A stretch of 64,000 nt of DNA. Source: Aphanomyces cochlioides. Taxonomy: Eukaryota > Oomycota > Saprolegniomycetes > Saprolegniales > Verrucalvaceae. Below the pieces are notes generated by a model. It saw only the letters and a program-made list of their open reading frames with translations, was not told the origin of the DNA and made no database searches. The stretch covers positions 1,488,001 to 1,552,000 of the forward strand of contig JAHQRK010000020.1 of the NCBI GenBank assembly GCA_019828595.1, in the 5' to 3' direction. A program made the translations under genes and the position numbers. Positions 1-64,000 of the stretch are shown here, piece after piece. How positions within the stretch are numbered: position 1 is the first letter of the stretch; the number at the start of each line of letters is the position of its first letter.

Positions 1-277
1 TGTGGCCACGGTGCGACGTTGGTACGGAGACTTCTCTACAACACTGCATGAGGCAGAGCGAAGAGCTTGGTAAAGGGTAAGAGTGTTTGTAAATAAGAAG
101 GTGGATGGAATGCGATGTTGTAGATGAAATGGCAGAGACGAGTCTCTGAAAATGGGCTGGAAGATAGTGAGGACTATAAGAATACAGGGTGTAGGATGTG
201 GTTGATGATGCCAGTTGGTAGTGTATGTAGATGACTAAAATAGTGTGTGAAAGGTCGGTGGCTGGAGGACGTATGTG
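1..277 (+). repeat. tRNA-Tyr unit spacer, 3' part
   Basis: This is the right-hand end of the non-coding spacer of a tandem tRNA-Tyr unit whose tRNA lies left of the window. The same sequence recurs before each later interrupted tRNA (for example 17870-18146). It holds a short perfect hairpin, AGAGAC-GA-GTCTCT, near position 140. The short open frames here are not conserved coding; I see no gene. Confidence 0.85.
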
Positions 278-292
278 TCCGGTCATAGCTCA
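278..292 (+). repeat. Target-site duplication: 5' fragment of tRNA-Tyr, left flank of LINE A1
   Basis: TCCGGTCATAGCTCA is base -1 to base 14 of the tRNA-Tyr gene. The tRNA is cut off here by the 3' end of LINE A1, and the same 15 bases recur at 7618-7632 on the other side of the element. It is therefore both a tRNA stump (A box broken) and the left target-site duplication. Confidence 0.95.
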
Positions 293-449
293 CTGCAATG
301 GGGAGGTATATTAATAGACTTTCAATATCTACTAATACTAATATTGCCTACTAACGGCTCATCCCACTTCCAAATGCTTCAGCAGATTTTCTACTTTGGG
401 CTTTGGAGTACAGCGATTTTTGACTTGTTGAATAAATACTTGGGGCTTG
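293..449 (-). other. 3' UTR and conserved 3' tail of family A
   Basis: This untranslated end of LINE A is kept in all seven A copies, including the 283-bp A5. Three blocks are shared with family B (8817-8894): CAATGGGGA at the very end, ACTAATATTGCC, and GGCTCATCCCAYTTCCAA (all + strand). There is no poly(A). The conservation across families that otherwise differ suggests this is the RNA structure the reverse transcriptase recognises; that role is inferred. Confidence 0.7.
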
Positions 450-3400
450 TTAATTTGGGGCTGAAGGTTGGAGCGCGAGCAAAGTCGGGTACTTGGCTAC
501 CAGTGGGCGATAGACAGGTTGTCTATGCAAAGTATTGATTGCTGAAATTGCTTCCACTCGTTGAGGGCTGTCAACTTCTTGGAGGCGAAGCCATCTGCGG
601 ATCGATGCATGCCATCGGATGAAGCTGACTTCTTGCCAAATTTCTGGCGGAGGCGGCTCCTTCGATTCGAACTTGGCGGCGTTGTGCGTTGTCCAAATAT
701 AGTGAAGGTTGGAAGCACACAGAAGAGCCCAGAGCACAAACAGTATGTCTTGAAGCTGGCTACCGCGTTCGTTGACTTGAAAGCGGTCGATGTTGGTGAT
801 GGCAGTCCAATCGAAATTGACACCGAAGCATCGCCAAGCGGTCGCGTGAAAACGCCAAAGGGGATACACGCGAGAGCAGGTGTGGAAGGCGTGGTGTTGG
901 TTCTCCGGTGCGTCGCAATTGGTATAGACACAGCAAATTACGTCTGGCTGCTGAGGTTGCAAGTAGAACAAGCGCGAGTTGACAGGCAGCATGTTGAACA
1001 ACAGTCGAAACCAAACGTCGCCATGGAGGGGAGGCGGCCAACGGCATGTTTTGCGGATGAGTCGCACGTAGGTCGCAATATCTTGTTGCTCGACGCGGGA
1101 CGATGTCGCCACTGGGTGCGGTTTTCCATCCGAAGGGGCGTGATGCGCCAAACGTGATACGAGTCGCTTGGGCCAACGCTCGAAGGATAGCAATTGATCT
1201 TTGAAAAGTGCCTTGAAAGGGTGACTTGTTGTATCGATATCGGTCAAAGCAGTTCCAGTTCGAACGCCAGACGTGCGGAGGACTTGGTCGAATATCTTGG
1301 TGAGGTGGCTATAAACTTGACCAGCACGTTCGGGTGCTGCAAATCCCATCGCGCCGTTCGCTTGTAACGTCACTTGTGCCGCACGGTTGTTGGATGACAG
1401 TCGATCAATAAACGCAGCTCTTGTAGGCCATGTCCCTTGCCGTGTCAAGAAGTCTTTGAGGCAGTGGAAACCGTTTTGAGACGCATGTCTACACCATCGA
1501 CGACACAGAGCAGTCTTCACGACATTTGATGTAGCACCCGCAGGACCAACTTGCAGAGCGGGGTAGGATGTCAGCCACACGGGGAGGTTCAAAAGTTCTT
1601 CGAGGCTTGGTGGCGAAGCGGTTCGCTTGGCCATAGGTGTGGCGGCCCATTGATGCCAAATGTCGTGCCAAAGAGGATGCAGCTCCCACAAAAACAACCA
1701 CTTGGAGCTGTGGTTGGGGAAGTACGTGAGAAAGTCGAACGGGTGGGTGTCGCGATACAGCTTGTTCATGACACGGGAAAATTGTCGCTTGACAAGCAAC
1801 TTCCATGGGGCAAATGTGTTGGGTGAATTGGGCTGCATCAAGAGTTGGAGCCGCAGCAGTCGCTGAGTCCGAAGCTTCGAAGCCACATGCGGAATACCGA
1901 GGCCGAGTTTTTGATCGAACTGCCACTTGCGGCAAATAGTTGAGCGATGATGGTCGGTGATTTGCGTCTTCCGACCAAGGATGTACTTGTTGACCATTCT
2001 TTGCCAAACGGCAACCATCGTTGGAGGCACATACACTGCAGCCGTGACATGCCATAACAACGACAACAACATGGTCGATACGATGAGTTTGCGGCCTTGG
2101 ATGGTTCGCGCACGACTTCCCCACGTTTGAAACGCAGCCAGAAACTTGTCGTTCAGTTGCTGGACTTGAAAATCGCGCGGCAGTCGGTGGCCAAAGAGAA
2201 TACCAAGGTATTTCACTGGCTTCTCGCTCGGCAAGACGTTCAAGAGGCCACCATCGTCGATGTCTTCGATATCGAGATTGTTGTTGAGCGCCAAAGTCAT
2301 GCACTTGGCAACGTTGAGACGAGCTCCAGACACAGAGCAAAAGTCTTCGACAATTGCCATTTGCTCGACCGCCGCTTGGAGGGATGACGAGAGTAGAGTC
2401 GTGTCGTCGGCAAAGTAGATGCTCGTCAGTGAGTCTCCATTTGGAAGGGGAATACCAAAATCAGGAGATCCGCGTAGCATTTCGCCGAGTGGCTCGAGGT
2501 AAAGTACGAAGAGCATGCACGATAGGGGGCAACCTTGCTTGACTCCGCGGGTAGGCCGTATGGTAGGGCCAAGACCGTCGTTGAAAATGATCTGGACCAG
2601 AGGCGTATTGTAAAGCAACTGAACCCAAGACACAAATGTGGGACCGATGTTCATCTCCTTGAGTACGTCGAAGAGAAAGCCTTGGTCAACCATATCGTAT
2701 GCCTTGGAAAAGTCGAGAAACGTCGCGTAGTAGTCGTGGTCTTCATTGGTACAGAAAGTCTGCAATGCTTGTACCAGCATCACGTGGTCGTGCAAGCGAC
2801 GGCCAGGGACAAAACCAGCTTGGCTTGGGTGAGCGAGGTATGGGGCAACTTGTGCAAGACGGTAGGCCAGCGCCCGCGATAGAATCTTGACTTCAACCGA
2901 CATGAGAGTAATCGGCCGATAGTTGCCAGGGTCGCCTCTGTCTCCAGCCTTGAACAAGAGCGCCACTGCACTTCGGCGTTGTTGGAGCAGGAGGTGACCG
3001 TGATGGGTGAGTTGGTAGTTGAACACCTTGAGCAGGATTTGGGCGAATACGTCCGGGGAGATTTGAAAGAAAGCTGCAGGCCAGCCGTCTGAACCAGGAG
3101 ACTTGTTCGGGTTCATAGACTTGAGCGCGCCGCACAGGTCTTCCGCCGTGAGAGGACTTTCCAGAGCGTCGCGCTGTTCTTGAGTGAGACGTCGAGTAAT
3201 GGCTCGAATGATAGCTCGGCGACGGGCCCGATTCAACGGTGGTTGGTCTCTTGGAGTGACCATGATGTTTTTCCAATGAGACGTAAAACCAGCCTTGACT
3301 TCAGACGGGTCAGTCGACGTTGCACCGTTGATTGTCACGGACGAGAGCGGCACTTTGATCCCCTTGGGTCGACGAAAAAAGTGACTGGTACCTCGCTCGT

Positions 3401-4604
3401 TGACGTTGGCGTGAAAGTCGAATTGCTGATCCAGGTTGAACTGTCGGTACTCGCTGCGGGCAGTGTCAAGGGCTTGACGGGCGGTATTAACAATGGATGT
3501 CTCAACGAGTCCCATGTCGAATGCTCGGCGGGAAGTAAGCCACTTCATCTTGAGGCTGTTGAGTGTGTACTTCATCGAGTCAATGTACTGGCGATGACTG
3601 ACTTGGAGACGCTTCTTCATTCTCTTCAACCAGCCGTACCACTTTGCGCCGAAGTTTTGAGTGTCGTCTGCGCGCATCTCGTCCAAAAGTTGATTGGCTT
3701 CGGCCTTGATCGCTGCGACTACTTGAGGGTTCTTTAAGAGCTCACGGGGGAGGCGCCAGTAACTTCGGTCGGGAGCTCGCTGCTCGCAGGAGAGGACCAC
3801 TTTGTGTTCCATGTGGTCGCCTGCAAAGCTGCTTGGGGAATAGCTTGAACGTGCGTACGTTTGAGCGACGATATCTTGGTCCACAAACAGGTAGTCGAGG
3901 CGGTTGCTTCGACCAGGGCCGCTGTAAACGCGCTCGTTGGGGTGGTGCATCCTCCACGCATCGATAACACCAAGTGCTGAAAGCCAGGCAATGCATTCCG
4001 CCTTACCAGCGTTGTGGTCTTGGCGAGGTCGAGTCGCGTCCAGATGCTCCTCCAGGGGTAAGTTGAAATCGCCTCCGACAAAGTGAATGCTGTCGTCTTC
4101 AAAGTCGCGAGGCAGATCGTCGAAAAACGGTGCTCGAGAGTGAGCGATAACCGGGGCATAGACGTTGTGAAAGTACACAGGAACGCCGTCCCACTGAGTT
4201 CGAACAACCATGTATCTTCCAGGTCGGTCATGGGTGGTCAAGTGTTGCAGGTCGAGGAATCCAGGCATGGATCCATGGAAATACGATGCCACACCGCAGC
4301 GCCGATTGTTGAGTGAGTCGACGCGATCAGTGCGGAGATCGTTGGTGAAGAGCTTGTATTTGCCAACGCCTACTTCGTTGTTGAGGTGGAGTTGGAAGGT
4401 TTCGAGATGTTTGATGTTATTGATTTTGGTTTCTTGAAAGAAAACGGCTTGGGTCGGAATTTGGAGTCGCCGCGCCACAAGATGTCCGTTGTCTTTCAGC
4501 CCATTGAGGTTGGCAGTGGTCAGTTCGAGTATGGGGAACTTGGTGAAGAGACCGGCCGCGACCACCTTAGCCACGGAACGCGACAGACGTTGCGTTCGCA
4601 ACAT
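450..4604 (-). CDS. LINE A1 ORF2: AP-type endonuclease / reverse transcriptase
   Basis: This 1,384-residue polyprotein would nick the tRNA-Tyr gene and reverse-transcribe the element RNA from the nick. Visible motifs in order: endonuclease start TTANLNGLKDNG near residue 30, catalytic QETK near 55, GGDFNLP near 176 and the terminal GDHMEH near 262. The reverse transcriptase follows, with KSPGSDGWPAAFF near 505, FKAGDRGDPGNYRPI, the FLDFSKAYD block, GVKQGCPLS and the catalytic FADD near 731. Near 1,225 is a zinc-binding C-x4-C-x7-H-x4-C motif followed by a Trp, as in the zf-RVT domain of plant-type LINEs. No RNase H domain is evident. The frame is open throughout. An AUG exists at 4602-4604, 38 bases upstream of the ORF1 stop, in the +1 frame relative to ORF1; whether it is used is uncertain because families B and C lack it. 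Confidence 0.93.
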   Translation of the reverse strand: MLRTQRLSRSVAKVVAAGLFTKFPILELTTANLNGLKDNGHLVARRLQIPTQAVFFQETKINNIKHLETFQLHLNNEVGVGKYKLFTNDLRTDRVDSLNNRRCGVASYFHGSMPGFLDLQHLTTHDRPGRYMVVRTQWDGVPVYFHNVYAPVIAHSRAPFFDDLPRDFEDDSIHFVGGDFNLPLEEHLDATRPRQDHNAGKAECIAWLSALGVIDAWRMHHPNERVYSGPGRSNRLDYLFVDQDIVAQTYARSSYSPSSFAGDHMEHKVVLSCEQRAPDRSYWRLPRELLKNPQVVAAIKAEANQLLDEMRADDTQNFGAKWYGWLKRMKKRLQVSHRQYIDSMKYTLNSLKMKWLTSRRAFDMGLVETSIVNTARQALDTARSEYRQFNLDQQFDFHANVNERGTSHFFRRPKGIKVPLSSVTINGATSTDPSEVKAGFTSHWKNIMVTPRDQPPLNRARRRAIIRAITRRLTQEQRDALESPLTAEDLCGALKSMNPNKSPGSDGWPAAFFQISPDVFAQILLKVFNYQLTHHGHLLLQQRRSAVALLFKAGDRGDPGNYRPITLMSVEVKILSRALAYRLAQVAPYLAHPSQAGFVPGRRLHDHVMLVQALQTFCTNEDHDYYATFLDFSKAYDMVDQGFLFDVLKEMNIGPTFVSWVQLLYNTPLVQIIFNDGLGPTIRPTRGVKQGCPLSCMLFVLYLEPLGEMLRGSPDFGIPLPNGDSLTSIYFADDTTLLSSSLQAAVEQMAIVEDFCSVSGARLNVAKCMTLALNNNLDIEDIDDGGLLNVLPSEKPVKYLGILFGHRLPRDFQVQQLNDKFLAAFQTWGSRARTIQGRKLIVSTMLLSLLWHVTAAVYVPPTMVAVWQRMVNKYILGRKTQITDHHRSTICRKWQFDQKLGLGIPHVASKLRTQRLLRLQLLMQPNSPNTFAPWKLLVKRQFSRVMNKLYRDTHPFDFLTYFPNHSSKWLFLWELHPLWHDIWHQWAATPMAKRTASPPSLEELLNLPVWLTSYPALQVGPAGATSNVVKTALCRRWCRHASQNGFHCLKDFLTRQGTWPTRAAFIDRLSSNNRAAQVTLQANGAMGFAAPERAGQVYSHLTKIFDQVLRTSGVRTGTALTDIDTTSHPFKALFKDQLLSFERWPKRLVSRLAHHAPSDGKPHPVATSSRVEQQDIATYVRLIRKTCRWPPPLHGDVWFRLLFNMLPVNSRLFYLQPQQPDVICCVYTNCDAPENQHHAFHTCSRVYPLWRFHATAWRCFGVNFDWTAITNIDRFQVNERGSQLQDILFVLWALLCASNLHYIWTTHNAAKFESKEPPPPEIWQEVSFIRWHASIRRWLRLQEVDSPQRVEAISAINTLHRQPVYRPLVAKYPTLLALQPSAPN
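4556..4604 (-). other. ORF1/ORF2 overlap and probable recoding or reinitiation site, A1
   Basis: On the coding strand the ORF1 stop sits in CGTGGCTAAGGTGGTCGCGG (4556-4575). ORF2 reads the same bases in the +1 frame as GTG-GCT-AAG-GTG-GTC. Family B has the same block with one change, and family C keeps CTAAGGT and the downstream GCGGCC. Conservation of the stop context across such distant copies suggests a functional translational junction. Confidence 0.55.
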
Positions 4605-7566
4605 CTCCCAGCATGAGTGTCTGAGTGTCGGGTTGGAACATCACTTGGTTGTCGAAGGTGGGGTCCAGGGAGCCAGCCTCATGGAATTCCAGGATCGTGG
4701 TCAAGACGTATCGCGACTTCTCGTCTTCGCCGGCATACAACGTTTCCATGATATTCCAAATCAAGAGGCCGAAGCTCGTGTCAAGCAATATGGCAGATAG
4801 CGATACGCCCGACAAACAGCGGGAGCCCAAATGAGAAGCCAGTGCAGTGACCGGGTACTTGGTAGAGGCCACGATCGCAGCATCACTGTTGTAGTACGTT
4901 GGAGCATGAATGGCCAAGAGAACTTCTGCCACAGCCAACACTTCTTCCAGGTCGCCGCGGTGGAGGGAAATCTCGTCGCCGTCAATGGTAGTATCGATGA
5001 AGTCGATGTTCTTGAATAGCTCGATGTTGCTGAAGATGGCTTGAACGTGCTCGCGGGTCATACGCACACCCCACGTCAATGAGTACAGCTGGGAGAACGG
5101 TTTGTCTCCACCCCAAGTCGCTCGAAGCCACCGATGGAGGAGGCGTTGTCTCACAAAGTACTCAAAGCATGCACGGTCTTCATCAAAAAGTCGGTGCAGT
5201 TGCAAGCCAAATTCAATCGGGGAACGCTCGAGATGGCTACACAGCATGTCGACGCGGCCGTCGTTGATGAGTTGGGCAAGGTTGAACGAGCTGTTGGTCA
5301 CTGCATCTTCGACTTGGGTTGAGAGATGCAATGGAACTTTGGCTGTCTTGGTGTCGAGGTCTTGTAGTTCGGCGAGAATTTCGTCAAGAGACATTTCTAT
5401 GCGCTTGGGAACGCCATCTTGGATCTTGGTGCCGCCGACAAATTGACCGGACGTAGGGAGGTGGGGAGGGTCATCCGAGACGTCCAGCTTGGGTACAATC
5501 GTTGAGATCTTGTAATCGCCAAACTGAGCAACGTGTTCCTCGGGGTTGACACACACACGTTCGTCGAGGGCTTCAAACATGTTGGGCGAAATCCAAGAGC
5601 GGCCATGCTCGGGGGAATCCACTTGCTGTTGCGTCTTCTTGCGCTTGCCTCTCGACGCCTTGACGCCAGTCCACTGCGGAGGGTTGGCTTGCGCAGTTTT
5701 CCGACGTTTTGGCGCCTTGGGAGTCGAAGAAGGCGGGTTGGTTGGGCTGGGAGCTGGCTTGTTCAATCCATATTGGCGGGACGTTGCATCAAGGTCCAAA
5801 CGAACCAAGTTCTTGTCACGAAAATACCACCCTTGACCGTACACGCGGAGACAACGGCCCTTGAAAAGAATTTCTTCGACGAGACGGCCGTCGCGCTGTA
5901 TGGTCGTTGGTACGGAGGTTCCTTCAAAGTAAAGGCGGTACCGAGAGCTCGCCATACCGCTTGAAGAGGAAACGTTGGGGTAGGAGCCCCACAGGAAGCG
6001 TGGCTCCAACTTGGTCATGACGTCGAAGATCAGGCGCTCTTCGTCTTGATCTTGAAGGCCTTGAGGGATGTCCATGAAAAATCCGCCGAGGACGTGCGGA
6101 ACGTTCATCGTGAAGTGTTGGGACGAGCCATCTCGAGCGACTTGAATCTTAAACGCGATGCCTCGCAGCTTCGTCATCGCTTCGTGAGAGGCAACACCCC
6201 ACTTGAGCATGCGGTTCGGGATGTCCTTCTCGCATCTCACAATGTCAGCAATCGCAGTGTCGAGGCCGAGGGCTTGGTTGTCGAAAAGGATCGATGCCAT
6301 GGCAGCTGAAACATCGATGGTCTTCGTGTGTGCACCCGTGGGCATCTGCAACCAGCCGACGATGCCGCGCGCCGAGTGCTTCTGGATCGGGAGGGTGTCT
6401 TCAAACGTGAGGGTTCCAGCAGCACGCTTGCGAAGGAGGGGTTCGAGTTCCTCCATCGTGGGCTGGTAAGGAGCAACGTCCTTGGTCTTGATGGCCTTGG
6501 CAGACTGAGACCGCTGTTGCGCTTGGAAGGCCCATACGTCGTTGGGGGCCTGGCGGTTGTTGGGTTGGCCACGGCCAGGTGTCTGGGCTCCGCCAGATTG
6601 AGAAATGTTTTCCAAATGCGATCCGGGTGAAGCCTGAGACGATGGCTGGCGGACTGAGTGAGAGTCCGAGTCGTGCGTCAGACCAACACTCAAGCGTGCG
6701 TCAGAGGCTTGGTCTTGTCCGGACCCTGTCCCATGGTGGACAGAGTCACACGTTTGACCTTCACTCGCGTTGGACTTCGAGAAGCTTCCATGGGTGACTT
6801 GGTCTTGAGTATTCCCATGACCAACACTGGCCACAGGGTTGTTCGCGATTGTTCCAGATCTTGCCCGATGATTCTTCGAGAAGAGACCATCACTCATGGA
6901 GCGACTAGTCTCGATGGGATCTTGACCTGTCGCCAGAGTGGACTTGTCGCTCGGGGGATTCTTCGAGAAGGGACCTTCACTCAGGGATGGACTGTTCTCG
7001 AATCTTCCTTGACATGTCGTCATGTTGACGTCGGTGCTTGAGCGAGTCTTCGAGAAGCCACTATCACTCGTCGAGAGAACATTCTCGAAAGGAACAGAAC
7101 CCAACGGAGTCTTGCCAGGCAAGCCACCATCACTCACGATGGACGTGGTTGATGGAGATTCTTCGGGCAAGGTCGTTGACGTCATGAGCACATCTTCCGA
7201 GGTTGGAACGCCGTCTTGCCAGGCTTCGTCGCAAGTGTCAGAGGTCGTTGGATCATTCGCGGGATCGCAAGCCTTCGTCGAGCGAGTCACAGGCAAGGGT
7301 TCAAAACGGCGCGGTTTCGAAGGGGTTGCACGTTGACGTGGAAACGGAACGCGCGTTGGAGTAGGGAGCGGATTCGTAGACGCGTCATGATGCGAAGCGT
7401 TGGAAGCATCGTCGACGTCCTCTTCCAACGACGACGCCATGTCGGTATCGCTTGGGGATGGGTCAGCAACGACGATGACGTCCATATCGCTGGGGCTGGA
7501 CGCCGAGGGAGAGAACGCGGAGGAGCAAGATGGGGCACGAGGGTTGGTCGAGCGGGTAGCAACCAT
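4567..7566 (-). CDS. LINE A1 ORF1: element RNA-binding-type protein
   Basis: The start is ATG 7564-7566 (MVATRSTN), because family B starts at the aligned place (MATTRSSS). An upstream in-frame ATG at 7624-7626 lies in the antisense tRNA and is treated as incidental. The product has 999 residues. The N-terminal third is Ser/Thr/Pro-rich, probably disordered, with a 29-residue repeat containing FSK(N/T). Residues about 405-590 form a conserved middle domain, from the GWLQM motif to a VYGQGW motif; it could be RRM-like as in other LINE ORF1 proteins, but I cannot show this. A basic stretch (RGKRKK) follows. The C-terminal part (about 870-940) contains a conserved EVLAVAEVLLAIHAP block also present in families B and C. 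The likely role is binding element RNA; there are no clear CCHC knuckles. It overlaps ORF2 by 38 bases. Confidence 0.85.
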   Translation of the reverse strand: MVATRSTNPRAPSCSSAFSPSASSPSDMDVIVVADPSPSDTDMASSLEEDVDDASNASHHDASTNPLPTPTRVPFPRQRATPSKPRRFEPLPVTRSTKACDPANDPTTSDTCDEAWQDGVPTSEDVLMTSTTLPEESPSTTSIVSDGGLPGKTPLGSVPFENVLSTSDSGFSKTRSSTDVNMTTCQGRFENSPSLSEGPFSKNPPSDKSTLATGQDPIETSRSMSDGLFSKNHRARSGTIANNPVASVGHGNTQDQVTHGSFSKSNASEGQTCDSVHHGTGSGQDQASDARLSVGLTHDSDSHSVRQPSSQASPGSHLENISQSGGAQTPGRGQPNNRQAPNDVWAFQAQQRSQSAKAIKTKDVAPYQPTMEELEPLLRKRAAGTLTFEDTLPIQKHSARGIVGWLQMPTGAHTKTIDVSAAMASILFDNQALGLDTAIADIVRCEKDIPNRMLKWGVASHEAMTKLRGIAFKIQVARDGSSQHFTMNVPHVLGGFFMDIPQGLQDQDEERLIFDVMTKLEPRFLWGSYPNVSSSSGMASSRYRLYFEGTSVPTTIQRDGRLVEEILFKGRCLRVYGQGWYFRDKNLVRLDLDATSRQYGLNKPAPSPTNPPSSTPKAPKRRKTAQANPPQWTGVKASRGKRKKTQQQVDSPEHGRSWISPNMFEALDERVCVNPEEHVAQFGDYKISTIVPKLDVSDDPPHLPTSGQFVGGTKIQDGVPKRIEMSLDEILAELQDLDTKTAKVPLHLSTQVEDAVTNSSFNLAQLINDGRVDMLCSHLERSPIEFGLQLHRLFDEDRACFEYFVRQRLLHRWLRATWGGDKPFSQLYSLTWGVRMTREHVQAIFSNIELFKNIDFIDTTIDGDEISLHRGDLEEVLAVAEVLLAIHAPTYYNSDAAIVASTKYPVTALASHLGSRCLSGVSLSAILLDTSFGLLIWNIMETLYAGEDEKSRYVLTTILEFHEAGSLDPTFDNQVMFQPDTQTLMLGDVANATSVAFRG
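6770..7135 (-). repeat. Degenerate 87-bp coding repeats in ORF1 of family A
   Basis: In the Ser-rich region of ORF1 the motif S(D/E)xxFSK recurs at 87-bp spacing (near 7055, 6968 and 6881), with a weaker copy near 6783. The unit is 29 codons. The same repeats exist in A2 and A3. Family B ORF1 lacks them and is shorter. Confidence 0.6.
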
Positions 7567-7603
7567 ATTGTCAGATAGCGTAGAGTGGTACTGCGGGGTA
7601 GCT

Positions 7604-7617
7604 GGCAAATTGGAAAC
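7604..7617 (-). promoter_or_regulatory. 5'-terminal motif of LINE A1, possible core promoter
   Basis: The first 14 element bases read GTTTCCAATTTGCC. They are identical in family B, and family C has TTT at bases 2-4 and TTTGCC at 9-14 in the same register. CAATTTGC fits the oomycete FPR core-promoter consensus MAWTTTNC as I recall it. With a 5' UTR of only about 50 nt, an initiation signal anchored at the 5' end is plausible. Function is inferred. Confidence 0.4.
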
Positions 7618-7618
7618 T

Positions 7619-7715
7619 CCGGTCATAGCTCAGTTGGTAGAGCGTTTGACTGTAGTGGAAAGTTGTATTGGATTCAGTATGGCTTCAGAAATCAAATGGC
7701 CACCGGTTGACCGGA
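7619..7715 (+). pseudogene. tRNA-Tyr(GUA) with 11-bp T-arm deletion
   Basis: The gene matches the intact copies except that 11 bp are missing between two CCGGTT repeats, removing the T-loop and the 3' half of the T-stem. The B box (GGTTCGATTCC) is destroyed, so TFIIIC recognition and folding should fail. Anticodon GTA, the 35-nt intron and the acceptor ends are present. Its first 14 bases are the right-hand target-site duplication of LINE A1. A collapse between short direct repeats explains it; an assembly error is possible. Confidence 0.9.
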
Positions 7716-8801
7716 CTCTCTTTTTCACACTTTCATCTCCTTTCCTTCTCTTACCCTCTTTTTTCCACCTCTCTCTTCATCTTCACGACCTTTACACGTC
7801 CCAACATTTAGATTCATCACATTTACCTACACATACAACAACTACACACGATACAGTCTATTCCAATGCCACACAAACAAATCTACGCGTTTTCACCAGC
7901 ATTCACGCGGCATGAGCCATCATTGCTCTGTCTTGTTTATTTCATGTGCAGGACACATTGGATGCACCCCAAAAGACATTACAATCAAGAGGAATCACAT
8001 TCCCTTACATACGTTGTCGTGCCAGTATTTTTGTCGCTCGTCAATCTCTGACAAAAACTCCTCCACGTAGTAGCATAGAAGTGCCATTTTGAAGGTCCAG
8101 TGAGCATACATGCCCCACAGCTCCTACGTTTGCCTTTCGGATGTCTGTGACGGCTCAGTTCAAAGTAGTTCGGGGTTGACGTTTTAAGTGATGCCTCGCT
8201 AATTCATTGATCGAAATGAACAACACGTTATTTAAACATGGTTGCTTCTTGGAGGATAAAACAGTTTATGTTGGTTGTCCAAAATGAACAGCCTCATACT
8301 TTCCAACCTCTGAATTGAGGTATAATCCCTTTGCAAAAACAAATCGCAACGACGTTTGGCTTCAACACAGAGAGAGGAGGAAAAAGAGTCTACCAATCGC
8401 ACACGCATACATTCCGTTCTTGTTGTGTCGTTGTTTTAGTCACTCATATTTTGGCAAGTCATATATACATTCTTTTTGGGGGGACACAGCACGAGGAGTC
8501 ATCGTGCTAACTTGGTGCGTGCTGTGTGGCCACGGTGCGACGTTGGTACGGAGACTTCTCTACAACACTGCATGAGGCAGAGCGAAGAGCTTGGTAAAGG
8601 GTAAGAGTGTTTGTAAATAAGAAGGTGGATGGAATGCGATGTTGTAGATGAAATGGCAGAGACGAGTCTCTGAAAATGGGCTGGAAGATAGTGAGGACTA
8701 TAAGAATACAGGGTGTAGGATGTGGTTGATGATGCCAGTTGGTAGTGTATGTAGATGACTAAAATAGTGTGTGAAAGGTCGGTGGCTGGAGGACGTATGT
8801 G
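7716..8801 (+). repeat. tRNA-Tyr unit spacer
   Basis: About 1.09 kb of non-coding spacer: a pol III T-run at 7721-7725, a CT-rich tract of about 75 bp, AT-rich sequence, alternative hairpins around 8484-8527, then the next tRNA start. It is nearly identical to the other spacers. Short frames on both strands recur only because the spacers are copies; I see no gene. Confidence 0.85.
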
Positions 8802-8816
8802 TCCGGTCATAGCTCA
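8802..8816 (+). repeat. Target-site duplication, left flank of LINE B1
   Basis: TCCGGTCATAGCTCA, base -1 to 14 of tRNA-Tyr, cut off by the 3' end of LINE B1. The matching copy is at 16951-16965. Confidence 0.95.
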
Positions 8817-8894
8817 ATGTCAATGGGGAGTCTATTTGTAGTTAATGTAAACTACAAACTAATATTGCCCGAAGGCTCATCCCATTTCCAACTG

Positions 8895-10109
8895 CTAGGC
8901 TGAATTGGAAATCAATTTGGCTTTTCGTTTTCTTGATTCGCTTCGACGTTGGGACTTCGATTTCTTCGGTGTTTGTAAGCTAACACGGCGAATATGTCGG
9001 ATAAAACTGACTCTTGGCATCTGACCCAGGGGGTATACATTTTCATTGTCTTGGATCATACATAGACTTCGGTCTATGCAGCGCTTGTATCGCTTGGCGA
9101 GGACCCAGCAATGGGATGTTGAATCAGTGACAGAAACAACCAAGAATTCTCCGTCAGGCTCATCCAATATCGCTCTACAGATATCACGAATTGGATCACC
9201 CACCGATTGCTTGAGCAGTTGACGGGAGAATATGGCGTCGTTGTAGTGGAATCCATGTGTGTATGCCAGCTTGAGAAAATCATGCATCTTGGAAGGGGGA
9301 ATGCCCGCGTCTTGAGGAACTCCATGGGCCTCTTTGAAACCCGAAATGACTTCTTCGCTGAGCTCAAAATTGGAGACATTCAAATTGGTAGCAACGATTC
9401 GGATTGCAGCCGCAAGACAAGATTTGTCACTGTTGTTGCCAATTTCTAGCCACAGAGGATCCATCGCTCGAAATTCAGCAAGCGTTGGGGCGAGACCAGT
9501 GTTCGTGAGGAAGTGGGCTCCAGCTTGTCGCCATCGTTGGTACATCGCCACGGCTTCTTGACACCCGCTGAGGTCTTTTTCGTCGAACCAGTCTTTGTCG
9601 AGTCCATCCGGGCGTTGAAACTTCCAGTTGACTTGGTATTGAATAGTTGAAATTCGATTTCGCATTGATGCCACTTCGCGGTGGTCATCGATAAACAACA
9701 CTTCATCGATGTCATCATCGTCGGTTGGAATTCGCAGAGTGCGTGGGCGGTTGGTTGGGGCATCAGCCGTTGTCGCATTCGTTTGTGGCCTGGCTGGAAC
9801 AGAAACATCGTCCAATAGATCCATGAGGGATGGTAGCGGAGATCCATTGTCATTGCCCAAGGGGTCAAATTCGCGGGTGCTCGAGTTCAAAATGGACATA
9901 TCAGGAGTAAATTGGTGTTCTTCAGTTGTAACTGGACTTGAAGGACGAGTGTCGGATGATTGCGTCATAGGTACAGAAATCTCAACTCCATCCACTCCCT
10001 CAAGAGTAATCCCTGGAGACATCGAGCTCCCCACACCTCGTGTAGTTATGGGTCTCGACGTCTGCGCGGGGAGTACGCTATCGGCAGTGAAAATCGTTGA
10101 AGCTTCCAT
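8895..10109 (-). CDS. LINE B1 ORF3: chromodomain-like protein with papain-type Cys/His pattern
   Basis: A third ORF downstream of ORF2, absent from family A. The first AUG is at 10107-10109 (404 residues); the frame is open to 10292 but without an AUG. Residues about 133-191 resemble a chromodomain: EVLFIDDHRE, then YQVNWKF, DKDWFDEKDL and CQEAVAMYQRW, matching the Y-x-V-x-W, W-x-x-E-x-x-L and C-x-x-x-x-x-Y pattern. The C-terminal half has Cys in SDKSCLAAAI (about 231), His in SHCWVLAK (about 331) and Asp/Asn in IQDNENV (about 352). The order Cys-His-Asp with HxWV suits a papain/OTU-type (clan CA) fold and not Ulp1, which has His first. The tail is a basic, NLS-like stretch. Possible roles are chromatin targeting and processing or de-ubiquitination of a host or element protein; both are inference. 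Function unknown. Confidence 0.7.
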   Translation of the reverse strand: MEASTIFTADSVLPAQTSRPITTRGVGSSMSPGITLEGVDGVEISVPMTQSSDTRPSSPVTTEEHQFTPDMSILNSSTREFDPLGNDNGSPLPSLMDLLDDVSVPARPQTNATTADAPTNRPRTLRIPTDDDDIDEVLFIDDHREVASMRNRISTIQYQVNWKFQRPDGLDKDWFDEKDLSGCQEAVAMYQRWRQAGAHFLTNTGLAPTLAEFRAMDPLWLEIGNNSDKSCLAAAIRIVATNLNVSNFELSEEVISGFKEAHGVPQDAGIPPSKMHDFLKLAYTHGFHYNDAIFSRQLLKQSVGDPIRDICRAILDEPDGEFLVVSVTDSTSHCWVLAKRYKRCIDRSLCMIQDNENVYPLGQMPRVSFIRHIRRVSLQTPKKSKSQRRSESRKRKAKLISNSA

Positions 10110-10322
10110 TGTTGTTGTCTTGGGTAAAATCAAAAGTGAGTCTTGGAGAATTGTTTTGAGATTCTCACTGAACTTATTCTCAGTTGCGACACTTGAGTCA
10201 GGCACGATTTGATTGGGCAGTGAAATGTTTTGCGCGGATCGTGAGTGATGGTCGCCAGGATTCCCAATCAAAAATTCAGCTGGGATACCAAGTCAAGAAT
10301 ACAGCTGGGGCTTGTAATCAAA

Positions 10323-13300
10323 TTACTGGTGTTCAACTCGAAAAGACATGGGATATTTGTCGAATAGCTCGTTGTATCCAGCTTGAGAGAAAAGGACTGA
10401 GACCGCTTCGATGATGTTTCGATAGTCGAAGTCGTCAGGCGAGAGCAAACGAATTGTTCGCCTGATGGAAGCTGTCCAACTGACAAATATAATCTCGTTC
10501 CATAGTAAAATCGGTAGAGGCCTTTTGCCATCGAACTTGGTTGCATTTCTTTGAGTCCATAAGGAGTACGTGATGGAAGCACAAAGGAGGGACCATAATT
10601 TGAATAATGCGTCATGCAGGTGTTTTCCTCGCGTATTGGTCTTGAAGCGACTGATATTCGTGGTGGTTGCCCAATCAAACTTAACACCATAAGCTCTCCA
10701 TGCTCGCTCTTGGAACATCCAAACTTGATGTACATGATGACATGTATGGAAGGCATGATGAAAAGTCTCAACATCCGAGCAATCTTCATAGACACAACAA
10801 ATAGCGTCAGGGTTTTGGATCTGCATATAGGAAAACCTCGAGTTGACGGGTAACATCTTCATGTGCAATCGAAACCATACATCGCCTTGAACAGGTGGAG
10901 GTAGATTACACACAGTACGAATGAGACGGATATACTTTGCTATGTCTTTGTCAGTTCTTGTCGTAGTCTTCATAGGATGTATAGCTTCAGTCTGGGGGGC
11001 GTGGTAAGCTAAATGCACCACGTTTTTCTTGGGCCACGACTCGAAAGGTAAATCAGCATCCTTGATTCTGGCTGTAAACGGATGTTGACAAGTCGGGACA
11101 TTAGGCAGTGGCGACCCTTGCCGAATGTCAAACGATCGAACAACTTTGTCGAAGATTCGTGTGAGTTGATTGTAAATGTCGGTTGTGCGGGGCAATGTGG
11201 CAAAGTCCATGACTCCGTCCTGGTTTAGACAAACTTGGGCAGCTGGATTGTTCGACGACATTCGGTTCACGAACATGGTCTCTGTTGGCCAAGCACCATG
11301 TGGGGTCAGGAAATCCTTCAGGCATCTGAGACCATTTTTGGCCCCGTGGCGGCACCAGAGACGCATGTCTTCATCTTTCACGACATTTGCTAACATCTTA
11401 GCAGAGCCGAAGTGCATTGCGTCGTAGGCTGTGAGCCATACCGGGAGGTTCAGTACCGTGTCGAGATTTGGAGGCACGCCGATTCGCTTACTCATGTCTG
11501 TGGCTGACCAATGTTTCCAAGTATCAAGCCACAGTGGATGGAGCTCGCGAAGCAAAAGCCACTTGGAGCTTGCATTTGGGTAGTATGAAAGAAAATCGAA
11601 TGGGTGACTGTCTCGGAATAACTGATGTATTGTGCGGCTAAATTGTCGCTGTACAAGTTTCTTCCACACCAGGATTTCACCAGGAGAATCGGCAGACATA
11701 AAGAGCTGTAAACGAAGAAGGCGTTGTGTTCGCAGCCTCGATGCAATGTGGGGGATTCCCAAGCCTAAAGGCTTGTCGTACTGCCACCTTCTATGGATTG
11801 AGGGACGGTAACTCTCATCGAGCTGGGTCTTGCGGCAAAGTATGAACTTGTTTAACATTTGTTGCCACGTAACGACCATAGCAGGAGGCACAGGTACAAC
11901 GGCTGTTACATGCCACAACATAGATAGCAACATCGTGGAGGCAATAAGCTTTCGGCCCTGCAATGTCCTTGCTCGTTTACCCCATAGTTGAAAGGACGAG
12001 ATGAATTTGTCGTTGAGTTTTTGAAGTTGGGAGTCAGCCGAAAGTCGATGGCCAAAGAGAATACCAAGATATTTCGTACACTGACCAGTTGGTACGATAT
12101 TGAGCAAACCATCTGCTTCGATGTCTTCTTGATCGAGATGGTCGTTGAGAACCAAGGTCATGCACTTGGAACGATTCAGACGGGCCCCTGAAGCCGTGCA
12201 AAACTCTTCCACAATTGCCATTTGCTCCACAGCAGATTGCAGCGAGTTTGATAACAACGTCGAGTCGTCGGCAAAGAATATACTCGTAATAACTGAGTCG
12301 TGGGGGAGAGCGATTCCAAGATGTGGGGACGCTCGGAGCATCTCACCAAGAGGTTCTAGGTATAGGACGAACAGTAGGCATGATAAAGGACAGCCTTGTT
12401 TGACGCCTCGGGTAGGTCGGATCTTAGGGCCAAGCTCGCCATTGAAGATGATCTGGACCAAAGGTGAGTCGTACAAAAGAGCTACCCACGCAATGAAACC
12501 TTCACCAGTGTTGACTTCTCTCAGCACATCAAGCATGAATTCTCGATCCACCATGTCGTACGCTTTCGAAAAGTCAAGGAATGTTGCATAGTAGTCGTGA
12601 TCTTCGTTAGTGCAAAACGTTTGCAAAGTTTGCACAAGCAGGACGTGGTCATGCAGCCGTCGTCCTGGGACAAAGCCAGCTTGACTTGGGTGAATGAGAT
12701 GAGGAGCTACTGTAGCCAGGCGATAAGCGAGGGCACGGGATAGTATCTTCACCTCCACTGACATGAGTGCAATAGGTCGGTAGTTTCCAGGATCGCCTCG
12801 ATCACCAGCTTTGAAGAGCAGAGCCACAGCACTACGCCTTTGTTGAAGGAGTAGTTTACCGTGGTGGTGAAGTTGGTAGTTGAAGACCCTGACCAGGATT
12901 TCGGAGAAAGCCTCGGGTGCTACTTGGAAGAAGGCCGCTGGCCATCCATCAGGACCAGGAGACTTGTTTGGACTCATTGTCTTGAGAGCACTACACAGCT
13001 CGGCTGCTGTGATAGGTCTGTCTAGCTCCTCGCGTTGCTCATCATTGAGTTTGCGGGAGATAAACCGTATGACAGCCCTCCGCCTCGCCCGGTTTAGCCG
13101 AGGTTGTTCGCCACGAGTGGTAGTCATTATTGCCTTCCAATGGGCAGTGAATCTCTCTTTGATAGTGGTAGGATCAGACACGGGAATGCCATCGACGTTG
13201 ACCGTCGTGATAGGAACCTTGAGTCCTTGTGGCCTTCGAAAGAAGTGGCTCGTACCGCGTTCGTTGATATTTGCATGAAAATCGAATTGCTGATCCATGC

Positions 13301-14438
13301 GGTATTGGCGATATTCGATTCTTGCGTTTTCCAGCGCCAACCGAGTAGCATCAACGGCAGCCTCGTCGAGCAAGCCAGCTTCGTATGATCGTTGTGCAGA
13401 TATATGTCTCAGTTTTAGGCTTTTGAGCTCGTGTTGCATGGATTGGAGGTGGTGGCGATGACATTGTTGTAAACGTCGTTTGATTCGCTTAAGCCACCCA
13501 TACCAGACGGCTCCCATGTTTGTCGATTCGTCCGCACGCATCTCAGAGAGGAGGTGTGATGCCTCTTCTCGTATGGCTTTGATGACGAGCGGGTCTTTGA
13601 GTAGCTCTCTCGGCAGCCTCCAGTAGCCACGGGTCGTGGGTGTATGACTTGTAGAGAGAACGACAGTGTGCTCCAAGTGATCTCCGGCAAAGCTGTTAGT
13701 GGCATATTTTGAGCTTTGGTAGGATTGGGCAACTAAATCTTGGTCAATGAACCAGTAGTCCAGACGATTGCTTCGTCCTGGACCGCTTGCCAGTCTTTCG
13801 TGAGGGTGGTGTAGGCGCCACGCGTCGATGACTCCTAGTTGTGACAGCCAGGCAAGACATTCGACTTTTCCAAAGGTGTGATCTTGCCGTGGTTTGGAAG
13901 CATCGAGGTGTTCGTTGACAGGAAGGTTAAAATCTCCCCCAACCAGGTGTACACTGTTAGCTTCAAAAGCGCGAGGGAGACTGTCAAAGAAACTAGCCCG
14001 ATGTTGAGGGGTAACTGGCGCGTAAATGTTGTGGATGTAGACTGGGGTTTCATCCCAGTACGTTTTGATCACAATATAACGGCCAGGGATATCGTGTTGT
14101 GATAAGTGCACCAGGCTTGAGAATCCAGGCATCGATTCGTGAAAGTATGATGCAACGCCACATCGACGGTTGTTCAAATTGTCCGTGCGGGTTGTTCGTA
14201 AGTCGTTGGTAAAAAGTTTGTACTTGCTAACACCCACTTCGTTGTCGAGGTGAGTGTGGAAAGTGTCAAGATGTTTTGCGTTGTTGAGTTTCGTTTCTTG
14301 AAAGAGAACAGCTTGTGTCGGTTTCCGAAGACGCCGTGCAACAAGATGTCCGTTTTCTTTCAGCCCATTGAGGTTGCTCGTCGTCACTTCAAGTATGGGG
14401 AGCTTGACAAAATGACCAGCCGCGACCACTTTAGCCAC
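10323..14438 (-). CDS. LINE B1 ORF2: AP-type endonuclease / reverse transcriptase
   Basis: About 1,371 residues, close to family A ORF2 in length and motif order. Endonuclease: TTSNLNGLKENG, QETK near 46, GGDFNLP near 169, GDHLEH near 252. Reverse transcriptase: KSPGPDGWPAAFF, FKAGDRGDPGNYRPI, GVKQGCPLS and catalytic FADD near 722. A C-x4-C-x7-H-x4-C zinc motif lies near 1,213. There is no AUG between the in-frame stop at 14463-14465 and residue about 107, which is beyond the essential NLNG and QETK motifs. The start given is a GTG in the conserved block around the ORF1 stop. Translation must use +1 frameshifting, stop-coupled reinitiation or a non-AUG start. The frame is intact. Confidence 0.9.
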   Translation of the reverse strand: MAKVVAAGHFVKLPILEVTTSNLNGLKENGHLVARRLRKPTQAVLFQETKLNNAKHLDTFHTHLDNEVGVSKYKLFTNDLRTTRTDNLNNRRCGVASYFHESMPGFSSLVHLSQHDIPGRYIVIKTYWDETPVYIHNIYAPVTPQHRASFFDSLPRAFEANSVHLVGGDFNLPVNEHLDASKPRQDHTFGKVECLAWLSQLGVIDAWRLHHPHERLASGPGRSNRLDYWFIDQDLVAQSYQSSKYATNSFAGDHLEHTVVLSTSHTPTTRGYWRLPRELLKDPLVIKAIREEASHLLSEMRADESTNMGAVWYGWLKRIKRRLQQCHRHHLQSMQHELKSLKLRHISAQRSYEAGLLDEAAVDATRLALENARIEYRQYRMDQQFDFHANINERGTSHFFRRPQGLKVPITTVNVDGIPVSDPTTIKERFTAHWKAIMTTTRGEQPRLNRARRRAVIRFISRKLNDEQREELDRPITAAELCSALKTMSPNKSPGPDGWPAAFFQVAPEAFSEILVRVFNYQLHHHGKLLLQQRRSAVALLFKAGDRGDPGNYRPIALMSVEVKILSRALAYRLATVAPHLIHPSQAGFVPGRRLHDHVLLVQTLQTFCTNEDHDYYATFLDFSKAYDMVDREFMLDVLREVNTGEGFIAWVALLYDSPLVQIIFNGELGPKIRPTRGVKQGCPLSCLLFVLYLEPLGEMLRASPHLGIALPHDSVITSIFFADDSTLLSNSLQSAVEQMAIVEEFCTASGARLNRSKCMTLVLNDHLDQEDIEADGLLNIVPTGQCTKYLGILFGHRLSADSQLQKLNDKFISSFQLWGKRARTLQGRKLIASTMLLSMLWHVTAVVPVPPAMVVTWQQMLNKFILCRKTQLDESYRPSIHRRWQYDKPLGLGIPHIASRLRTQRLLRLQLFMSADSPGEILVWKKLVQRQFSRTIHQLFRDSHPFDFLSYYPNASSKWLLLRELHPLWLDTWKHWSATDMSKRIGVPPNLDTVLNLPVWLTAYDAMHFGSAKMLANVVKDEDMRLWCRHGAKNGLRCLKDFLTPHGAWPTETMFVNRMSSNNPAAQVCLNQDGVMDFATLPRTTDIYNQLTRIFDKVVRSFDIRQGSPLPNVPTCQHPFTARIKDADLPFESWPKKNVVHLAYHAPQTEAIHPMKTTTRTDKDIAKYIRLIRTVCNLPPPVQGDVWFRLHMKMLPVNSRFSYMQIQNPDAICCVYEDCSDVETFHHAFHTCHHVHQVWMFQERAWRAYGVKFDWATTTNISRFKTNTRGKHLHDALFKLWSLLCASITYSLWTQRNATKFDGKRPLPILLWNEIIFVSWTASIRRTIRLLSPDDFDYRNIIEAVSVLFSQAGYNELFDKYPMSFRVEHQ

Positions 14439-14465
14439 GGGAAGCGATCGTTGTGAGATCCGCTA
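14420..14465 (-). other. ORF1/ORF2 junction of B1 without an ORF2 AUG
   Basis: The ORF2 frame opens after TAG at 14463-14465 and ORF1 ends at TAA 14431-14433, leaving a window of about 30 bases in which ribosomes could enter ORF2. The sequence CGTGGCTAAAGTGGTCGCGG (14420-14439, coding strand) is almost the same as in family A. No AUG lies in the ORF2 frame here. Confidence 0.6.
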
Positions 14466-16896
14466 GGTCGCCGTGAATTAAAGTAGGTTCGCTTGGGTGA
14501 AACATGACTTGATTGTGGAGAGTGATATCCAAATCGTTGCTTTCGTGTAGTTGAAGGATTTTTGTCATGATGTGACACATCGATTCTCCGTCGCCAGTGT
14601 ACATGAATTCCATTCTGTTCCATATGTGGAGGCCAAGGTCGGTGTACATCAGGAGTGACATGAGCGTTTCGGAGGATAGACTGCGTTTACCAAGGCGAGA
14701 GGGTAACGCTGTCACTGGACTTTTTGTTGAGGCCAAAATTGCCGCATCGCTATTGAAATATAGTGGAGCATGAACTGCCATCAATACTTCTGCAATGGCC
14801 AGCACTTCTTCGACTTCAACTCTGTTGAGGACGATGTCATCATCGGTGATGATTGCCTCGATGAGTGGGAGGTTGTTGACCATCTTCTGGTCACTGAACA
14901 CCGAGATCACGTGGTCGTGAGTGATTGGAGTGCCGAATGTTGCCTCGTAGAGCTGACCAAAAGATTTTGTGCCACCACCAGACGCTCTTAGCCAACGATT
15001 AAGCAGTCGAAGACGAACAAAGTATTCGAAGCTGTCTCGATTGGAGACAAAAATTTGGTGCAGTTGCAGTCCAAATTCGATTGGCGCACGTTCTAGATGG
15101 ATGCAGATCGTGTCAACACGCCCGTCCGTAATCAATTTCAATAAGTTGAAGGAATCGTGCGCTAACGCTTCCTTAACTTGGGCCGGGATATGTTGTGGTG
15201 CGTTTTGAGCCTTGGTGTCAAGGTCGTTGAGCTCGGCAAGTATGGCATCGAGAGACTTCTCAAACCTTTGGATTGAGCCCTCGTGGGGTTTGATCCCGCT
15301 AATGAACTCTTCAGCGGCAACGTGCACCTTGTCACCAGATTTGAGTGTCAGCTTTGGAACAATTACTTTGACAGTGGTGTTGCCAACTGTCGTTTCGTGT
15401 TCCTCGGGCTCAACATTAGCGCGTTCGTCCAGAGCCGCAAACATGTTCGGGGAGATCCAAGGACGATCAGGAGCTGGGATTGAGCCAGCGGAGATTGGGG
15501 TTTTCTTTCTTTTGCCTGTAGTTTGAACTTCAGTCCATTCCTTGTTGCTGTCTCGGGTCGTTTTCTGCCGTTTGGCAGTGGATGTCGAGACAGCGGCGTC
15601 TCCCCGTGGGCGGTGAGGGGTTGCGTGAAGTCCATGTTGGGTGGCGATTACATCGAGGTCAAGGCGCGCGAGCTTCTTGTCACGGTAAAACCATCCTTGA
15701 CCAAACACGCGGAGGCACCGACCCTTGAAAATGAATTCTTCAATTGATCGACCGTCATTGTGCATAGATTCGGGTATAGCTGTCCCTTCAAAATACAAGC
15801 GATAACGAGAGCTAGCCAAGCCAGTCGTCGAGGAAACTGTGGAGTATGAGCCCCACAAAAAGCGCGGCTCAAGCTTTGACATGATGCTGAACATGAGACG
15901 TTCTTCATCCTGTCCTTGGAGACCAGATGGGATATCGATGAAATATCCATCAAGTATATGGGGCTCAGTCATGACAAATCTCTGAGAGCTGCCATCCTTT
16001 GCCACTTGGATCTTGAGAGAGACTCCACGCAGCTTTTTAAGAGCATCTTCAGAGGCTATGCCCCACTTGAGAAGACGATTGGAGACATCTTTCTCGCACT
16101 TGATGACATCGACAAATGCATCGTCCAAATCAAGCGCTTGGTTGTCAAACAATAGAGATGTCATTGCCTTGGAGATGTCGATGTATTTGGTGTATTGGCC
16201 AGTGGACATTTGTAGCCAGCCAACAACATCTCTGGGGGAATGTTTTTGGATGGGCAAAGTGTCGTCAAACGTGAGAGATCCTGTCGCGCGTTTTTGCAAC
16301 AAGGACGCCAGCTCGGCCATAGTTGGTCGATAATGGCCGACGTCACTGTTCCGCTGAGCCTTGGCAGATTTAGCTCTCTGCTTGGCTTGGAATTCCCACA
16401 CGCATTCGTTTGGCTTTTTGGTCGAGGTGTTCGACTCGGGTGGTATTGGCACGGAGCGTGTTGTAGCAGGAGGCGAGGCATCGATTTGAGCTTCAGGCTC
16501 CATTTCCACATCAACATTGGTGTCGCGAATCGATTGGTCTTCAGAGCGCGGCTCCAGCTCAGTGGCTTGAGTAATCGGTGGGGTATGTGGTTGGTTGTTG
16601 TTGGAGATATCCTCTATGTCTTCATCAGGCATCGGAGAAACATTATCCTTGTTGACAGTTTTGTCGCTGGTACGAGCGCTTGGTAATGGCACGCGACCAC
16701 CGAGTGTAGCAAGACGTATGGGCGGTTGAGCAGCAGGCGGAGTTTTGTCGATGATTGAGTCAGGTTCATCGTCATCATCATCGTCAACAATCACCTCCAT
16801 GATACTAGAAGCGTCCGAGGTATTGCGAAAGGGAGAGACAGAAAAAGCTGAGGGCTTGTGTGCATGAGCACGGCTGGAAGAGCGGGTAGTCGCCAT
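14431..16896 (-). CDS. LINE B1 ORF1: element RNA-binding-type protein
   Basis: 821 residues from ATG 16894-16896 (MATTRSSS). An in-frame ATG further out at 16957-16959 lies in the antisense tRNA; B2 has it out of frame, so the inner start is preferred. The acidic/Ser-rich N-terminus contains an Asp run (DDDDDDE). The middle domain, from GWLQM near residue 223 to VFGQGWFYRDKK near 410, is clearly homologous to family A. A basic GKRKK follows. The C-terminal conserved block EVLAIAEVLMAVHAPLYF is near 693. It is shorter than the A protein mainly because the 29-residue repeats are absent. Confidence 0.85.
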   Translation of the reverse strand: MATTRSSSRAHAHKPSAFSVSPFRNTSDASSIMEVIVDDDDDDEPDSIIDKTPPAAQPPIRLATLGGRVPLPSARTSDKTVNKDNVSPMPDEDIEDISNNNQPHTPPITQATELEPRSEDQSIRDTNVDVEMEPEAQIDASPPATTRSVPIPPESNTSTKKPNECVWEFQAKQRAKSAKAQRNSDVGHYRPTMAELASLLQKRATGSLTFDDTLPIQKHSPRDVVGWLQMSTGQYTKYIDISKAMTSLLFDNQALDLDDAFVDVIKCEKDVSNRLLKWGIASEDALKKLRGVSLKIQVAKDGSSQRFVMTEPHILDGYFIDIPSGLQGQDEERLMFSIMSKLEPRFLWGSYSTVSSTTGLASSRYRLYFEGTAIPESMHNDGRSIEEFIFKGRCLRVFGQGWFYRDKKLARLDLDVIATQHGLHATPHRPRGDAAVSTSTAKRQKTTRDSNKEWTEVQTTGKRKKTPISAGSIPAPDRPWISPNMFAALDERANVEPEEHETTVGNTTVKVIVPKLTLKSGDKVHVAAEEFISGIKPHEGSIQRFEKSLDAILAELNDLDTKAQNAPQHIPAQVKEALAHDSFNLLKLITDGRVDTICIHLERAPIEFGLQLHQIFVSNRDSFEYFVRLRLLNRWLRASGGGTKSFGQLYEATFGTPITHDHVISVFSDQKMVNNLPLIEAIITDDDIVLNRVEVEEVLAIAEVLMAVHAPLYFNSDAAILASTKSPVTALPSRLGKRSLSSETLMSLLMYTDLGLHIWNRMEFMYTGDGESMCHIMTKILQLHESNDLDITLHNQVMFHPSEPTLIHGDLADLTTIASRG

Positions 16897-16932
16897 GTTG
16901 TCAGTTTTGGACAGTGGTACTGCGGGGTAGCT

Positions 16933-16946
16933 GGCAAATTGGAAAC
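16933..16946 (-). promoter_or_regulatory. 5'-terminal motif of LINE B1
   Basis: GTTTCCAATTTGCC on the element strand, identical to the family A 5' end. It is followed toward the tRNA by four extra bases at 16947-16950. Possible core promoter, function inferred. Confidence 0.4.
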
Positions 16947-16951
16947 TTCGT

Positions 16952-17059
16952 CCGGTCATAGCTCAGTTGGTAGAGCGTTTGACTGTAGTGGAAAGTTGTA
17001 TTGGATTCAGTATGGCTTCAGAAATCAAATGGCCACCGGTTCGATTCCGGTTGACCGGA
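16952..17059 (+). tRNA. tRNA-Tyr(GTA): tRNA-Tyr(GUA), intron-containing, intact
   Basis: This carries tyrosine in translation. Acceptor stem CCGGTCA pairs with TGACCGG, with discriminator A and a C1-G72 pair typical of eukaryotic tRNA-Tyr. Anticodon GTA is at 16985-16987. The anticodon stem is TTTGA/TCAAA. A 35-nt intron (16989-17023) follows G37, the usual position. The T-arm is ACCGG-TTCGATT-CCGGT. Internal promoters are perfect: A box TAGCTCAGTTGG and B box GGTTCGATTCC. Bases 1-14 are the right target-site duplication of LINE B1, so the gene was rebuilt by the insertion. CCA is not encoded, as expected in a eukaryote. Confidence 0.97.
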
Positions 17060-17064
17060 CTCTC

Positions 17065-17069
17065 TTTTT
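17065..17069 (+). terminator. Pol III T-run terminator
   Basis: TTTTT begins six bases after the tRNA 3' end, the normal place for RNA polymerase III termination. Confidence 0.85.
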
Positions 17070-17828
17070 CACACTTTCATCTCCTTTCCTTCTCTTACCC
17101 TCTTTTTTCCACCTCTCTCTTCATCTTCACGACCTTTACACGTCCCAACATTTAGATTCATCACATTTACCTACACATACAACAACTACACACGATACAG
17201 TCTATTCCAATGCCACACAAACAAATCTACGCGTTTTCACCAGCATTCACGCGGCATGAGCCATCATTGCTCTGTCTTGTTTATTTCATGTGCAGGACAC
17301 ATTGGATGCACCCCAAAAGACATTACAATCAAGAGGAATCACATTCCCTTACATACGTTGTCGTGCCAGTATTTTTGTCGCTCGTCAATCTCTGACAAAA
17401 ACTCCTCCACGTAGTAGCATAGAAGTGCCATTTTGAAGGTCCAGTGAGCATACATGCCCCACAGCTCCTACGTTTGCCTTTCGGATGTCTGTGACGGCTC
17501 AGTTCAAAGTAGTTCGGGGTTGACGTTTTAAGTGATGCCTCGCTAATTCATTGATCGAAATGAACAACACGTTATTTAAACATGGTTGCTTCTTGGAGGA
17601 TAAAACAGTTTATGTTGGTTGTCCAAAATGAACAGCCTCATACTTTCCAACCTCTGAATTGAGGTATAATCCCTTTGCAAAAACAAATCGCAACGACGTT
17701 TGGCTTCAACACAGAGAGAGGAGGAAAAAGAGTCTACCAATCGCACACGCATACATTCCGTTCTTGTTGTGTCGTTGTTTTAGTCACTCATATTTTGGCA
17801 AGTCATATATACATTCTTTTTTGGGGGG

Positions 17829-17872
17829 ACACAGCACGAGGATTCATCGTGCTAACTTGGTGCGTGCTGTGT
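17829..17872 (+). other. Alternative hairpins in the spacer
   Basis: ACACAGCACG (17829-17838) pairs perfectly with CGTGCTGTGT (17863-17872). AGCACGA (17833-17839) also pairs with TCGTGCT (17847-17853). The two stems share one arm and exclude each other. The block recurs in the other spacers, with one substitution in the loop at 8484-8527. No known RNA family recognised. Confidence 0.4.
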
Positions 17873-18146
17873 GGCCACGGTGCGACGTTGGTACGGAGAC
17901 TTCTCTACAACACTGCATGAGGCAGAGCGAAGAGCTTGGTAAAGGGTAAGAGTGTTTGTAAATAAGAAGGTGGATGGAATGCGATGTTGTAGATGAAATG
18001 GCAGAGACGAGTCTCTGAAAATGGGCTGGAAGATAGTGAGGACTATAAGAATACAGGGTGTAGGATGTGGTTGATGATGCCAGTTGGTAGTGTATGTAGA
18101 TGACTAAAATAGTGTGTGAAAGGTCGGTGGCTGGAGGACGTATGTG

Positions 18147-18161
18147 TCCGGTCATAGCTCA
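18147..18161 (+). repeat. Target-site duplication, left flank of LINE A2
   Basis: The same 15-base tRNA-Tyr start, followed directly by the family A 3' tail. It pairs with 25486-25500. Confidence 0.95.
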
Positions 18162-18318
18162 CTGCAATGGGGAGGTATATTAATAGACTTTCAATATCTA
18201 CTAATACTAATATTGCCTACTAACGGCTCATCCCACTTCCAAATGCTTCAGCAGATTTTCTACTTTGGGCTTTGGAGTACAGCGATTTTTGACTTGTTGA
18301 ATAAATACTTGGGGCTTG

Positions 18319-21300
18319 TTAATTTGGGGCTGAAGGTTGGAGCGCGAGCAAAGTCGGGTACTTGGCTACCAGTGGGCGATAGACAGGTTGTCTATGCAAA
18401 GTATTGATTGCTGAAATTGCTTCCACTCGTTGAGGGCTGTCAACTTCTTGGAGGCGAAGCCATCTGCGGATCGATGCATGCCATCGGATGAAGCTGACTT
18501 CTTGCCAAATTTCTGGCGGAGGCGGCTCCTTCGATTCGAACTTGGCGGCGTTGTGCGTTGTCCAAATATAGTGAAGGTTGGAAGCACACAGAAGAGCCCA
18601 GAGCACAAACAGTATGTCTTGAAGCTGGCTACCGCGTTCGTTGACTTGAAAGCGGTCGATGTTGGTGATGGCAGTCCAATCGAAATTGACACCGAAGCAT
18701 CGCCAAGCGGTCGCGTGAAAACGCCAAAGGGGATACACGCGAGAGCAGGTGTGGAAGGCGTGGTGTTGGTTCTCCGGTGCGTCGCAATTGGTATAGACAC
18801 AGCAAATTACGTCTGGCTGCTGAGGTTGCAAGTAGAACAAGCGCGAGTTGACAGGCAGCATGTTGAACAACAGTCGAAACCAAACGTCGCCATGGAGGGG
18901 AGGCGGCCAACGGCATGTTTTGCGGATGAGTCGCACGTAGGTCGCAATATCTTGTTGCTCGACGCGGGACGATGTCGCCACTGGGTGCGGTTTTCCATCC
19001 GAAGGGGCGTGATGCGCCAAACGTGATACGAGTCGCTTGGGCCAACGCTCGAAGGATAGCAATTGATCTTTGAAAAGTGCCTTGAAAGGGTGACTTGTTG
19101 TATCGATATCGGTCAAAGCAGTTCCAGTTCGAACGCCAGACGTGCGGAGGACTTGGTCGAATATCTTGGTGAGGTGGCTATAAACTTGACCAGCACGTTC
19201 GGGTGCTGCAAATCCCATCGCGCCGTTCGCTTGTAACGTCACTTGTGCCGCACGGTTGTTGGATGACAGTCGATCAATAAACGCAGCTCTTGTAGGCCAT
19301 GTCCCTTGCCGTGTCAAGAAGTCTTTGAGGCAGTGGAAACCGTTTTGAGACGCATGTCTACACCATCGACGACACAGAGCAGTCTTCACGACATTTGATG
19401 TAGCACCCGCAGGACCAACTTGCAGAGCGGGGTAGGATGTCAGCCACACGGGGAGGTTCAAAAGTTCTTCGAGGCTTGGTGGCGAAGCGGTTCGCTTGGC
19501 CATAGGTGTGGCGGCCCATTGATGCCAAATGTCGTGCCAAAGAGGATGCAGCTCCCACAAAAACAACCACTTGGAGCTGTGGTTGGGGAAGTACGTGAGA
19601 AAGTCGAACGGGTGGGTGTCGCGATACAGCTTGTTCATGACACGGGAAAATTGTCTCTTGACAAGCAACTTCCATGGGGCAAATGTGTTGGGTGAATTGG
19701 GCTGCATCAAGAGTTGGAGCCGCAGCAGTCGCTGAGTCCGAAGCTTCGAAGCCACATGCGGAATACCGAGGCCGAGTTTTTGATCGAACTGCCACTTGCG
19801 GCAAATGGTTGAGCGATGATGGTCGGTGATTTGCGTCTTCCGACCAAGGATGTACTTGTTGACCATTCTTTGCCAAACGGCAACCATCGTTGGAGGCACA
19901 TACACTGCAGCCGTGACATGCCATAACAACGACAACAACATGGTCGATACGATGAGTTTGCGGCCTTGGATGGTTCGCGCACGACTTCCCCACGTTTGAA
20001 ACGCAGCCAGAAACTTGTCGTTCAGTTGCTGGACTTGAAAATCGCGCGGCAGTCGGTGGCCAAAGAGAATACCAAGGTATTTCACTGGCTTCTCGCTCGG
20101 CAAGACGTTCAAGAGGCCACCATCGTCGATGTCTTCGATATCGAGATTGTTGTTGAGCGCCAAAGTCATGCACTTGGCAACGTTGAGACGAGCTCCAGAC
20201 ACAGAGCAAAAGTCTTCGACAATTGCCATTTGCTCGACCGCCGCTTGGAGGGATGACGAGAGTAGAGTCGTGTCGTCGGCAAAGTAGATGCTCGTCAGTG
20301 AGTCTCCATTTGGAAGGGGAATACCAAAATCAGGAGATCCGCGTAGCATTTCGCCGAGTGGCTCGAGGTAAAGTACGAAGAGCATGCACGATAGGGGGCA
20401 ACCTTGCTTGACTCCGCGGGTAGGCCGTATGGTAGGGCCAAGACCGTCGTTGAAAATGATCTGGACCAGAGGCGTATTGTAAAGCAACTGAACCCAAGAC
20501 ACAAATGTGGGACCGATGTTCATCTCCTTGAGTACGTCGAAGAGAAAGCCTTGGTCAACCATATCGTATGCCTTGGAAAAGTCGAGAAACGTCGCGTAGT
20601 AGTCGTGGTCTTCATTGGTACAGAAAGTCTGCAATGCTTGTACCAGCATCACGTGGTCGTGCAAGCGACGGCCAGGGACAAAACCAGCTTGGCTTGGGTG
20701 AGCGAGGTATGGGGCAACTTGTGCAAGACGGTAGGCCAGCGCCCGCGATAGAATCTTGACTTCAACCGACATGAGAGTAATCGGCCGATAGTTGCCAGGG
20801 TCGCCTCTGTCTCCAGCCTTGAACAAGAGCGCCACTGCACTTCGGCGTTGTTGGAGCAGGAGGTGACCGTGATGGGTGAGTTGGTAGTTGAACACCTTGA
20901 GCAGGATTTGGGCGAATACGTCCGGGGAGACTTGAAAGAAAGCTGCAGGCCAGCCGTCTGAACCAGGAGACTTGTTCGGGTTCATAGACTTGAGCGCGCC
21001 GCACAGGTCTTCCGCCGTGAGAGGACTTTCCAGAGCGTCGCGCTGTTCTTGAGTGAGACGTCGAGTAATGGCTCGAATGATAGCTCGGCGACGGGCCCGA
21101 TTCAACGGTGGTTGGTCTCTTGGAGTGACCATGATGTTTTTCCAATGAGACGTAAAACCAGCCTTGACTTCAGACGGGTCAGTCGACGTTGCACCGTTGA
21201 TTGTCACGGACGAGAGCGGCACTTTGATCCCCTTGGGTCGACGAAAAAAGTGACTGGTACCTCGCTCGTTGACGTTGGCGTGAAAGTCGAATTGCTGATC

Positions 21301-22472
21301 CAGGTTGAACTGTCGGTACTCGCTGCGGGCAGTGTCAAGGGCTTGACGGGCGGTATTAACAATGGATGTCTCAACGAGTCCCATGTCGAATGCTCGGCGG
21401 GAAGTAAGCCACTTCATCTTGAGGCTGTTGAGTGTGTACTTCATCGAGTCAATGTACTGGCGATGACTGACTTGGAGACGCTTCTTCATTCTCTTCAACC
21501 AGCCGTACCACTTTGCGCCAAAGTTTTGAGTGTCGTCTGCGCGCATCTCGTCCAAAAGTTGATTGGCTTCGGCCTTGATCGCTGCGACTACTTGAGGGTT
21601 CTTTAAGAGCTCACGGGGGAGGCGCCAGTAACTTCGGTCGGGAGCTCGCTGCTCGCAGGAGAGGACCACTTTGTGTTCCATGTGGTCGCCTGCAAAGCTG
21701 CTTGGGGAATAGCTTGAACGTGCGTACGTTTGAGCGACGATATCTTGGTCCACAAACAGGTAGTCGAGGCGGTTGCTTCGACCAGGGCCGCTGTAAACGC
21801 GCTCGTTGGGGTGGTGCATCCTCCACGCATCGATAACACCAAGTGCTGAAAGCCAGGCAATGCATTCCGCCTTACCAGCGTTGTGGTCTTGGCGAGGTCG
21901 AGTCGCGTCCAGATGCTCCTCCAGGGGTAAGTTGAAATCGCCTCCGACAAAGTGAATGCTGTCGTCTTCAAAGTCGCGAGGCAGATCGTCGAAAAACGGT
22001 GCTCGAGAGTGAGCGATAACCGGGGCATAGACGTTGTGAAAGTACACAGGAACGCCGTCCCACTGAGTTCGAACAACCATGTATCTTCCAGGTCGGTCAT
22101 GGGTGGTCAAGTGTTGCAGGTCGAGGAATCCAGGCATGGATCCATGGAAATACGATGCCACACCGCAGCGCCGATTGTTGAGTGAGTCGACGCGATCAGT
22201 GCGGAGATCGTTGGTGAAGAGCTTGTATTTGCCAACGCCTACTTCGTTGTTGAGGTGGAGTTGGAAGGTTTCGAGATGTTTGATGTTATTGATTTTGGTT
22301 TCTTGAAAGAAAACGGCTTGGGTCGGAATTGGAGTCGCCGCGCCACAAGATGTCCGTTGTCTTTCAGCCCATTGAGGTTGGCAGTGGTCAGTTCGAGTAT
22401 GGGGAACTTGGTGAAGAGACCGGCCGCGACCACCTTAGCCACGGAACGCGACAGACGTTGCGTTCGCAACAT
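18319..22472 (-). pseudogene. LINE A2 ORF2, frameshifted near its N-terminus
   Basis: Homologous to A1 ORF2 over its full length. One T is missing in a TTT run near 22329, so the frame breaks about 47 codons after the AUG at 22470-22472, just before the QETK motif. Downstream the endonuclease remainder, reverse transcriptase (FADD) and zinc motif are open. Translation from an internal Met would lack the catalytic N-terminus. The loss is in a homopolymer, so a sequencing error is possible. Confidence 0.88.
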
Positions 22473-25434
22473 CTCCCAGCATGAGTGTCTGAGTGTCGGG
22501 TTGGAACATCACTTGGTTGTCGAAGGTGGGGTCCAGGGAGCCAGCCTCATGGAATTCCAGGATCGTGGTCAAGACGTATCGCGACTTCTCGTCTTCGCCG
22601 GCATACAACGTTTCCATGATATTCCAAATCAAGAGGCCGAAGCTCGTGTCAAGCAATATGGCAGATAGCGATACGCCCGACAAACAGCGGGAGCCCAAAT
22701 GAGAAGCCAGTGCAGTGACCGGGTACTTGGTAGAGGCCACGATCGCAGCATCACTGTTGTAGTACGTTGGAGCATGAATGGCCAAGAGAACTTCTGCCAC
22801 AGCCAACACTTCTTCCAGGTCGCCGCGGTGGAGGGAAATCTCGTCGCCGTCAATGGTAGTATCGATGAAGTCGATGTTCTTGAATAGCTCGATGTTGCTG
22901 AAGATGGCTTGAACGTGCTCGCGGGTCATACGCACACCCCACGTCAATGAGTACAGCTGGGAGAACGGTTTGTCTCCACCCCAAGTCGCTCGAAGCCACC
23001 GATGGAGGAGGCGTTGTCTCACAAAGTACTCAAAGCATGCACGGTCTTCATCAAAAAGTCGGTGCAGTTGCAAGCCAAATTCAATCGGGGAACGCTCGAG
23101 ATGGCTACACAGCATGTCGACGCGGCCGTCGTTGATGAGTTGGGCAAGGTTGAACGAGCTGTTGGTCACTGCATCTTCGACTTGGGTTGAGAGATGCAAT
23201 GGAACTTTGGCTGTCTTGGTGTCGAGGTCTTGTAGTTCGGCGAGAATTTCGTCAAGAGACATTTCTATGCGCTTGGGAACGCCATCTTGGATCTTGGTGC
23301 CGCCGACAAATTGACCGGACGTAGGGAGGTGGGGAGGGTCATCCGAGACGTCCAGCTTGGGTACAATCGTTGAGATCTTGTAATCGCCAAACTGAGCAAC
23401 GTGTTCCTCGGGGTTGACACACACACGTTCGTCGAGGGCTTCAAACATGTTGGGCGAAATCCAAGAGCGGCCATGCTCGGGGGAATCCACTTGCTGTTGC
23501 GTCTTCTTGCGCTTGCCTCTCGACGCCTTGACGCCAGTCCACTGCGGAGGGTTGGCTTGCGCAGTTTTCCGACGTTTTGGCGCCTTGGGAGTCGAAGAAG
23601 GCGGGTTGGTTGGGCTGGGAGCTGGCTTGTTCAATCCATATTGGCGGGACGTTGCATCAAGGTCCAAACGAACCAAGTTCTTGTCACGAAAATACCACCC
23701 TTGACCGTACACGCGGAGACAACGGCCCTTGAAAAGAATTTCTTCGACGAGACGGCCGTCGCGCTGTATGGTCGTTGGTACGGAGGTTCCTTCAAAGTAA
23801 AGGCGGTACCGAGAGCTCGCCATACCGCTTGAAGAGGAAACGTTGGGGTAGGAGCCCCACAGGAAGCGTGGCTCCAACTTGGTCATGACGTCGAAGATCA
23901 GGCGCTCTTCGTCTTGATCTTGAAGGCCTTGAGGGATGTCCATGAAAAATCCGCCGAGGACGTGCGGAACGTTCATCGTGAAGTGTTGGGACGAGCCATC
24001 TCGAGCGACTTGAATCTTAAACGCGATGCCTCGCAGCTTCGTCATCGCTTCGTGAGAGGCAACACCCCACTTGAGCATGCGGTTCGGGATGTCCTTCTCG
24101 CATCTCACAATGTCAGCAATCGCAGTGTCGAGGCCGAGGGCTTGGTTGTCGAAAAGGATCGATGCCATGGCAGCTGAAACATCGATGGTCTTCGTGTGTG
24201 CACCCGTGGGCATCTGCAACCAGCCGACGATGCCGCGCGCCGAGTGCTTCTGGATCGGGAGGGTGTCTTCAAACGTGAGGGTTCCAGCAGCACGCTTGCG
24301 AAGGAGGGGTTCGAGTTCCTCCATCGTGGGCTGGTAAGGAGCAACGTCCTTGGTCTTGATGGCCTTGGCAGACTGAGACCGCTGTTGCGCTTGGAAGGCC
24401 CATACGTCGTTGGGGGCCTGGCGGTTGTTGGGTTGGCCACGGCCAGGTGTCTGGGCTCCGCCAGATTGAGAAATGTTTTCCAAATGCGATCCGGGTGAAG
24501 CCTGAGACGATGGCTGGCGGACTGAGTGAGAGTCCGAGTCGTGCGTCAGACCAACACTCAAGCGTGCGTCAGAGGCTTGGTCTTGTCCGGACCCTGTCCC
24601 ATGGTGGACAGAGTCACACGTTTGACCTTCACTCGCGTTGGACTTCGAGAAGCTTCCATGGGTGACTTGGTCTTGAGTATTCCCATGACCAACACTGGCC
24701 ACAGGGTTGTTCGCGATTGTTCCAGATCTTGCCCGATGATTCTTCGAGAAGAGACCATCACTCATGGAGCGACTAGTCTCGATGGGATCTTGACCTGTCG
24801 CCAGAGTGGACTTGTCGCTCGGGGGATTCTTCGAGAAGGGACCTTCACTCAGGGATGGACTGTTCTCGAATCTTCCTTGACATGTCGTCATGTTGACGTC
24901 GGTGCTTGAGCGAGTCTTCGAGAAGCCACTATCACTCGTCGAGAGAACATTCTCGAAAGGAACAGAACCCAACGGAGTCTTGCCAGGCAAGCCACCATCA
25001 CTCACGATGGACGTGGTTGATGGAGATTCTTCGGGCAAGGTCGTTGACGTCATGAGCACATCTTCCGAGGTTGGAACGCCGTCTTGCCAGGCTTCGTCGC
25101 AAGTGTCAGAGGTCGTTGGATCATTCGCGGGATCGCAAGCCTTCGTCGAGCGAGTCACAGGCAAGGGTTCAAAACGGCGCGGTTTCGAAGGGGTTGCACG
25201 TTGACGTGGAAACGGAACGCGCGTTGGAGTAGGGAGCGGATTCGTAGACGCGTCATGATGCGAAGCGTTGGAAGCATCGTCGACGTCCTCTTCCAACGAC
25301 GACGCCATGTCGGTATCGCTTGGGGATGGGTCAGCAACGACGATGACGTCCATATCGCTGGGGCTGGACGCCGAGGGAGAGAACGCGGAGGAGCAAGATG
25401 GGGCACGAGGGTTGGTCGAGCGGGTAGCAACCAT
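22435..25434 (-). CDS. LINE A2 ORF1
   Basis: 999 residues from ATG 25432-25434, essentially identical to A1 ORF1: Ser-rich N-terminus with 29-residue repeats, conserved middle domain, basic stretch and C-terminal EVLAVAEVLLAIHAP block. It overlaps the ORF2 start by 38 bases as in A1. The frame is intact, so A2 could still supply ORF1 protein in trans even though its ORF2 is broken. Confidence 0.85.
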   Translation of the reverse strand: MVATRSTNPRAPSCSSAFSPSASSPSDMDVIVVADPSPSDTDMASSLEEDVDDASNASHHDASTNPLPTPTRVPFPRQRATPSKPRRFEPLPVTRSTKACDPANDPTTSDTCDEAWQDGVPTSEDVLMTSTTLPEESPSTTSIVSDGGLPGKTPLGSVPFENVLSTSDSGFSKTRSSTDVNMTTCQGRFENSPSLSEGPFSKNPPSDKSTLATGQDPIETSRSMSDGLFSKNHRARSGTIANNPVASVGHGNTQDQVTHGSFSKSNASEGQTCDSVHHGTGSGQDQASDARLSVGLTHDSDSHSVRQPSSQASPGSHLENISQSGGAQTPGRGQPNNRQAPNDVWAFQAQQRSQSAKAIKTKDVAPYQPTMEELEPLLRKRAAGTLTFEDTLPIQKHSARGIVGWLQMPTGAHTKTIDVSAAMASILFDNQALGLDTAIADIVRCEKDIPNRMLKWGVASHEAMTKLRGIAFKIQVARDGSSQHFTMNVPHVLGGFFMDIPQGLQDQDEERLIFDVMTKLEPRFLWGSYPNVSSSSGMASSRYRLYFEGTSVPTTIQRDGRLVEEILFKGRCLRVYGQGWYFRDKNLVRLDLDATSRQYGLNKPAPSPTNPPSSTPKAPKRRKTAQANPPQWTGVKASRGKRKKTQQQVDSPEHGRSWISPNMFEALDERVCVNPEEHVAQFGDYKISTIVPKLDVSDDPPHLPTSGQFVGGTKIQDGVPKRIEMSLDEILAELQDLDTKTAKVPLHLSTQVEDAVTNSSFNLAQLINDGRVDMLCSHLERSPIEFGLQLHRLFDEDRACFEYFVRQRLLHRWLRATWGGDKPFSQLYSLTWGVRMTREHVQAIFSNIELFKNIDFIDTTIDGDEISLHRGDLEEVLAVAEVLLAIHAPTYYNSDAAIVASTKYPVTALASHLGSRCLSGVSLSAILLDTSFGLLIWNIMETLYAGEDEKSRYVLTTILEFHEAGSLDPTFDNQVMFQPDTQTLMLGDVANATSVAFRG

Positions 25435-25485
25435 ATTGTCAGATAGCGTAGAGTGGTACTGCGGGGTAGCTGGCAAATTGGAAAC

Positions 25486-25500
25486 TCCGGTCATAGCTCA
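25486..25500 (+). repeat. Target-site duplication shared by LINE A2 and LINE A3
   Basis: The 15-base tRNA start is the right flank of A2 and the left flank of A3. It marks a second hit on the tRNA rebuilt after A2 inserted. Confidence 0.95.
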
Positions 25501-25657
25501 CTGCAATGGGGAGGTATATTAATAGACTTTCAATATCTACTAATACTAATATTGCCTACTAACGGCTCATCCCACTTCCAAATGCTTCAGCAGATTTTCT
25601 ACTTTGGGCTTTGGAGTACAGCGATTTTTGACTTGTTGAATAAATACTTGGGGCTTG

Positions 25658-28600
25658 TTAATTTGGGGCTGAAGGTTGGAGCGCGAGCAAAGTCGGGTAC
25701 TTGGCTACCAGTGGGCGATAGACAGGTTGTCTATGCAAAGTATTGATTGCTGAAATTGCTTCCACTCGTTGAGGGCTGTCAACTTCTTGGAGGCGAAGCC
25801 ATCTGCGGATCGATGCATGCCATCGGATGAAGCTGACTTCTTGCCAAATTTCTGGCGGAGGCGGCTCCTTCGATTCGAACTTGGCGGCGTTGTGCGTTGT
25901 CCAAATATAGTGAAGGTTGGAAGCACACAGAAGAGCCCAGAGCACAAACAGTATGTCTTGAAGCTGGCTACCGCGTTCGTTGACTTGAAAGCGGTCGATG
26001 TTGGTGATGGCAGTCCAATCGAAATTGACACCGAAGCATCGCCAAGCGGTCGCGTGAAAACGCCAAAGGGGATACACGCGAGAGCAGGTGTGGAAGGCGT
26101 GGTGTTGGTTCTCCGGTGCGTCGCAATTGGTATAGACACAGCAAATTACGTCTGGCTGCTGAGGTTGCAAGTAGAACAAGCGCGAGTTGACAGGCAGCAT
26201 GTTGAACAACAGTCGAAACCAAACGTCGCCATGGAGGGGAGGCGGCCAACGGCATGTTTTGCGGATGAGTCGCACGTAGGTCGCAATATCTTGTTGCTCG
26301 ACGCGGGACGATGTCGCCACTGGGTGCGGTTTTCCATCCGAAGGGGCGTGATGCGCCAAACGTGATACGAGTCGCTTGGGCCAACGCTCGAAGGATAGCA
26401 ATTGATCTTTGAAAAGTGCCTTGAAAGGGTGACTTGTTGTATCGATATCGGTCAAAGCAGTTCCAGTTCGAACGCCAGACGTGCGGAGGACTTGGTCGAA
26501 TATCTTGGTGAGGTGGCTATAAACTTGACCAGCACGTTCGGGTGCTGCAAATCCCATCGCGCCGTTCGCTTGTAACGTCACTTGTGCCGCACGGTTGTTG
26601 GATGACAGTCGATCAATAAACGCAGCTCTTGTAGGCCATGTCCCTTGCCGTGTCAAGAAGTCTTTGAGGCAGTGGAAACCGTTTTGAGACGCATGTCTAC
26701 ACCATCGACGACACAGAGCAGTCTTCACGACATTTGATGTAGCACCCGCAGGACCAACTTGCAGAGCGGGGTAGGATGTCAGCCACACGGGGAGGTTCAA
26801 AAGTTCTTCGAGGCTTGGTGGCGAAGCGGTTCGCTTGGCCATAGGTGTGGCGGCCCATTGATGCCAAATGTCGTGCCAAAGAGGATGCAGCTCCCACAAA
26901 AACAACCACTTGGAGCTGTGGTTGGGGAAGTACGTGAGAAAGTCGAACGGGTGGGTGTCGCGATACAGCTTGTTCATGACACGGGAAAATTGTCTCTTGA
27001 CAAGCAACTTCCATGGGGCAAATGTGTTGGGTGAATTGGGCTGCATCAAGAGTTGGAGCCGCAGCAGTCGCTGAGTCCGAAGCTTCGAAGCCACATGCGG
27101 AATACCGAGGCCGAGTTTTTGATCGAACTGCCACTTGCGGCAAATAGTTGAGCGATGATGGTCGGTGATTTGCGTCTTCCGACCAAGGATGTACTTGTTG
27201 ACCATTCTTTGCCAAACGGCAACCATCGTTGGAGGCACATACACTGCAGCCGTGACATGCCATAACAACGACAACAACATGGTCGATACGATGAGTTTGC
27301 GGCCTTGGATGGTTCGCGCACGACTTCCCCACGTTTGAAACGCAGCCAGAAACTTGTCGTTCAGTTGCTGGACTTGAAAATCGCGCGGCAGTCGGTGGCC
27401 AAAGAGAATACCAAGGTATTTCACTGGCTTCTCGCTCGGCAAGACGTTCAAGAGGCCACCATCGTCGATGTCTTCGATATCGAGATTGTTGTTGAGCGCC
27501 AAAGTCATGCACTTGGCAACGTTGAGACGAGCTCCAGACACAGAGCAAAAGTCTTCGACAATTGCCATTTGCTCGACCGCCGCTTGGAGGGATGACGAGA
27601 GTAGAGTCGTGTCGTCGGCAAAGTAGATGCTCGTCAGTGAGTCTCCATTTGGAAGGGGAATACCAAAATCAGGAGATCCGCGTAGCATTTCGCCGAGTGG
27701 CTCGAGGTAAAGTACGAAGAGCATGCACGATAGGGGGCAACCTTGCTTGACTCCGCGGGTAGGCCGTATGGTAGGGCCAAGACCGTCGTTGAAAATGATC
27801 TGGACCAGAGGCGTATTGTAAAGCAAATGAACCCAAGACACAAATGTGGGACCGATGTTCATCTCCTTGAGTACGTCGAAGAGAAAGCCTTGGTCAACCA
27901 TATCGTATGCCTTGGAAAAGTCGAGAAACGTCGCGTAGTAGTCGTGGTCTTCATTGGTACAGAAAGTCTGCAATGCTTGTACCAGCATCACGTGGTCGTG
28001 CAAGCGACGGCCAGGGACAAAACCAGCTTGGCTTGGGTGAGCGAGGTATGGGGCAACTTGTGCAAGACGGTAGGCCAGCGCCCGCGATAGAATCTTGACT
28101 TCAACCGACATGAGAGTAATCGGCCGATAGTTGCCAGGGTCGCCTCTGTCTCCAGCCTTGAACAAGAGCGCCACTGCACTTCGGCGTTGTTGGAGCAGGA
28201 GGTGACCGTGATGGGTGAGTTGGTAGTTGAACACCTTGAGCAGGATTTGGGCGAATACGTCCGGGGAGACTTGAAAGAAAGCTGCAGGCCAGCCGTCTGA
28301 ACCAGGAGACTTGTTCGGGTTCATAGCTTGAGCGCGCCGCACAGGTCTTCCGCCGTGAGAGGACTTTCCAGAGCGTCGCGCTGTTCTTGAGTGAGACGTC
28401 GAGTAATGGCTCGAATGATAGCTCGGCGACGGGCCCGATTCAACGGTGGTTGGTCTCTTGGAGTGACCATGATGTTTTTCCAATGAGACGTAAAACCAGC
28501 CTTGACTTCAGACGGGTCAGTCGACGTTGCACCGTTGATTGTCACGGACGAGAGCGGCACTTTGATCCCCTTGGGTCGACGAAAAAAGTGACTGGTACCT

Positions 28601-29810
28601 CGCTCGTTGACGTTGGCGTGAAAGTCGAATTGCTGATCCAGGTTGAACTGTCGGTACTCGCTGCGGGCAGTGTCAAGGGCTTGACGGGCGGTATTAACAA
28701 TGGATGTCTCAACGAGTCCCATGTCGAATGCTCGGCGGGAAGTAAGCCACTTCATCTTGAGGCTGTTGAGTGTGTACTTCATCGAGTCAATGTACTGGCG
28801 ATGACTGACTTGGAGACGCTTCTTCATTCTCTTCAACCAGCCGTACCACTTTGCGCCAAAGTTTTGAGTGTCGTCTGCGCGCATCTCGTCCAAAAGTTGA
28901 TTGGCTTCGGCCTTGATCGCTGCGACTACTTGAGGGTTCTTTAAGAGCTCACGGGGAGGCGCCAGTAACTTCGGTCGGGAGCTCGCTGCTCGCAGGAGAG
29001 GACCACTTTGTGTTCCATGTGGTCGCCTGCAAAGCTGCTTGGGGAATAGCTTGAACGTGCGTACGTTTGAGCGACGATATCTTGGTCCACAAACAGGTAG
29101 TCGAGGCGGTTGCTTCGACCAGGGCCGCTGTAAACGCGCTCGTTGGGGTGGTGCATCCTCCACGCATCGATAACACCAAGTGCTGAAAGCCAGGCAATGC
29201 ATTCCGCCTTACCAGCGTTGTGGTCTTGGCGAGGTCGAGTCGCGTCCAGATGCTCCTCCAGGGGTAAGTTGAAATCGCCTCCGACAAAGTGAATGCTGTC
29301 GTCTTCAAAGTCGCGAGGCAGATCGTCGAAAAACGGTGCTCGAGAGTGAGCGATAACCGGGGCATAGACGTTGTGAAAGTACACAGGAACGCCGTCCCAC
29401 TGAGTTCGAACAACCATGTATCTTCCAGGTCGGTCATGGGTGGTCAAGTGTTGCAGGTCGAGGAATCCAGGCATGGATCCATGGAAATACGATGCCACAC
29501 CGCAGCGCCGATTGTTGAGTGAGTCGACGCGATCAGTGCGGAGATCGTTGGTGAAGAGCTTGTATTTGCCAACGCCTACTTCGTTGTTGAGGTGGAGTTG
29601 GAAGGTTTCGAGATGTTTGATGTTATTGATTTTGGTTTCTTGAAAGAAAACGGCTTGGGTCGGAATTTGGAGTCGCCGCGCCACAAGATGTCCGTTGTCT
29701 TTCAGCCCATTGAGGTTGGCAGTGGTCAGTTCGAGTATGGGGAACTTGGTGAAGAGACCGGCCGCGACCACCTTAGCCACGGAACGCGACAGACGTTGCG
29801 TTCGCAACAT
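25658..29810 (-). pseudogene. LINE A3 ORF2, two frameshifts
   Basis: Full-length relative to A1, but broken twice by single-base losses: an A after 28326 (just before the KSPGSDGWP motif) and a G in a G-run near 28953 (after the endonuclease GDHMEH motif). The three fragments are N-terminal endonuclease, the linker region and reverse transcriptase plus zinc motif. The first loss is not in a homopolymer, so real decay is likely for at least that one. Confidence 0.9.
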
Positions 29811-32249
29811 CTCCCAGCATGAGTGTCTGAGTGTCGGGTTGGAACATCACTTGGTTGTCGAAGGTGGGGTCCAGGGAGCCAGCCTCATGGAATTCCAGGA
29901 TCGTGGTCAAGACGTATCGCGACTTCTCGTCTTCGCCGGCATACAACGTTTCCATGATATTCCAAATCAAGAGGCCGAAGCTCGTGTCAAGCAATATGGC
30001 AGATAGCGATACGCCCGACAAACAGCGGGAGCCCAAATGAGAAGCCAGTGCAGTGACCGGGTACTTGGTAGAGGCCACGATCGCAGCATCACTGTTGTAG
30101 TACGTTGGAGCATGAATGGCCAAGAGAACTTCTGCCACAGCCAACACTTCTTCCAGGTCGCCGCGGTGGAGGGAAATCTCGTCGCCGTCAATGGTAGTAT
30201 CGATGAAGTCGATGTTCTTGAATAGCTCGATGTTGCTGAAGATGGCTTGAACGTGCTCGCGGGTCATACGCACACCCCACGTCAATGAGTACAGCTGGGA
30301 GAACGGTTTGTCTCCACCCCAAGTCGCTCGAAGCCACCGATGGAGGAGGCGTTGTCTCACAAAGTACTCAAAGCATGCACGGTCTTCATCAAAAAGTCGG
30401 TGCAGTTGCAAGCCAAATTCAATCGGGGAACGCTCGAGATGGCTACACAGCATGTCGACGCGGCCGTCGTTGATGAGTTGGGCAAGGTTGAACGAGCTGT
30501 TGGTCACTGCATCTTCGACTTGGGTTGAGAGATGCAATGGAACTTTGGCTGTCTTGGTGTCGAGGTCTTGTAGTTCGGCGAGAATTTCGTCAAGAGACAT
30601 TTCTATGCGCTTGGGAACGCCATCTTGGATCTTGGTGCCGCCGACAAATTGACCGGACGTAGGGAGGTGGGGAGGGTCATCCGAGACGTCCAGCTTGGGT
30701 ACAATCGTTGAGATCTTGTAATCGCCAAACTGAGCAACGTGTTCCTCGGGGTTGACACACACACGTTCGTCGAGGGCTTCAAACATGTTGGGCGAAATCC
30801 AAGAGCGGCCATGCTCGGGGGAATCCACTTGCTGTTGCGTCTTCTTGCGCTTGCCTCTCGACGCCTTGACGCCAGTCCACTGCGGAGGGTTGGCTTGCGC
30901 AGTTTTCCGACGTTTTGGCGCCTTGGGAGTCGAAGAAGGCGGGTTGGTTGGGCTGGGAGCTGGCTTGTTCAATCCATATTGGCGGGACGTTGCATCAAGG
31001 TCCAAACGAACCAAGTTCTTGTCACGAAAATACCACCCTTGACCGTACACGCGGAGACAACGGCCCTTGAAAAGAATTTCTTCGACGAGACGGCCGTCGC
31101 GCTGTATGGTCGTTGGTACGGAGGTTCCTTCAAAGTAAAGGCGGTACCGAGAGCTCGCCATACCGCTTGAAGAGGAAACGTTGGGGTAGGAGCCCCACAG
31201 GAAGCGTGGCTCCAACTTGGTCATGACGTCGAAGATCAGGCGCTCTTCGTCTTGATCTTGAAGGCCTTGAGGGATGTCCATGAAAAATCCGCCGAGGACG
31301 TGCGGAACGTTCATCGTGAAGTGTTGGGACGAGCCATCTCGAGCGACTTGAATCTTAAACGCGATGCCTCGCAGCTTCGTCATCGCTTCGTGAGAGGCAA
31401 CACCCCACTTGAGCATGCGGTTCGGGATGTCCTTCTCGCATCTCACAATGTCAGCAATCGCAGTGTCGAGGCCGAGGGCTTGGTTGTCGAAAAGGATCGA
31501 TGCCATGGCAGCTGAAACATCGATGGTCTTCGTGTGTGCACCCGTGGGCATCTGCAACCAGCCGACGATGCCGCGCGCCGAGTGCTTCTGGATCGGGAGG
31601 GTGTCTTCAAACGTGAGGGTTCCAGCAGCACGCTTGCGAAGGAGGGGTTCGAGTTCCTCCATCGTGGGCTGGTAAGGAGCAACGTCCTTGGTCTTGATGG
31701 CCTTGGCAGACTGAGACCGCTGTTGCGCTTGGAAGGCCCATACGTCGTTGGGGGCCTGGCGGTTGATGGGTTGGCCACGGCCAGGTGTCTGGGCTCCGCC
31801 AGATTGAGAAATGTTTTCCAAATGCGATCCGGGTGAAGCCTGAGACGATGGCTGGCGGACTGAGTGAGAGTCCGAGTCGTGCGTCAGACCAACACTCAAG
31901 CGTGCGTCAGAGGCTTGGTCTTGTCCGGACCCTGTCCCATGGTGGACAGAGTCACACGTTTGACCTTCACTCGCGTTGGACTTCGAGAAGCTTCCATGGG
32001 TGACTTGGTCTTGAGTATTCCCATGACCAACACTGGCCACAGGGTTGTTCGCGATTGTTCCAGATCTTGCCCGATGATTCTTCGAGAAGAGACCATCACT
32101 CATGGAGCGACTAGTCTCGATGGGATCTTGACCTGTCGCCAGAGTGGACTTGTCGCTCGGGGGATTCTTCGAGAAGGGACCTTCACTCAGGGATGGACTG
32201 TTCTCGAATCTTCCTTGACATGTCGTCATGTTGACGTCGGTGCTTGAGC
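29773..32249 (-). pseudogene. LINE A3 ORF1, 5'-truncated
   Basis: The C-terminal 825 codons of family A ORF1 are open up to the truncation point at 32249. The N-terminal Ser-rich start and its AUG are missing. The middle domain and the C-terminal conserved block remain. An internal Met exists near 32229, but there is no element promoter. Confidence 0.85.
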
Positions 32250-32250
32250 T

Positions 32251-32358
32251 CCGGTCATAGCTCAGTTGGTAGAGCGTTTGACTGTAGTGGAAAGTTGTAT
32301 TGGATTCAGTATGGCTTCAGAAATCAAATGGCCACCGGTTCGATTCCGGTTGACCGGA
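32251..32358 (+). tRNA. tRNA-Tyr(GTA): tRNA-Tyr(GUA), intron-containing, intact
   Basis: Identical in structure to the copy at 16952: C1-G72 acceptor, anticodon GTA at 32284-32286, intron 32288-32322, perfect A and B boxes. Its first 14 bases come from the A3 target-site duplication. It has now been rebuilt twice (after A2 and after A3) without damage. Confidence 0.97.
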
Positions 32359-33440
32359 CTCTCTTTTTCACACTTTCATCTCCTTTCCTTCTCTTACCCT
32401 CTTTTTTCCACCTCTCTCTTCATCTTCACGACCTTTACACGTCCCAACATTTAGATTCATCACATTTACCTACACATACAACAACTACACACGATACAGT
32501 CTATTCCAATGCCACACAAACAAATCTACGCGTTTTCACCAGCATTCACGCGGCATGAGCCATCATTGCTCTGTCTTGTTTATTTCATGTGCAGGACACA
32601 TTGGATGCACCCCAAAAGACATTACAATCAAGAGGAATCACATTCCCTTACATACGTTGTCGTGCCAGTATTTTTGTCGCTCGTCAATCTCTGACAAAAA
32701 CTCCTCCACGTAGCATAGAAGTGCCATTTTGAAGGTCCAGTGAGCATACATGCCCCACAGCTCCTACGTTTGCCTTTCGGATGTCTGTGACGGCTCAGTT
32801 CAAAGTAGTTCGGGGTTGACGTTTTAAGTGATGCCTCGCTAATTCATTGATCGAAATGAACAACACGTTATTTAAACATGGTTGCTTCTTGGAGGATAAA
32901 ACAGTTTATGTTGGTTGTCCAAAATGAACAGCCTCATACTTTCCAACCTCTGAATTGAGGTATAATCCCTTTGCAAAAACAAATCGCAACGACGTTTGGC
33001 TTCAACACAGAGAGAGGAGGAAAAAGAGTCTACCAATCGCACACGCATACATTCCGTTCTTGTTGTGTCGTTGTTTTAGTCACTCATATTTTGGCAAGTC
33101 ATATATACATTCTTTTGGGGGGACACAGCACGAGGATTCATCGTGCTAACTTGGTGCGTGCTGTGTGGCCACGGTGCGACGTTGGTACGGAGACTTCTCT
33201 ACAACACTGCATGAGGCAGAGCGAAGAGCTTGGTAAAGGGTAAGAGTGTTTGTAAATAAGAAGGTGGATGGAATGCGATGTTGTAGATGAAATGGCAGAG
33301 ACGAGTCTCTGAAAATGGGCTGGAAGATAGTGAGGACTATAAGAATACAGGGTGTAGGATGTGGTTGATGATGCCAGTTGGTAGTGTATGTAGATGACTA
33401 AAATAGTGTGTGAAAGGTCGGTGGCTGGAGGACGTATGTG
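32359..33440 (+). repeat. tRNA-Tyr unit spacer
   Basis: Non-coding spacer, slightly shorter than the others. One copy of a TAG repeat is missing near 32712 and the G/T-run near 33115 is shorter. No gene seen. Confidence 0.85.
32364..32368 (+). terminator. Pol III T-run terminator
   Basis: TTTTT shortly after the tRNA 3' end. Confidence 0.85.
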
Positions 33441-33455
33441 TCCGGTCATAGCTCA
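33441..33455 (+). repeat. Target-site duplication, left flank of LINE A4
   Basis: The 15-base tRNA-Tyr start, paired with 36249-36263. Confidence 0.95.
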
Positions 33456-36248
33456 CTGCAATGGGGAGGTATATTAATAGACTTTCAATATCTACTAATA
33501 CTAATATTGCCTACTAACGGCTCATCCCACTTCCAAATGCTTCAGCAGATTTTCTACTTTGGGCTTTGGAGTACAGCGATTTTTGACTTGTTGAATAAAT
33601 ACTTGGGGCTTGTTAATTTGGGGCTGAAGGTTGGAGCGCGAGCAAAGTCGGGTACTTGGCTACCAGTGGGCGATAGACAGGTTGTCTATGCAAAGTATTG
33701 ATAGCTGAAATTGCTTCCACTCGTTGAGGGCTGTCAACTTCTTGGAGGCGAAGCCATCTGCGGATCGATGCATGCCATCGGATGAAGCTGACTTCTTGCC
33801 AAATTTCTGGCGGAGGCGGCTTCTTCGATTCGAACTTGGCGGCGTTGTGCGTTGTCCAAATATAGTGAAGGTTGGAAGCACACAGAAGAGCCCAGAGCAC
33901 AAACAGTATGTCTTGAAGCTGGCTACCGCGTTCGTTGACTTGAAAGCGGTCGATGTTGGTGATGGCAGTCCAATCGAAATTGACACCGAAGCATCGCCAA
34001 GCGGTCGCGTGAAAACGCCAAAGGGGATACACGCGAGAGCAGGTGTGGAAGGCGTGGTGTTGGTTCTCCGGTGCGTCGCAATTGGTATAGACACAGCAAA
34101 TTACGTCTGGCTGCTGAGGTTGCAAGTAGAACAAGCGCGAGTTGACAGGCAGCATGTTGAACAACAGTCGAAACCAAACGTCGCCATGGAGGGGAGGCGG
34201 CCAACGGCATGTTTTGCGGATGAGTCGCACGTAGGTCGCAATATCTTGTTGCTCGACGCGGGACGATGTCGCCACTGGGTGCGGTTTTCCATCCGAAGGG
34301 GCGTGATGCGCCAAACGTGATACGAGTCGCTTGGGCCAACGCTCGAAGGATAGCAATTGATCTTTGAAAAGTGCCTTGAAAGGGTGACTTGTTGTATCGA
34401 TATCGGTCAAAGCAGTTCCAGTTCGAACGCCAGACGTGCGGAGGACTTGGTCGAATATCTTGGTGAGGTGGCTATAAACTTGACCAGCACGTTCGGGTGC
34501 TGCAAATCCCATCGCGCCGTTCGCTTGTAACGTCACTTGTGCCGCACGGTTGTTGGATGACAGTCGATCAATAAACGCAGCTCTTGTAGGCCATGTCCCT
34601 TGCCGTGTCAAGAAGTCTTTGAGGCAGTGGAAACCGTTTTGAGACGCATGTCTACACCATCGACGACACAGAGCAGTCTTCACGACATTTGATGTAGCAC
34701 CCGCAGGACCAACTTGCAGAGCGGGGTAGGATGTCAGCCACACGGGGAGGTTCAAAAGTTCTTCGAGGCTTGGTGGCGAAGCGGTTCGCTTGGCCATAGG
34801 TGTGGCGGCCCATTGATGCCAAATGTCGTGCCAAAGAGGATGCAGCTCCCACAAAAACAACCACTTGGAGCTGTGGTTGGGGAAGTACGTGAGAAAGTCG
34901 AACGGGTGGGTGTCGCGATACAGCTTGTTCATGACACGGGAAAATTGTCTCTTGACAAGCAACTTCCATGGGGCAAATGTGTTGGGTGAATTGGGCTGCA
35001 TCAAGAGTTGGAGCCGCAGCAGTCGCTGAGTCCGAAGCTTCGAAGCCACATGCGGAATACCGAGGCCGAGTTTTTGATCGAACTGCCACTTGCGGCAAAT
35101 GGTTGAGCGATGATGGTCGGTGATTTGCGTCTTCCGACCAAGGATGTACTTGTTGACCATTCTTTGCCAAACGGCAACCATCGTTGGAGGCACATACACT
35201 GCAGCCGTGACATGCCATAACAACGACAACAACATGGTCGATACGATGAGTTTGCGGCCTTGGATGGTTCGCGCACGACTTCCCCACGTTTGAAACGCAG
35301 CCAGAAACTTGTCGTTCAGTTGCTGGACTTGAAAATCGCGCGGCAGTCGGTGGCCAAAGAGAATACCAAGGTATTTCACTGGCTTCTCGCTCGGCAAGAC
35401 GTTCAAGAGGCCACCATCGTCGATGTCTTCGATATCGAGATTGTTGTTGAGCGCCAAAGTCATGCACTTGGCAACGTTGAGACGAGCTCCAGACACAGAG
35501 CAAAAGTCTTCGACAATTGCCATTTGCTCGACCGCCGCTTGGAGGGATGACGAGAGTAGAGTCGTGTCGTCGGCAAAGTAGATGCTCGTCAGTGAGTCTC
35601 CATTTGGAAGGGGAATACCAAAATCAGGAGATCCGCGTAGCATTTCGCCGAGTGGCTCGAGGTAAAGTACGAAGAGCATGCACGATAGGGGGCAACCTTG
35701 CTTGACTCCGCGGGTAGGCCGTATGGTAGGGCCAAGACCGTCGTTGAAAATGATCTGGACCAGAGGCGTATTGTAAAGCAACTGAACCCAAGACACAAAT
35801 GTGGGACCGATGTTCATCTCCTTGAGTACGTCGAAGAGAAAGCCTTGGTCAACCATATCGTATGCCTTGGAAAAGTCGAGAAACGTCGCGTAGTAGTCGT
35901 GGTCTTCATTGGTACAGAAAGTCTGCAATGCTTGTACCAGCATCACGTGGTCGTGCAAGCGACGGCCAGGGACAAAACCAGCTTGGCTTGGGTGAGCGAG
36001 GTATGGGGCAACTTGTGCAAGACGGTAGGCCAGCGCCCGCGATAGAATCTTGACTTCAACCGACATGAGAGTAATCGGCCGATAGTTGCCAGGGTCGCCT
36101 CTGTCTCCAGCCTTGAACAAGAGCGCCACTGCACTTCGGCGTTGTTGGAGCAGGAGGTGACCGTGATGGGTGAGTTGGTAGTTGAACACCTTGAGCAGGA
36201 TTTGGGCGAATACGTCCGGGGAGACTTGAAAGAAAGCTGCAGGCCAGC
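33456..36248 (-). mobile_element. LINE A4, 5'-truncated
   Basis: 2,793 bp: the 3' UTR and the C-terminal part of ORF2. The cut is at AAAGCTGCAGGCCAGC (+), within the reverse transcriptase domain, and the tRNA follows directly. No ORF1. It cannot move by itself. Confidence 0.95.
33613..36248 (-). pseudogene. LINE A4 ORF2 fragment (reverse transcriptase and C-terminus)
   Basis: About 879 codons, open from the truncation point to the normal stop. The endonuclease and the DGW motif region are lost. The FKAGDRGDPGNYRPI block, FADD, and the zinc C-x4-C-x7-H-x4-C motif remain. It carries a few substitutions not in A1 (for example EPPPP to KPPPP near the C-terminus). Confidence 0.9.
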
Positions 36249-36249
36249 T

Positions 36250-36357
36250 CCGGTCATAGCTCAGTTGGTAGAGCGTTTGACTGTAGTGGAAAGTTGTATT
36301 GGATTCAGTATGGCTTCAGAAATCAAATGGCCACCGGTTCGATTCCGGTTGACCGGA
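36250..36357 (+). tRNA. tRNA-Tyr(GTA): tRNA-Tyr(GUA), intron-containing, intact
   Basis: All arms, both internal promoter boxes and the 35-nt intron (36287-36321) are as in the other intact copies. The 5' end derives from the A4 target-site duplication. Confidence 0.97.
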
Positions 36358-37443
36358 CTCTCTTTTTCACACTTTCATCTCCTTTCCTTCTCTTACCCTC
36401 TTTTTTTCCACCTCTCTCTTCATCTTCACGACCTTTACACGTCCCAACATTTAGATTCATCACATTTACCTACACATACAACAACTACACACGATACAGT
36501 CTATTCCAATGCCACACAAACAAATCTACGCGTTTTCACCAGCATTCACGCGGCATGAGCCATCATTGCTCTGTCTTGTTTATTTCATGTGCAGGACACA
36601 TTGGATGCACCCCAAAAGACATTACAATCAAGAGGAATCACATTCCCTTACATACGTTGTCGTGCCAGTATTTTTGTCGCTCGTCAATCTCTGACAAAAA
36701 CTCCTCCACGTAGTAGCATAGAAGTGCCATTTTGAAGGTCCAGTGAGCATACATGCCCCACAGCTCCTACGTTTGCCTTTCGGATGTCTGTGACGGCTCA
36801 GTTCAAAGTAGTTCGGGGTTGACGTTTTAAGTGATGCCTCGCTAATTCATTGATCGAAATGAACAACACGTTATTTAAACATGGTTGCTTCTTGGAGGAT
36901 AAAACAGTTTATGTTGGTTGTCCAAAATGAACAGCCTCATACTTTCCAACCTCTGAATTGAGGTATAATCCCTTTGCAAAAACAAATCGCAACGACGTTT
37001 GGCTTCAACACAGAGAGAGGAGGAAAAAGAGTCTACCAATCGCACACGCATACATTCCGTTCTTGTTGTGTCGTTGTTTTAGTCACTCATATTTTGGCAA
37101 GTCATATATACATTCTTTTGGGGGGACACAGCACGAGGATTCATCGTGCTAACTTGGTGCGTGCTGTGTGGCCACGGTGCGACGTTGGTACGGAGACTTC
37201 TCTACAACACTGCATGAGGCAGAGCGAAGAGCTTGGTAAAGGGTAAGAGTGTTTGTAAATAAGAAGGTGGATGGAATGCGATGTTGTAGATGAAATGGCA
37301 GAGACGAGTCTCTGAAAATGGGCTGGAAGATAGTGAGGACTATAAGAATACAGGGTGTAGGATGTGGTTGATGATGCCAGTTGGTAGTGTATGTAGATGA
37401 CTAAAATAGTGTGTGAAAGGTCGGTGGCTGGAGGACGTATGTG
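36358..37443 (+). repeat. tRNA-Tyr unit spacer
   Basis: Non-coding unit spacer with one extra T in the T-run of the CT-rich tract (near 36405). Otherwise as elsewhere. No gene seen. Confidence 0.85.
36363..36367 (+). terminator. Pol III T-run terminator
   Basis: TTTTT six bases after the tRNA end. Confidence 0.85.
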
Positions 37444-37458
37444 TCCGGTCATAGCTCA
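37444..37458 (+). repeat. Target-site duplication, left flank of LINE A5
   Basis: First of four consecutive copies of the 15-base tRNA start (37444, 37742, 46387, 54531) belonging to one tRNA hit three times. Confidence 0.95.
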
Positions 37459-37741
37459 CTGCAATGGGGAGGTATATTAATAGACTTTCAATATCTACTA
37501 ATACTAATATTGCCTACTAACGGCTCATCCCACTTCCAAATGCTTCAGCAGATTTTCTACTTTGGGCTTTGGAGTACAGCGATTTTTGACTTGTTGAATA
37601 AATACTTGGGGCTTGTTAATTTGGGGCTGAAGGTTGGAGCGCGAGCAAAGTCGGGTACTTGGCTACCAGTGGGCGATAGACAGGTTGTCTATGCAAAGTA
37701 TTGATAGCTGAAATTGCTTCCACTCGTTGAGGGCTGTCAAC
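37459..37741 (-). mobile_element. LINE A5, extreme 5' truncation
   Basis: Only 283 bp: the 3' UTR (to 37615) plus the last 42 codons of ORF2, with the normal stop. The break is after GGGCTGTCAAC (+). It shares with A4 and A7 a TTGATAGC variant (TTGATTGC in A1-A3 and A6), hinting at a common source copy. Confidence 0.93.
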
Positions 37742-37756
37742 TCCGGTCATAGCTCA
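37742..37756 (+). repeat. Target-site duplication shared by LINE A5 and LINE C
   Basis: The 15-base tRNA start between the truncated A5 and the 3' end of family C. Confidence 0.95.
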
Positions 37757-37840
37757 GTGTACAATCGCGTATATTAAATTTAATTATACGCTAAATAATA
37801 ATGACCGTCATTAATCACTCTTGAGTGAATAATATTGGTA
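37757..37840 (-). other. Hairpin cluster at the 3' end of LINE C
   Basis: Three inverted repeats lie in the last 85 bases: GCGTATATTAAA against TTTAATTATACGC (one bulge), AATGAC/GTCATT around one base, and TCACTC-TT-GAGTGA. There is no poly(A). The structure may replace the tail used by A and B for reverse-transcriptase recognition; that is inferred. Confidence 0.5.
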
Positions 37841-39665
37841 CTTGTGAGATTTGAACGCAGGCAGATTTACCTCTTGAAATTTGATTTTTGTTGTATCAGT
37901 TGATACAGGTAAAAGTTGGCATCTTGACACGTCGCATGTGCTGTCGATCGTGGTCTTCATGTCGTGTAACAACATGGATGGTCTTGGGTGATGTGGACAT
38001 GGGACAGACTTGTCTTGTCTTCGACGTCAGATGGGTGCGGAGTAATCTTGGACTGGCTTCAGAACGTCCACATGTTGTCTTTGACTAATCTTGTACGGGG
38101 CCATGGGCACCAGATGATGTGTGAACTAATCTTCCACTGGATTTTTCTTGTCGCAGCGTGACATCGTCGTTGATTGTTGGCTTGTCACCGTCGATTGTGC
38201 AGTCGTCATGGGTGCCTTGATGTCGCATGTTGTTGAGTCGACGATCGTATCTTGGTCTTTGTATGGTCTTGGTTGAGAAGTTTCACTGGATTTTTTCTTG
38301 TCGGACTTGAAAATTTTGAGTGGCTGAGAACTTCCTTGGGGATTTGAAGTTTGGTTTGGAGTCATTTTTCGATTTCCTCGCTGCCGTGATGCTGTCCCTC
38401 TGTTGTCGTGCCGTGGCTGCCGTTGTTGTCCGTGTCTGCTGTGGCCTTGCTGTGGCTGTGCTGTCTTCGTTGCCGCTTGCTGTGTCGTGTCTGCGTGCTG
38501 TGCTGTGTCTGCGTCCTGCTGCGTTTGTCGTCGTTCCCGCTGCGAGCTGTCGCCGTTGTCGCTGTGGTGCCGTGATGCTTCTGTCGTTGCTGCTGCTGCT
38601 GTGTTGTCGTGCCCTTGCCGCTGCTTTGTCGTCGTGCCGCTGCCGGATGTTGCCGCGATTGTTGTCCGTGGGTGCGAAACGCGTTGGGTGCGCTGCGACA
38701 CGCGTTGGTTGTAGAAGGCGACTGGCTCAAGGAAGGCGTTCAAGCAAGGCGTTCAAGACCCAAGAGCGGCTGGAGCGAAACGCGAGGAGTCAAATATCCG
38801 TTCCTTCGATGGTGTCGGGACGCGGGGCCTCACAAGTCTTTCGACTCGCGTTTTGATTCGGCTTGCTCTTGGTGAAGACGGCGTCCAAGGCGTTCAAGGA
38901 AGAAAGCGCGAAGACTTTGACAGCCTTGGCTTGTTGAGACGGACCGTTCCGCGAAGGTGCATTGTTGGCTGACCCCCTTCATGCACTGACGCGGGGCGAA
39001 GGACCTGGTCAGTCCGTGTCCGTGGATATGAGTCGAGTGCTTTGGGTTTGTCTCTTGGTTGTCCCTTTTGTGGCACTTGTGCCTTTGATGTGGCCTTTGG
39101 CCTTTCGATCTGGGTGTCCCTTTTTCCTGATTTCCTAAACTCCTTTGATGGAGCCCCCGGGGGTAGCGTCCAAGTGAAGACTTCTTCGAAAAAGGCGGTT
39201 GGGCTCTTGTTGCTTTGATGACTTGTTTGCGTAGGTTGGCGAGCGATCGAGTGATTTTTTTTTGCGTTGCGTTTGTTGGCCATGGCGGCGAATTTTGGCG
39301 TTGCGTTTGTTGGCACTGTTGGCGTTGAAGAAAAGCGTGAAGAAACGTGGAAGTCAGCCCACGAGCGCAGCTACGGGCGGTTTTTTGCTTGACTTTGCCG
39401 CCGTTGGCACTTGGATTTCGCGAAGGTCGCTTGAAATCTCCAAGTCGCCGCAAAAAAGCTCGCTGATTTTATGCGAAGCGCTGCCCAAAACTTTAATTCC
39501 GTAATTCACACTTGAATTGCCGATGTTTCTTGTTTTTTGTAGTTGACTTTCAAACTTGGCCGCATTTGACTTCAAAATTTGGAGTCACTTTCAAGTAAGT
39601 TGTCAAAAAGTCATACATGTTTCTAACTTGTCTTGTAGATGACTTGTCCAGGACAGTACTCAACA
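37841..39665 (-). other. Long 3' region of LINE C, no convincing gene
   Basis: About 1.8 kb between the ORF2 stop and the terminal hairpins. It contains a CTG/TGC-rich low-complexity stretch (about 38390-38700) and a short repeat, CACTGGATTTTTCTTGTCG-like, near 38136 and 38284. Two - strand frames (38126-38743, Gln/Thr/His-rich; 38830-39453, Arg/Gln/Ser-rich) have no AUG start and look like compositional artefacts. The position matches ORF3 of family B, so a decayed third ORF cannot be excluded. Confidence 0.5.
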
Positions 39666-42600
39666 TCAAGTCAACTTGAAGATGGCTGGATGTTTGTCCA
39701 AGAATCTCCGGTACGAACTGCGTTGGCTCAGCAAACCAAGAGTCGCCATGGTTTGTTGAGAGGTTGCTGGGTCTTGATTCATTCGAAGCCATCGGCGAAC
39801 ATTGGACGCCCAAAATGTCAAGGCAACATCGTTCAACCCAGGCAAGTAAGGTGGCTTGGTTGTATCAAATTTAACTTTGTTGCGATGTGTCCATAGGAGA
39901 TGAAGAATGCTGCAAACCAGCATAAACCAAAGACGATGGAGAACGTTTCGATATCGTTGCCACCGCTGAGCGACTTGGAAGGCATCGATGTTGGTAATCC
40001 AGTCCCAGGTAAAGCGAACGCCAAATATACTCCATGCCTCACGATGCTGTAGCCACACACGACAAGTAACTGGGCAGTCCAAGAACAAGTGCTGGCGGGT
40101 TTCACGCGCAAAGCAGTTGGGATAACCACATCGGAGTGCACTCGGGTCAGTGGCCTCTTTGTACTTGAACTTATCACCCACTGGGATCATATCGTAGAGA
40201 ATTCTTGTCCAAAGGTCTGCTTGGACCGGCGTCACAAGACTTGAAAAGGGCTTTACGAAGGTTGAAAGGTAATTGGCGACTTTGGTATGATTCTCACGTG
40301 TGTTGGAACGCAAGGGATGAGGTCGCGTCAACATGGGAGCGTGAAAACTCACTCGCTTGATTACTTTGGTTGTCCATGAGTTGAATGGTACGTCGGTGTC
40401 TCCTTGTCGACCTGAAATCACCATTTGAGGCGTAAGGTCGTTATCAACCGGTGCGTCGAGCTGCTTGTTGGCCTGAGTCCAAACATTCGTTGCAATTAGT
40501 GTCACCAACTTGTAGAAGTATCTGAAGGACGTCGGCACGGGTAATTCCTCGACAAAATGGTCCAAATGATCCTCCATTGACTCGCGAAACTCTTCGTAGG
40601 TTGGCCACGTTCTTGCTGGCGTCAAGAAGTCTTCCAAGCAATGTACGCCCCTCCAAGCAAGGTGTCTGTACCAGTCGCGATGGTTTCGAAGCGTGACTGC
40701 AAGCGATGACATCCCATCTCGACCCGGGACTTGGAAAAGCGGGTGCGACGACAGCCACAATGGCATTTGCGTCATCTGATTCAACGTAGGTTCATGTGGC
40801 GTCTTGTTTGTGAGCGGAATTTGACTCCAATGCTTCCAAATATCATTCCAAAGAGGTGAGATCAAGTCCCGCTGCACAAGCTTATTGTTTGCGCTAGGAT
40901 TGTACAGCATGAAGTCCCAAGTTGTTGCCCGCGAGTATGGGTACATACAGCGCTTCAATCGATCTGCTGGTAAGAGTGCCCACAATTCAGGATTGTCCTG
41001 ATTGGTTTGGACTAGAAGTTGAAGACGTGTGATGCGTTGCTTTCGAATCACCGAAGCGATATGCGGCACTTTGAAGCCTGTCTTTGAGTCATGAAGCAAG
41101 CCACTTGGGGCCAAGGCCAGATACTTGTCTTGGGCATGTGTGCGCCGACTCAAGACAAACTTGTTCACCATCGACTGCCATTTTTGCACGGTATGGTTTG
41201 GAATTGGAAGAACCATGGTGTAATGCCAAAGTTGTGATAGGATCATTGTGCTCACAAGCAATCGTCTGCCTTTGAGGGTTCTTGCTCGACACGCCCACGT
41301 GGTAAATGACTTGTAGAACTTGTCGGTGATGGCATTGATTTGAAGCATAGGGTCCAACTTGTGTCCCAACTCGATCCCAAGGTACTTGATTGGCCTTCCA
41401 CTTGGTACCATGGTCAATCTTGGGTGTTCAAAAACTGATTGAGTATTGTCTAGGGTCAAGACCTTGCTTTTGTTGCGATTGAGCTTGGCGCCGGAATGCC
41501 GACAGAATTCATCGACGAGCTCCAGTTGCGCTTCCAAGTCTCCAACCGAGCTTGAGATGAGCGTGGTATCGTCCGCGAAGAGAAGAACCGATGCGATCCC
41601 GAGTCCGAGAAAGCGTAGCCGTATTCGGGGTGGTTGCGAAGCATTTGAGCGAGTGGTTCGATCGTCAATACAAAGAGCATCGACGACAATGGATCGCCTT
41701 GCTTGACACCTCGAGACGGGTAGAATGGATCGGTAAGTCTGCCATTGATGTTCAAGCTGACTTGGGTTTGGTTGTAGAGTAACTTAACCCAGTCAATGAA
41801 CTGATCTCCGACATTGAACTTCTTGAGAACGGCAAACATGAATTCATGATTCACACGATCATAGGCCTTTTCAAAGTCCAAGAACATTGCATAGGCTTCT
41901 TGGTTGAAGGTCGTGCAGTGGTGTTGAAGATCTTGAAGGAAGATAACATGGTCATGGATGCGTCTGCCCTTGACAAAGCCATTTTGCCCAGGTTGAATGA
42001 TCGCTGGTAGGACTTGAGACATTCTGTACGCTAAAGCGCGTGATAGGACTTTGACTTCGACCGGAATCAAGGCTATGGGTCTGTAGTTCGCAGGGTTGCG
42101 GCGGTCACCACCTTTGAACAGCAATGATATCGCCGACCATCTCTGCGATTCTAACATGATGCCTTGCTGGAGCTGATGATTGAAGACTATCGACAAAATT
42201 TCGCCAAACAAGGTAGGATGCAATTGATAGAATCCAGCTGAGAACCCGTCAATTCCAGGCGACTTGTGAGGATTCATCGTCTTGATGGATTGCGCCAGTT
42301 CTTCAGTCGTTAATGGGGCGTCCAACATGTCCGAGTCGTCTTGGGGTAGGTGTCTTTCGAGCACAGTTAAGAATTGGTCTTTGGCATGTTGACTTGTAGG
42401 TTGAAAGTCGCCTTCGCTCATCACTGCAGACCAATGACGAGTGAATGCAGCGTGGATTTCTTCGGGTATGGCAGTGACATTCCCATGTTCATCATAACAA
42501 TCAACGATAGGAATGGAGAACTGCCTTGCCCGGGGTTTACGAAAGAAGTGACTTGTCGGAGCTTCATTTTTGGTTGCGTGGAAGTCGAAACTCAAGTCTG

Positions 42601-43798
42601 CTTGGTGTTGTTTCAAGTCTCGCGTCTTCGTCTCATACTGTGCCTTTGCAGTATTGAGAGCTGCTTCGGTGAGTCGTCCTCGATGATGCTTTAACTGAGC
42701 TTGTAACCATAGGATTTTTGCTTCCTGGAGTGCATTCCTTTGACTTGTGATTATCCGAGCATGGTACTTTTGAAGAAAGCGCTTGGTGCGGCGTTGCCAT
42801 TGCGTCCACAAGACTCCTGGGCGGTCCGAAACTTTCAAGCGCTCGAGGAGGTCTCTTGCCTCAGACACGATTGCTTCTCGGACTTCTTGGATCGTCAGAA
42901 GTTCTTTTGGCAGCTTCCAATAGCTTTTAACCCGCGTTGTTTGCACCGGTTGGAGCTCCACTTTATGCCACATGTGATCCGTGTTTGCTGTAGGTTCAAA
43001 GTATTCGCCAGTGGAATACATTCGGCACAAGGCGGAGTTCAGGAAGATGTAATCAAGACGATTGAGCCGCTTGGGTGAAGAGTAAACACACTTTGTAGGG
43101 TTGAAAGATCTCCAAGCGTCAACGACATCAAGCTCTTGAAGCCAAGCGAAGCAAGACTGCCTGTTGACTTGGTGGTTCGAGTTGGTGGAGCCTCTGGAAT
43201 CCAATGTTCGATCCATTGGAAGGTTGAAGTCTCCCATGACGACGTGTTTGGATCCCATGGGAAAGTTTCGTGGCAAAGCCTCGAAGAAAGCGTCGCGCTC
43301 GCTGTCGACAACAGGTGCGTAAACATTGTGGTAGTAGATGGGGTCTTCTCCCCACATTGAACTGACAACCATGTAGCGATCTTCGACGTCGTATTGGCGT
43401 TCGTGTTGAAGTGAGTCGAAGCCAGGAATCGTATGATGGAAGACCATGGCGACGCCACCGGATCTGTATTGCTCAAGTTCTTCTCCATGCAGCCGATGGT
43501 CGTTGGCAGCGATAAAGTAGTTCTTGTGGCCAAGCGCATGATCAAGGTGAAACTTGAACGTGGAGAACATCTTCTCACTGGCAAATTTTGTTTCTTGTAG
43601 GGCAATAATCTCGTGCCTTGAGATCATCGAGTTGACGAGTTGGTTTCCGTTGTCTCTCGCCAGTCCGTTGATGTTGGCGGTGACGATAGACAAGTTGGTA
43701 AGTTTTGAGTTGGGAAACGTGGCTGATGGATGTTGTAGAGGGGGTTGATGGTTGGGATGTGTTGCGGTTGCTTGGACTGAGGCCGCGGAGACCTTAGT
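39666..43798 (-). pseudogene. LINE C ORF2: endonuclease / reverse transcriptase, one frameshift
   Basis: Upstream part: endonuclease with VTANINGL, QETK, MGDFNLP and TDHMWH, which is a more canonical SDH-like ending than in A and B. The reverse transcriptase has KSPGIDGFSAGFY, FKGGDRRNPANYRPI, FLDFEKAYD and GVKQGDPLS. The frame breaks between about 41590 and 41625, just before the catalytic FADD (41568-41579), which is in another frame. Downstream part: the rest of the reverse transcriptase and a zinc motif C-x4-C-x7-H-x4-C near 40120. No AUG precedes the endonuclease motifs; the frame stays open upstream across the ORF1 stop, so the start given is the codon overlapping that stop. Confidence 0.85.
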
Positions 43799-43800
43799 AC
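43781..43800 (-). other. ORF1/ORF2 junction of LINE C
   Basis: The ORF1 stop TAA (43794-43796) lies in CTAAGGT on the coding strand. ORF2 reads ACT-AAG-GTC in the +1 frame and soon GCG-GCC, as in family A (GCT-AAG-GTG-GTC-GCG-GCC). The shared register and lack of an ORF2 AUG support translational coupling. Confidence 0.5.
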
Positions 43801-46327
43801 AACAAGTTGTTCCTGCGCTGCAGGCGGGTATTGTCGTTGCCGACGAACGCTGTTAACGAGTTGTCTGTAGGCTGGTAGGCATCGATACTGAGTTGCCAGA
43901 TCCGCGACGACATCTCCGACTTGCAGACGCGATTGAGCTCTTCAGCGAAGTATTGCCCAAACGGCGACTTGAGCAAGGCCCACAACGTATTGGGAGCCAA
44001 CATGCGGCCATGCTTTGTTGGCAGCCATGCTACCGGTTGGCGTGTGAGGTATAAAATCCACTCGTCGTTTCTGAATACTAATGGCGCTTGAACAGCGAGC
44101 CACAATTCGAACGCGGCGAGTGCATCTTCCACTTGTTCCGTTGAGAAGGCAGGGTGTTTTGGCGCAGCTTCGAAGAACTCTCCGACGCTCGATATTGCTT
44201 CGAGTCTGGTCCACTTGGGGTGTTCTTGGAAGGCACATTTGAAGCCATTGGTGAACGAATCAACCACTGGTAGCTGTGTCGCCGACATCCATCGTTGCCA
44301 AGCGTGCATACGGACGACCTTGAGGTAATCACTGTACGCATGCGTGGCTAACTTGGTCAGGACTACGTTCATGTTTTGGGTGTGTGAGTGCACCACCTTC
44401 CAGAGGCCGTCGACGTTGCATCGACGGATGTAGTCGACCACATCGAGCTCCGTCCCGGAGATATCGGCTGTGTTGACTTGGTTGTGGTGTTGAAAAGCGG
44501 CCCCTTCCTCGACACTGGTACGGAGCACCTGGACTAGCTCGTCCATTGTGAGGTTGTCAGGATGCCATCGAAGCTTGTTTTCGACAACTTGTTGTTTCTT
44601 GACGAAGGCGTCGCGAGTGGTGACTACACCTTCGGGGATCTTCGTGATCGTGGGTAAGTACACTCGAGTTGGAGTTTCATGCTGAGAGTCCACTGGCATA
44701 GTGGTAATCTCAATCGTTGCGAGGACATCAAAGAAGTTGTCGGAGGCCCACAAGACTGCCGATGACGACGCTTGCTCAGCGACAACTCTCTTCTTTGAGC
44801 GCGGTACAACAAATCCGTCTTCATCAGTTGACTGAATCGTGCACGTTTAGCTGATTTTGGATCAACCTCCATGTCACCACTCAACGGCGGAGCATCAACC
44901 GGGGCAATTGTTTCGGGTTCGGGAGGTGTTATTTCCATATCTTTTGACTCTTCAATTTCACGTTGGGTTGTAGGTTCGTCGGGCTTTTGTTCTTGGTCCG
45001 TTTTTGCTCGTTTGGCTTGTTGGGCTCCTTGGTCTTCGTCATTTTGTTCTTGTTGTGGTTCGGGCGCTTGCTTCCCTTGGCTTTGCATCACCGCAGCAGC
45101 GTGATCCAATTCCAAGCAATGAGGCGAAACGCCAGTGGTGCGAGCAGCGGAGCGTTCAAAGTTCTTGACGAACACGTTGTAGGCCACGCCGTCAAGTTTC
45201 AGCTGATCGGCGGGGTGTCCATTGACTACAAGTTGTTTGGGGACTTCTGCTTCCAAGAAGTAGACGCGCCACACATTGGATTGACAGGAGACATTGGGTA
45301 TGTATTGTCGATATGCTTGAAAGATCGGCTTCATCTTCAGACGACGTAGCAAACGAAAGAGCTTCCCCGAGTCGAAGTTGAAGCGGATGCCAACAATGTC
45401 CATGAAGAAGAACTTGTCCATGGGGTCGGTCGAGTCTTTCGTTGATCCACTGATTTTGGCAGTAGGCGCTGGAATGGTAAAAGTCTTACCAAAGATCGAG
45501 ATGGGTTTGCCAACGAGCTGGTCCTTCACGACTTTCGAGGTAATGGACACAACGATGTCACCGGTGCGTGTTTTGTTGAGCTGAACGAAATCCAATAGGA
45601 GATCCGCCCAGTCGGCGTCTTGGTTCTCTTTGAAGAGCGCATCGATGATCTTCTCGTTGGAGTACTGCTTGTCTGCAAAGGCTCCACCAGTTTCGATCCA
45701 CATCGTCGTGGTGGCCCTCTTGGTCTTGACCGGCGTTGCCTTGGAGATGGCTTCAAGCAAGTCTTCCTCGCTTGCGTCTTCTTGGCTTGCAAGTTCGATG
45801 AGCTTGTCGAGGTACTCGGTCTTGGGACGAGTGACAACTGTCTTGACTTTTTTTGGAGGTGTATTTCCTTGGCCGCTCTTGAGGAGATCGGCGTAGGACA
45901 TTTTCTTGGGTTGTTGTTGCGGCGTTATCTCGCGTAGGGGAGTGTCAAGTGGGTCGGAGAGATCAATGAGAACTCGACGGGATGCGGGATCGCCGGCTTG
46001 GTCGGTTGGAGGGCTATCCTGGGGCTTGGTGGTATCTTCGACGCGCTCGTACAAACCATCTTGGCGATCGACGGAAACTTTCGAATTAGTCTTGCTTGAC
46101 ATATCTTCGTGTTCTTCGGGAGGAGAAGGATCGGCGGCATTCGCGGCGTCGGCGTCGACTGGGCCAAGTGCAACATCCTCATCCTCACCAGGATGGAGCG
46201 ATTGCAACGGCGGGTCGACAGCGCTTTCGAAACTTTCCTTGGGAGAGAGGTTCTCAGCAGGAGGCAGGACAACTTGCTTGGCGGATTCGAGATCGGTGGC
46301 GGGAACGGAAGCGGCGGCGGACGACAT
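43794..46327 (-). pseudogene. LINE C ORF1, one frameshift
   Basis: Starts at ATG 46325-46327 (MSSAAASVPA). The first 490 or so codons comprise an acidic/Pro-rich N-terminus and a conserved middle domain (about residues 205-390) whose end, with VWRVYF and a terminal VFVKNF, matches the A and B domain. A Gln/Glu-rich linker follows. The frame breaks between about 44825 and 44850, next to a DEDGFVVPRSKKR basic motif, and resumes to a normal stop. The C-terminal part contains the block DALAAFELWLAVQAPLVF, homologous to the C-terminal domain of A and B. Confidence 0.8.
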
Positions 46328-46372
46328 GGTGCGCGGGGTACCTTACTTTGGCAGTTGACTTGAGTGGTTGAC

Positions 46373-46386
46373 GGCAAAAGTAAAAG
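46373..46386 (-). promoter_or_regulatory. 5'-terminal motif of LINE C
   Basis: Element bases 1-14 read CTTTTACTTTTGCC. TTT at 2-4 and TTTGCC at 9-14 match families A and B in register, although the next bases do not align. Candidate core promoter. Confidence 0.35.
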
Positions 46387-46401
46387 TCCGGTCATAGCTC
46401 A
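46387..46401 (+). repeat. Target-site duplication shared by LINE C and LINE B2
   Basis: The 15-base tRNA start between the 5' end of C and the 3' end of B2. Confidence 0.95.
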
Positions 46402-46479
46402 ATGTCAATGGGGAGTCTATTTGTAGTTAATGTAAACTACAAACTAATATTGCCCGAAGGCTCATCCCATTTCCAACTG

Positions 46480-47694
46480 CTAGGCTGAATTGGAAATCAA
46501 TTTGGCTTTTCGTTTTCTTGATTCGCTTCGACGTTGGGACTTCGATTTCTTCGGTGTTTGTAAGCTAACACGGCGAATATGTCGGATAAAACTGACTCTT
46601 GGCATCTGACCCAGGGGGTATACATTTTCATTGTCTTGGATCATACATAGACTTCGGTCTATGCAGCGCTTGTATCGCTTGGCGAGGACCCAGCAATGGG
46701 ATGTTGAATCAGTGACAGAAACAACCAAGAATTCTCCGTCAGGCTCATCCAATATCGCTCTACAGATATCACGAATTGGATCACCCACCGATTGCTTGAG
46801 CAGTTGACGGGAGAATATGGCGTCGTTGTAGTGGAATCCATGTGTGTATGCCAGCTTGAGAAAATCATGCATCTTGGAAGGGGGAATGCCCGCGTCTTGA
46901 GGAACTCCATGGGCCTCTTTGAAACCCGAAATGACTTCTTCGCTGAGCTCAAAATTGGAGACATTCAAATTGGTAGCAACGATTCGGATTGCAGCCGCAA
47001 GACAAGATTTGTCACTGTTGTTGCCAATTTCTAGCCACAGAGGATCCATCGCTCGAAATTCAGCAAGCGTTGGGGCGAGACCAGTGTTCGTGAGGAAGTG
47101 GGCTCCAGCTTGTCGCCATCGTTGGTACATCGCCACGGCTTCTTGACACCCGCTGAGGTCTTTTTCGTCGAACCAGTCTTTGTCGAGTCCATCCGGGCGT
47201 TGAAACTTCCAGTTGACTTGGTATTGAATAGTTGAAATTCGATTTCGCATTGATGCCACTTCGCGGTGGTCATCGATAAACAACACTTCATCGATGTCAT
47301 CATCGTCGGTTGGAATTCGCAGAGTGCGTGGGCGGTTGGTTGGGGCATCAGCCGTTGTCGCATTCGTTTGTGGCCTGGCTGGAACAGAAACATCGTCCAA
47401 TAGATCCATGAGGGATGGTAGCGGAGATCCATTGTCATTGCCCAAGGGGTCAAATTCGCGGGTGCTCGAGTTCAAAATGGACATATCAGGAGTAAATTGG
47501 TGTTCTTCAGTTGTAACTGGACTTGAAGGACGAGTGTCGGATGATTGCGTCATAGGTACAGAAATCTCAACTCCATCCACTCCCTCAAGAGTAATCCCTG
47601 GAGACATCGAGCTCCCCACACCTCGTGTAGTTATGGGTCTCGACGTCTGCGCGGGGAGTACGCTATCGGCAGTGAAAATCGTTGAAGCTTCCAT
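46480..47694 (-). CDS. LINE B2 ORF3: chromodomain-like / papain-type pattern
   Basis: 404 residues from ATG 47692-47694, with no difference from B1 ORF3 that I could see. It carries the chromodomain-like segment (YQVNWKF, DKDWFDEKDL), the Cys of SDKSCLAAAI, the His of SHCWVLAK and the basic C-terminus. It remains open although ORF2 of this copy is frameshifted. Confidence 0.7.
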   Translation of the reverse strand: MEASTIFTADSVLPAQTSRPITTRGVGSSMSPGITLEGVDGVEISVPMTQSSDTRPSSPVTTEEHQFTPDMSILNSSTREFDPLGNDNGSPLPSLMDLLDDVSVPARPQTNATTADAPTNRPRTLRIPTDDDDIDEVLFIDDHREVASMRNRISTIQYQVNWKFQRPDGLDKDWFDEKDLSGCQEAVAMYQRWRQAGAHFLTNTGLAPTLAEFRAMDPLWLEIGNNSDKSCLAAAIRIVATNLNVSNFELSEEVISGFKEAHGVPQDAGIPPSKMHDFLKLAYTHGFHYNDAIFSRQLLKQSVGDPIRDICRAILDEPDGEFLVVSVTDSTSHCWVLAKRYKRCIDRSLCMIQDNENVYPLGQMPRVSFIRHIRRVSLQTPKKSKSQRRSESRKRKAKLISNSA

Positions 47695-47907
47695 TGTTGT
47701 TGTCTTGGGTAAAATCAAAAGTGAGTCTTGGAGAATTGTTTTGAGATTCTCACTGAACTTATTCTCAGTTGCGACACTTGAGTCAGGCACGATTTGATTG
47801 GGCAGTGAAATGTTTTGCGCGGATCGTGAGTGATGGTCGCCAGGATTCCCAATCAAAAATTCAGCTGGGATACCAAGTCAAGAATACAGCTGGGGCTTGT
47901 AATCAAA

Positions 47908-50900
47908 TTACTGGTGTTCAACTCGAAAAGACATGGGATATTTGTCGAATAGCTCGTTGTATCCAGCTTGAGAGAAAAGGACTGAGACCGCTTCGATGAT
48001 GTTTCGATAGTCGAAGTCGTCAGGCGAGAGCAAACGAATTGTTCGCCTGATGGAAGCTGTCCAACTGACAAATATAATCTCGTTCCATAGTAAAATCGGT
48101 AGAGGCTTTTTGCCATCGAACTTGGTTGCATTTCTTTGAGTCCATAAGGAGTACGTGATGGAAGCACAAAGGAGGGACCATAATTTGAATAATGCGTCAT
48201 GCAGGTGTTTTCCTCGCGTATTGGTCTTGAAGCGACTGATATTCGTGGTGGTTGCCCAATCAAACTTAACACCATAAGCACTCCATGCTCGCTCTTGGAA
48301 CATCCAAACTTGATGTACATGATGACATGTATGGAAGGCATGATGAAAAGTCTCAACATCCGAGCAATCTTCGTAGACACAACAAATAGCGTCAGGGTTT
48401 TGGATCTGCATATAGGAAAACCTCGAGTTGACGGGTAACATCTTCATGTGCAATCGAAACCATACATCGCCTTGAACAGGTGGAGGTAGATTACACACAG
48501 TACGAATGAGACGGATATACTTTGCTATGTCTTTGTCAGTTCTTGTCGTAGTCTTCATAGGATGTATAGCTTCAGTCTGGGGGCGTGGTAAGCTAAATGC
48601 ACCACGTTTTTCTTGGGCCACGACTCGAAAGGTAAATCAGCATCCTTGATTCTGGCTGTAAACGGATGTTGACAAGTCGGGACATTAGGCAGTGGCGACC
48701 CTTGCCGAATGTCAAACGATCGAACAACTTTGTCGAAGATTCGTGTGAGTTGATTGTAAATGTCGGTTGTGCGGGGCAATGTGGCAAAGTCCATGACTCC
48801 GTCCTGGTTTAGACAAACTTGGGCAGCTGGATTGTTCGACGACATTCGGTTCACGAACATGGTCTCTGTTGGCCAAGCACCATGTGGGGTCAGGAAATCC
48901 TTCAGGCATCTGAGACCATTTTTGGCCCCGTGGCGGCACCAGAGACGCATGTCTTCATCTTTCACGACATTTGCTAACATCTTAGCAGAGCCGAAGTGCA
49001 TTGCGTCGTAGGCTGTGAGCCATACCGGGAGGTTCAGTACCGTGTCGAGATTTGGAGGCACGCCGATTCGCTTACTCATGTCTGTGGCTGACCAATGTTT
49101 CCAAGTATCAAGCCACAGTGGATGGAGCTCGCGAAGCAAAAGCCACTTGGAGCTTGCATTTGGGTAGTATGAAAGAAAATCGAATGGGTGACTGTCTCGG
49201 AATAACTGATGTATTGTGCGGCTAAATTGTCGCTGTACAAGTTTCTTCCACACCAGGATTTCACCAGGAGAATCGGCAGACATAAAGAGCTGTAAACGAA
49301 GAAGGCGTTGTGTTCGCAGCCTCGATGCAATGTGGGGGATTCCCAAGCCTAAAGGCTTGTCGTACTGCCACCTTCTATGGATTGAGGGACGGTAACTCTC
49401 ATCGAGCTGGGTCTTGCGGCAAAGTATGAACTTGTTTAACATTTGTTGCCACGTAACGACCATAGCAGGAGGCACAGGTACAACGGCTGTTACATGCCAC
49501 AACATAGATAGCAACATCGTGGAGGCAATAAGCTTTCGGCCCTGCAATGTCCTTGCTCGTTTACCCCATAGTTGAAAGGACGAGATGAATTTGTCGTTGA
49601 GTTTTTGAAGTTGGGAGTCAGCCGAAAGTCGATGGCCAAAGAGAATACCAAGATATTTCGTACACTGACCAGTTGGTACGATATTGAGCAAACCATCTGC
49701 TTCGATGTCTTCTTGATCGAGATGGTCGTTGAGAACCAAGGTCATGCACTTGGAACGATTCAGACGGGCCCCTGAAGCCGTGCAAAACTCTTCCACAATT
49801 GCCATTTGCTCCACAGCAGATTGCAGCGAGTTTGATAACAACGTCGAGTCGTCGGCAAAGAATATACTCGTAATAACTGAGTCGTGGGGGAGAGCGATTC
49901 CAAGATGTGGGGACGCTCGGAGCATCTCACCAAGAGGTTCTAGGTATAGGACGAACAGTAGGCATGATAAAGGACAGCCTTGTTTGACGCCTCGGGTAGG
50001 TCGGATCTTAGGGCCAAGCTCGCCATTGAAGATGATCTGGACCAAAGGTGAGTCGTACAAAAGAGCTACCCACGCAATGAAACCATCACCAGTGTTGACT
50101 TCTCTCAGCACATCAAGCATAAATTCTCGATCCACCATGTCGTACGCTTTCGAAAAGTCAAGGAATGTTGCATAGTAGTCGTGATCTTCGTTGGTGCAAA
50201 ACGTTTGCAAAGTTTGCACAAGCAGGACGTGGTCATGCAGCCGTCGTCCTGGGACAAAGCCAGCTTGACTTGGGTGAATGAGATGAGGAGCTACTGTAGC
50301 CAGGCGATAAGCGAGGGCACGGGATAGTATCTTCACCTCCACTGACATGAGTGCAATAGGTCGGTAGTTTCCAGGATCGCCTCGATCACCAGCTTTGAAG
50401 AGCAGAGCCACAGCACTACGCCTTTGTTGAAGGAGTAGTTTACCGTGGTGGTGAAGTTGGTAGTTGAAGACCCTGACCAGGATTTCGGAGAAAGCCTCGG
50501 GTGCTACTTGGAAGAAGGCCGCTGGCCATCCATCAGGACCAGGAGACTTGTTTGGACTCATTGTCTTGAGAGCACTACACAGCTCGGCTGCTGTGATAGG
50601 TCTGTCTAGCTCCTCGCGTTGCTCATCATTGAGTTTGCGGGAGATAAACCGTATGACAGCCCTCCGCCTCGCCCGGTTTAGCCGAGGTTGTTCGCCACGA
50701 GTGGTAGTCATTATTGCCTTCCAATGGGCAGTGAATCTCTCTTTGATAGTGGTAGGATCAGACACGGGAATGCCATCGACGTTGACCGTCGTGATAGGAA
50801 CCTTGAGTCCTTGTGGCCTTCGAAAGAAGTGGCTCGTACCGCGTTCGTTGATATTTGCATGAAAATCGAATTGCTGATCCATGCGGTATTGGCGATATTC

Positions 50901-52022
50901 GATTCTTGCGTTTTCCAGCGCCAACCGAGTAGCATCAACGGCAGCCTCGTCGAGCAAGCCAGCTTCGTATGATCGTTGTGCAGATATATGTCTCAGTTTT
51001 AGGCTTTTGAGCTCGTGTTGCATGGATTGGAGGTGGTGGCGATGACATTGTTGTAAACGTCGTTTGATTCGCTTAAGCCACCCATACCAGACGGCTCCCA
51101 TGTTTGTCGATTCGTCCGCACGCATCTCAGAGAGGAGGTGTGATGCCTCTTCTCGTATGGCTTTGATGACGAGCGGGTCTTTGAGTAGCTCTCTCGGCAG
51201 CCTCCAGTAGCCACGGGTCGTGGGTGTATGACTTGTAGAGAGAACGACAGTGTGCTCCAAGTGATCTCCGGCAAAGCTGTTAGTGGCATATTTTGAGCTT
51301 TGGTAGGATTGGGCAACTAAATCTTGGTCAATGAACCAGTAGTCCAGACGATTGCTTCGTCCTGGACCGCTTGCCAGTCTTTCGTGAGGGTGGTGTAGGC
51401 GCCACGCGTCGATGACTCCTAGTTGTGACAGCCAGGCAAGACATTCGACTTTTCCAAAGGTGTGATCTTGCCGTGGTTTGGAAGCATCGAGGTGTTCGTT
51501 GACAGGAAGGTTAAAATCTCCCCCAACCAGGTGTACACTGTTAGCTTCAAAAGCGCGAGGGAGACTGTCAAAGAAACTAGCCCGATGTTGAGGGGTAACT
51601 GGCGCGTAAATGTTGTGGATGTAGACTGGGGTTTCATCCCAGTACGTTTTGATCACAATATAACGGCCAGGGATATCGTGTTGTGATAAGTGCACCAGGC
51701 TTGAGAATCCAGGCATCGATTCGTGAAAGTATGATGCAACGCCACATCGACGGTTGTTCAAATTGTCCGTGCGGGTTGTTCGTAAGTCGTTGGTAAAAAG
51801 TTTGTACTTGCTAACACCCACTTCGTTGTCGAGGTGAGTGTGGAAAGTGTCAAGATGTTTTGCGTTGTTGAGTTTCGTTTCTTGAAAGAGAACAGCTTGT
51901 GTCGGTTTCCGAAGACGCCGTGCAACAAGATGTCCGTTTTCTTTCAGCCCATTGAGGTTGCTCGTCGTCACTTCAAGTATGGGGAGCTTGACAAAATGAC
52001 CAGCCGCGACCACTTTAGCCAC
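47908..52022 (-). pseudogene. LINE B2 ORF2, frameshifted near the C-terminus
   Basis: Homologous to B1 ORF2. One G is missing from a G-run at 48579-48583 (six in B1, five here). The break falls after the reverse transcriptase, so the endonuclease, FADD and thumb region stay open for about 1,150 codons. The zinc C-x4-C-x7-H-x4-C domain is put out of frame. The same non-AUG start problem applies. The homopolymer context means a sequencing error is possible. Confidence 0.88.
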
Positions 52023-54480
52023 GGGAAGCGATCGTTGTGAGATCCGCTAGGTCGCCGTGAATTAAAGTAGGTTCGCTTGGGTGAAACATGACTTGATTGT
52101 GGAGAGTGATATCCAAATCGTTGCTTTCGTGTAGTTGAAGGATTTTTGTCATGATGTGACACATCGATTCTCCGTCGCCAGTGTACATGAATTCCATTCT
52201 GTTCCATATGTGGAGGCCAAGGTCGGTGTACATCAGGAGTGACATGAGCGTTTCGGAGGATAGACTGCGTTTACCAAGGCGAGAGGGTAACGCTGTCACT
52301 GGACTTTTTGTTGAGGCCAAAATTGCCGCATCGCTATTGAAATATAGTGGAGCATGAACTGCCATCAATACTTCTGCAATGGCCAGCACTTCTTCGACTT
52401 CAACTCTGTTGAGGACGATGTCATCATCGGTGATGATTGCCTCGATGAGTGGGAGGTTGTTGACCATCTTCTGGTCACTGAACACCGAGATCACGTGGTC
52501 GTGAGTGATTGGAGTGCCGAATGTTGCCTCGTAGAGCTGACCAAAAGATTTTGTGCCACCACCAGACGCTCTTAGCCAACGATTAAGCAGTCGAAGACGA
52601 ACAAAGTATTCGAAGCTGTCACGATTGGAGACAAAAATTTGGTGCAGTTGCAGTCCAAATTCGATTGGCGCACGTTCTAGATGGATGCAGATCGTGTCAA
52701 CACGCCCGTCCGTAATCAATTTCAATAAGTTGAAGGAATCGTGCGCTAACGCTTCCTTAACTTGGGCCGGGATATGTTGTGGTGCGTTTTGAGCCTTGGT
52801 GTCAAGGTCGTTGAGCTCGGCAAGTATGGCATCGAGAGACTTCTCAAACCTTTGGATTGAGCCCTCGTGGGGTTTGATCCCGCTAATGAACTCTTCAGCG
52901 GCAACGTGCACCTTGTCACCAGATTTGAGTGTCAGCTTTGGAACAATTACTTTGACAGTGGTGTTGCCAACTGTCGTTTCGTGTTCCTCGGGCTCAACAT
53001 TAGCGCGTTCGTCCAGAGCCGCAAACATGTTCGGGGAGATCCAAGGACGATCAGGAGCTGGGATTGAGCCAGCGGAGATTGGGGTTTTCTTTCTTTTGCC
53101 TGTAGTTTGAACTTCAGTCCATTCCTTGTTGCTGTCTCGGGTCGTTTTCTGCCGTTTGGCAGTGGATGTCGAGACAGCGGCGTCTCCCCGTGGGCGGTGA
53201 GGGGTTGCGTGAAGTCCATGTTGGGTGGCGATTACATCGAGGTCAAGGCGCGCGAGCTTCTTGTCACGGTAAAACCATCCTTGACCAAACACGCGGAGGC
53301 ACCGACCCTTGAAAATGAATTCTTCAATTGATCGACCGTCATTGTGCATAGATTCGGGTATAGCTGTCCCTTCAAAATACAAGCGATAACGAGAGCTAGC
53401 CAAGCCAGTCGTCGAGGAAACTGTGGAGTATGAGCCCCACAAAAAGCGCGGCTCAAGCTTTGACATGATGCTGAACATGAGACGTTCTTCATCCTGTCCT
53501 TGGAGACCAGATGGGATATCGATGAAATATCCATCAAGTATATGGGGCTCAGTCATGACAAATCTCTGAGAGCTGCCATCCTTTGCCACTTGGATCTTGA
53601 GAGAGACTCCACGCAGCTTTTTAAGAGCATCTTCAGAGGCTATGCCCCACTTGAGAAGACGATTGGAGACATCTTTCTCGCACTTGATGACATCGACAAA
53701 TGCATCGTCCAAATCAAGCGCTTGGTTGTCAAACAATAGAGATGTCATTGCCTTGGAGATGTCGATGTATTTGGTGTATTGGCCAGTGGACATTTGTAGC
53801 CAGCCAACAACATCTCTGGGGGAATGTTTTTGGATGGGCAAAGTGTCGTCAAACGTGAGAGATCCTGTCGCGCGTTTTTGCAACAAGGACGCCAGCTCGG
53901 CCATAGTTGGTCGATAATGGCCGACGTCACTGTTCCGCTGAGCCTTGGCAGATTTAGCTCTCTGCTTGGCTTGGAATTCCCACACGCATTCGTTTGGCTT
54001 TTTGGTCGAGGTGTTCGACTCGGGTGGTATTGGCACGGAGCGTGTTGTAGCAGGAGGCGAGGCATCGATTTGAGCTTCAGGCTCCATTTCCACATCAACA
54101 TTGGTGTCGCGAATCGATTGGTCTTCAGAGCGCGGCTCCAGCTCAGTGGCTTGAGTAATCGGTGGGGTATGTGGTTGGTTGTTGTTGGAGATATCCTCTA
54201 TGTCTTCATCAGGCATCGGAGAAACATTATCCTTGTTGACAGTTTTGTCGCTGGTACGAGCGCTTGGTAATGGCACGCGACCACCGAGTGTAGCAAGACG
54301 TATGGGCGGTTGAGCAGCAGGCGGAGTTTTGTCGATGATTGAGTCAGGTTCATCGTCATCATCATCGTCAACAATCACCTCCATGATACTAGAAGCGTCC
54401 GAGGTATTGCGAAAGGGAGAGACAGAAAAAGCTGAGGGCTTGTGTGCATGAGCACGGCTGGAAGAGCGGGTAGTCGCCAT
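52015..54480 (-). CDS. LINE B2 ORF1
   Basis: 821 residues from ATG 54478-54480, the same start as B1. In this copy the antisense-tRNA ATG (54534-54536) is out of frame with ORF1, which supports the inner AUG as the true start. Middle domain, GKRKK and C-terminal conserved block are all present. Intact. Confidence 0.85.
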   Translation of the reverse strand: MATTRSSSRAHAHKPSAFSVSPFRNTSDASSIMEVIVDDDDDDEPDSIIDKTPPAAQPPIRLATLGGRVPLPSARTSDKTVNKDNVSPMPDEDIEDISNNNQPHTPPITQATELEPRSEDQSIRDTNVDVEMEPEAQIDASPPATTRSVPIPPESNTSTKKPNECVWEFQAKQRAKSAKAQRNSDVGHYRPTMAELASLLQKRATGSLTFDDTLPIQKHSPRDVVGWLQMSTGQYTKYIDISKAMTSLLFDNQALDLDDAFVDVIKCEKDVSNRLLKWGIASEDALKKLRGVSLKIQVAKDGSSQRFVMTEPHILDGYFIDIPSGLQGQDEERLMFSIMSKLEPRFLWGSYSTVSSTTGLASSRYRLYFEGTAIPESMHNDGRSIEEFIFKGRCLRVFGQGWFYRDKKLARLDLDVIATQHGLHATPHRPRGDAAVSTSTAKRQKTTRDSNKEWTEVQTTGKRKKTPISAGSIPAPDRPWISPNMFAALDERANVEPEEHETTVGNTTVKVIVPKLTLKSGDKVHVAAEEFISGIKPHEGSIQRFEKSLDAILAELNDLDTKAQNAPQHIPAQVKEALAHDSFNLLKLITDGRVDTICIHLERAPIEFGLQLHQIFVSNRDSFEYFVRLRLLNRWLRASGGGTKSFGQLYEATFGTPITHDHVISVFSDQKMVNNLPLIEAIITDDDIVLNRVEVEEVLAIAEVLMAVHAPLYFNSDAAILASTKSPVTALPSRLGKRSLSSETLMSLLMYTDLGLHIWNRMEFMYTGDGESMCHIMTKILQLHESNDLDITLHNQVMFHPSEPTLIHGDLADLTTIASRG

Positions 54481-54531
54481 GTTGTCAGTTTTGGACAGTG
54501 GTACTGCGGGGTAGCTGGCAAATTGGAAACT

Positions 54532-54639
54532 CCGGTCATAGCTCAGTTGGTAGAGCGTTTGACTGTAGTGGAAAGTTGTATTGGATTCAGTATGGCTTCA
54601 GAAATCAAATGGCCACCGGTTCGATTCCGGTTGACCGGA
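54532..54639 (+). tRNA. tRNA-Tyr(GTA): tRNA-Tyr(GUA), intron-containing, intact
   Basis: Intact gene after three successive insertions (A5, C, B2). Intron 54569-54603; A and B boxes perfect; C1-G72 acceptor with discriminator A. Confidence 0.97.
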
Positions 54640-55723
54640 CTCTCTTTTTCACACTTTCATCTCCTTTCCTTCTCTTACCCTCTTTTTTCCACCTCTCTCT
54701 TCATCTTCACGACCTTTACACGTCCCAACATTTAGATTCATCACATTTACCTACACATACAACAACTACACACGATACAGTCTATTCCAATGCCACACAA
54801 ACAAATCTACGCGTTTTCACCAGCATTTCGCGGCATGAGCCATCATTGCTCTGTCTTGTTTATTTCATGTGCAGGACACATTGGATGCACCCCAAAAGAC
54901 ATTACAATCAAGAGGAATCACATTCCCTTACATACGTTGTCGTGCCAGTATTTTTGTCGCTCGTCAATCTCTGACAAAAACTCCTCCACGTAGTAGCATA
55001 GAAGTGCCATTTTGAAGGTCCAGTGAGCATACATGCCCCACAGCTCCTACGTTTGCCTTTCGGATGTCTGTGACGGCTCAGTTCAAAGTAGTTCGGGGTT
55101 GACGTTTTAAGTGATGCCTCGCTAATTCATTGATCGAAATGAACAACACGTTATTTAAACATGGTTGCTTCTTGGAGGATAAAACAGTTTATGTTGGTTG
55201 TCCAAAATGAACAGCCTCATACTTTCCAACCTCTGAATTGAGGTATAATCCCTTTGCAAAAACAAATCGCAACGACGTTTGGCTTCAACACAGAGAGAGG
55301 AGGAAAAAGAGTCTACCAATCGCACACGCATACATTCCGTTCTTGTTGTGTCGTTGTTTTAGTCACTCATATTTTGGCAAGTCATATATACATTCTTTTG
55401 GGGGGACACAGCACGAGGATTCATCGTGCTAACTTGGTGCGTGCTGTGTGGCCACGGTGCGACGTTGGTACGGAGACTTCTCTACAACACTGCATGAGGC
55501 AGAGCGAAGAGCTTGGTAAAGGGTAAGAGTGTTTGTAAATAAGAAGGTGGATGGAATGCGATGTTGTAGATGAAATGGCAGAGACGAGTCTCTGAAAATG
55601 GGCTGGAAGATAGTGAGGACTATAAGAATACAGGGTGTAGGATGTGGTTGATGATGCCAGTTGGTAGTGTATGTAGATGACTAAAATAGTGTGTGAAAGG
55701 TCGGTGGCTGGAGGACGTATGTG
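54640..55723 (+). repeat. tRNA-Tyr unit spacer
   Basis: Non-coding spacer with a small difference near 54826 (CATTTCGCGG where the others have CATTCACGCGG). No gene seen. Confidence 0.85.
54645..54649 (+). terminator. Pol III T-run terminator
   Basis: TTTTT after the tRNA 3' end. Confidence 0.85.
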
Positions 55724-55738
55724 TCCGGTCATAGCTCA
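55724..55738 (+). repeat. Target-site duplication, left flank of LINE A6
   Basis: The 15-base tRNA start followed by the family A 3' tail. Confidence 0.95.
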
Positions 55739-56211
55739 CTGCAATGGGGAGGTATATTAATAGACTTTCAATATCTACTAATACTAATATTGCCTACTAA
55801 CGGCTCATCCCACTTCCAAATGCTTCAGCAGATTTTCTACTTTGGGCTTTGGAGTACAGCGATTTTTGACTTGTTGAATAAATACTTGGGGCTTGTTAAT
55901 TTGGGGCTGAAGGTTGGAGCGCGAGCAAAGTCGGGTACTTGGCTACCAGTGGGCGATAGACAGGTTGTCTATGCAAAGTATTGATTGCTGAAATTGCTTC
56001 CACTCGTTGAGGGCTGTCAACTTCTTGGAGGCGAAGCCATCTGCGGATCGATGCATGCCATCGGATGAAGCTGACTTCTTGCCAAATTTCTGGCGGAGGC
56101 GGCTCCTTCGATTCGAACTTGGCGGCGTTGTGCGTTGTCCAAATATAGTGAAGGTTGGAAGCACACAGAAGAGCCCAGAGCACAAACAGTATGTCTTGAA
56201 GCTGGCTACCG
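55739..56211 (-). mobile_element. LINE A6, strongly 5'-truncated
   Basis: 473 bp: 3' UTR and the last 105 or so codons of ORF2 (stop at 55896). The zinc motif is lost. It ends after GCTGGCTACCG (+). Confidence 0.93.
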
Positions 56212-56226
56212 TCCGGTCATAGCTCA
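56212..56226 (+). repeat. Target-site duplication shared by LINE A6 and LINE A7
   Basis: The 15-base tRNA start between two truncated A copies. Confidence 0.95.
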
Positions 56227-56660
56227 CTGCAATGGGGAGGTATATTAATAGACTTTCAATATCTACTAATACTAATATTGCCTACTAACGGCTCATCCCA
56301 CTTCCAAATGCTTCAGCAGATTTTCTACTTTGGGCTTTGGAGTACAGCGATTTTTGACTTGTTGAATAAATACTTGGGGCTTGTTAATTTGGGGCTGAAG
56401 GTTGGAGCGCGAGCAAAGTCGGGTACTTGGCTACCAGTGGGCGATAGACAGGTTGTCTATGCAAAGTATTGATAGCTGAAATTGCTTCCACTCGTTGAGG
56501 GCTGTCAACTTCTTGGAGGCGAAGCCATCTGCGGATCGATGCATGCCATCGGATGAAGCTGACTTCTTGCCAAATTTCTGGCGGAGGCGGCTCCTTCGAT
56601 TCGAACTTGGCGGCGTTGTGCGTTGTCCAAATATAGTGAAGGTTGGAAGCACACAGAAGG
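56227..56660 (-). mobile_element. LINE A7, strongly 5'-truncated
   Basis: 434 bp: 3' UTR and about 92 codons of the ORF2 C-terminus (stop at 56384). It has the TTGATAGC variant also seen in A4 and A5, unlike its neighbour A6, so A6 and A7 are independent insertions and not a tandem duplication. It breaks after GCACACAGAAG (+). Confidence 0.93.
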
Positions 56661-56661
56661 T

Positions 56662-56769
56662 CCGGTCATAGCTCAGTTGGTAGAGCGTTTGACTGTAGTG
56701 GAAAGTTGTATTGGATTCAGTATGGCTTCAGAAATCAAATGGCCACCGGTTCGATTCCGGTTGACCGGA
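56662..56769 (+). tRNA. tRNA-Tyr(GTA): tRNA-Tyr(GUA), intron-containing, intact
   Basis: Intact gene with intron 56699-56733 and perfect internal promoters, rebuilt after A6 and A7. Its terminator is one T shorter than in the other copies. Confidence 0.97.
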
Positions 56770-57854
56770 CTCTCTTTTCACACTTTCATCTCCTTTCCTT
56801 CTCTTACCCTCTTTTTTCCACCTCTCTCTTCATCTTCACGACCTTTACACGTCCCAACATTTAGATTCATCACATTTACCTACACATACAACAACTACAC
56901 ACGATACAGTCTATTCCAATGCCACACAAACAAATCTACGCGTTTTCACCAGCATTCACGCGGCATGAGCCATCATTGCTCTGTCTTGTTTATTTCATGT
57001 GCAGGACACATTGGATGCACCCCAAAAGACATTACAATCAAGAGGAATCACATTCCCTTACATACGTTGTCGTGCCAGTATTTTTGTCGCTCGTCAATCT
57101 CTGACAAAAACTCCTCCACGTAGTAGCATAGAAGTGCCATTTTGAAGGTCCAGTGAGCATACATGCCCCACAGCTCCTACGTTTGCCTTTCGGATGTCTG
57201 TGACGGCTCAGTTCAAAGTAGTTCGGGGTTGACGTTTTAAGTGATGCCTCGCTAATTCATTGATCGAAATGAACAACACGTTATTTAAACATGGTTGCTT
57301 CTTGGAGGATAAAACAGTTTATGTTGGTTGTCCAAAATGAACAGCCTCATACTTTCCAACCTCTGAATTGAGGTATAATCCCTTTGCAAAAACAAATCGC
57401 AACGACGTTTGGCTTCAACACAGAGAGAGGAGGAAAAAGAGTCTACCAATCGCACACGCATACATTCCGTTCTTGTTGTGTCGTTGTTTTAGTCACTCAT
57501 ATTTTGGCAAGTCATATATACATTCTTTTTGGGGGGACACAGCACGAGGATTCATCGTGCTAACTTGGTGCGTGCTGTGTGGCCACGGTGCGGCGTTGGT
57601 ACGGAGACTTCTCTACAACACTGCATGAGGCAGAGCGAAGAGCTTGGTAAAGGGTAAGAGTGTTTGTAAATAAGAAGGTGGATGGAATGCGATGTTGTAG
57701 ATGAAATGGCAGAGACGAGTCTCTGAAAATGGGCTGGAAGATAGTGAGGACTATAAGAATACAGGGTGTAGGATGTGGTTGATGATGCCAGTTGGTAGTG
57801 TATGTAGATGACTAAAATAGTGTGTGAAAGGTCGGTGGCTGGAGGACGTATGTG
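56770..57854 (+). repeat. tRNA-Tyr unit spacer
   Basis: Non-coding spacer as elsewhere, with a single substitution near 57593 (GCGGCG for GCGACG). No gene seen. Confidence 0.85.
56775..56778 (+). terminator. Pol III T-run terminator, four T
   Basis: TTTT here, while the other copies have five. Four T can be a weaker pol III stop. Confidence 0.75.
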
Positions 57855-57869
57855 TCCGGTCATAGCTCA
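57855..57869 (+). repeat. Target-site duplication, left flank of LINE B3
   Basis: The 15-base tRNA start. Its partner lies beyond the window. Confidence 0.93.
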
Positions 57870-57947
57870 ATGTCAATGGGGAGTCTATTTGTAGTTAATG
57901 TAAACTACAAACTAATATTGCCCGAAGGCTCATCCCATTTCCAACTG

Positions 57948-59162
57948 CTAGGCTGAATTGGAAATCAATTTGGCTTTTCGTTTTCTTGATTCGCTTCGAC
58001 GTTGGGACTTCGATTTCTTCGGTGTTTGTAAGCTAACACGGCGAATATGTCGGATAAAACTGACTCTTGGCATCTGACCCAGGGGGTATACATTTTCATT
58101 GTCTTGGATCATACATAGACTTCGGTCTATGCAGCGCTTGTATCGCTTGGCGAGGACCCAGCAATGGGATGTTGAATCAGTGACAGAAACAACCAAGAAT
58201 TCTCCGTCAGGCTCATCCAATATCGCTCTACAGATATCACGAATTGGATCACCCACCGATTGCTTGAGCAGTTGACGGGAGAATATGGCGTCGTTGTAGT
58301 GGAATCCATGTGTGTATGCCAGCTTGAGAAAATCATGCATCTTGGAAGGGGGAATGCCCGCGTCTTGAGGAACTCCATGGGCCTCTTTGAAACCCGAAAT
58401 GACTTCTTCGCTGAGCTCAAAATTGGAGACATTCAAATTGGTAGCAACGATTCGGATTGCAGCCGCAAGACAAGATTTGTCACTGTTGTTGCCAATTTCT
58501 AGCCACAGAGGATCCATCGCTCGAAATTCAGCAAGCGTTGGGGCGAGACCAGTGTTCGTGAGGAAGTGGGCTCCAGCTTGTCGCCATCGTTGGTACATCG
58601 CCACGGCTTCTTGACACCCGCTGAGGTCTTTTTCGTCGAACCAGTCTTTGTCGAGTCCATCCGGGCGTTGAAACTTCCAGTTGACTTGGTATTGAATAGT
58701 TGAAATTCGATTTCGCATTGATGCCACTTCGCGGTGGTCATCGATAAACAACACTTCATCGATGTCATCATCGTCGGTTGGAATTCGCAGAGTGCGTGGG
58801 CGGTTGGTTGGGGCATCAGCCGTTGTCGCATTCGTTTGTGGCCTGGCTGGAACAGAAACATCGTCCAATAGATCCATGAGGGATGGTAGCGGAGATCCAT
58901 TGTCATTGCCCAAGGGGTCAAATTCGCGGGTGCTCGAGTTCAAAATGGACATATCAGGAGTAAATTGGTGTTCTTCAGTTGTAACTGGACTTGAAGGACG
59001 AGTGTCGGATGATTGCGTCATAGGTACAGAAATCTCAACTCCATCCACTCCCTCAAGAGTAATCCCTGGAGACATCGAGCTCCCCACACCTCGTGTAGTT
59101 ATGGGTCTCGACGTCTGCGCGGGGAGTACGCTATCGGCAGTGAAAATCGTTGAAGCTTCCAT
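57948..59162 (-). CDS. LINE B3 ORF3: chromodomain-like / papain-type pattern
   Basis: 404 residues from ATG 59160-59162, matching B1 and B2 ORF3 including the chromodomain-like aromatic residues and the Cys/His/Asp pattern. Third independent insertion with ORF3 intact. Confidence 0.7.
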   Translation of the reverse strand: MEASTIFTADSVLPAQTSRPITTRGVGSSMSPGITLEGVDGVEISVPMTQSSDTRPSSPVTTEEHQFTPDMSILNSSTREFDPLGNDNGSPLPSLMDLLDDVSVPARPQTNATTADAPTNRPRTLRIPTDDDDIDEVLFIDDHREVASMRNRISTIQYQVNWKFQRPDGLDKDWFDEKDLSGCQEAVAMYQRWRQAGAHFLTNTGLAPTLAEFRAMDPLWLEIGNNSDKSCLAAAIRIVATNLNVSNFELSEEVISGFKEAHGVPQDAGIPPSKMHDFLKLAYTHGFHYNDAIFSRQLLKQSVGDPIRDICRAILDEPDGEFLVVSVTDSTSHCWVLAKRYKRCIDRSLCMIQDNENVYPLGQMPRVSFIRHIRRVSLQTPKKSKSQRRSESRKRKAKLISNSA

Positions 59163-59375
59163 TGTTGTTGTCTTGGGTAAAATCAAAAGTGAGTCTTGGA
59201 GAATTGTTTTGAGATTCTCACTGAACTTATTCTCAGTTGCGACACTTGAGTCAGGCACGATTTGATTGGGCAGTGAAATGTTTTGCGCGGATCGTGAGTG
59301 ATGGTCGCCAGGATTCCCAATCAAAAATTCAGCTGGGATACCAAGTCAAGAATACAGCTGGGGCTTGTAATCAAA

Positions 59376-62300
59376 TTACTGGTGTTCAACTCGAAAAGAC
59401 ATGGGATATTTTTCGAATAGCTCGTTGTATCCAGCTTGAGAGAAAAGGACTGAGACCGCTTCGATGATGTTTCGATAGTCGAAGTCGTCAGGCGAGAGCA
59501 AACGAATTGTTCGCCTGATGGAAGCTGTCCAACTGACAAATATAATCTCGTTCCATAGTAAAATCGGTAGAGGCCTTTTGCCATCGAACTTGGTTGCATT
59601 TCTTTGAGTCCATAAGGAGTACGTGATGGAAGCACAAAGGAGGGACCATAATTTGAATAATGCGTCATGCAGGTGTTTTCCTCGCGTATTGGTCTTGAAG
59701 CGACTGATATTCGTGGTGGTTGCCCAATCAAACTTAACACCATAAGCTCTCCATGCTCGCTCTTGGAACATCCAAACTTGATGTACATGATGACATGTAT
59801 GGAAGGCATGATGAAAAGTCTCAACATCCGAGCAATCTTCATAGACACAACAAATAGCGTCAGGGTTTTGGATCTGCATATAGGAAAACCTCGAGTTGAC
59901 GGGTAACATCTTCATGTGCAATCGAAACCATACATCGCCTTGAACAGGTGGAGGTAGATTACACACAGTACGAATGAGACGGATATACTTTGCTATGTCT
60001 TTGTCAGTTCTTGTCGTAGTCTTCATAGGATGTATAGCTTCAGTCTGGGGGGCGTGGTAAGCTAAATGCACCACGTTTTTCTTGGGCCACGACTCGAAAG
60101 GTAAATCAGCATCCTTGATTCTGGCTGTAAACGGATGTTGACAAGTCGGGACATTAGGCAGTGGCGACCCTTGCCGAATGTCAAACGATCGAACAACTTT
60201 GTCGAAGATTCGTGTGAGTTGATTGTAAATGTCGGTTGTGCGGGGCAATGTGGCAAAGTCCATGACTCCGTCCTGGTTTAGACAAACTTGGGCAGCTGGA
60301 TTGTTCGACGACATTCGGTTCACGAACATGGTCTCTGTTGGCCAAGCGCCATGTGGGGTCAGGAAATCCTTCAGGCATCTGAGACCATTTTTGGCCCCGT
60401 GGCGGCACCAGAGACGCATGTCTTCATCTTTCACGACATTTGCTAACATCTTAGCAGAGCCGAAGTGCATTGCGTCGTAGGCTGTGAGCCATACCGGGAG
60501 GTTCAGTACCGTGTCGAGATTTGGAGGCACGCCGATTCGCTTACTCATGTCTGTGGCTGACCAATGTTTCCAAGTATCAAGCCACAGTGGATGGAGCTCG
60601 CGAAGCAAAAGCCACTTGGAGCTTGCATTTGGGTAGTATGAAAGAAAATCGAATGGGTGACTGTCTCGGAATAACTGATGTATTGTGCGGCTAAATTGTC
60701 GCTGTACAAGTTTCTTCCACACCAGGATTTCACCAGGAGAATCGGCAGACATAAAGAGCTGTAAACGAAGAAGGCGTTGTGTTCGCAGCCTCGATGCAAT
60801 GTGGGGGATTCCCAAGCCTAAAGGCTTGTCGTACTGCCACCTTCTATGGATTGAGGGACGGTAACTCTCATCGAGCTGGGTCTTGCGGCAAAGTATGAAC
60901 TTGTTTAACATTTGTTGCCACGTAACGACCATAGCAGGAGGCACAGGTACAACGGCTGTTACATGCCACAACATAGATAGCAACATCGTGGAGGCAATAA
61001 GCTTTCGGCCCTGCAATGTCCTTGCTCGTTTACCCCATAGTTGAAAGGACGAGATGAATTTGTCGTTGAGTTTTTGAAGTTGGGAGTCAGCCGAAAGTCG
61101 ATGGCCAAAGAGAATACCAAGATATTTCGTACACTGACCAGTTGGTACGATATTGAGCAAACCATCTGCTTCGATGTCTTCTTGATCGAGATGGTCGTTG
61201 AGAACCAAGGTCATGCACTTGGAACGATTCAGACGGGCCCCTGAAGCCGTGCAAAACTCTTCCACAATTGCCATTTGCTCCACAGCAGATTGCAGCGAGT
61301 TTGATAACAACGTCGAGTCGTCGGCAAAGAATATACTCGTAATAACTGAGTCGTGGGGAGAGCGATTCCAAGATGTGGGGACGCTCGGAGCATCTCACCA
61401 AGAGGTTCTAGGTATAGGACGAACAGTAGGCATGATAAAGGACAGCCTTGTTTGACGCCTCGGGTAGGTCGGATCTTAGGGCCAAGCTCGCCATTGAAGA
61501 TGATCTGGACCAAAGGTGAGTCGTACAAAAGAGCTACCCACGCAATGAAACCATCACCAGTGTTGACTTCTCTCAGCACATCAAGCATAAATTCTCGATC
61601 CACCATGTCGTACGCTTTCGAAAAGTCAAGGAATGTTGCATAGTAGTCGTGATCTTCGTTGGTGCAAAACGTTTGCAAAGTTTGCACAAGCAGGACGTGG
61701 TCATGCAGCCGTCGTCCTGGGACAAAGCCAGCTTGACTTGGGTGAATGAGATGAGGAGCTACTGTAGCCAGGCGATAAGCGAGGGCACGGGATAGTATCT
61801 TCACCTCCACTGACATGAGTGCAATAGGTCGGTAGTTTCCAGGATCGCCTCGATCACCAGCTTTGAAGAGCAGAGCCACAGCACTACGCCTTTGTTGAAG
61901 GAGTAGTTTACCGTGGTGGTGAAGTTGGTAGTTGAAGACCCTGACCAGGATTTCGGAGAAAGCCTCGGGTGCTACTTGGAAGAAGGCCGCTGGCCATCCA
62001 TCAGGACCAGGAGACTTGTTTGGACTCATTGTCTTGAGAGCACTACACAGCTCGGCTGCTGTGATAGGTCTGTCTAGCTCCTCGCGTTGCTCATCATTGA
62101 GTTTGCGGGAGATAAACCGTATGACAGCCCTCCGCCTCGCCCGGTTTAGCCGAGGTTGTTCGCCACGAGTGGTAGTCATTATTGCCTTCCAATGGGCAGT
62201 GAATCTCTCTTTGATAGTGGTAGGATCAGACACGGGAATGCCATCGACGTTGACCGTCGTGATAGGAACCTTGAGTCCTTGTGGCCTTCGAAAGAAGTGG

Positions 62301-63490
62301 CTCGTACCGCGTTCGTTGACATTTGCATGAAAATCGAATTGCTGATCCATGCGGTATTGGCGATATTCGATTCTTGCGTTTTCCAGCGCCAACCGAGTAG
62401 CATCAACGGCAGCCTCGTCGAGCAAGCCAGCTTCGTATGATCGTTGTGCAGATATATGTCTCAGTTTTAGGCTTTTGAGCTCGTGTTGCATGGATTGGAG
62501 GTGGTGGCGATGACATTGTTGTAAACGTCGTTTGATTCGCTTAAGCCACCCATACCAGACGGCTCCCATGTTTGTCGATTCGTCCGCACGCATCTCAGAG
62601 AGGAGGTGTGATGCCTCTTCTCGTATGGCTTTGATGACGAGCGGGTCTTTGAGTAGCTCTCTCGGCAGCCTCCAGTAGCCACGGGTCGTGGGTGTATGAC
62701 TTGTAGAGAGAACGACAGTGTGCTCCAAGTGATCTCCGGCAAAGCTGTTAGTGGCATATTTTGAGCTTTGGTAGGATTGGGCAACTAAATCTTGGTCAAT
62801 GAACCAGTAGTCCAGACGATTGCTTCGTCCTGGACCGCTTGCCAGTCTTTCGTGAGGGTGGTGTAGGCGCCACGCGTCGATGACTCCTAGTTGTGACAGC
62901 CAGGCAAGACATTCGACTTTTCCAAAGGTGTGATCTTGCCGTGGTTTGGAAGCATCGAGGTGTTCGTTGACAGGAAGGTTAAAATCTCCCCCAACCAGGT
63001 GTACACTGTTAGCTTCAAAAGCGCGAGGGAGACTGTCAAAGAAACTAGCCCGATGTTGAGGGGTAACTGGCGCGTAAATGTTGTGGATGTAGACTGGGGT
63101 TTCATCCCAGTACGTTTTGATCACAATATAACGGCCAGGGATATCGTGTTGTGATAAGTGCACCAGGCTTGAGAATCCAGGCATCGATTCGTGAAAGTAT
63201 GATGCAACGCCACATCGACGGTTGTTCAAATTGTCCGTGCGGGTTGTTCGTAAGTCGTTGGTAAAAAGTTTGTACTTGCTAACACCCACTTCGTTGTCGA
63301 GGTGAGTGTGGAAAGTGTCAAGATGTTTTGCGTTGTTGAGTTTCGTTTCTTGAAAGAGAACAGCTTGTGTCGGTTTCCGAAGACGCCGTGCAACAAGATG
63401 TCCGTTTTCTTTCAGCCCATTGAGGTTGCTCGTCGTCACTTCAAGTATGGGGAGCTTGACAAAATGACCAGCCGCGACCACTTTAGCCAC
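59376..63490 (-). pseudogene. LINE B3 ORF2, frameshifted at the reverse transcriptase
   Basis: Homologous to B1 ORF2. A G is missing in a G-run near 61355-61358 (five in B1, four here). This lies just N-terminal to the catalytic FADD, splitting the enzyme into endonuclease plus fingers, and catalytic part plus C-terminus. No AUG starts the upstream part, as in B1. Homopolymer sequencing error remains possible. Confidence 0.88.
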
Positions 63491-64000
63491 GGGAAGCGAT
63501 CGTTGTGAGATCCGCTAGGTCGCCGTGAATTAAAGTAGGTTCGCTTGGGTGAAACATGACTTGATTGTGGAGAGTGATATCCAAATCGTTGCTTTCGTGT
63601 AGTTGAAGGATTTTTGTCATGATGTGACACATCGATTCTCCGTCGCCAGTGTACATGAATTCCATTCTGTTCCATATGTGGAGGCCAAGGTCGGTGTACA
63701 TCAGGAGTGACATGAGCGTTTCGGAGGATAGACTGCGTTTACCAAGGCGAGAGGGTAACGCTGTCACTGGACTTTTTGTTGAGGCCAAAATTGCCGCATC
63801 GCTATTGAAATATAGTGGAGCATGAACTGCCATCAATACTTCTGCAATGGCCAGCACTTCTTCGACTTCAACTCTGTTGAGGACGATGTCATCATCGGTG
63901 ATGATTGCCTCGATGAGTGGGAGGTTGTTGACCATCTTCTGGTCACTGAACACCGAGATCACGTGGTCGTGAGTGATTGGAGTGCCGAATGTTGCCTCGT
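63483..64000 (-). CDS. LINE B3 ORF1, C-terminal part (cut by window)
   Basis: About 172 codons of ORF1 up to the stop at 63483-63485, including the conserved EVLAIAEVLMAVHAPLYF block. The rest lies beyond the window. Confidence 0.85.
   Translation of the reverse strand, partial: EATFGTPITHDHVISVFSDQKMVNNLPLIEAIITDDDIVLNRVEVEEVLAIAEVLMAVHAPLYFNSDAAILASTKSPVTALPSRLGKRSLSSETLMSLLMYTDLGLHIWNRMEFMYTGDGESMCHIMTKILQLHESNDLDITLHNQVMFHPSEPTLIHGDLADLTTIASRG

Follow-up and report, generated by a model that had tools for sequence, protein, structure and literature searches.

Several groups of mobile elements are already associated with tRNA genes. The dictyostelid non-LTR elements TRE5, TRE3, NLTR-A and NLTR-B are tied to many tRNA types and appear under L1 in the table of a review, and tandems of TREs arise at a single tRNA gene; in the excerpted text of these papers the dictyostelid elements lie beside the tRNA, within windows of several to many bases and with no insertion inside a tRNA stated, the TREs (roughly 50 bp before or 100 bp after the tRNA) having oligo(A) ends, NLTR-A and NLTR-B carrying RNase H, and NLTR-A of D. 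purpureum lying 2-6 bp ahead of the mature tRNA (PMC5391098, PMC5911963, PMC5006619). NeSL-1_TV (tRNA-Pro), LIN15_SM (tRNA-Arg) and LIN25_SM (tRNA-Glu) are tRNA-gene-specific LINEs described, in the excerpted part of the source, with a restriction-like endonuclease and one tRNA type each; the Tx1 and R1 clades in the same source comprise site-specific APE LINEs (PMC4640811). The A box is the target of Dada-tIA, -tIB and -tY of Perkinsus marinus, which insert in tRNA genes including tRNA-Tyr and duplicate TAGCTC; as excerpted, these are DDE DNA transposons with 6-7 bp target-site duplications (TSDs), each family occupying its own tRNA without rebuilding the tRNA 5' half (PMC3706591).

Aphanomyces cochlioides is a water mould and a pathogen of sugar beet. 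The window, a stretch of 64,000 nucleotides of its genome, contained eleven LINE insertions, seven of family A, three of family B and one of family C, all sharing one site inside the tRNA sequence. Each was inserted antisense to tRNA-Tyr after A14, in the A box (11/11, C within one base), just as the first-pass annotation had described; for the family C element, insertion after A14 and after G15 are indistinguishable, because its first base in this orientation is G. The junction is thus inside the tRNA and not at the TRE distances, although the LINE 5' ends fall near the position used by NLTR-A. Unlike the TREs, the elements lacked poly(A) at all eleven 3' ends in the window, and poly(A)-driven insertion was rejected on that count (0/11); unlike NLTR-A and NLTR-B, elements A, B and C gave no RNase H match. 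They differ from the NeSL-related LINEs in having an APE endonuclease, judged by motifs at the ORF2 N-terminus, and in using many tRNA types. With Dada they share the A box as target, tRNA-Tyr included, but they encode reverse transcriptase and make TSDs of 15-16 bp. The Tx1 and R1 clades resemble them in having an APE endonuclease and a strictly defined target within repeats. We know of no Tx1- or R1-clade LINE with a tRNA A-box target, and our searches of the open-access PMC literature found no report of APE LINEs that enter the A box in a range of tRNA types and restore the gene. In published accounts, as excerpted, a tRNA-specific LINE either uses a single tRNA type or lies next to tRNA genes; here three families meet at one point of a promoter motif that many tRNA genes share. 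Features of the window were as follows.

279..292, plus strand: half tRNA-Tyr (positions 1-14) at the 3' end of element A1
293..7618, minus strand: element A1, 7326 bp, TSD 15 bp, 5' end of full-length type
450-4640 and 4567-7629, minus strand: A1 reading frames, ORF2 and ORF1 respectively
7619..7715, plus strand: tRNA-Tyr copy whose T arm lacks 11 bp, no Rfam call
8817..16951, minus strand: element B1, TSD 16 bp, 5' junction with two extra bases
8895-10292, 10323-14462 and 14431-16962, minus strand: B1 reading frames, ORF3, ORF2 and ORF1 respectively
16952..17059, plus strand: intact tRNA-Tyr(gta) with intron, rebuilt by the B1 TSD (Rfam, Aragorn)
18162..25486, minus strand: element A2, 7325 bp, TSD 15 bp
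25501..32250, minus strand: element A3, 5'-truncated, stacked on A2, 6750 bp, TSD 16 bp
32251..32358, plus strand: intact tRNA-Tyr (Rfam)
33456..36249, minus strand: element A4, 5'-truncated, 2794 bp, TSD 15 bp
36250..36357, plus strand: intact tRNA-Tyr (Rfam)
37459..37742, minus strand: element A5, 5'-truncated, 284 bp, TSD 15 bp
37757..46387, minus strand: element C1, stacked on A5, 8631 bp, TSD 15 bp
46402..54531, minus strand: element B2, stacked on C1, 8130 bp, TSD 15 bp
54532..54639, plus strand: intact tRNA-Tyr (Rfam)
55739..56212, minus strand: element A6, 5'-truncated, 474 bp, TSD 16 bp
56227..56661, minus strand: element A7, 5'-truncated, stacked on A6, 435 bp, TSD 16 bp
56662..56769, plus strand: intact tRNA-Tyr (Rfam)
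57870..64000, minus strand: element B3, running past the window end
Starts of further tRNA-Tyr halves: 8803, 18148, 25487, 33442, 37445, 37743, 46388, 55725, 56213, 57856

The gene of the array was typed by Aragorn as tRNA-Tyr(gta), and Rfam called five intact intron-bearing copies in the window. The sequence GGTCATAGCTCA occurred 17 times there, every one exact, against an expectation of 0.21 (≤1 mismatch); eleven copies ran into an element 3' end right behind CTCA and six read on as tRNA. Seven of the half-tRNAs had array spacer upstream and the remaining four had another LINE upstream. The first-pass annotation had every array unit occupied, which was so for the spacer-preceded halves of the window (7/7); elsewhere it did not hold, and runs of intact tRNA-Tyr, spaced 1.18-1.20 kb, were common.

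TSDs were 15-16 bp in 10/10 measurable window insertions (the eleventh, B3, leaves the window) and comprised tRNA positions 1-14 plus 1-2 flanking bases, so that a full tRNA gene abuts the LINE 5' end and is reusable as a target. The tRNA gene is split yet preserved, the duplication rebuilding it in all ten measurable cases; the initial picture of a gene simply interrupted was therefore not supported. Such duplication accounts for the presence of a parasite inside essential genes that are nevertheless not lost, and since the TSD includes the entire beginning of the tRNA gene, the elements likely spread at little cost to the host as the landing site is renewed. Four of the eleven insertions were stacked. 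The constant 3' junction, constant-length TSD and varying 5' truncation are hallmarks of site-specific LINEs that use target-primed reverse transcription (TPRT).

We searched the genome by pattern (the heptamer followed by the element end, ≤2 mismatches over the whole pattern) and found 500 of 508 element 3' ends directly behind TAGCTCA or a heptamer close to it (A 221/225, B 203/203, C 76/80), a density of about 500 insertions in 76 Mb with few strays. Heptamer and 3' end were exact in all 100 places listed for A (of 225, 221 of them on target) and in all 100 for B (of 203); the chance figure of 10^-42.6 for 100/100 assumes independent copies, and as arrays duplicate and copies are not independent, only its direction is used. 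The family C heptamers were TAGCTCA (60), TGGCTCA (8), TAGCTTA (3), TAGCGCA (2), TAGATCA (2) and TAGGTCA (1). The search was also one for the same ends at unrelated sites, on which the proposed specificity could have foundered, and left eight of the 508 3' ends beyond the limits of the extended pattern: L098 lay at TAGCTCA and had its GTGTACA tail doubled, L076 and L080 proved off target on reading, and the other five (four A 3' ends and the family C end at C13:906269) were counted by pattern alone. The off-target C copy L076 had an ordinary 16-bp TSD at TATCTCCA and no tRNA half visible nearby. The 5' end common to A and B occurred 167 times, with TAGCTCA 6-14 nt further on in 141; the other 26 were counted by pattern alone. 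Near-identical copies of the elements were present.

The targets were not confined to tRNA-Tyr, which the first-pass annotation had taken as the target and which accounts for just one of the ten tRNA gene types, representing eight amino acids, that had insertions among the loci examined; targeting of tRNA-Tyr only was accordingly rejected. In these loci the same insertion point was used in tRNA-Phe, Asn, Thr, Lys, Ala, Cys and Trp genes. One hundred of the 141 A/B 5' ends were listed, and all were tRNA 5' halves (Phe 30, Asn 23, Tyr 21, Lys-CUU 15, Ala 9, Thr 1, Lys-UUU 1). Seven of 30 C loci had an A-box-type heptamer whose acceptor half was without a match to any tRNA intact in the DNA examined. 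The motif-lacking tRNA-His and tRNA-Val were intact in 2/2 distinct contexts each, a very small sample.

All seven window copies that were long enough carried the endonuclease motifs QETK, GDFN, NRLDY and DH together with the reverse transcriptase motif FADD; in C1 the two sets of motifs fall in different frames. RVT_1 was matched at E-values of 3.5e-34 (A), 8.7e-33 (B) and 2.5e-26 (a piece of C), identifying a reverse transcriptase of non-LTR type. The Pfam Exo_endo_phos match was strong for C (4e-14) and weak, under the cut-off, for B (0.0035); A was unlisted. The best PDB matches of B and C were human L1 ORF2p, and on this similarity ORF2 is classed, from its sequence, as L1-like, with an APE endonuclease and a reverse transcriptase. 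B and C are only 43% identical in ORF2, yet they enter the same target point. The ORF1 model (mean pLDDT 65) matched no PDB fold at an E-value of 0.001 or below; its top matches were RRM proteins (E 0.03), a likeness that is suggestive only. The ORF3 model was unusable (mean pLDDT 35).

We consider it probable that three related L1-like LINE families use one A-box site in many tRNA types, antisense, arriving by TPRT after a predicted ORF2 nick of the sense strand behind A14 (TAGCTCA^G). The reading draws on what stands in the DNA itself: position, orientation, 15-16 bp TSDs, the tRNA range, APE/RT motifs and near-identical copies. The predicted ORF2 endonuclease would cut the tRNA-sense strand first, at CTCA^G, an earlier proposal that orientation and duplication support; the free 3' end at A14 would prime reverse transcription of the element RNA, and the second strand would be cut 1-2 bp ahead of mature tRNA position 1. 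Fill-in would copy the tRNA 5' half and rebuild the full gene at the LINE 5' end, and the rebuilt gene, with A and B boxes unaltered, could be used again to give stacked LINEs.

Site recognition is a matter of inference. Up to 1,541 TAGCTCAG octamers lay outside a tRNA-like context, and not one of them served any A/B insertion that was read. The octamer alone is therefore insufficient, targeting by octamer only was rejected, and recognition may require a Pol III factor. ORF1p or ORF2p might accordingly bind TFIIIC or TFIIIB, with the endonuclease cutting at a sequence that is the A box by coincidence; precedent comes from TRE5-A, for which guidance of this kind is proposed, which in the excerpted papers requires the B box and whose ORF1p binds TFIIIB (PMC5391098, PMC5911963). 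We nevertheless think such guidance unlikely, in that TRE5-A, as excerpted, inserts over a window near 47 bp upstream and not at one base, whereas the present elements hold their position to the base and the heptamer is nearly always there; bound TFIIIC would, moreover, cover the A box, and the off-target C copy made a TSD of normal length away from any visible tRNA half. Recognition is probably by ORF2p reading the A box directly, with contacts past the octamer, perhaps aided by Pol III genes being in an open state.

The counts could instead represent array growth, that is, a few insertions amplified by duplication and conversion of tRNA arrays and not repeated targeting. Some of the data have that appearance: seven A 3' ends at C34:3905707-3919816 have spacings alternating between 2.29 and 2.41 kb, A/B pairs 425 bp apart occur three times on contig C24, and among 90 loci only 42 distinct 40-nt upstream contexts were seen, with 10 per 30 loci for A and likewise for B. 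Family C, however, had 22 among 30, the window A copies differ by 5' truncation (7326 or 7325, 6750, 2794, 474, 435 and 284 bp), and ten tRNA gene types are hit across many contigs. As a full account amplification is very improbable and is disfavoured; it explains copy number partly and the shared site not at all. Assembly artefact, a natural concern where long repeated arrays are difficult to assemble, has the least credence of all, since the junctions recur on many contigs and in tRNA types beyond the window array (e.g., Lys-UUU on contigs C1 and C12), and TSDs bracket elements with differing 5' truncations.

Returning to the preferred reading, A-box insertion by TPRT, we would give about even odds to a broader proposal: that the A box, a near-universal Pol III promoter element, is the homing site of a LINE lineage, read directly in the DNA by an L1-like endonuclease whose nick spacing rebuilds the complete tRNA gene, and so a new landing site, at each insertion, giving a self-renewing niche across many tRNA types. 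If confirmed, the system would allow direct tests of two points: how an L1-like nuclease acquires specificity, and whether such elements are drawn in or blocked where Pol III promoters are occupied.

One scan found no relatives in viral contigs, and tblastn against plasmids gave one weak bacterial match (25% identity). Among the matches listed, relatives of the encoded proteins came from Aphanomyces, Thraustotheca, Globisporangium and metagenomes, at the protein level and without DNA context; the APE catalytic motifs were also present in relatives.

The window (G000:C13:1488001-1552000; the assembly searched was 76.2 Mb in 94 contigs) is made up of a tandem array of intron-bearing tRNA-Tyr(gta) genes with a unit of about 1.2 kb, five of which were found intact by Rfam. 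A sixth copy (7619-7715) lacked 11 bp in the T arm, between two CCGGTT repeats, and is probably a dead gene. The window held 11 LINEs of families A, B and C, each antisense to the tRNA, and in 11/11 insertions the LINE 3' end was joined directly to CCGGTCATAGCTCA (tRNA positions 1-14, the half tRNA). The first-pass annotation had described one antisense landing site inside tRNA-Tyr. The single antisense site was real, and wider than claimed (see the genome-wide counts below); the gene, instead of being broken, was rebuilt. A second copy of the same tRNA stretch adjoined the far end of the element, with a maximal duplication of 15-16 bp (10/10 measurable window cases) that takes in the entire tRNA 5' part and a further 1-2 bases. 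Past the duplication, the tRNA was complete except in the sixth copy with its T-arm deletion. The upstream neighbour of the half tRNA was another LINE for A3, C1, B2 and A7 (4/11 elements), indicating that restored tRNA genes were targeted again. In A1 and B1, ORF1 continues without a stop into antisense sequence of the half tRNA (7619-7629 and 16952-16962, minus strand), which contributes an additional in-frame ATG at tRNA-Tyr sites.

TPRT is the established scheme for priming of the LINE first cDNA strand. The elements read along the minus strand, with their 3' end at the low coordinate; under TPRT, the plus (tRNA-sense) strand, ending in ...CTCA-3', would therefore have served as primer for the first cDNA strand. 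The first nick would thus fall on the tRNA-sense strand after CTCA, the same nick as deduced in the first pass. The base following the junction was C or A, not G, for families A and B, placing the junction after A14; for family C it was G, so that junctions after A14 and G15 are indistinguishable.

Element 3' ends were assessed across the assembly by scanning 3'-end patterns with up to 2 mismatches, and then with the patterns extended by TAGCTCA (up to 2 mismatches in all). The extension was retained by 221/225 ends for A, 203/203 for B and 76/80 for C, and was exact in all matches listed for A (100 of 221) and B (100 of 203). The heptamers at the 76 C ends were TAGCTCA (60), TGGCTCA (8), TAGCTTA (3), TAGCGCA (2), TAGATCA (2) and TAGGTCA (1), several of which fit the tRNA A-box consensus, TRGCNNA. 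Four C ends lay outside the extended pattern (L098, L076, L080 and C13:906269). L098 (near 1500) is a C copy at TAGCTCA whose terminal GTGTACA is present twice at the junction, as would result if reverse transcription slipped at its start. L076 and L080 are C copies off target; L076 is very short and flanked by a perfect duplication of 16 bp (GGAGTCTCTATCTCCA), which ends in TATCTCCA, similar to TAGCTCA, and no tRNA half was seen in its displayed flank.

The target was not tRNA-Tyr as such; rather it was the A box, across Phe, Tyr, Lys, Thr, Ala, Asn, Cys and Trp genes. Types were assigned at 90 loci anchored on an element 3' end by matching the 7 bases that precede the heptamer to the tRNA genes that Aragorn identified; each family contributed 30 loci, from totals of 225 (A), 203 (B) and 80 (C), all on the first contigs listed and so not a random sample. 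The A loci were Phe (15), Tyr (14) and Lys-UUU (1); the B loci Phe (19), Tyr (6), Thr (4) and Lys-UUU (1); the C loci Ala (7), Asn (4), Thr (3), Cys (2), Lys-CUU (2, one with a doubled tail), Tyr (1), Phe (1) and Trp (1), the remaining C loci being 7 with an A-box-type heptamer and an unmatched acceptor, and 2 off target. tRNA-Asn also carries an A copy. The 5' start common to A and B occurred 167 times in the assembly, with TAGCTCA 6-14 nt on in 141/167 and without it there in 26/167. All of the 100 strings listed (of 141) were tRNA 5' halves (manual tally: Phe 30, Asn 23, Tyr 21, Lys-CUU 15, Ala 9, Thr 1, Lys-UUU 1), a genome-wide sign of the tRNA 5' half being rebuilt.

Array duplication makes insertion counts non-independent; the 90 loci represented 42 distinct 40-nt contexts (A 10, B 10, C 22). 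Seven A 3' ends at C34:3905707-3919816 were spaced alternately by 2.29 and 2.41 kb, and A/B pairs 425 bp apart occurred three times on contig C24 (43934/44359, 138144/138569, 155986/156411), which argues that insertions multiplied along with the arrays.

The octamer TAGCTCAG occurred 2,523 times in the assembly. A tRNA-like D arm followed it, or its place, in 923 cases, and 59 occurrences were exact C halves. No more than 1,541 thus lie at other sites, and a part of these could be tRNA genes whose D arm is of a different sequence. Were the octamer alone a sufficient target, most insertions would lie at these other sites; none did among the 60 A/B loci read or the 100 A/B 5' ends listed, and this candidate was rejected. 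This leaves two options: the protein reads more than 8 bases, extending for instance to the D arm, or insertion is influenced by the Pol III state of the gene. Guidance of the elements by Pol III factors is the main rival to direct reading of the DNA by an element protein. We favour direct reading, since insertions are placed precisely to the base, the heptamer hardly varies, and one C copy that is off target has a duplication of normal length.

We regard A, B and C, which insert at the tRNA A box, as a further form of LINE with site-specific insertion. In the cited sources, LINEs beside tRNA genes are described for dictyostelids (PMC5391098, PMC5911963, PMC5006619), NeSL-related LINEs for single tRNA types (PMC4640811), DNA transposons in the tRNA A box (PMC3706591), 7,519 predicted tRNA genes on P. 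infestans chromosomes, many of them in the large tandem tRNA arrays known from oomycetes (PMC9584435), and LINEs as the most abundant repeats of A. euteiches (PMC8780586). L1 and Utopia elements of oomycetes have been described in a paper whose main text lacks the word "tRNA" (PMC5348765). Searches of the open PMC library turned up no account of APE LINEs that insert in the A box of different tRNA types.

ORF2 was 64% identical between A and B; comparing B with C, for which the first piece of ORF2 was used, gave 43% over 706 columns. Pfam matched RVT_1 in all three families, Exo_endo_phos strongly in C only, and zf-RVT below cut-off in B and C; APE motifs and FADD were present in 7/7 window copies long enough, and B and C matched human L1 ORF2p among solved structures. 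The endonuclease and reverse transcriptase motifs lie in different frames in A3, B3 and C1, so these copies look broken. ORF1 had no Pfam match, relatives in Aphanomyces species and metagenomes, and a weak predicted likeness to RRM proteins. Window copies were 99.6-100% (A) and 99.87-99.90% (B) identical, pointing to recent spread. No poly(A) was present at the 3' ends of the window elements; CTCCCCATTG near the 3' end is common to A and B, and ATTG to A, B and C. The 5'-terminal sequence was identical between A and B (A1, A2, B1, B2) although their ORF2s are 64% identical; exchange of 5' ends is possible.

Family B carries a further frame, ORF3 (465 aa), after ORF2:
8895-10292, minus strand, ORF3 of family B
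46480-47877, minus strand, ORF3 of family B
57948-59345, minus strand, ORF3 of family B

A 67-aa piece of ORF3 gave a chromodomain-like match below cut-off (Pfam Chromo, E 0.0019), not seen with the whole protein; the C-terminal part is conserved and bears Cys/His. Three homologues were found, two of them close and named A. cochlioides (95% identity over 65% of ORF3; 100% over 36%). The public A. cochlioides gene model P0100 appears to join part of B ORF3 to an A-like ORF2 C-terminal part, and would be either a chimeric element or a faulty gene model.
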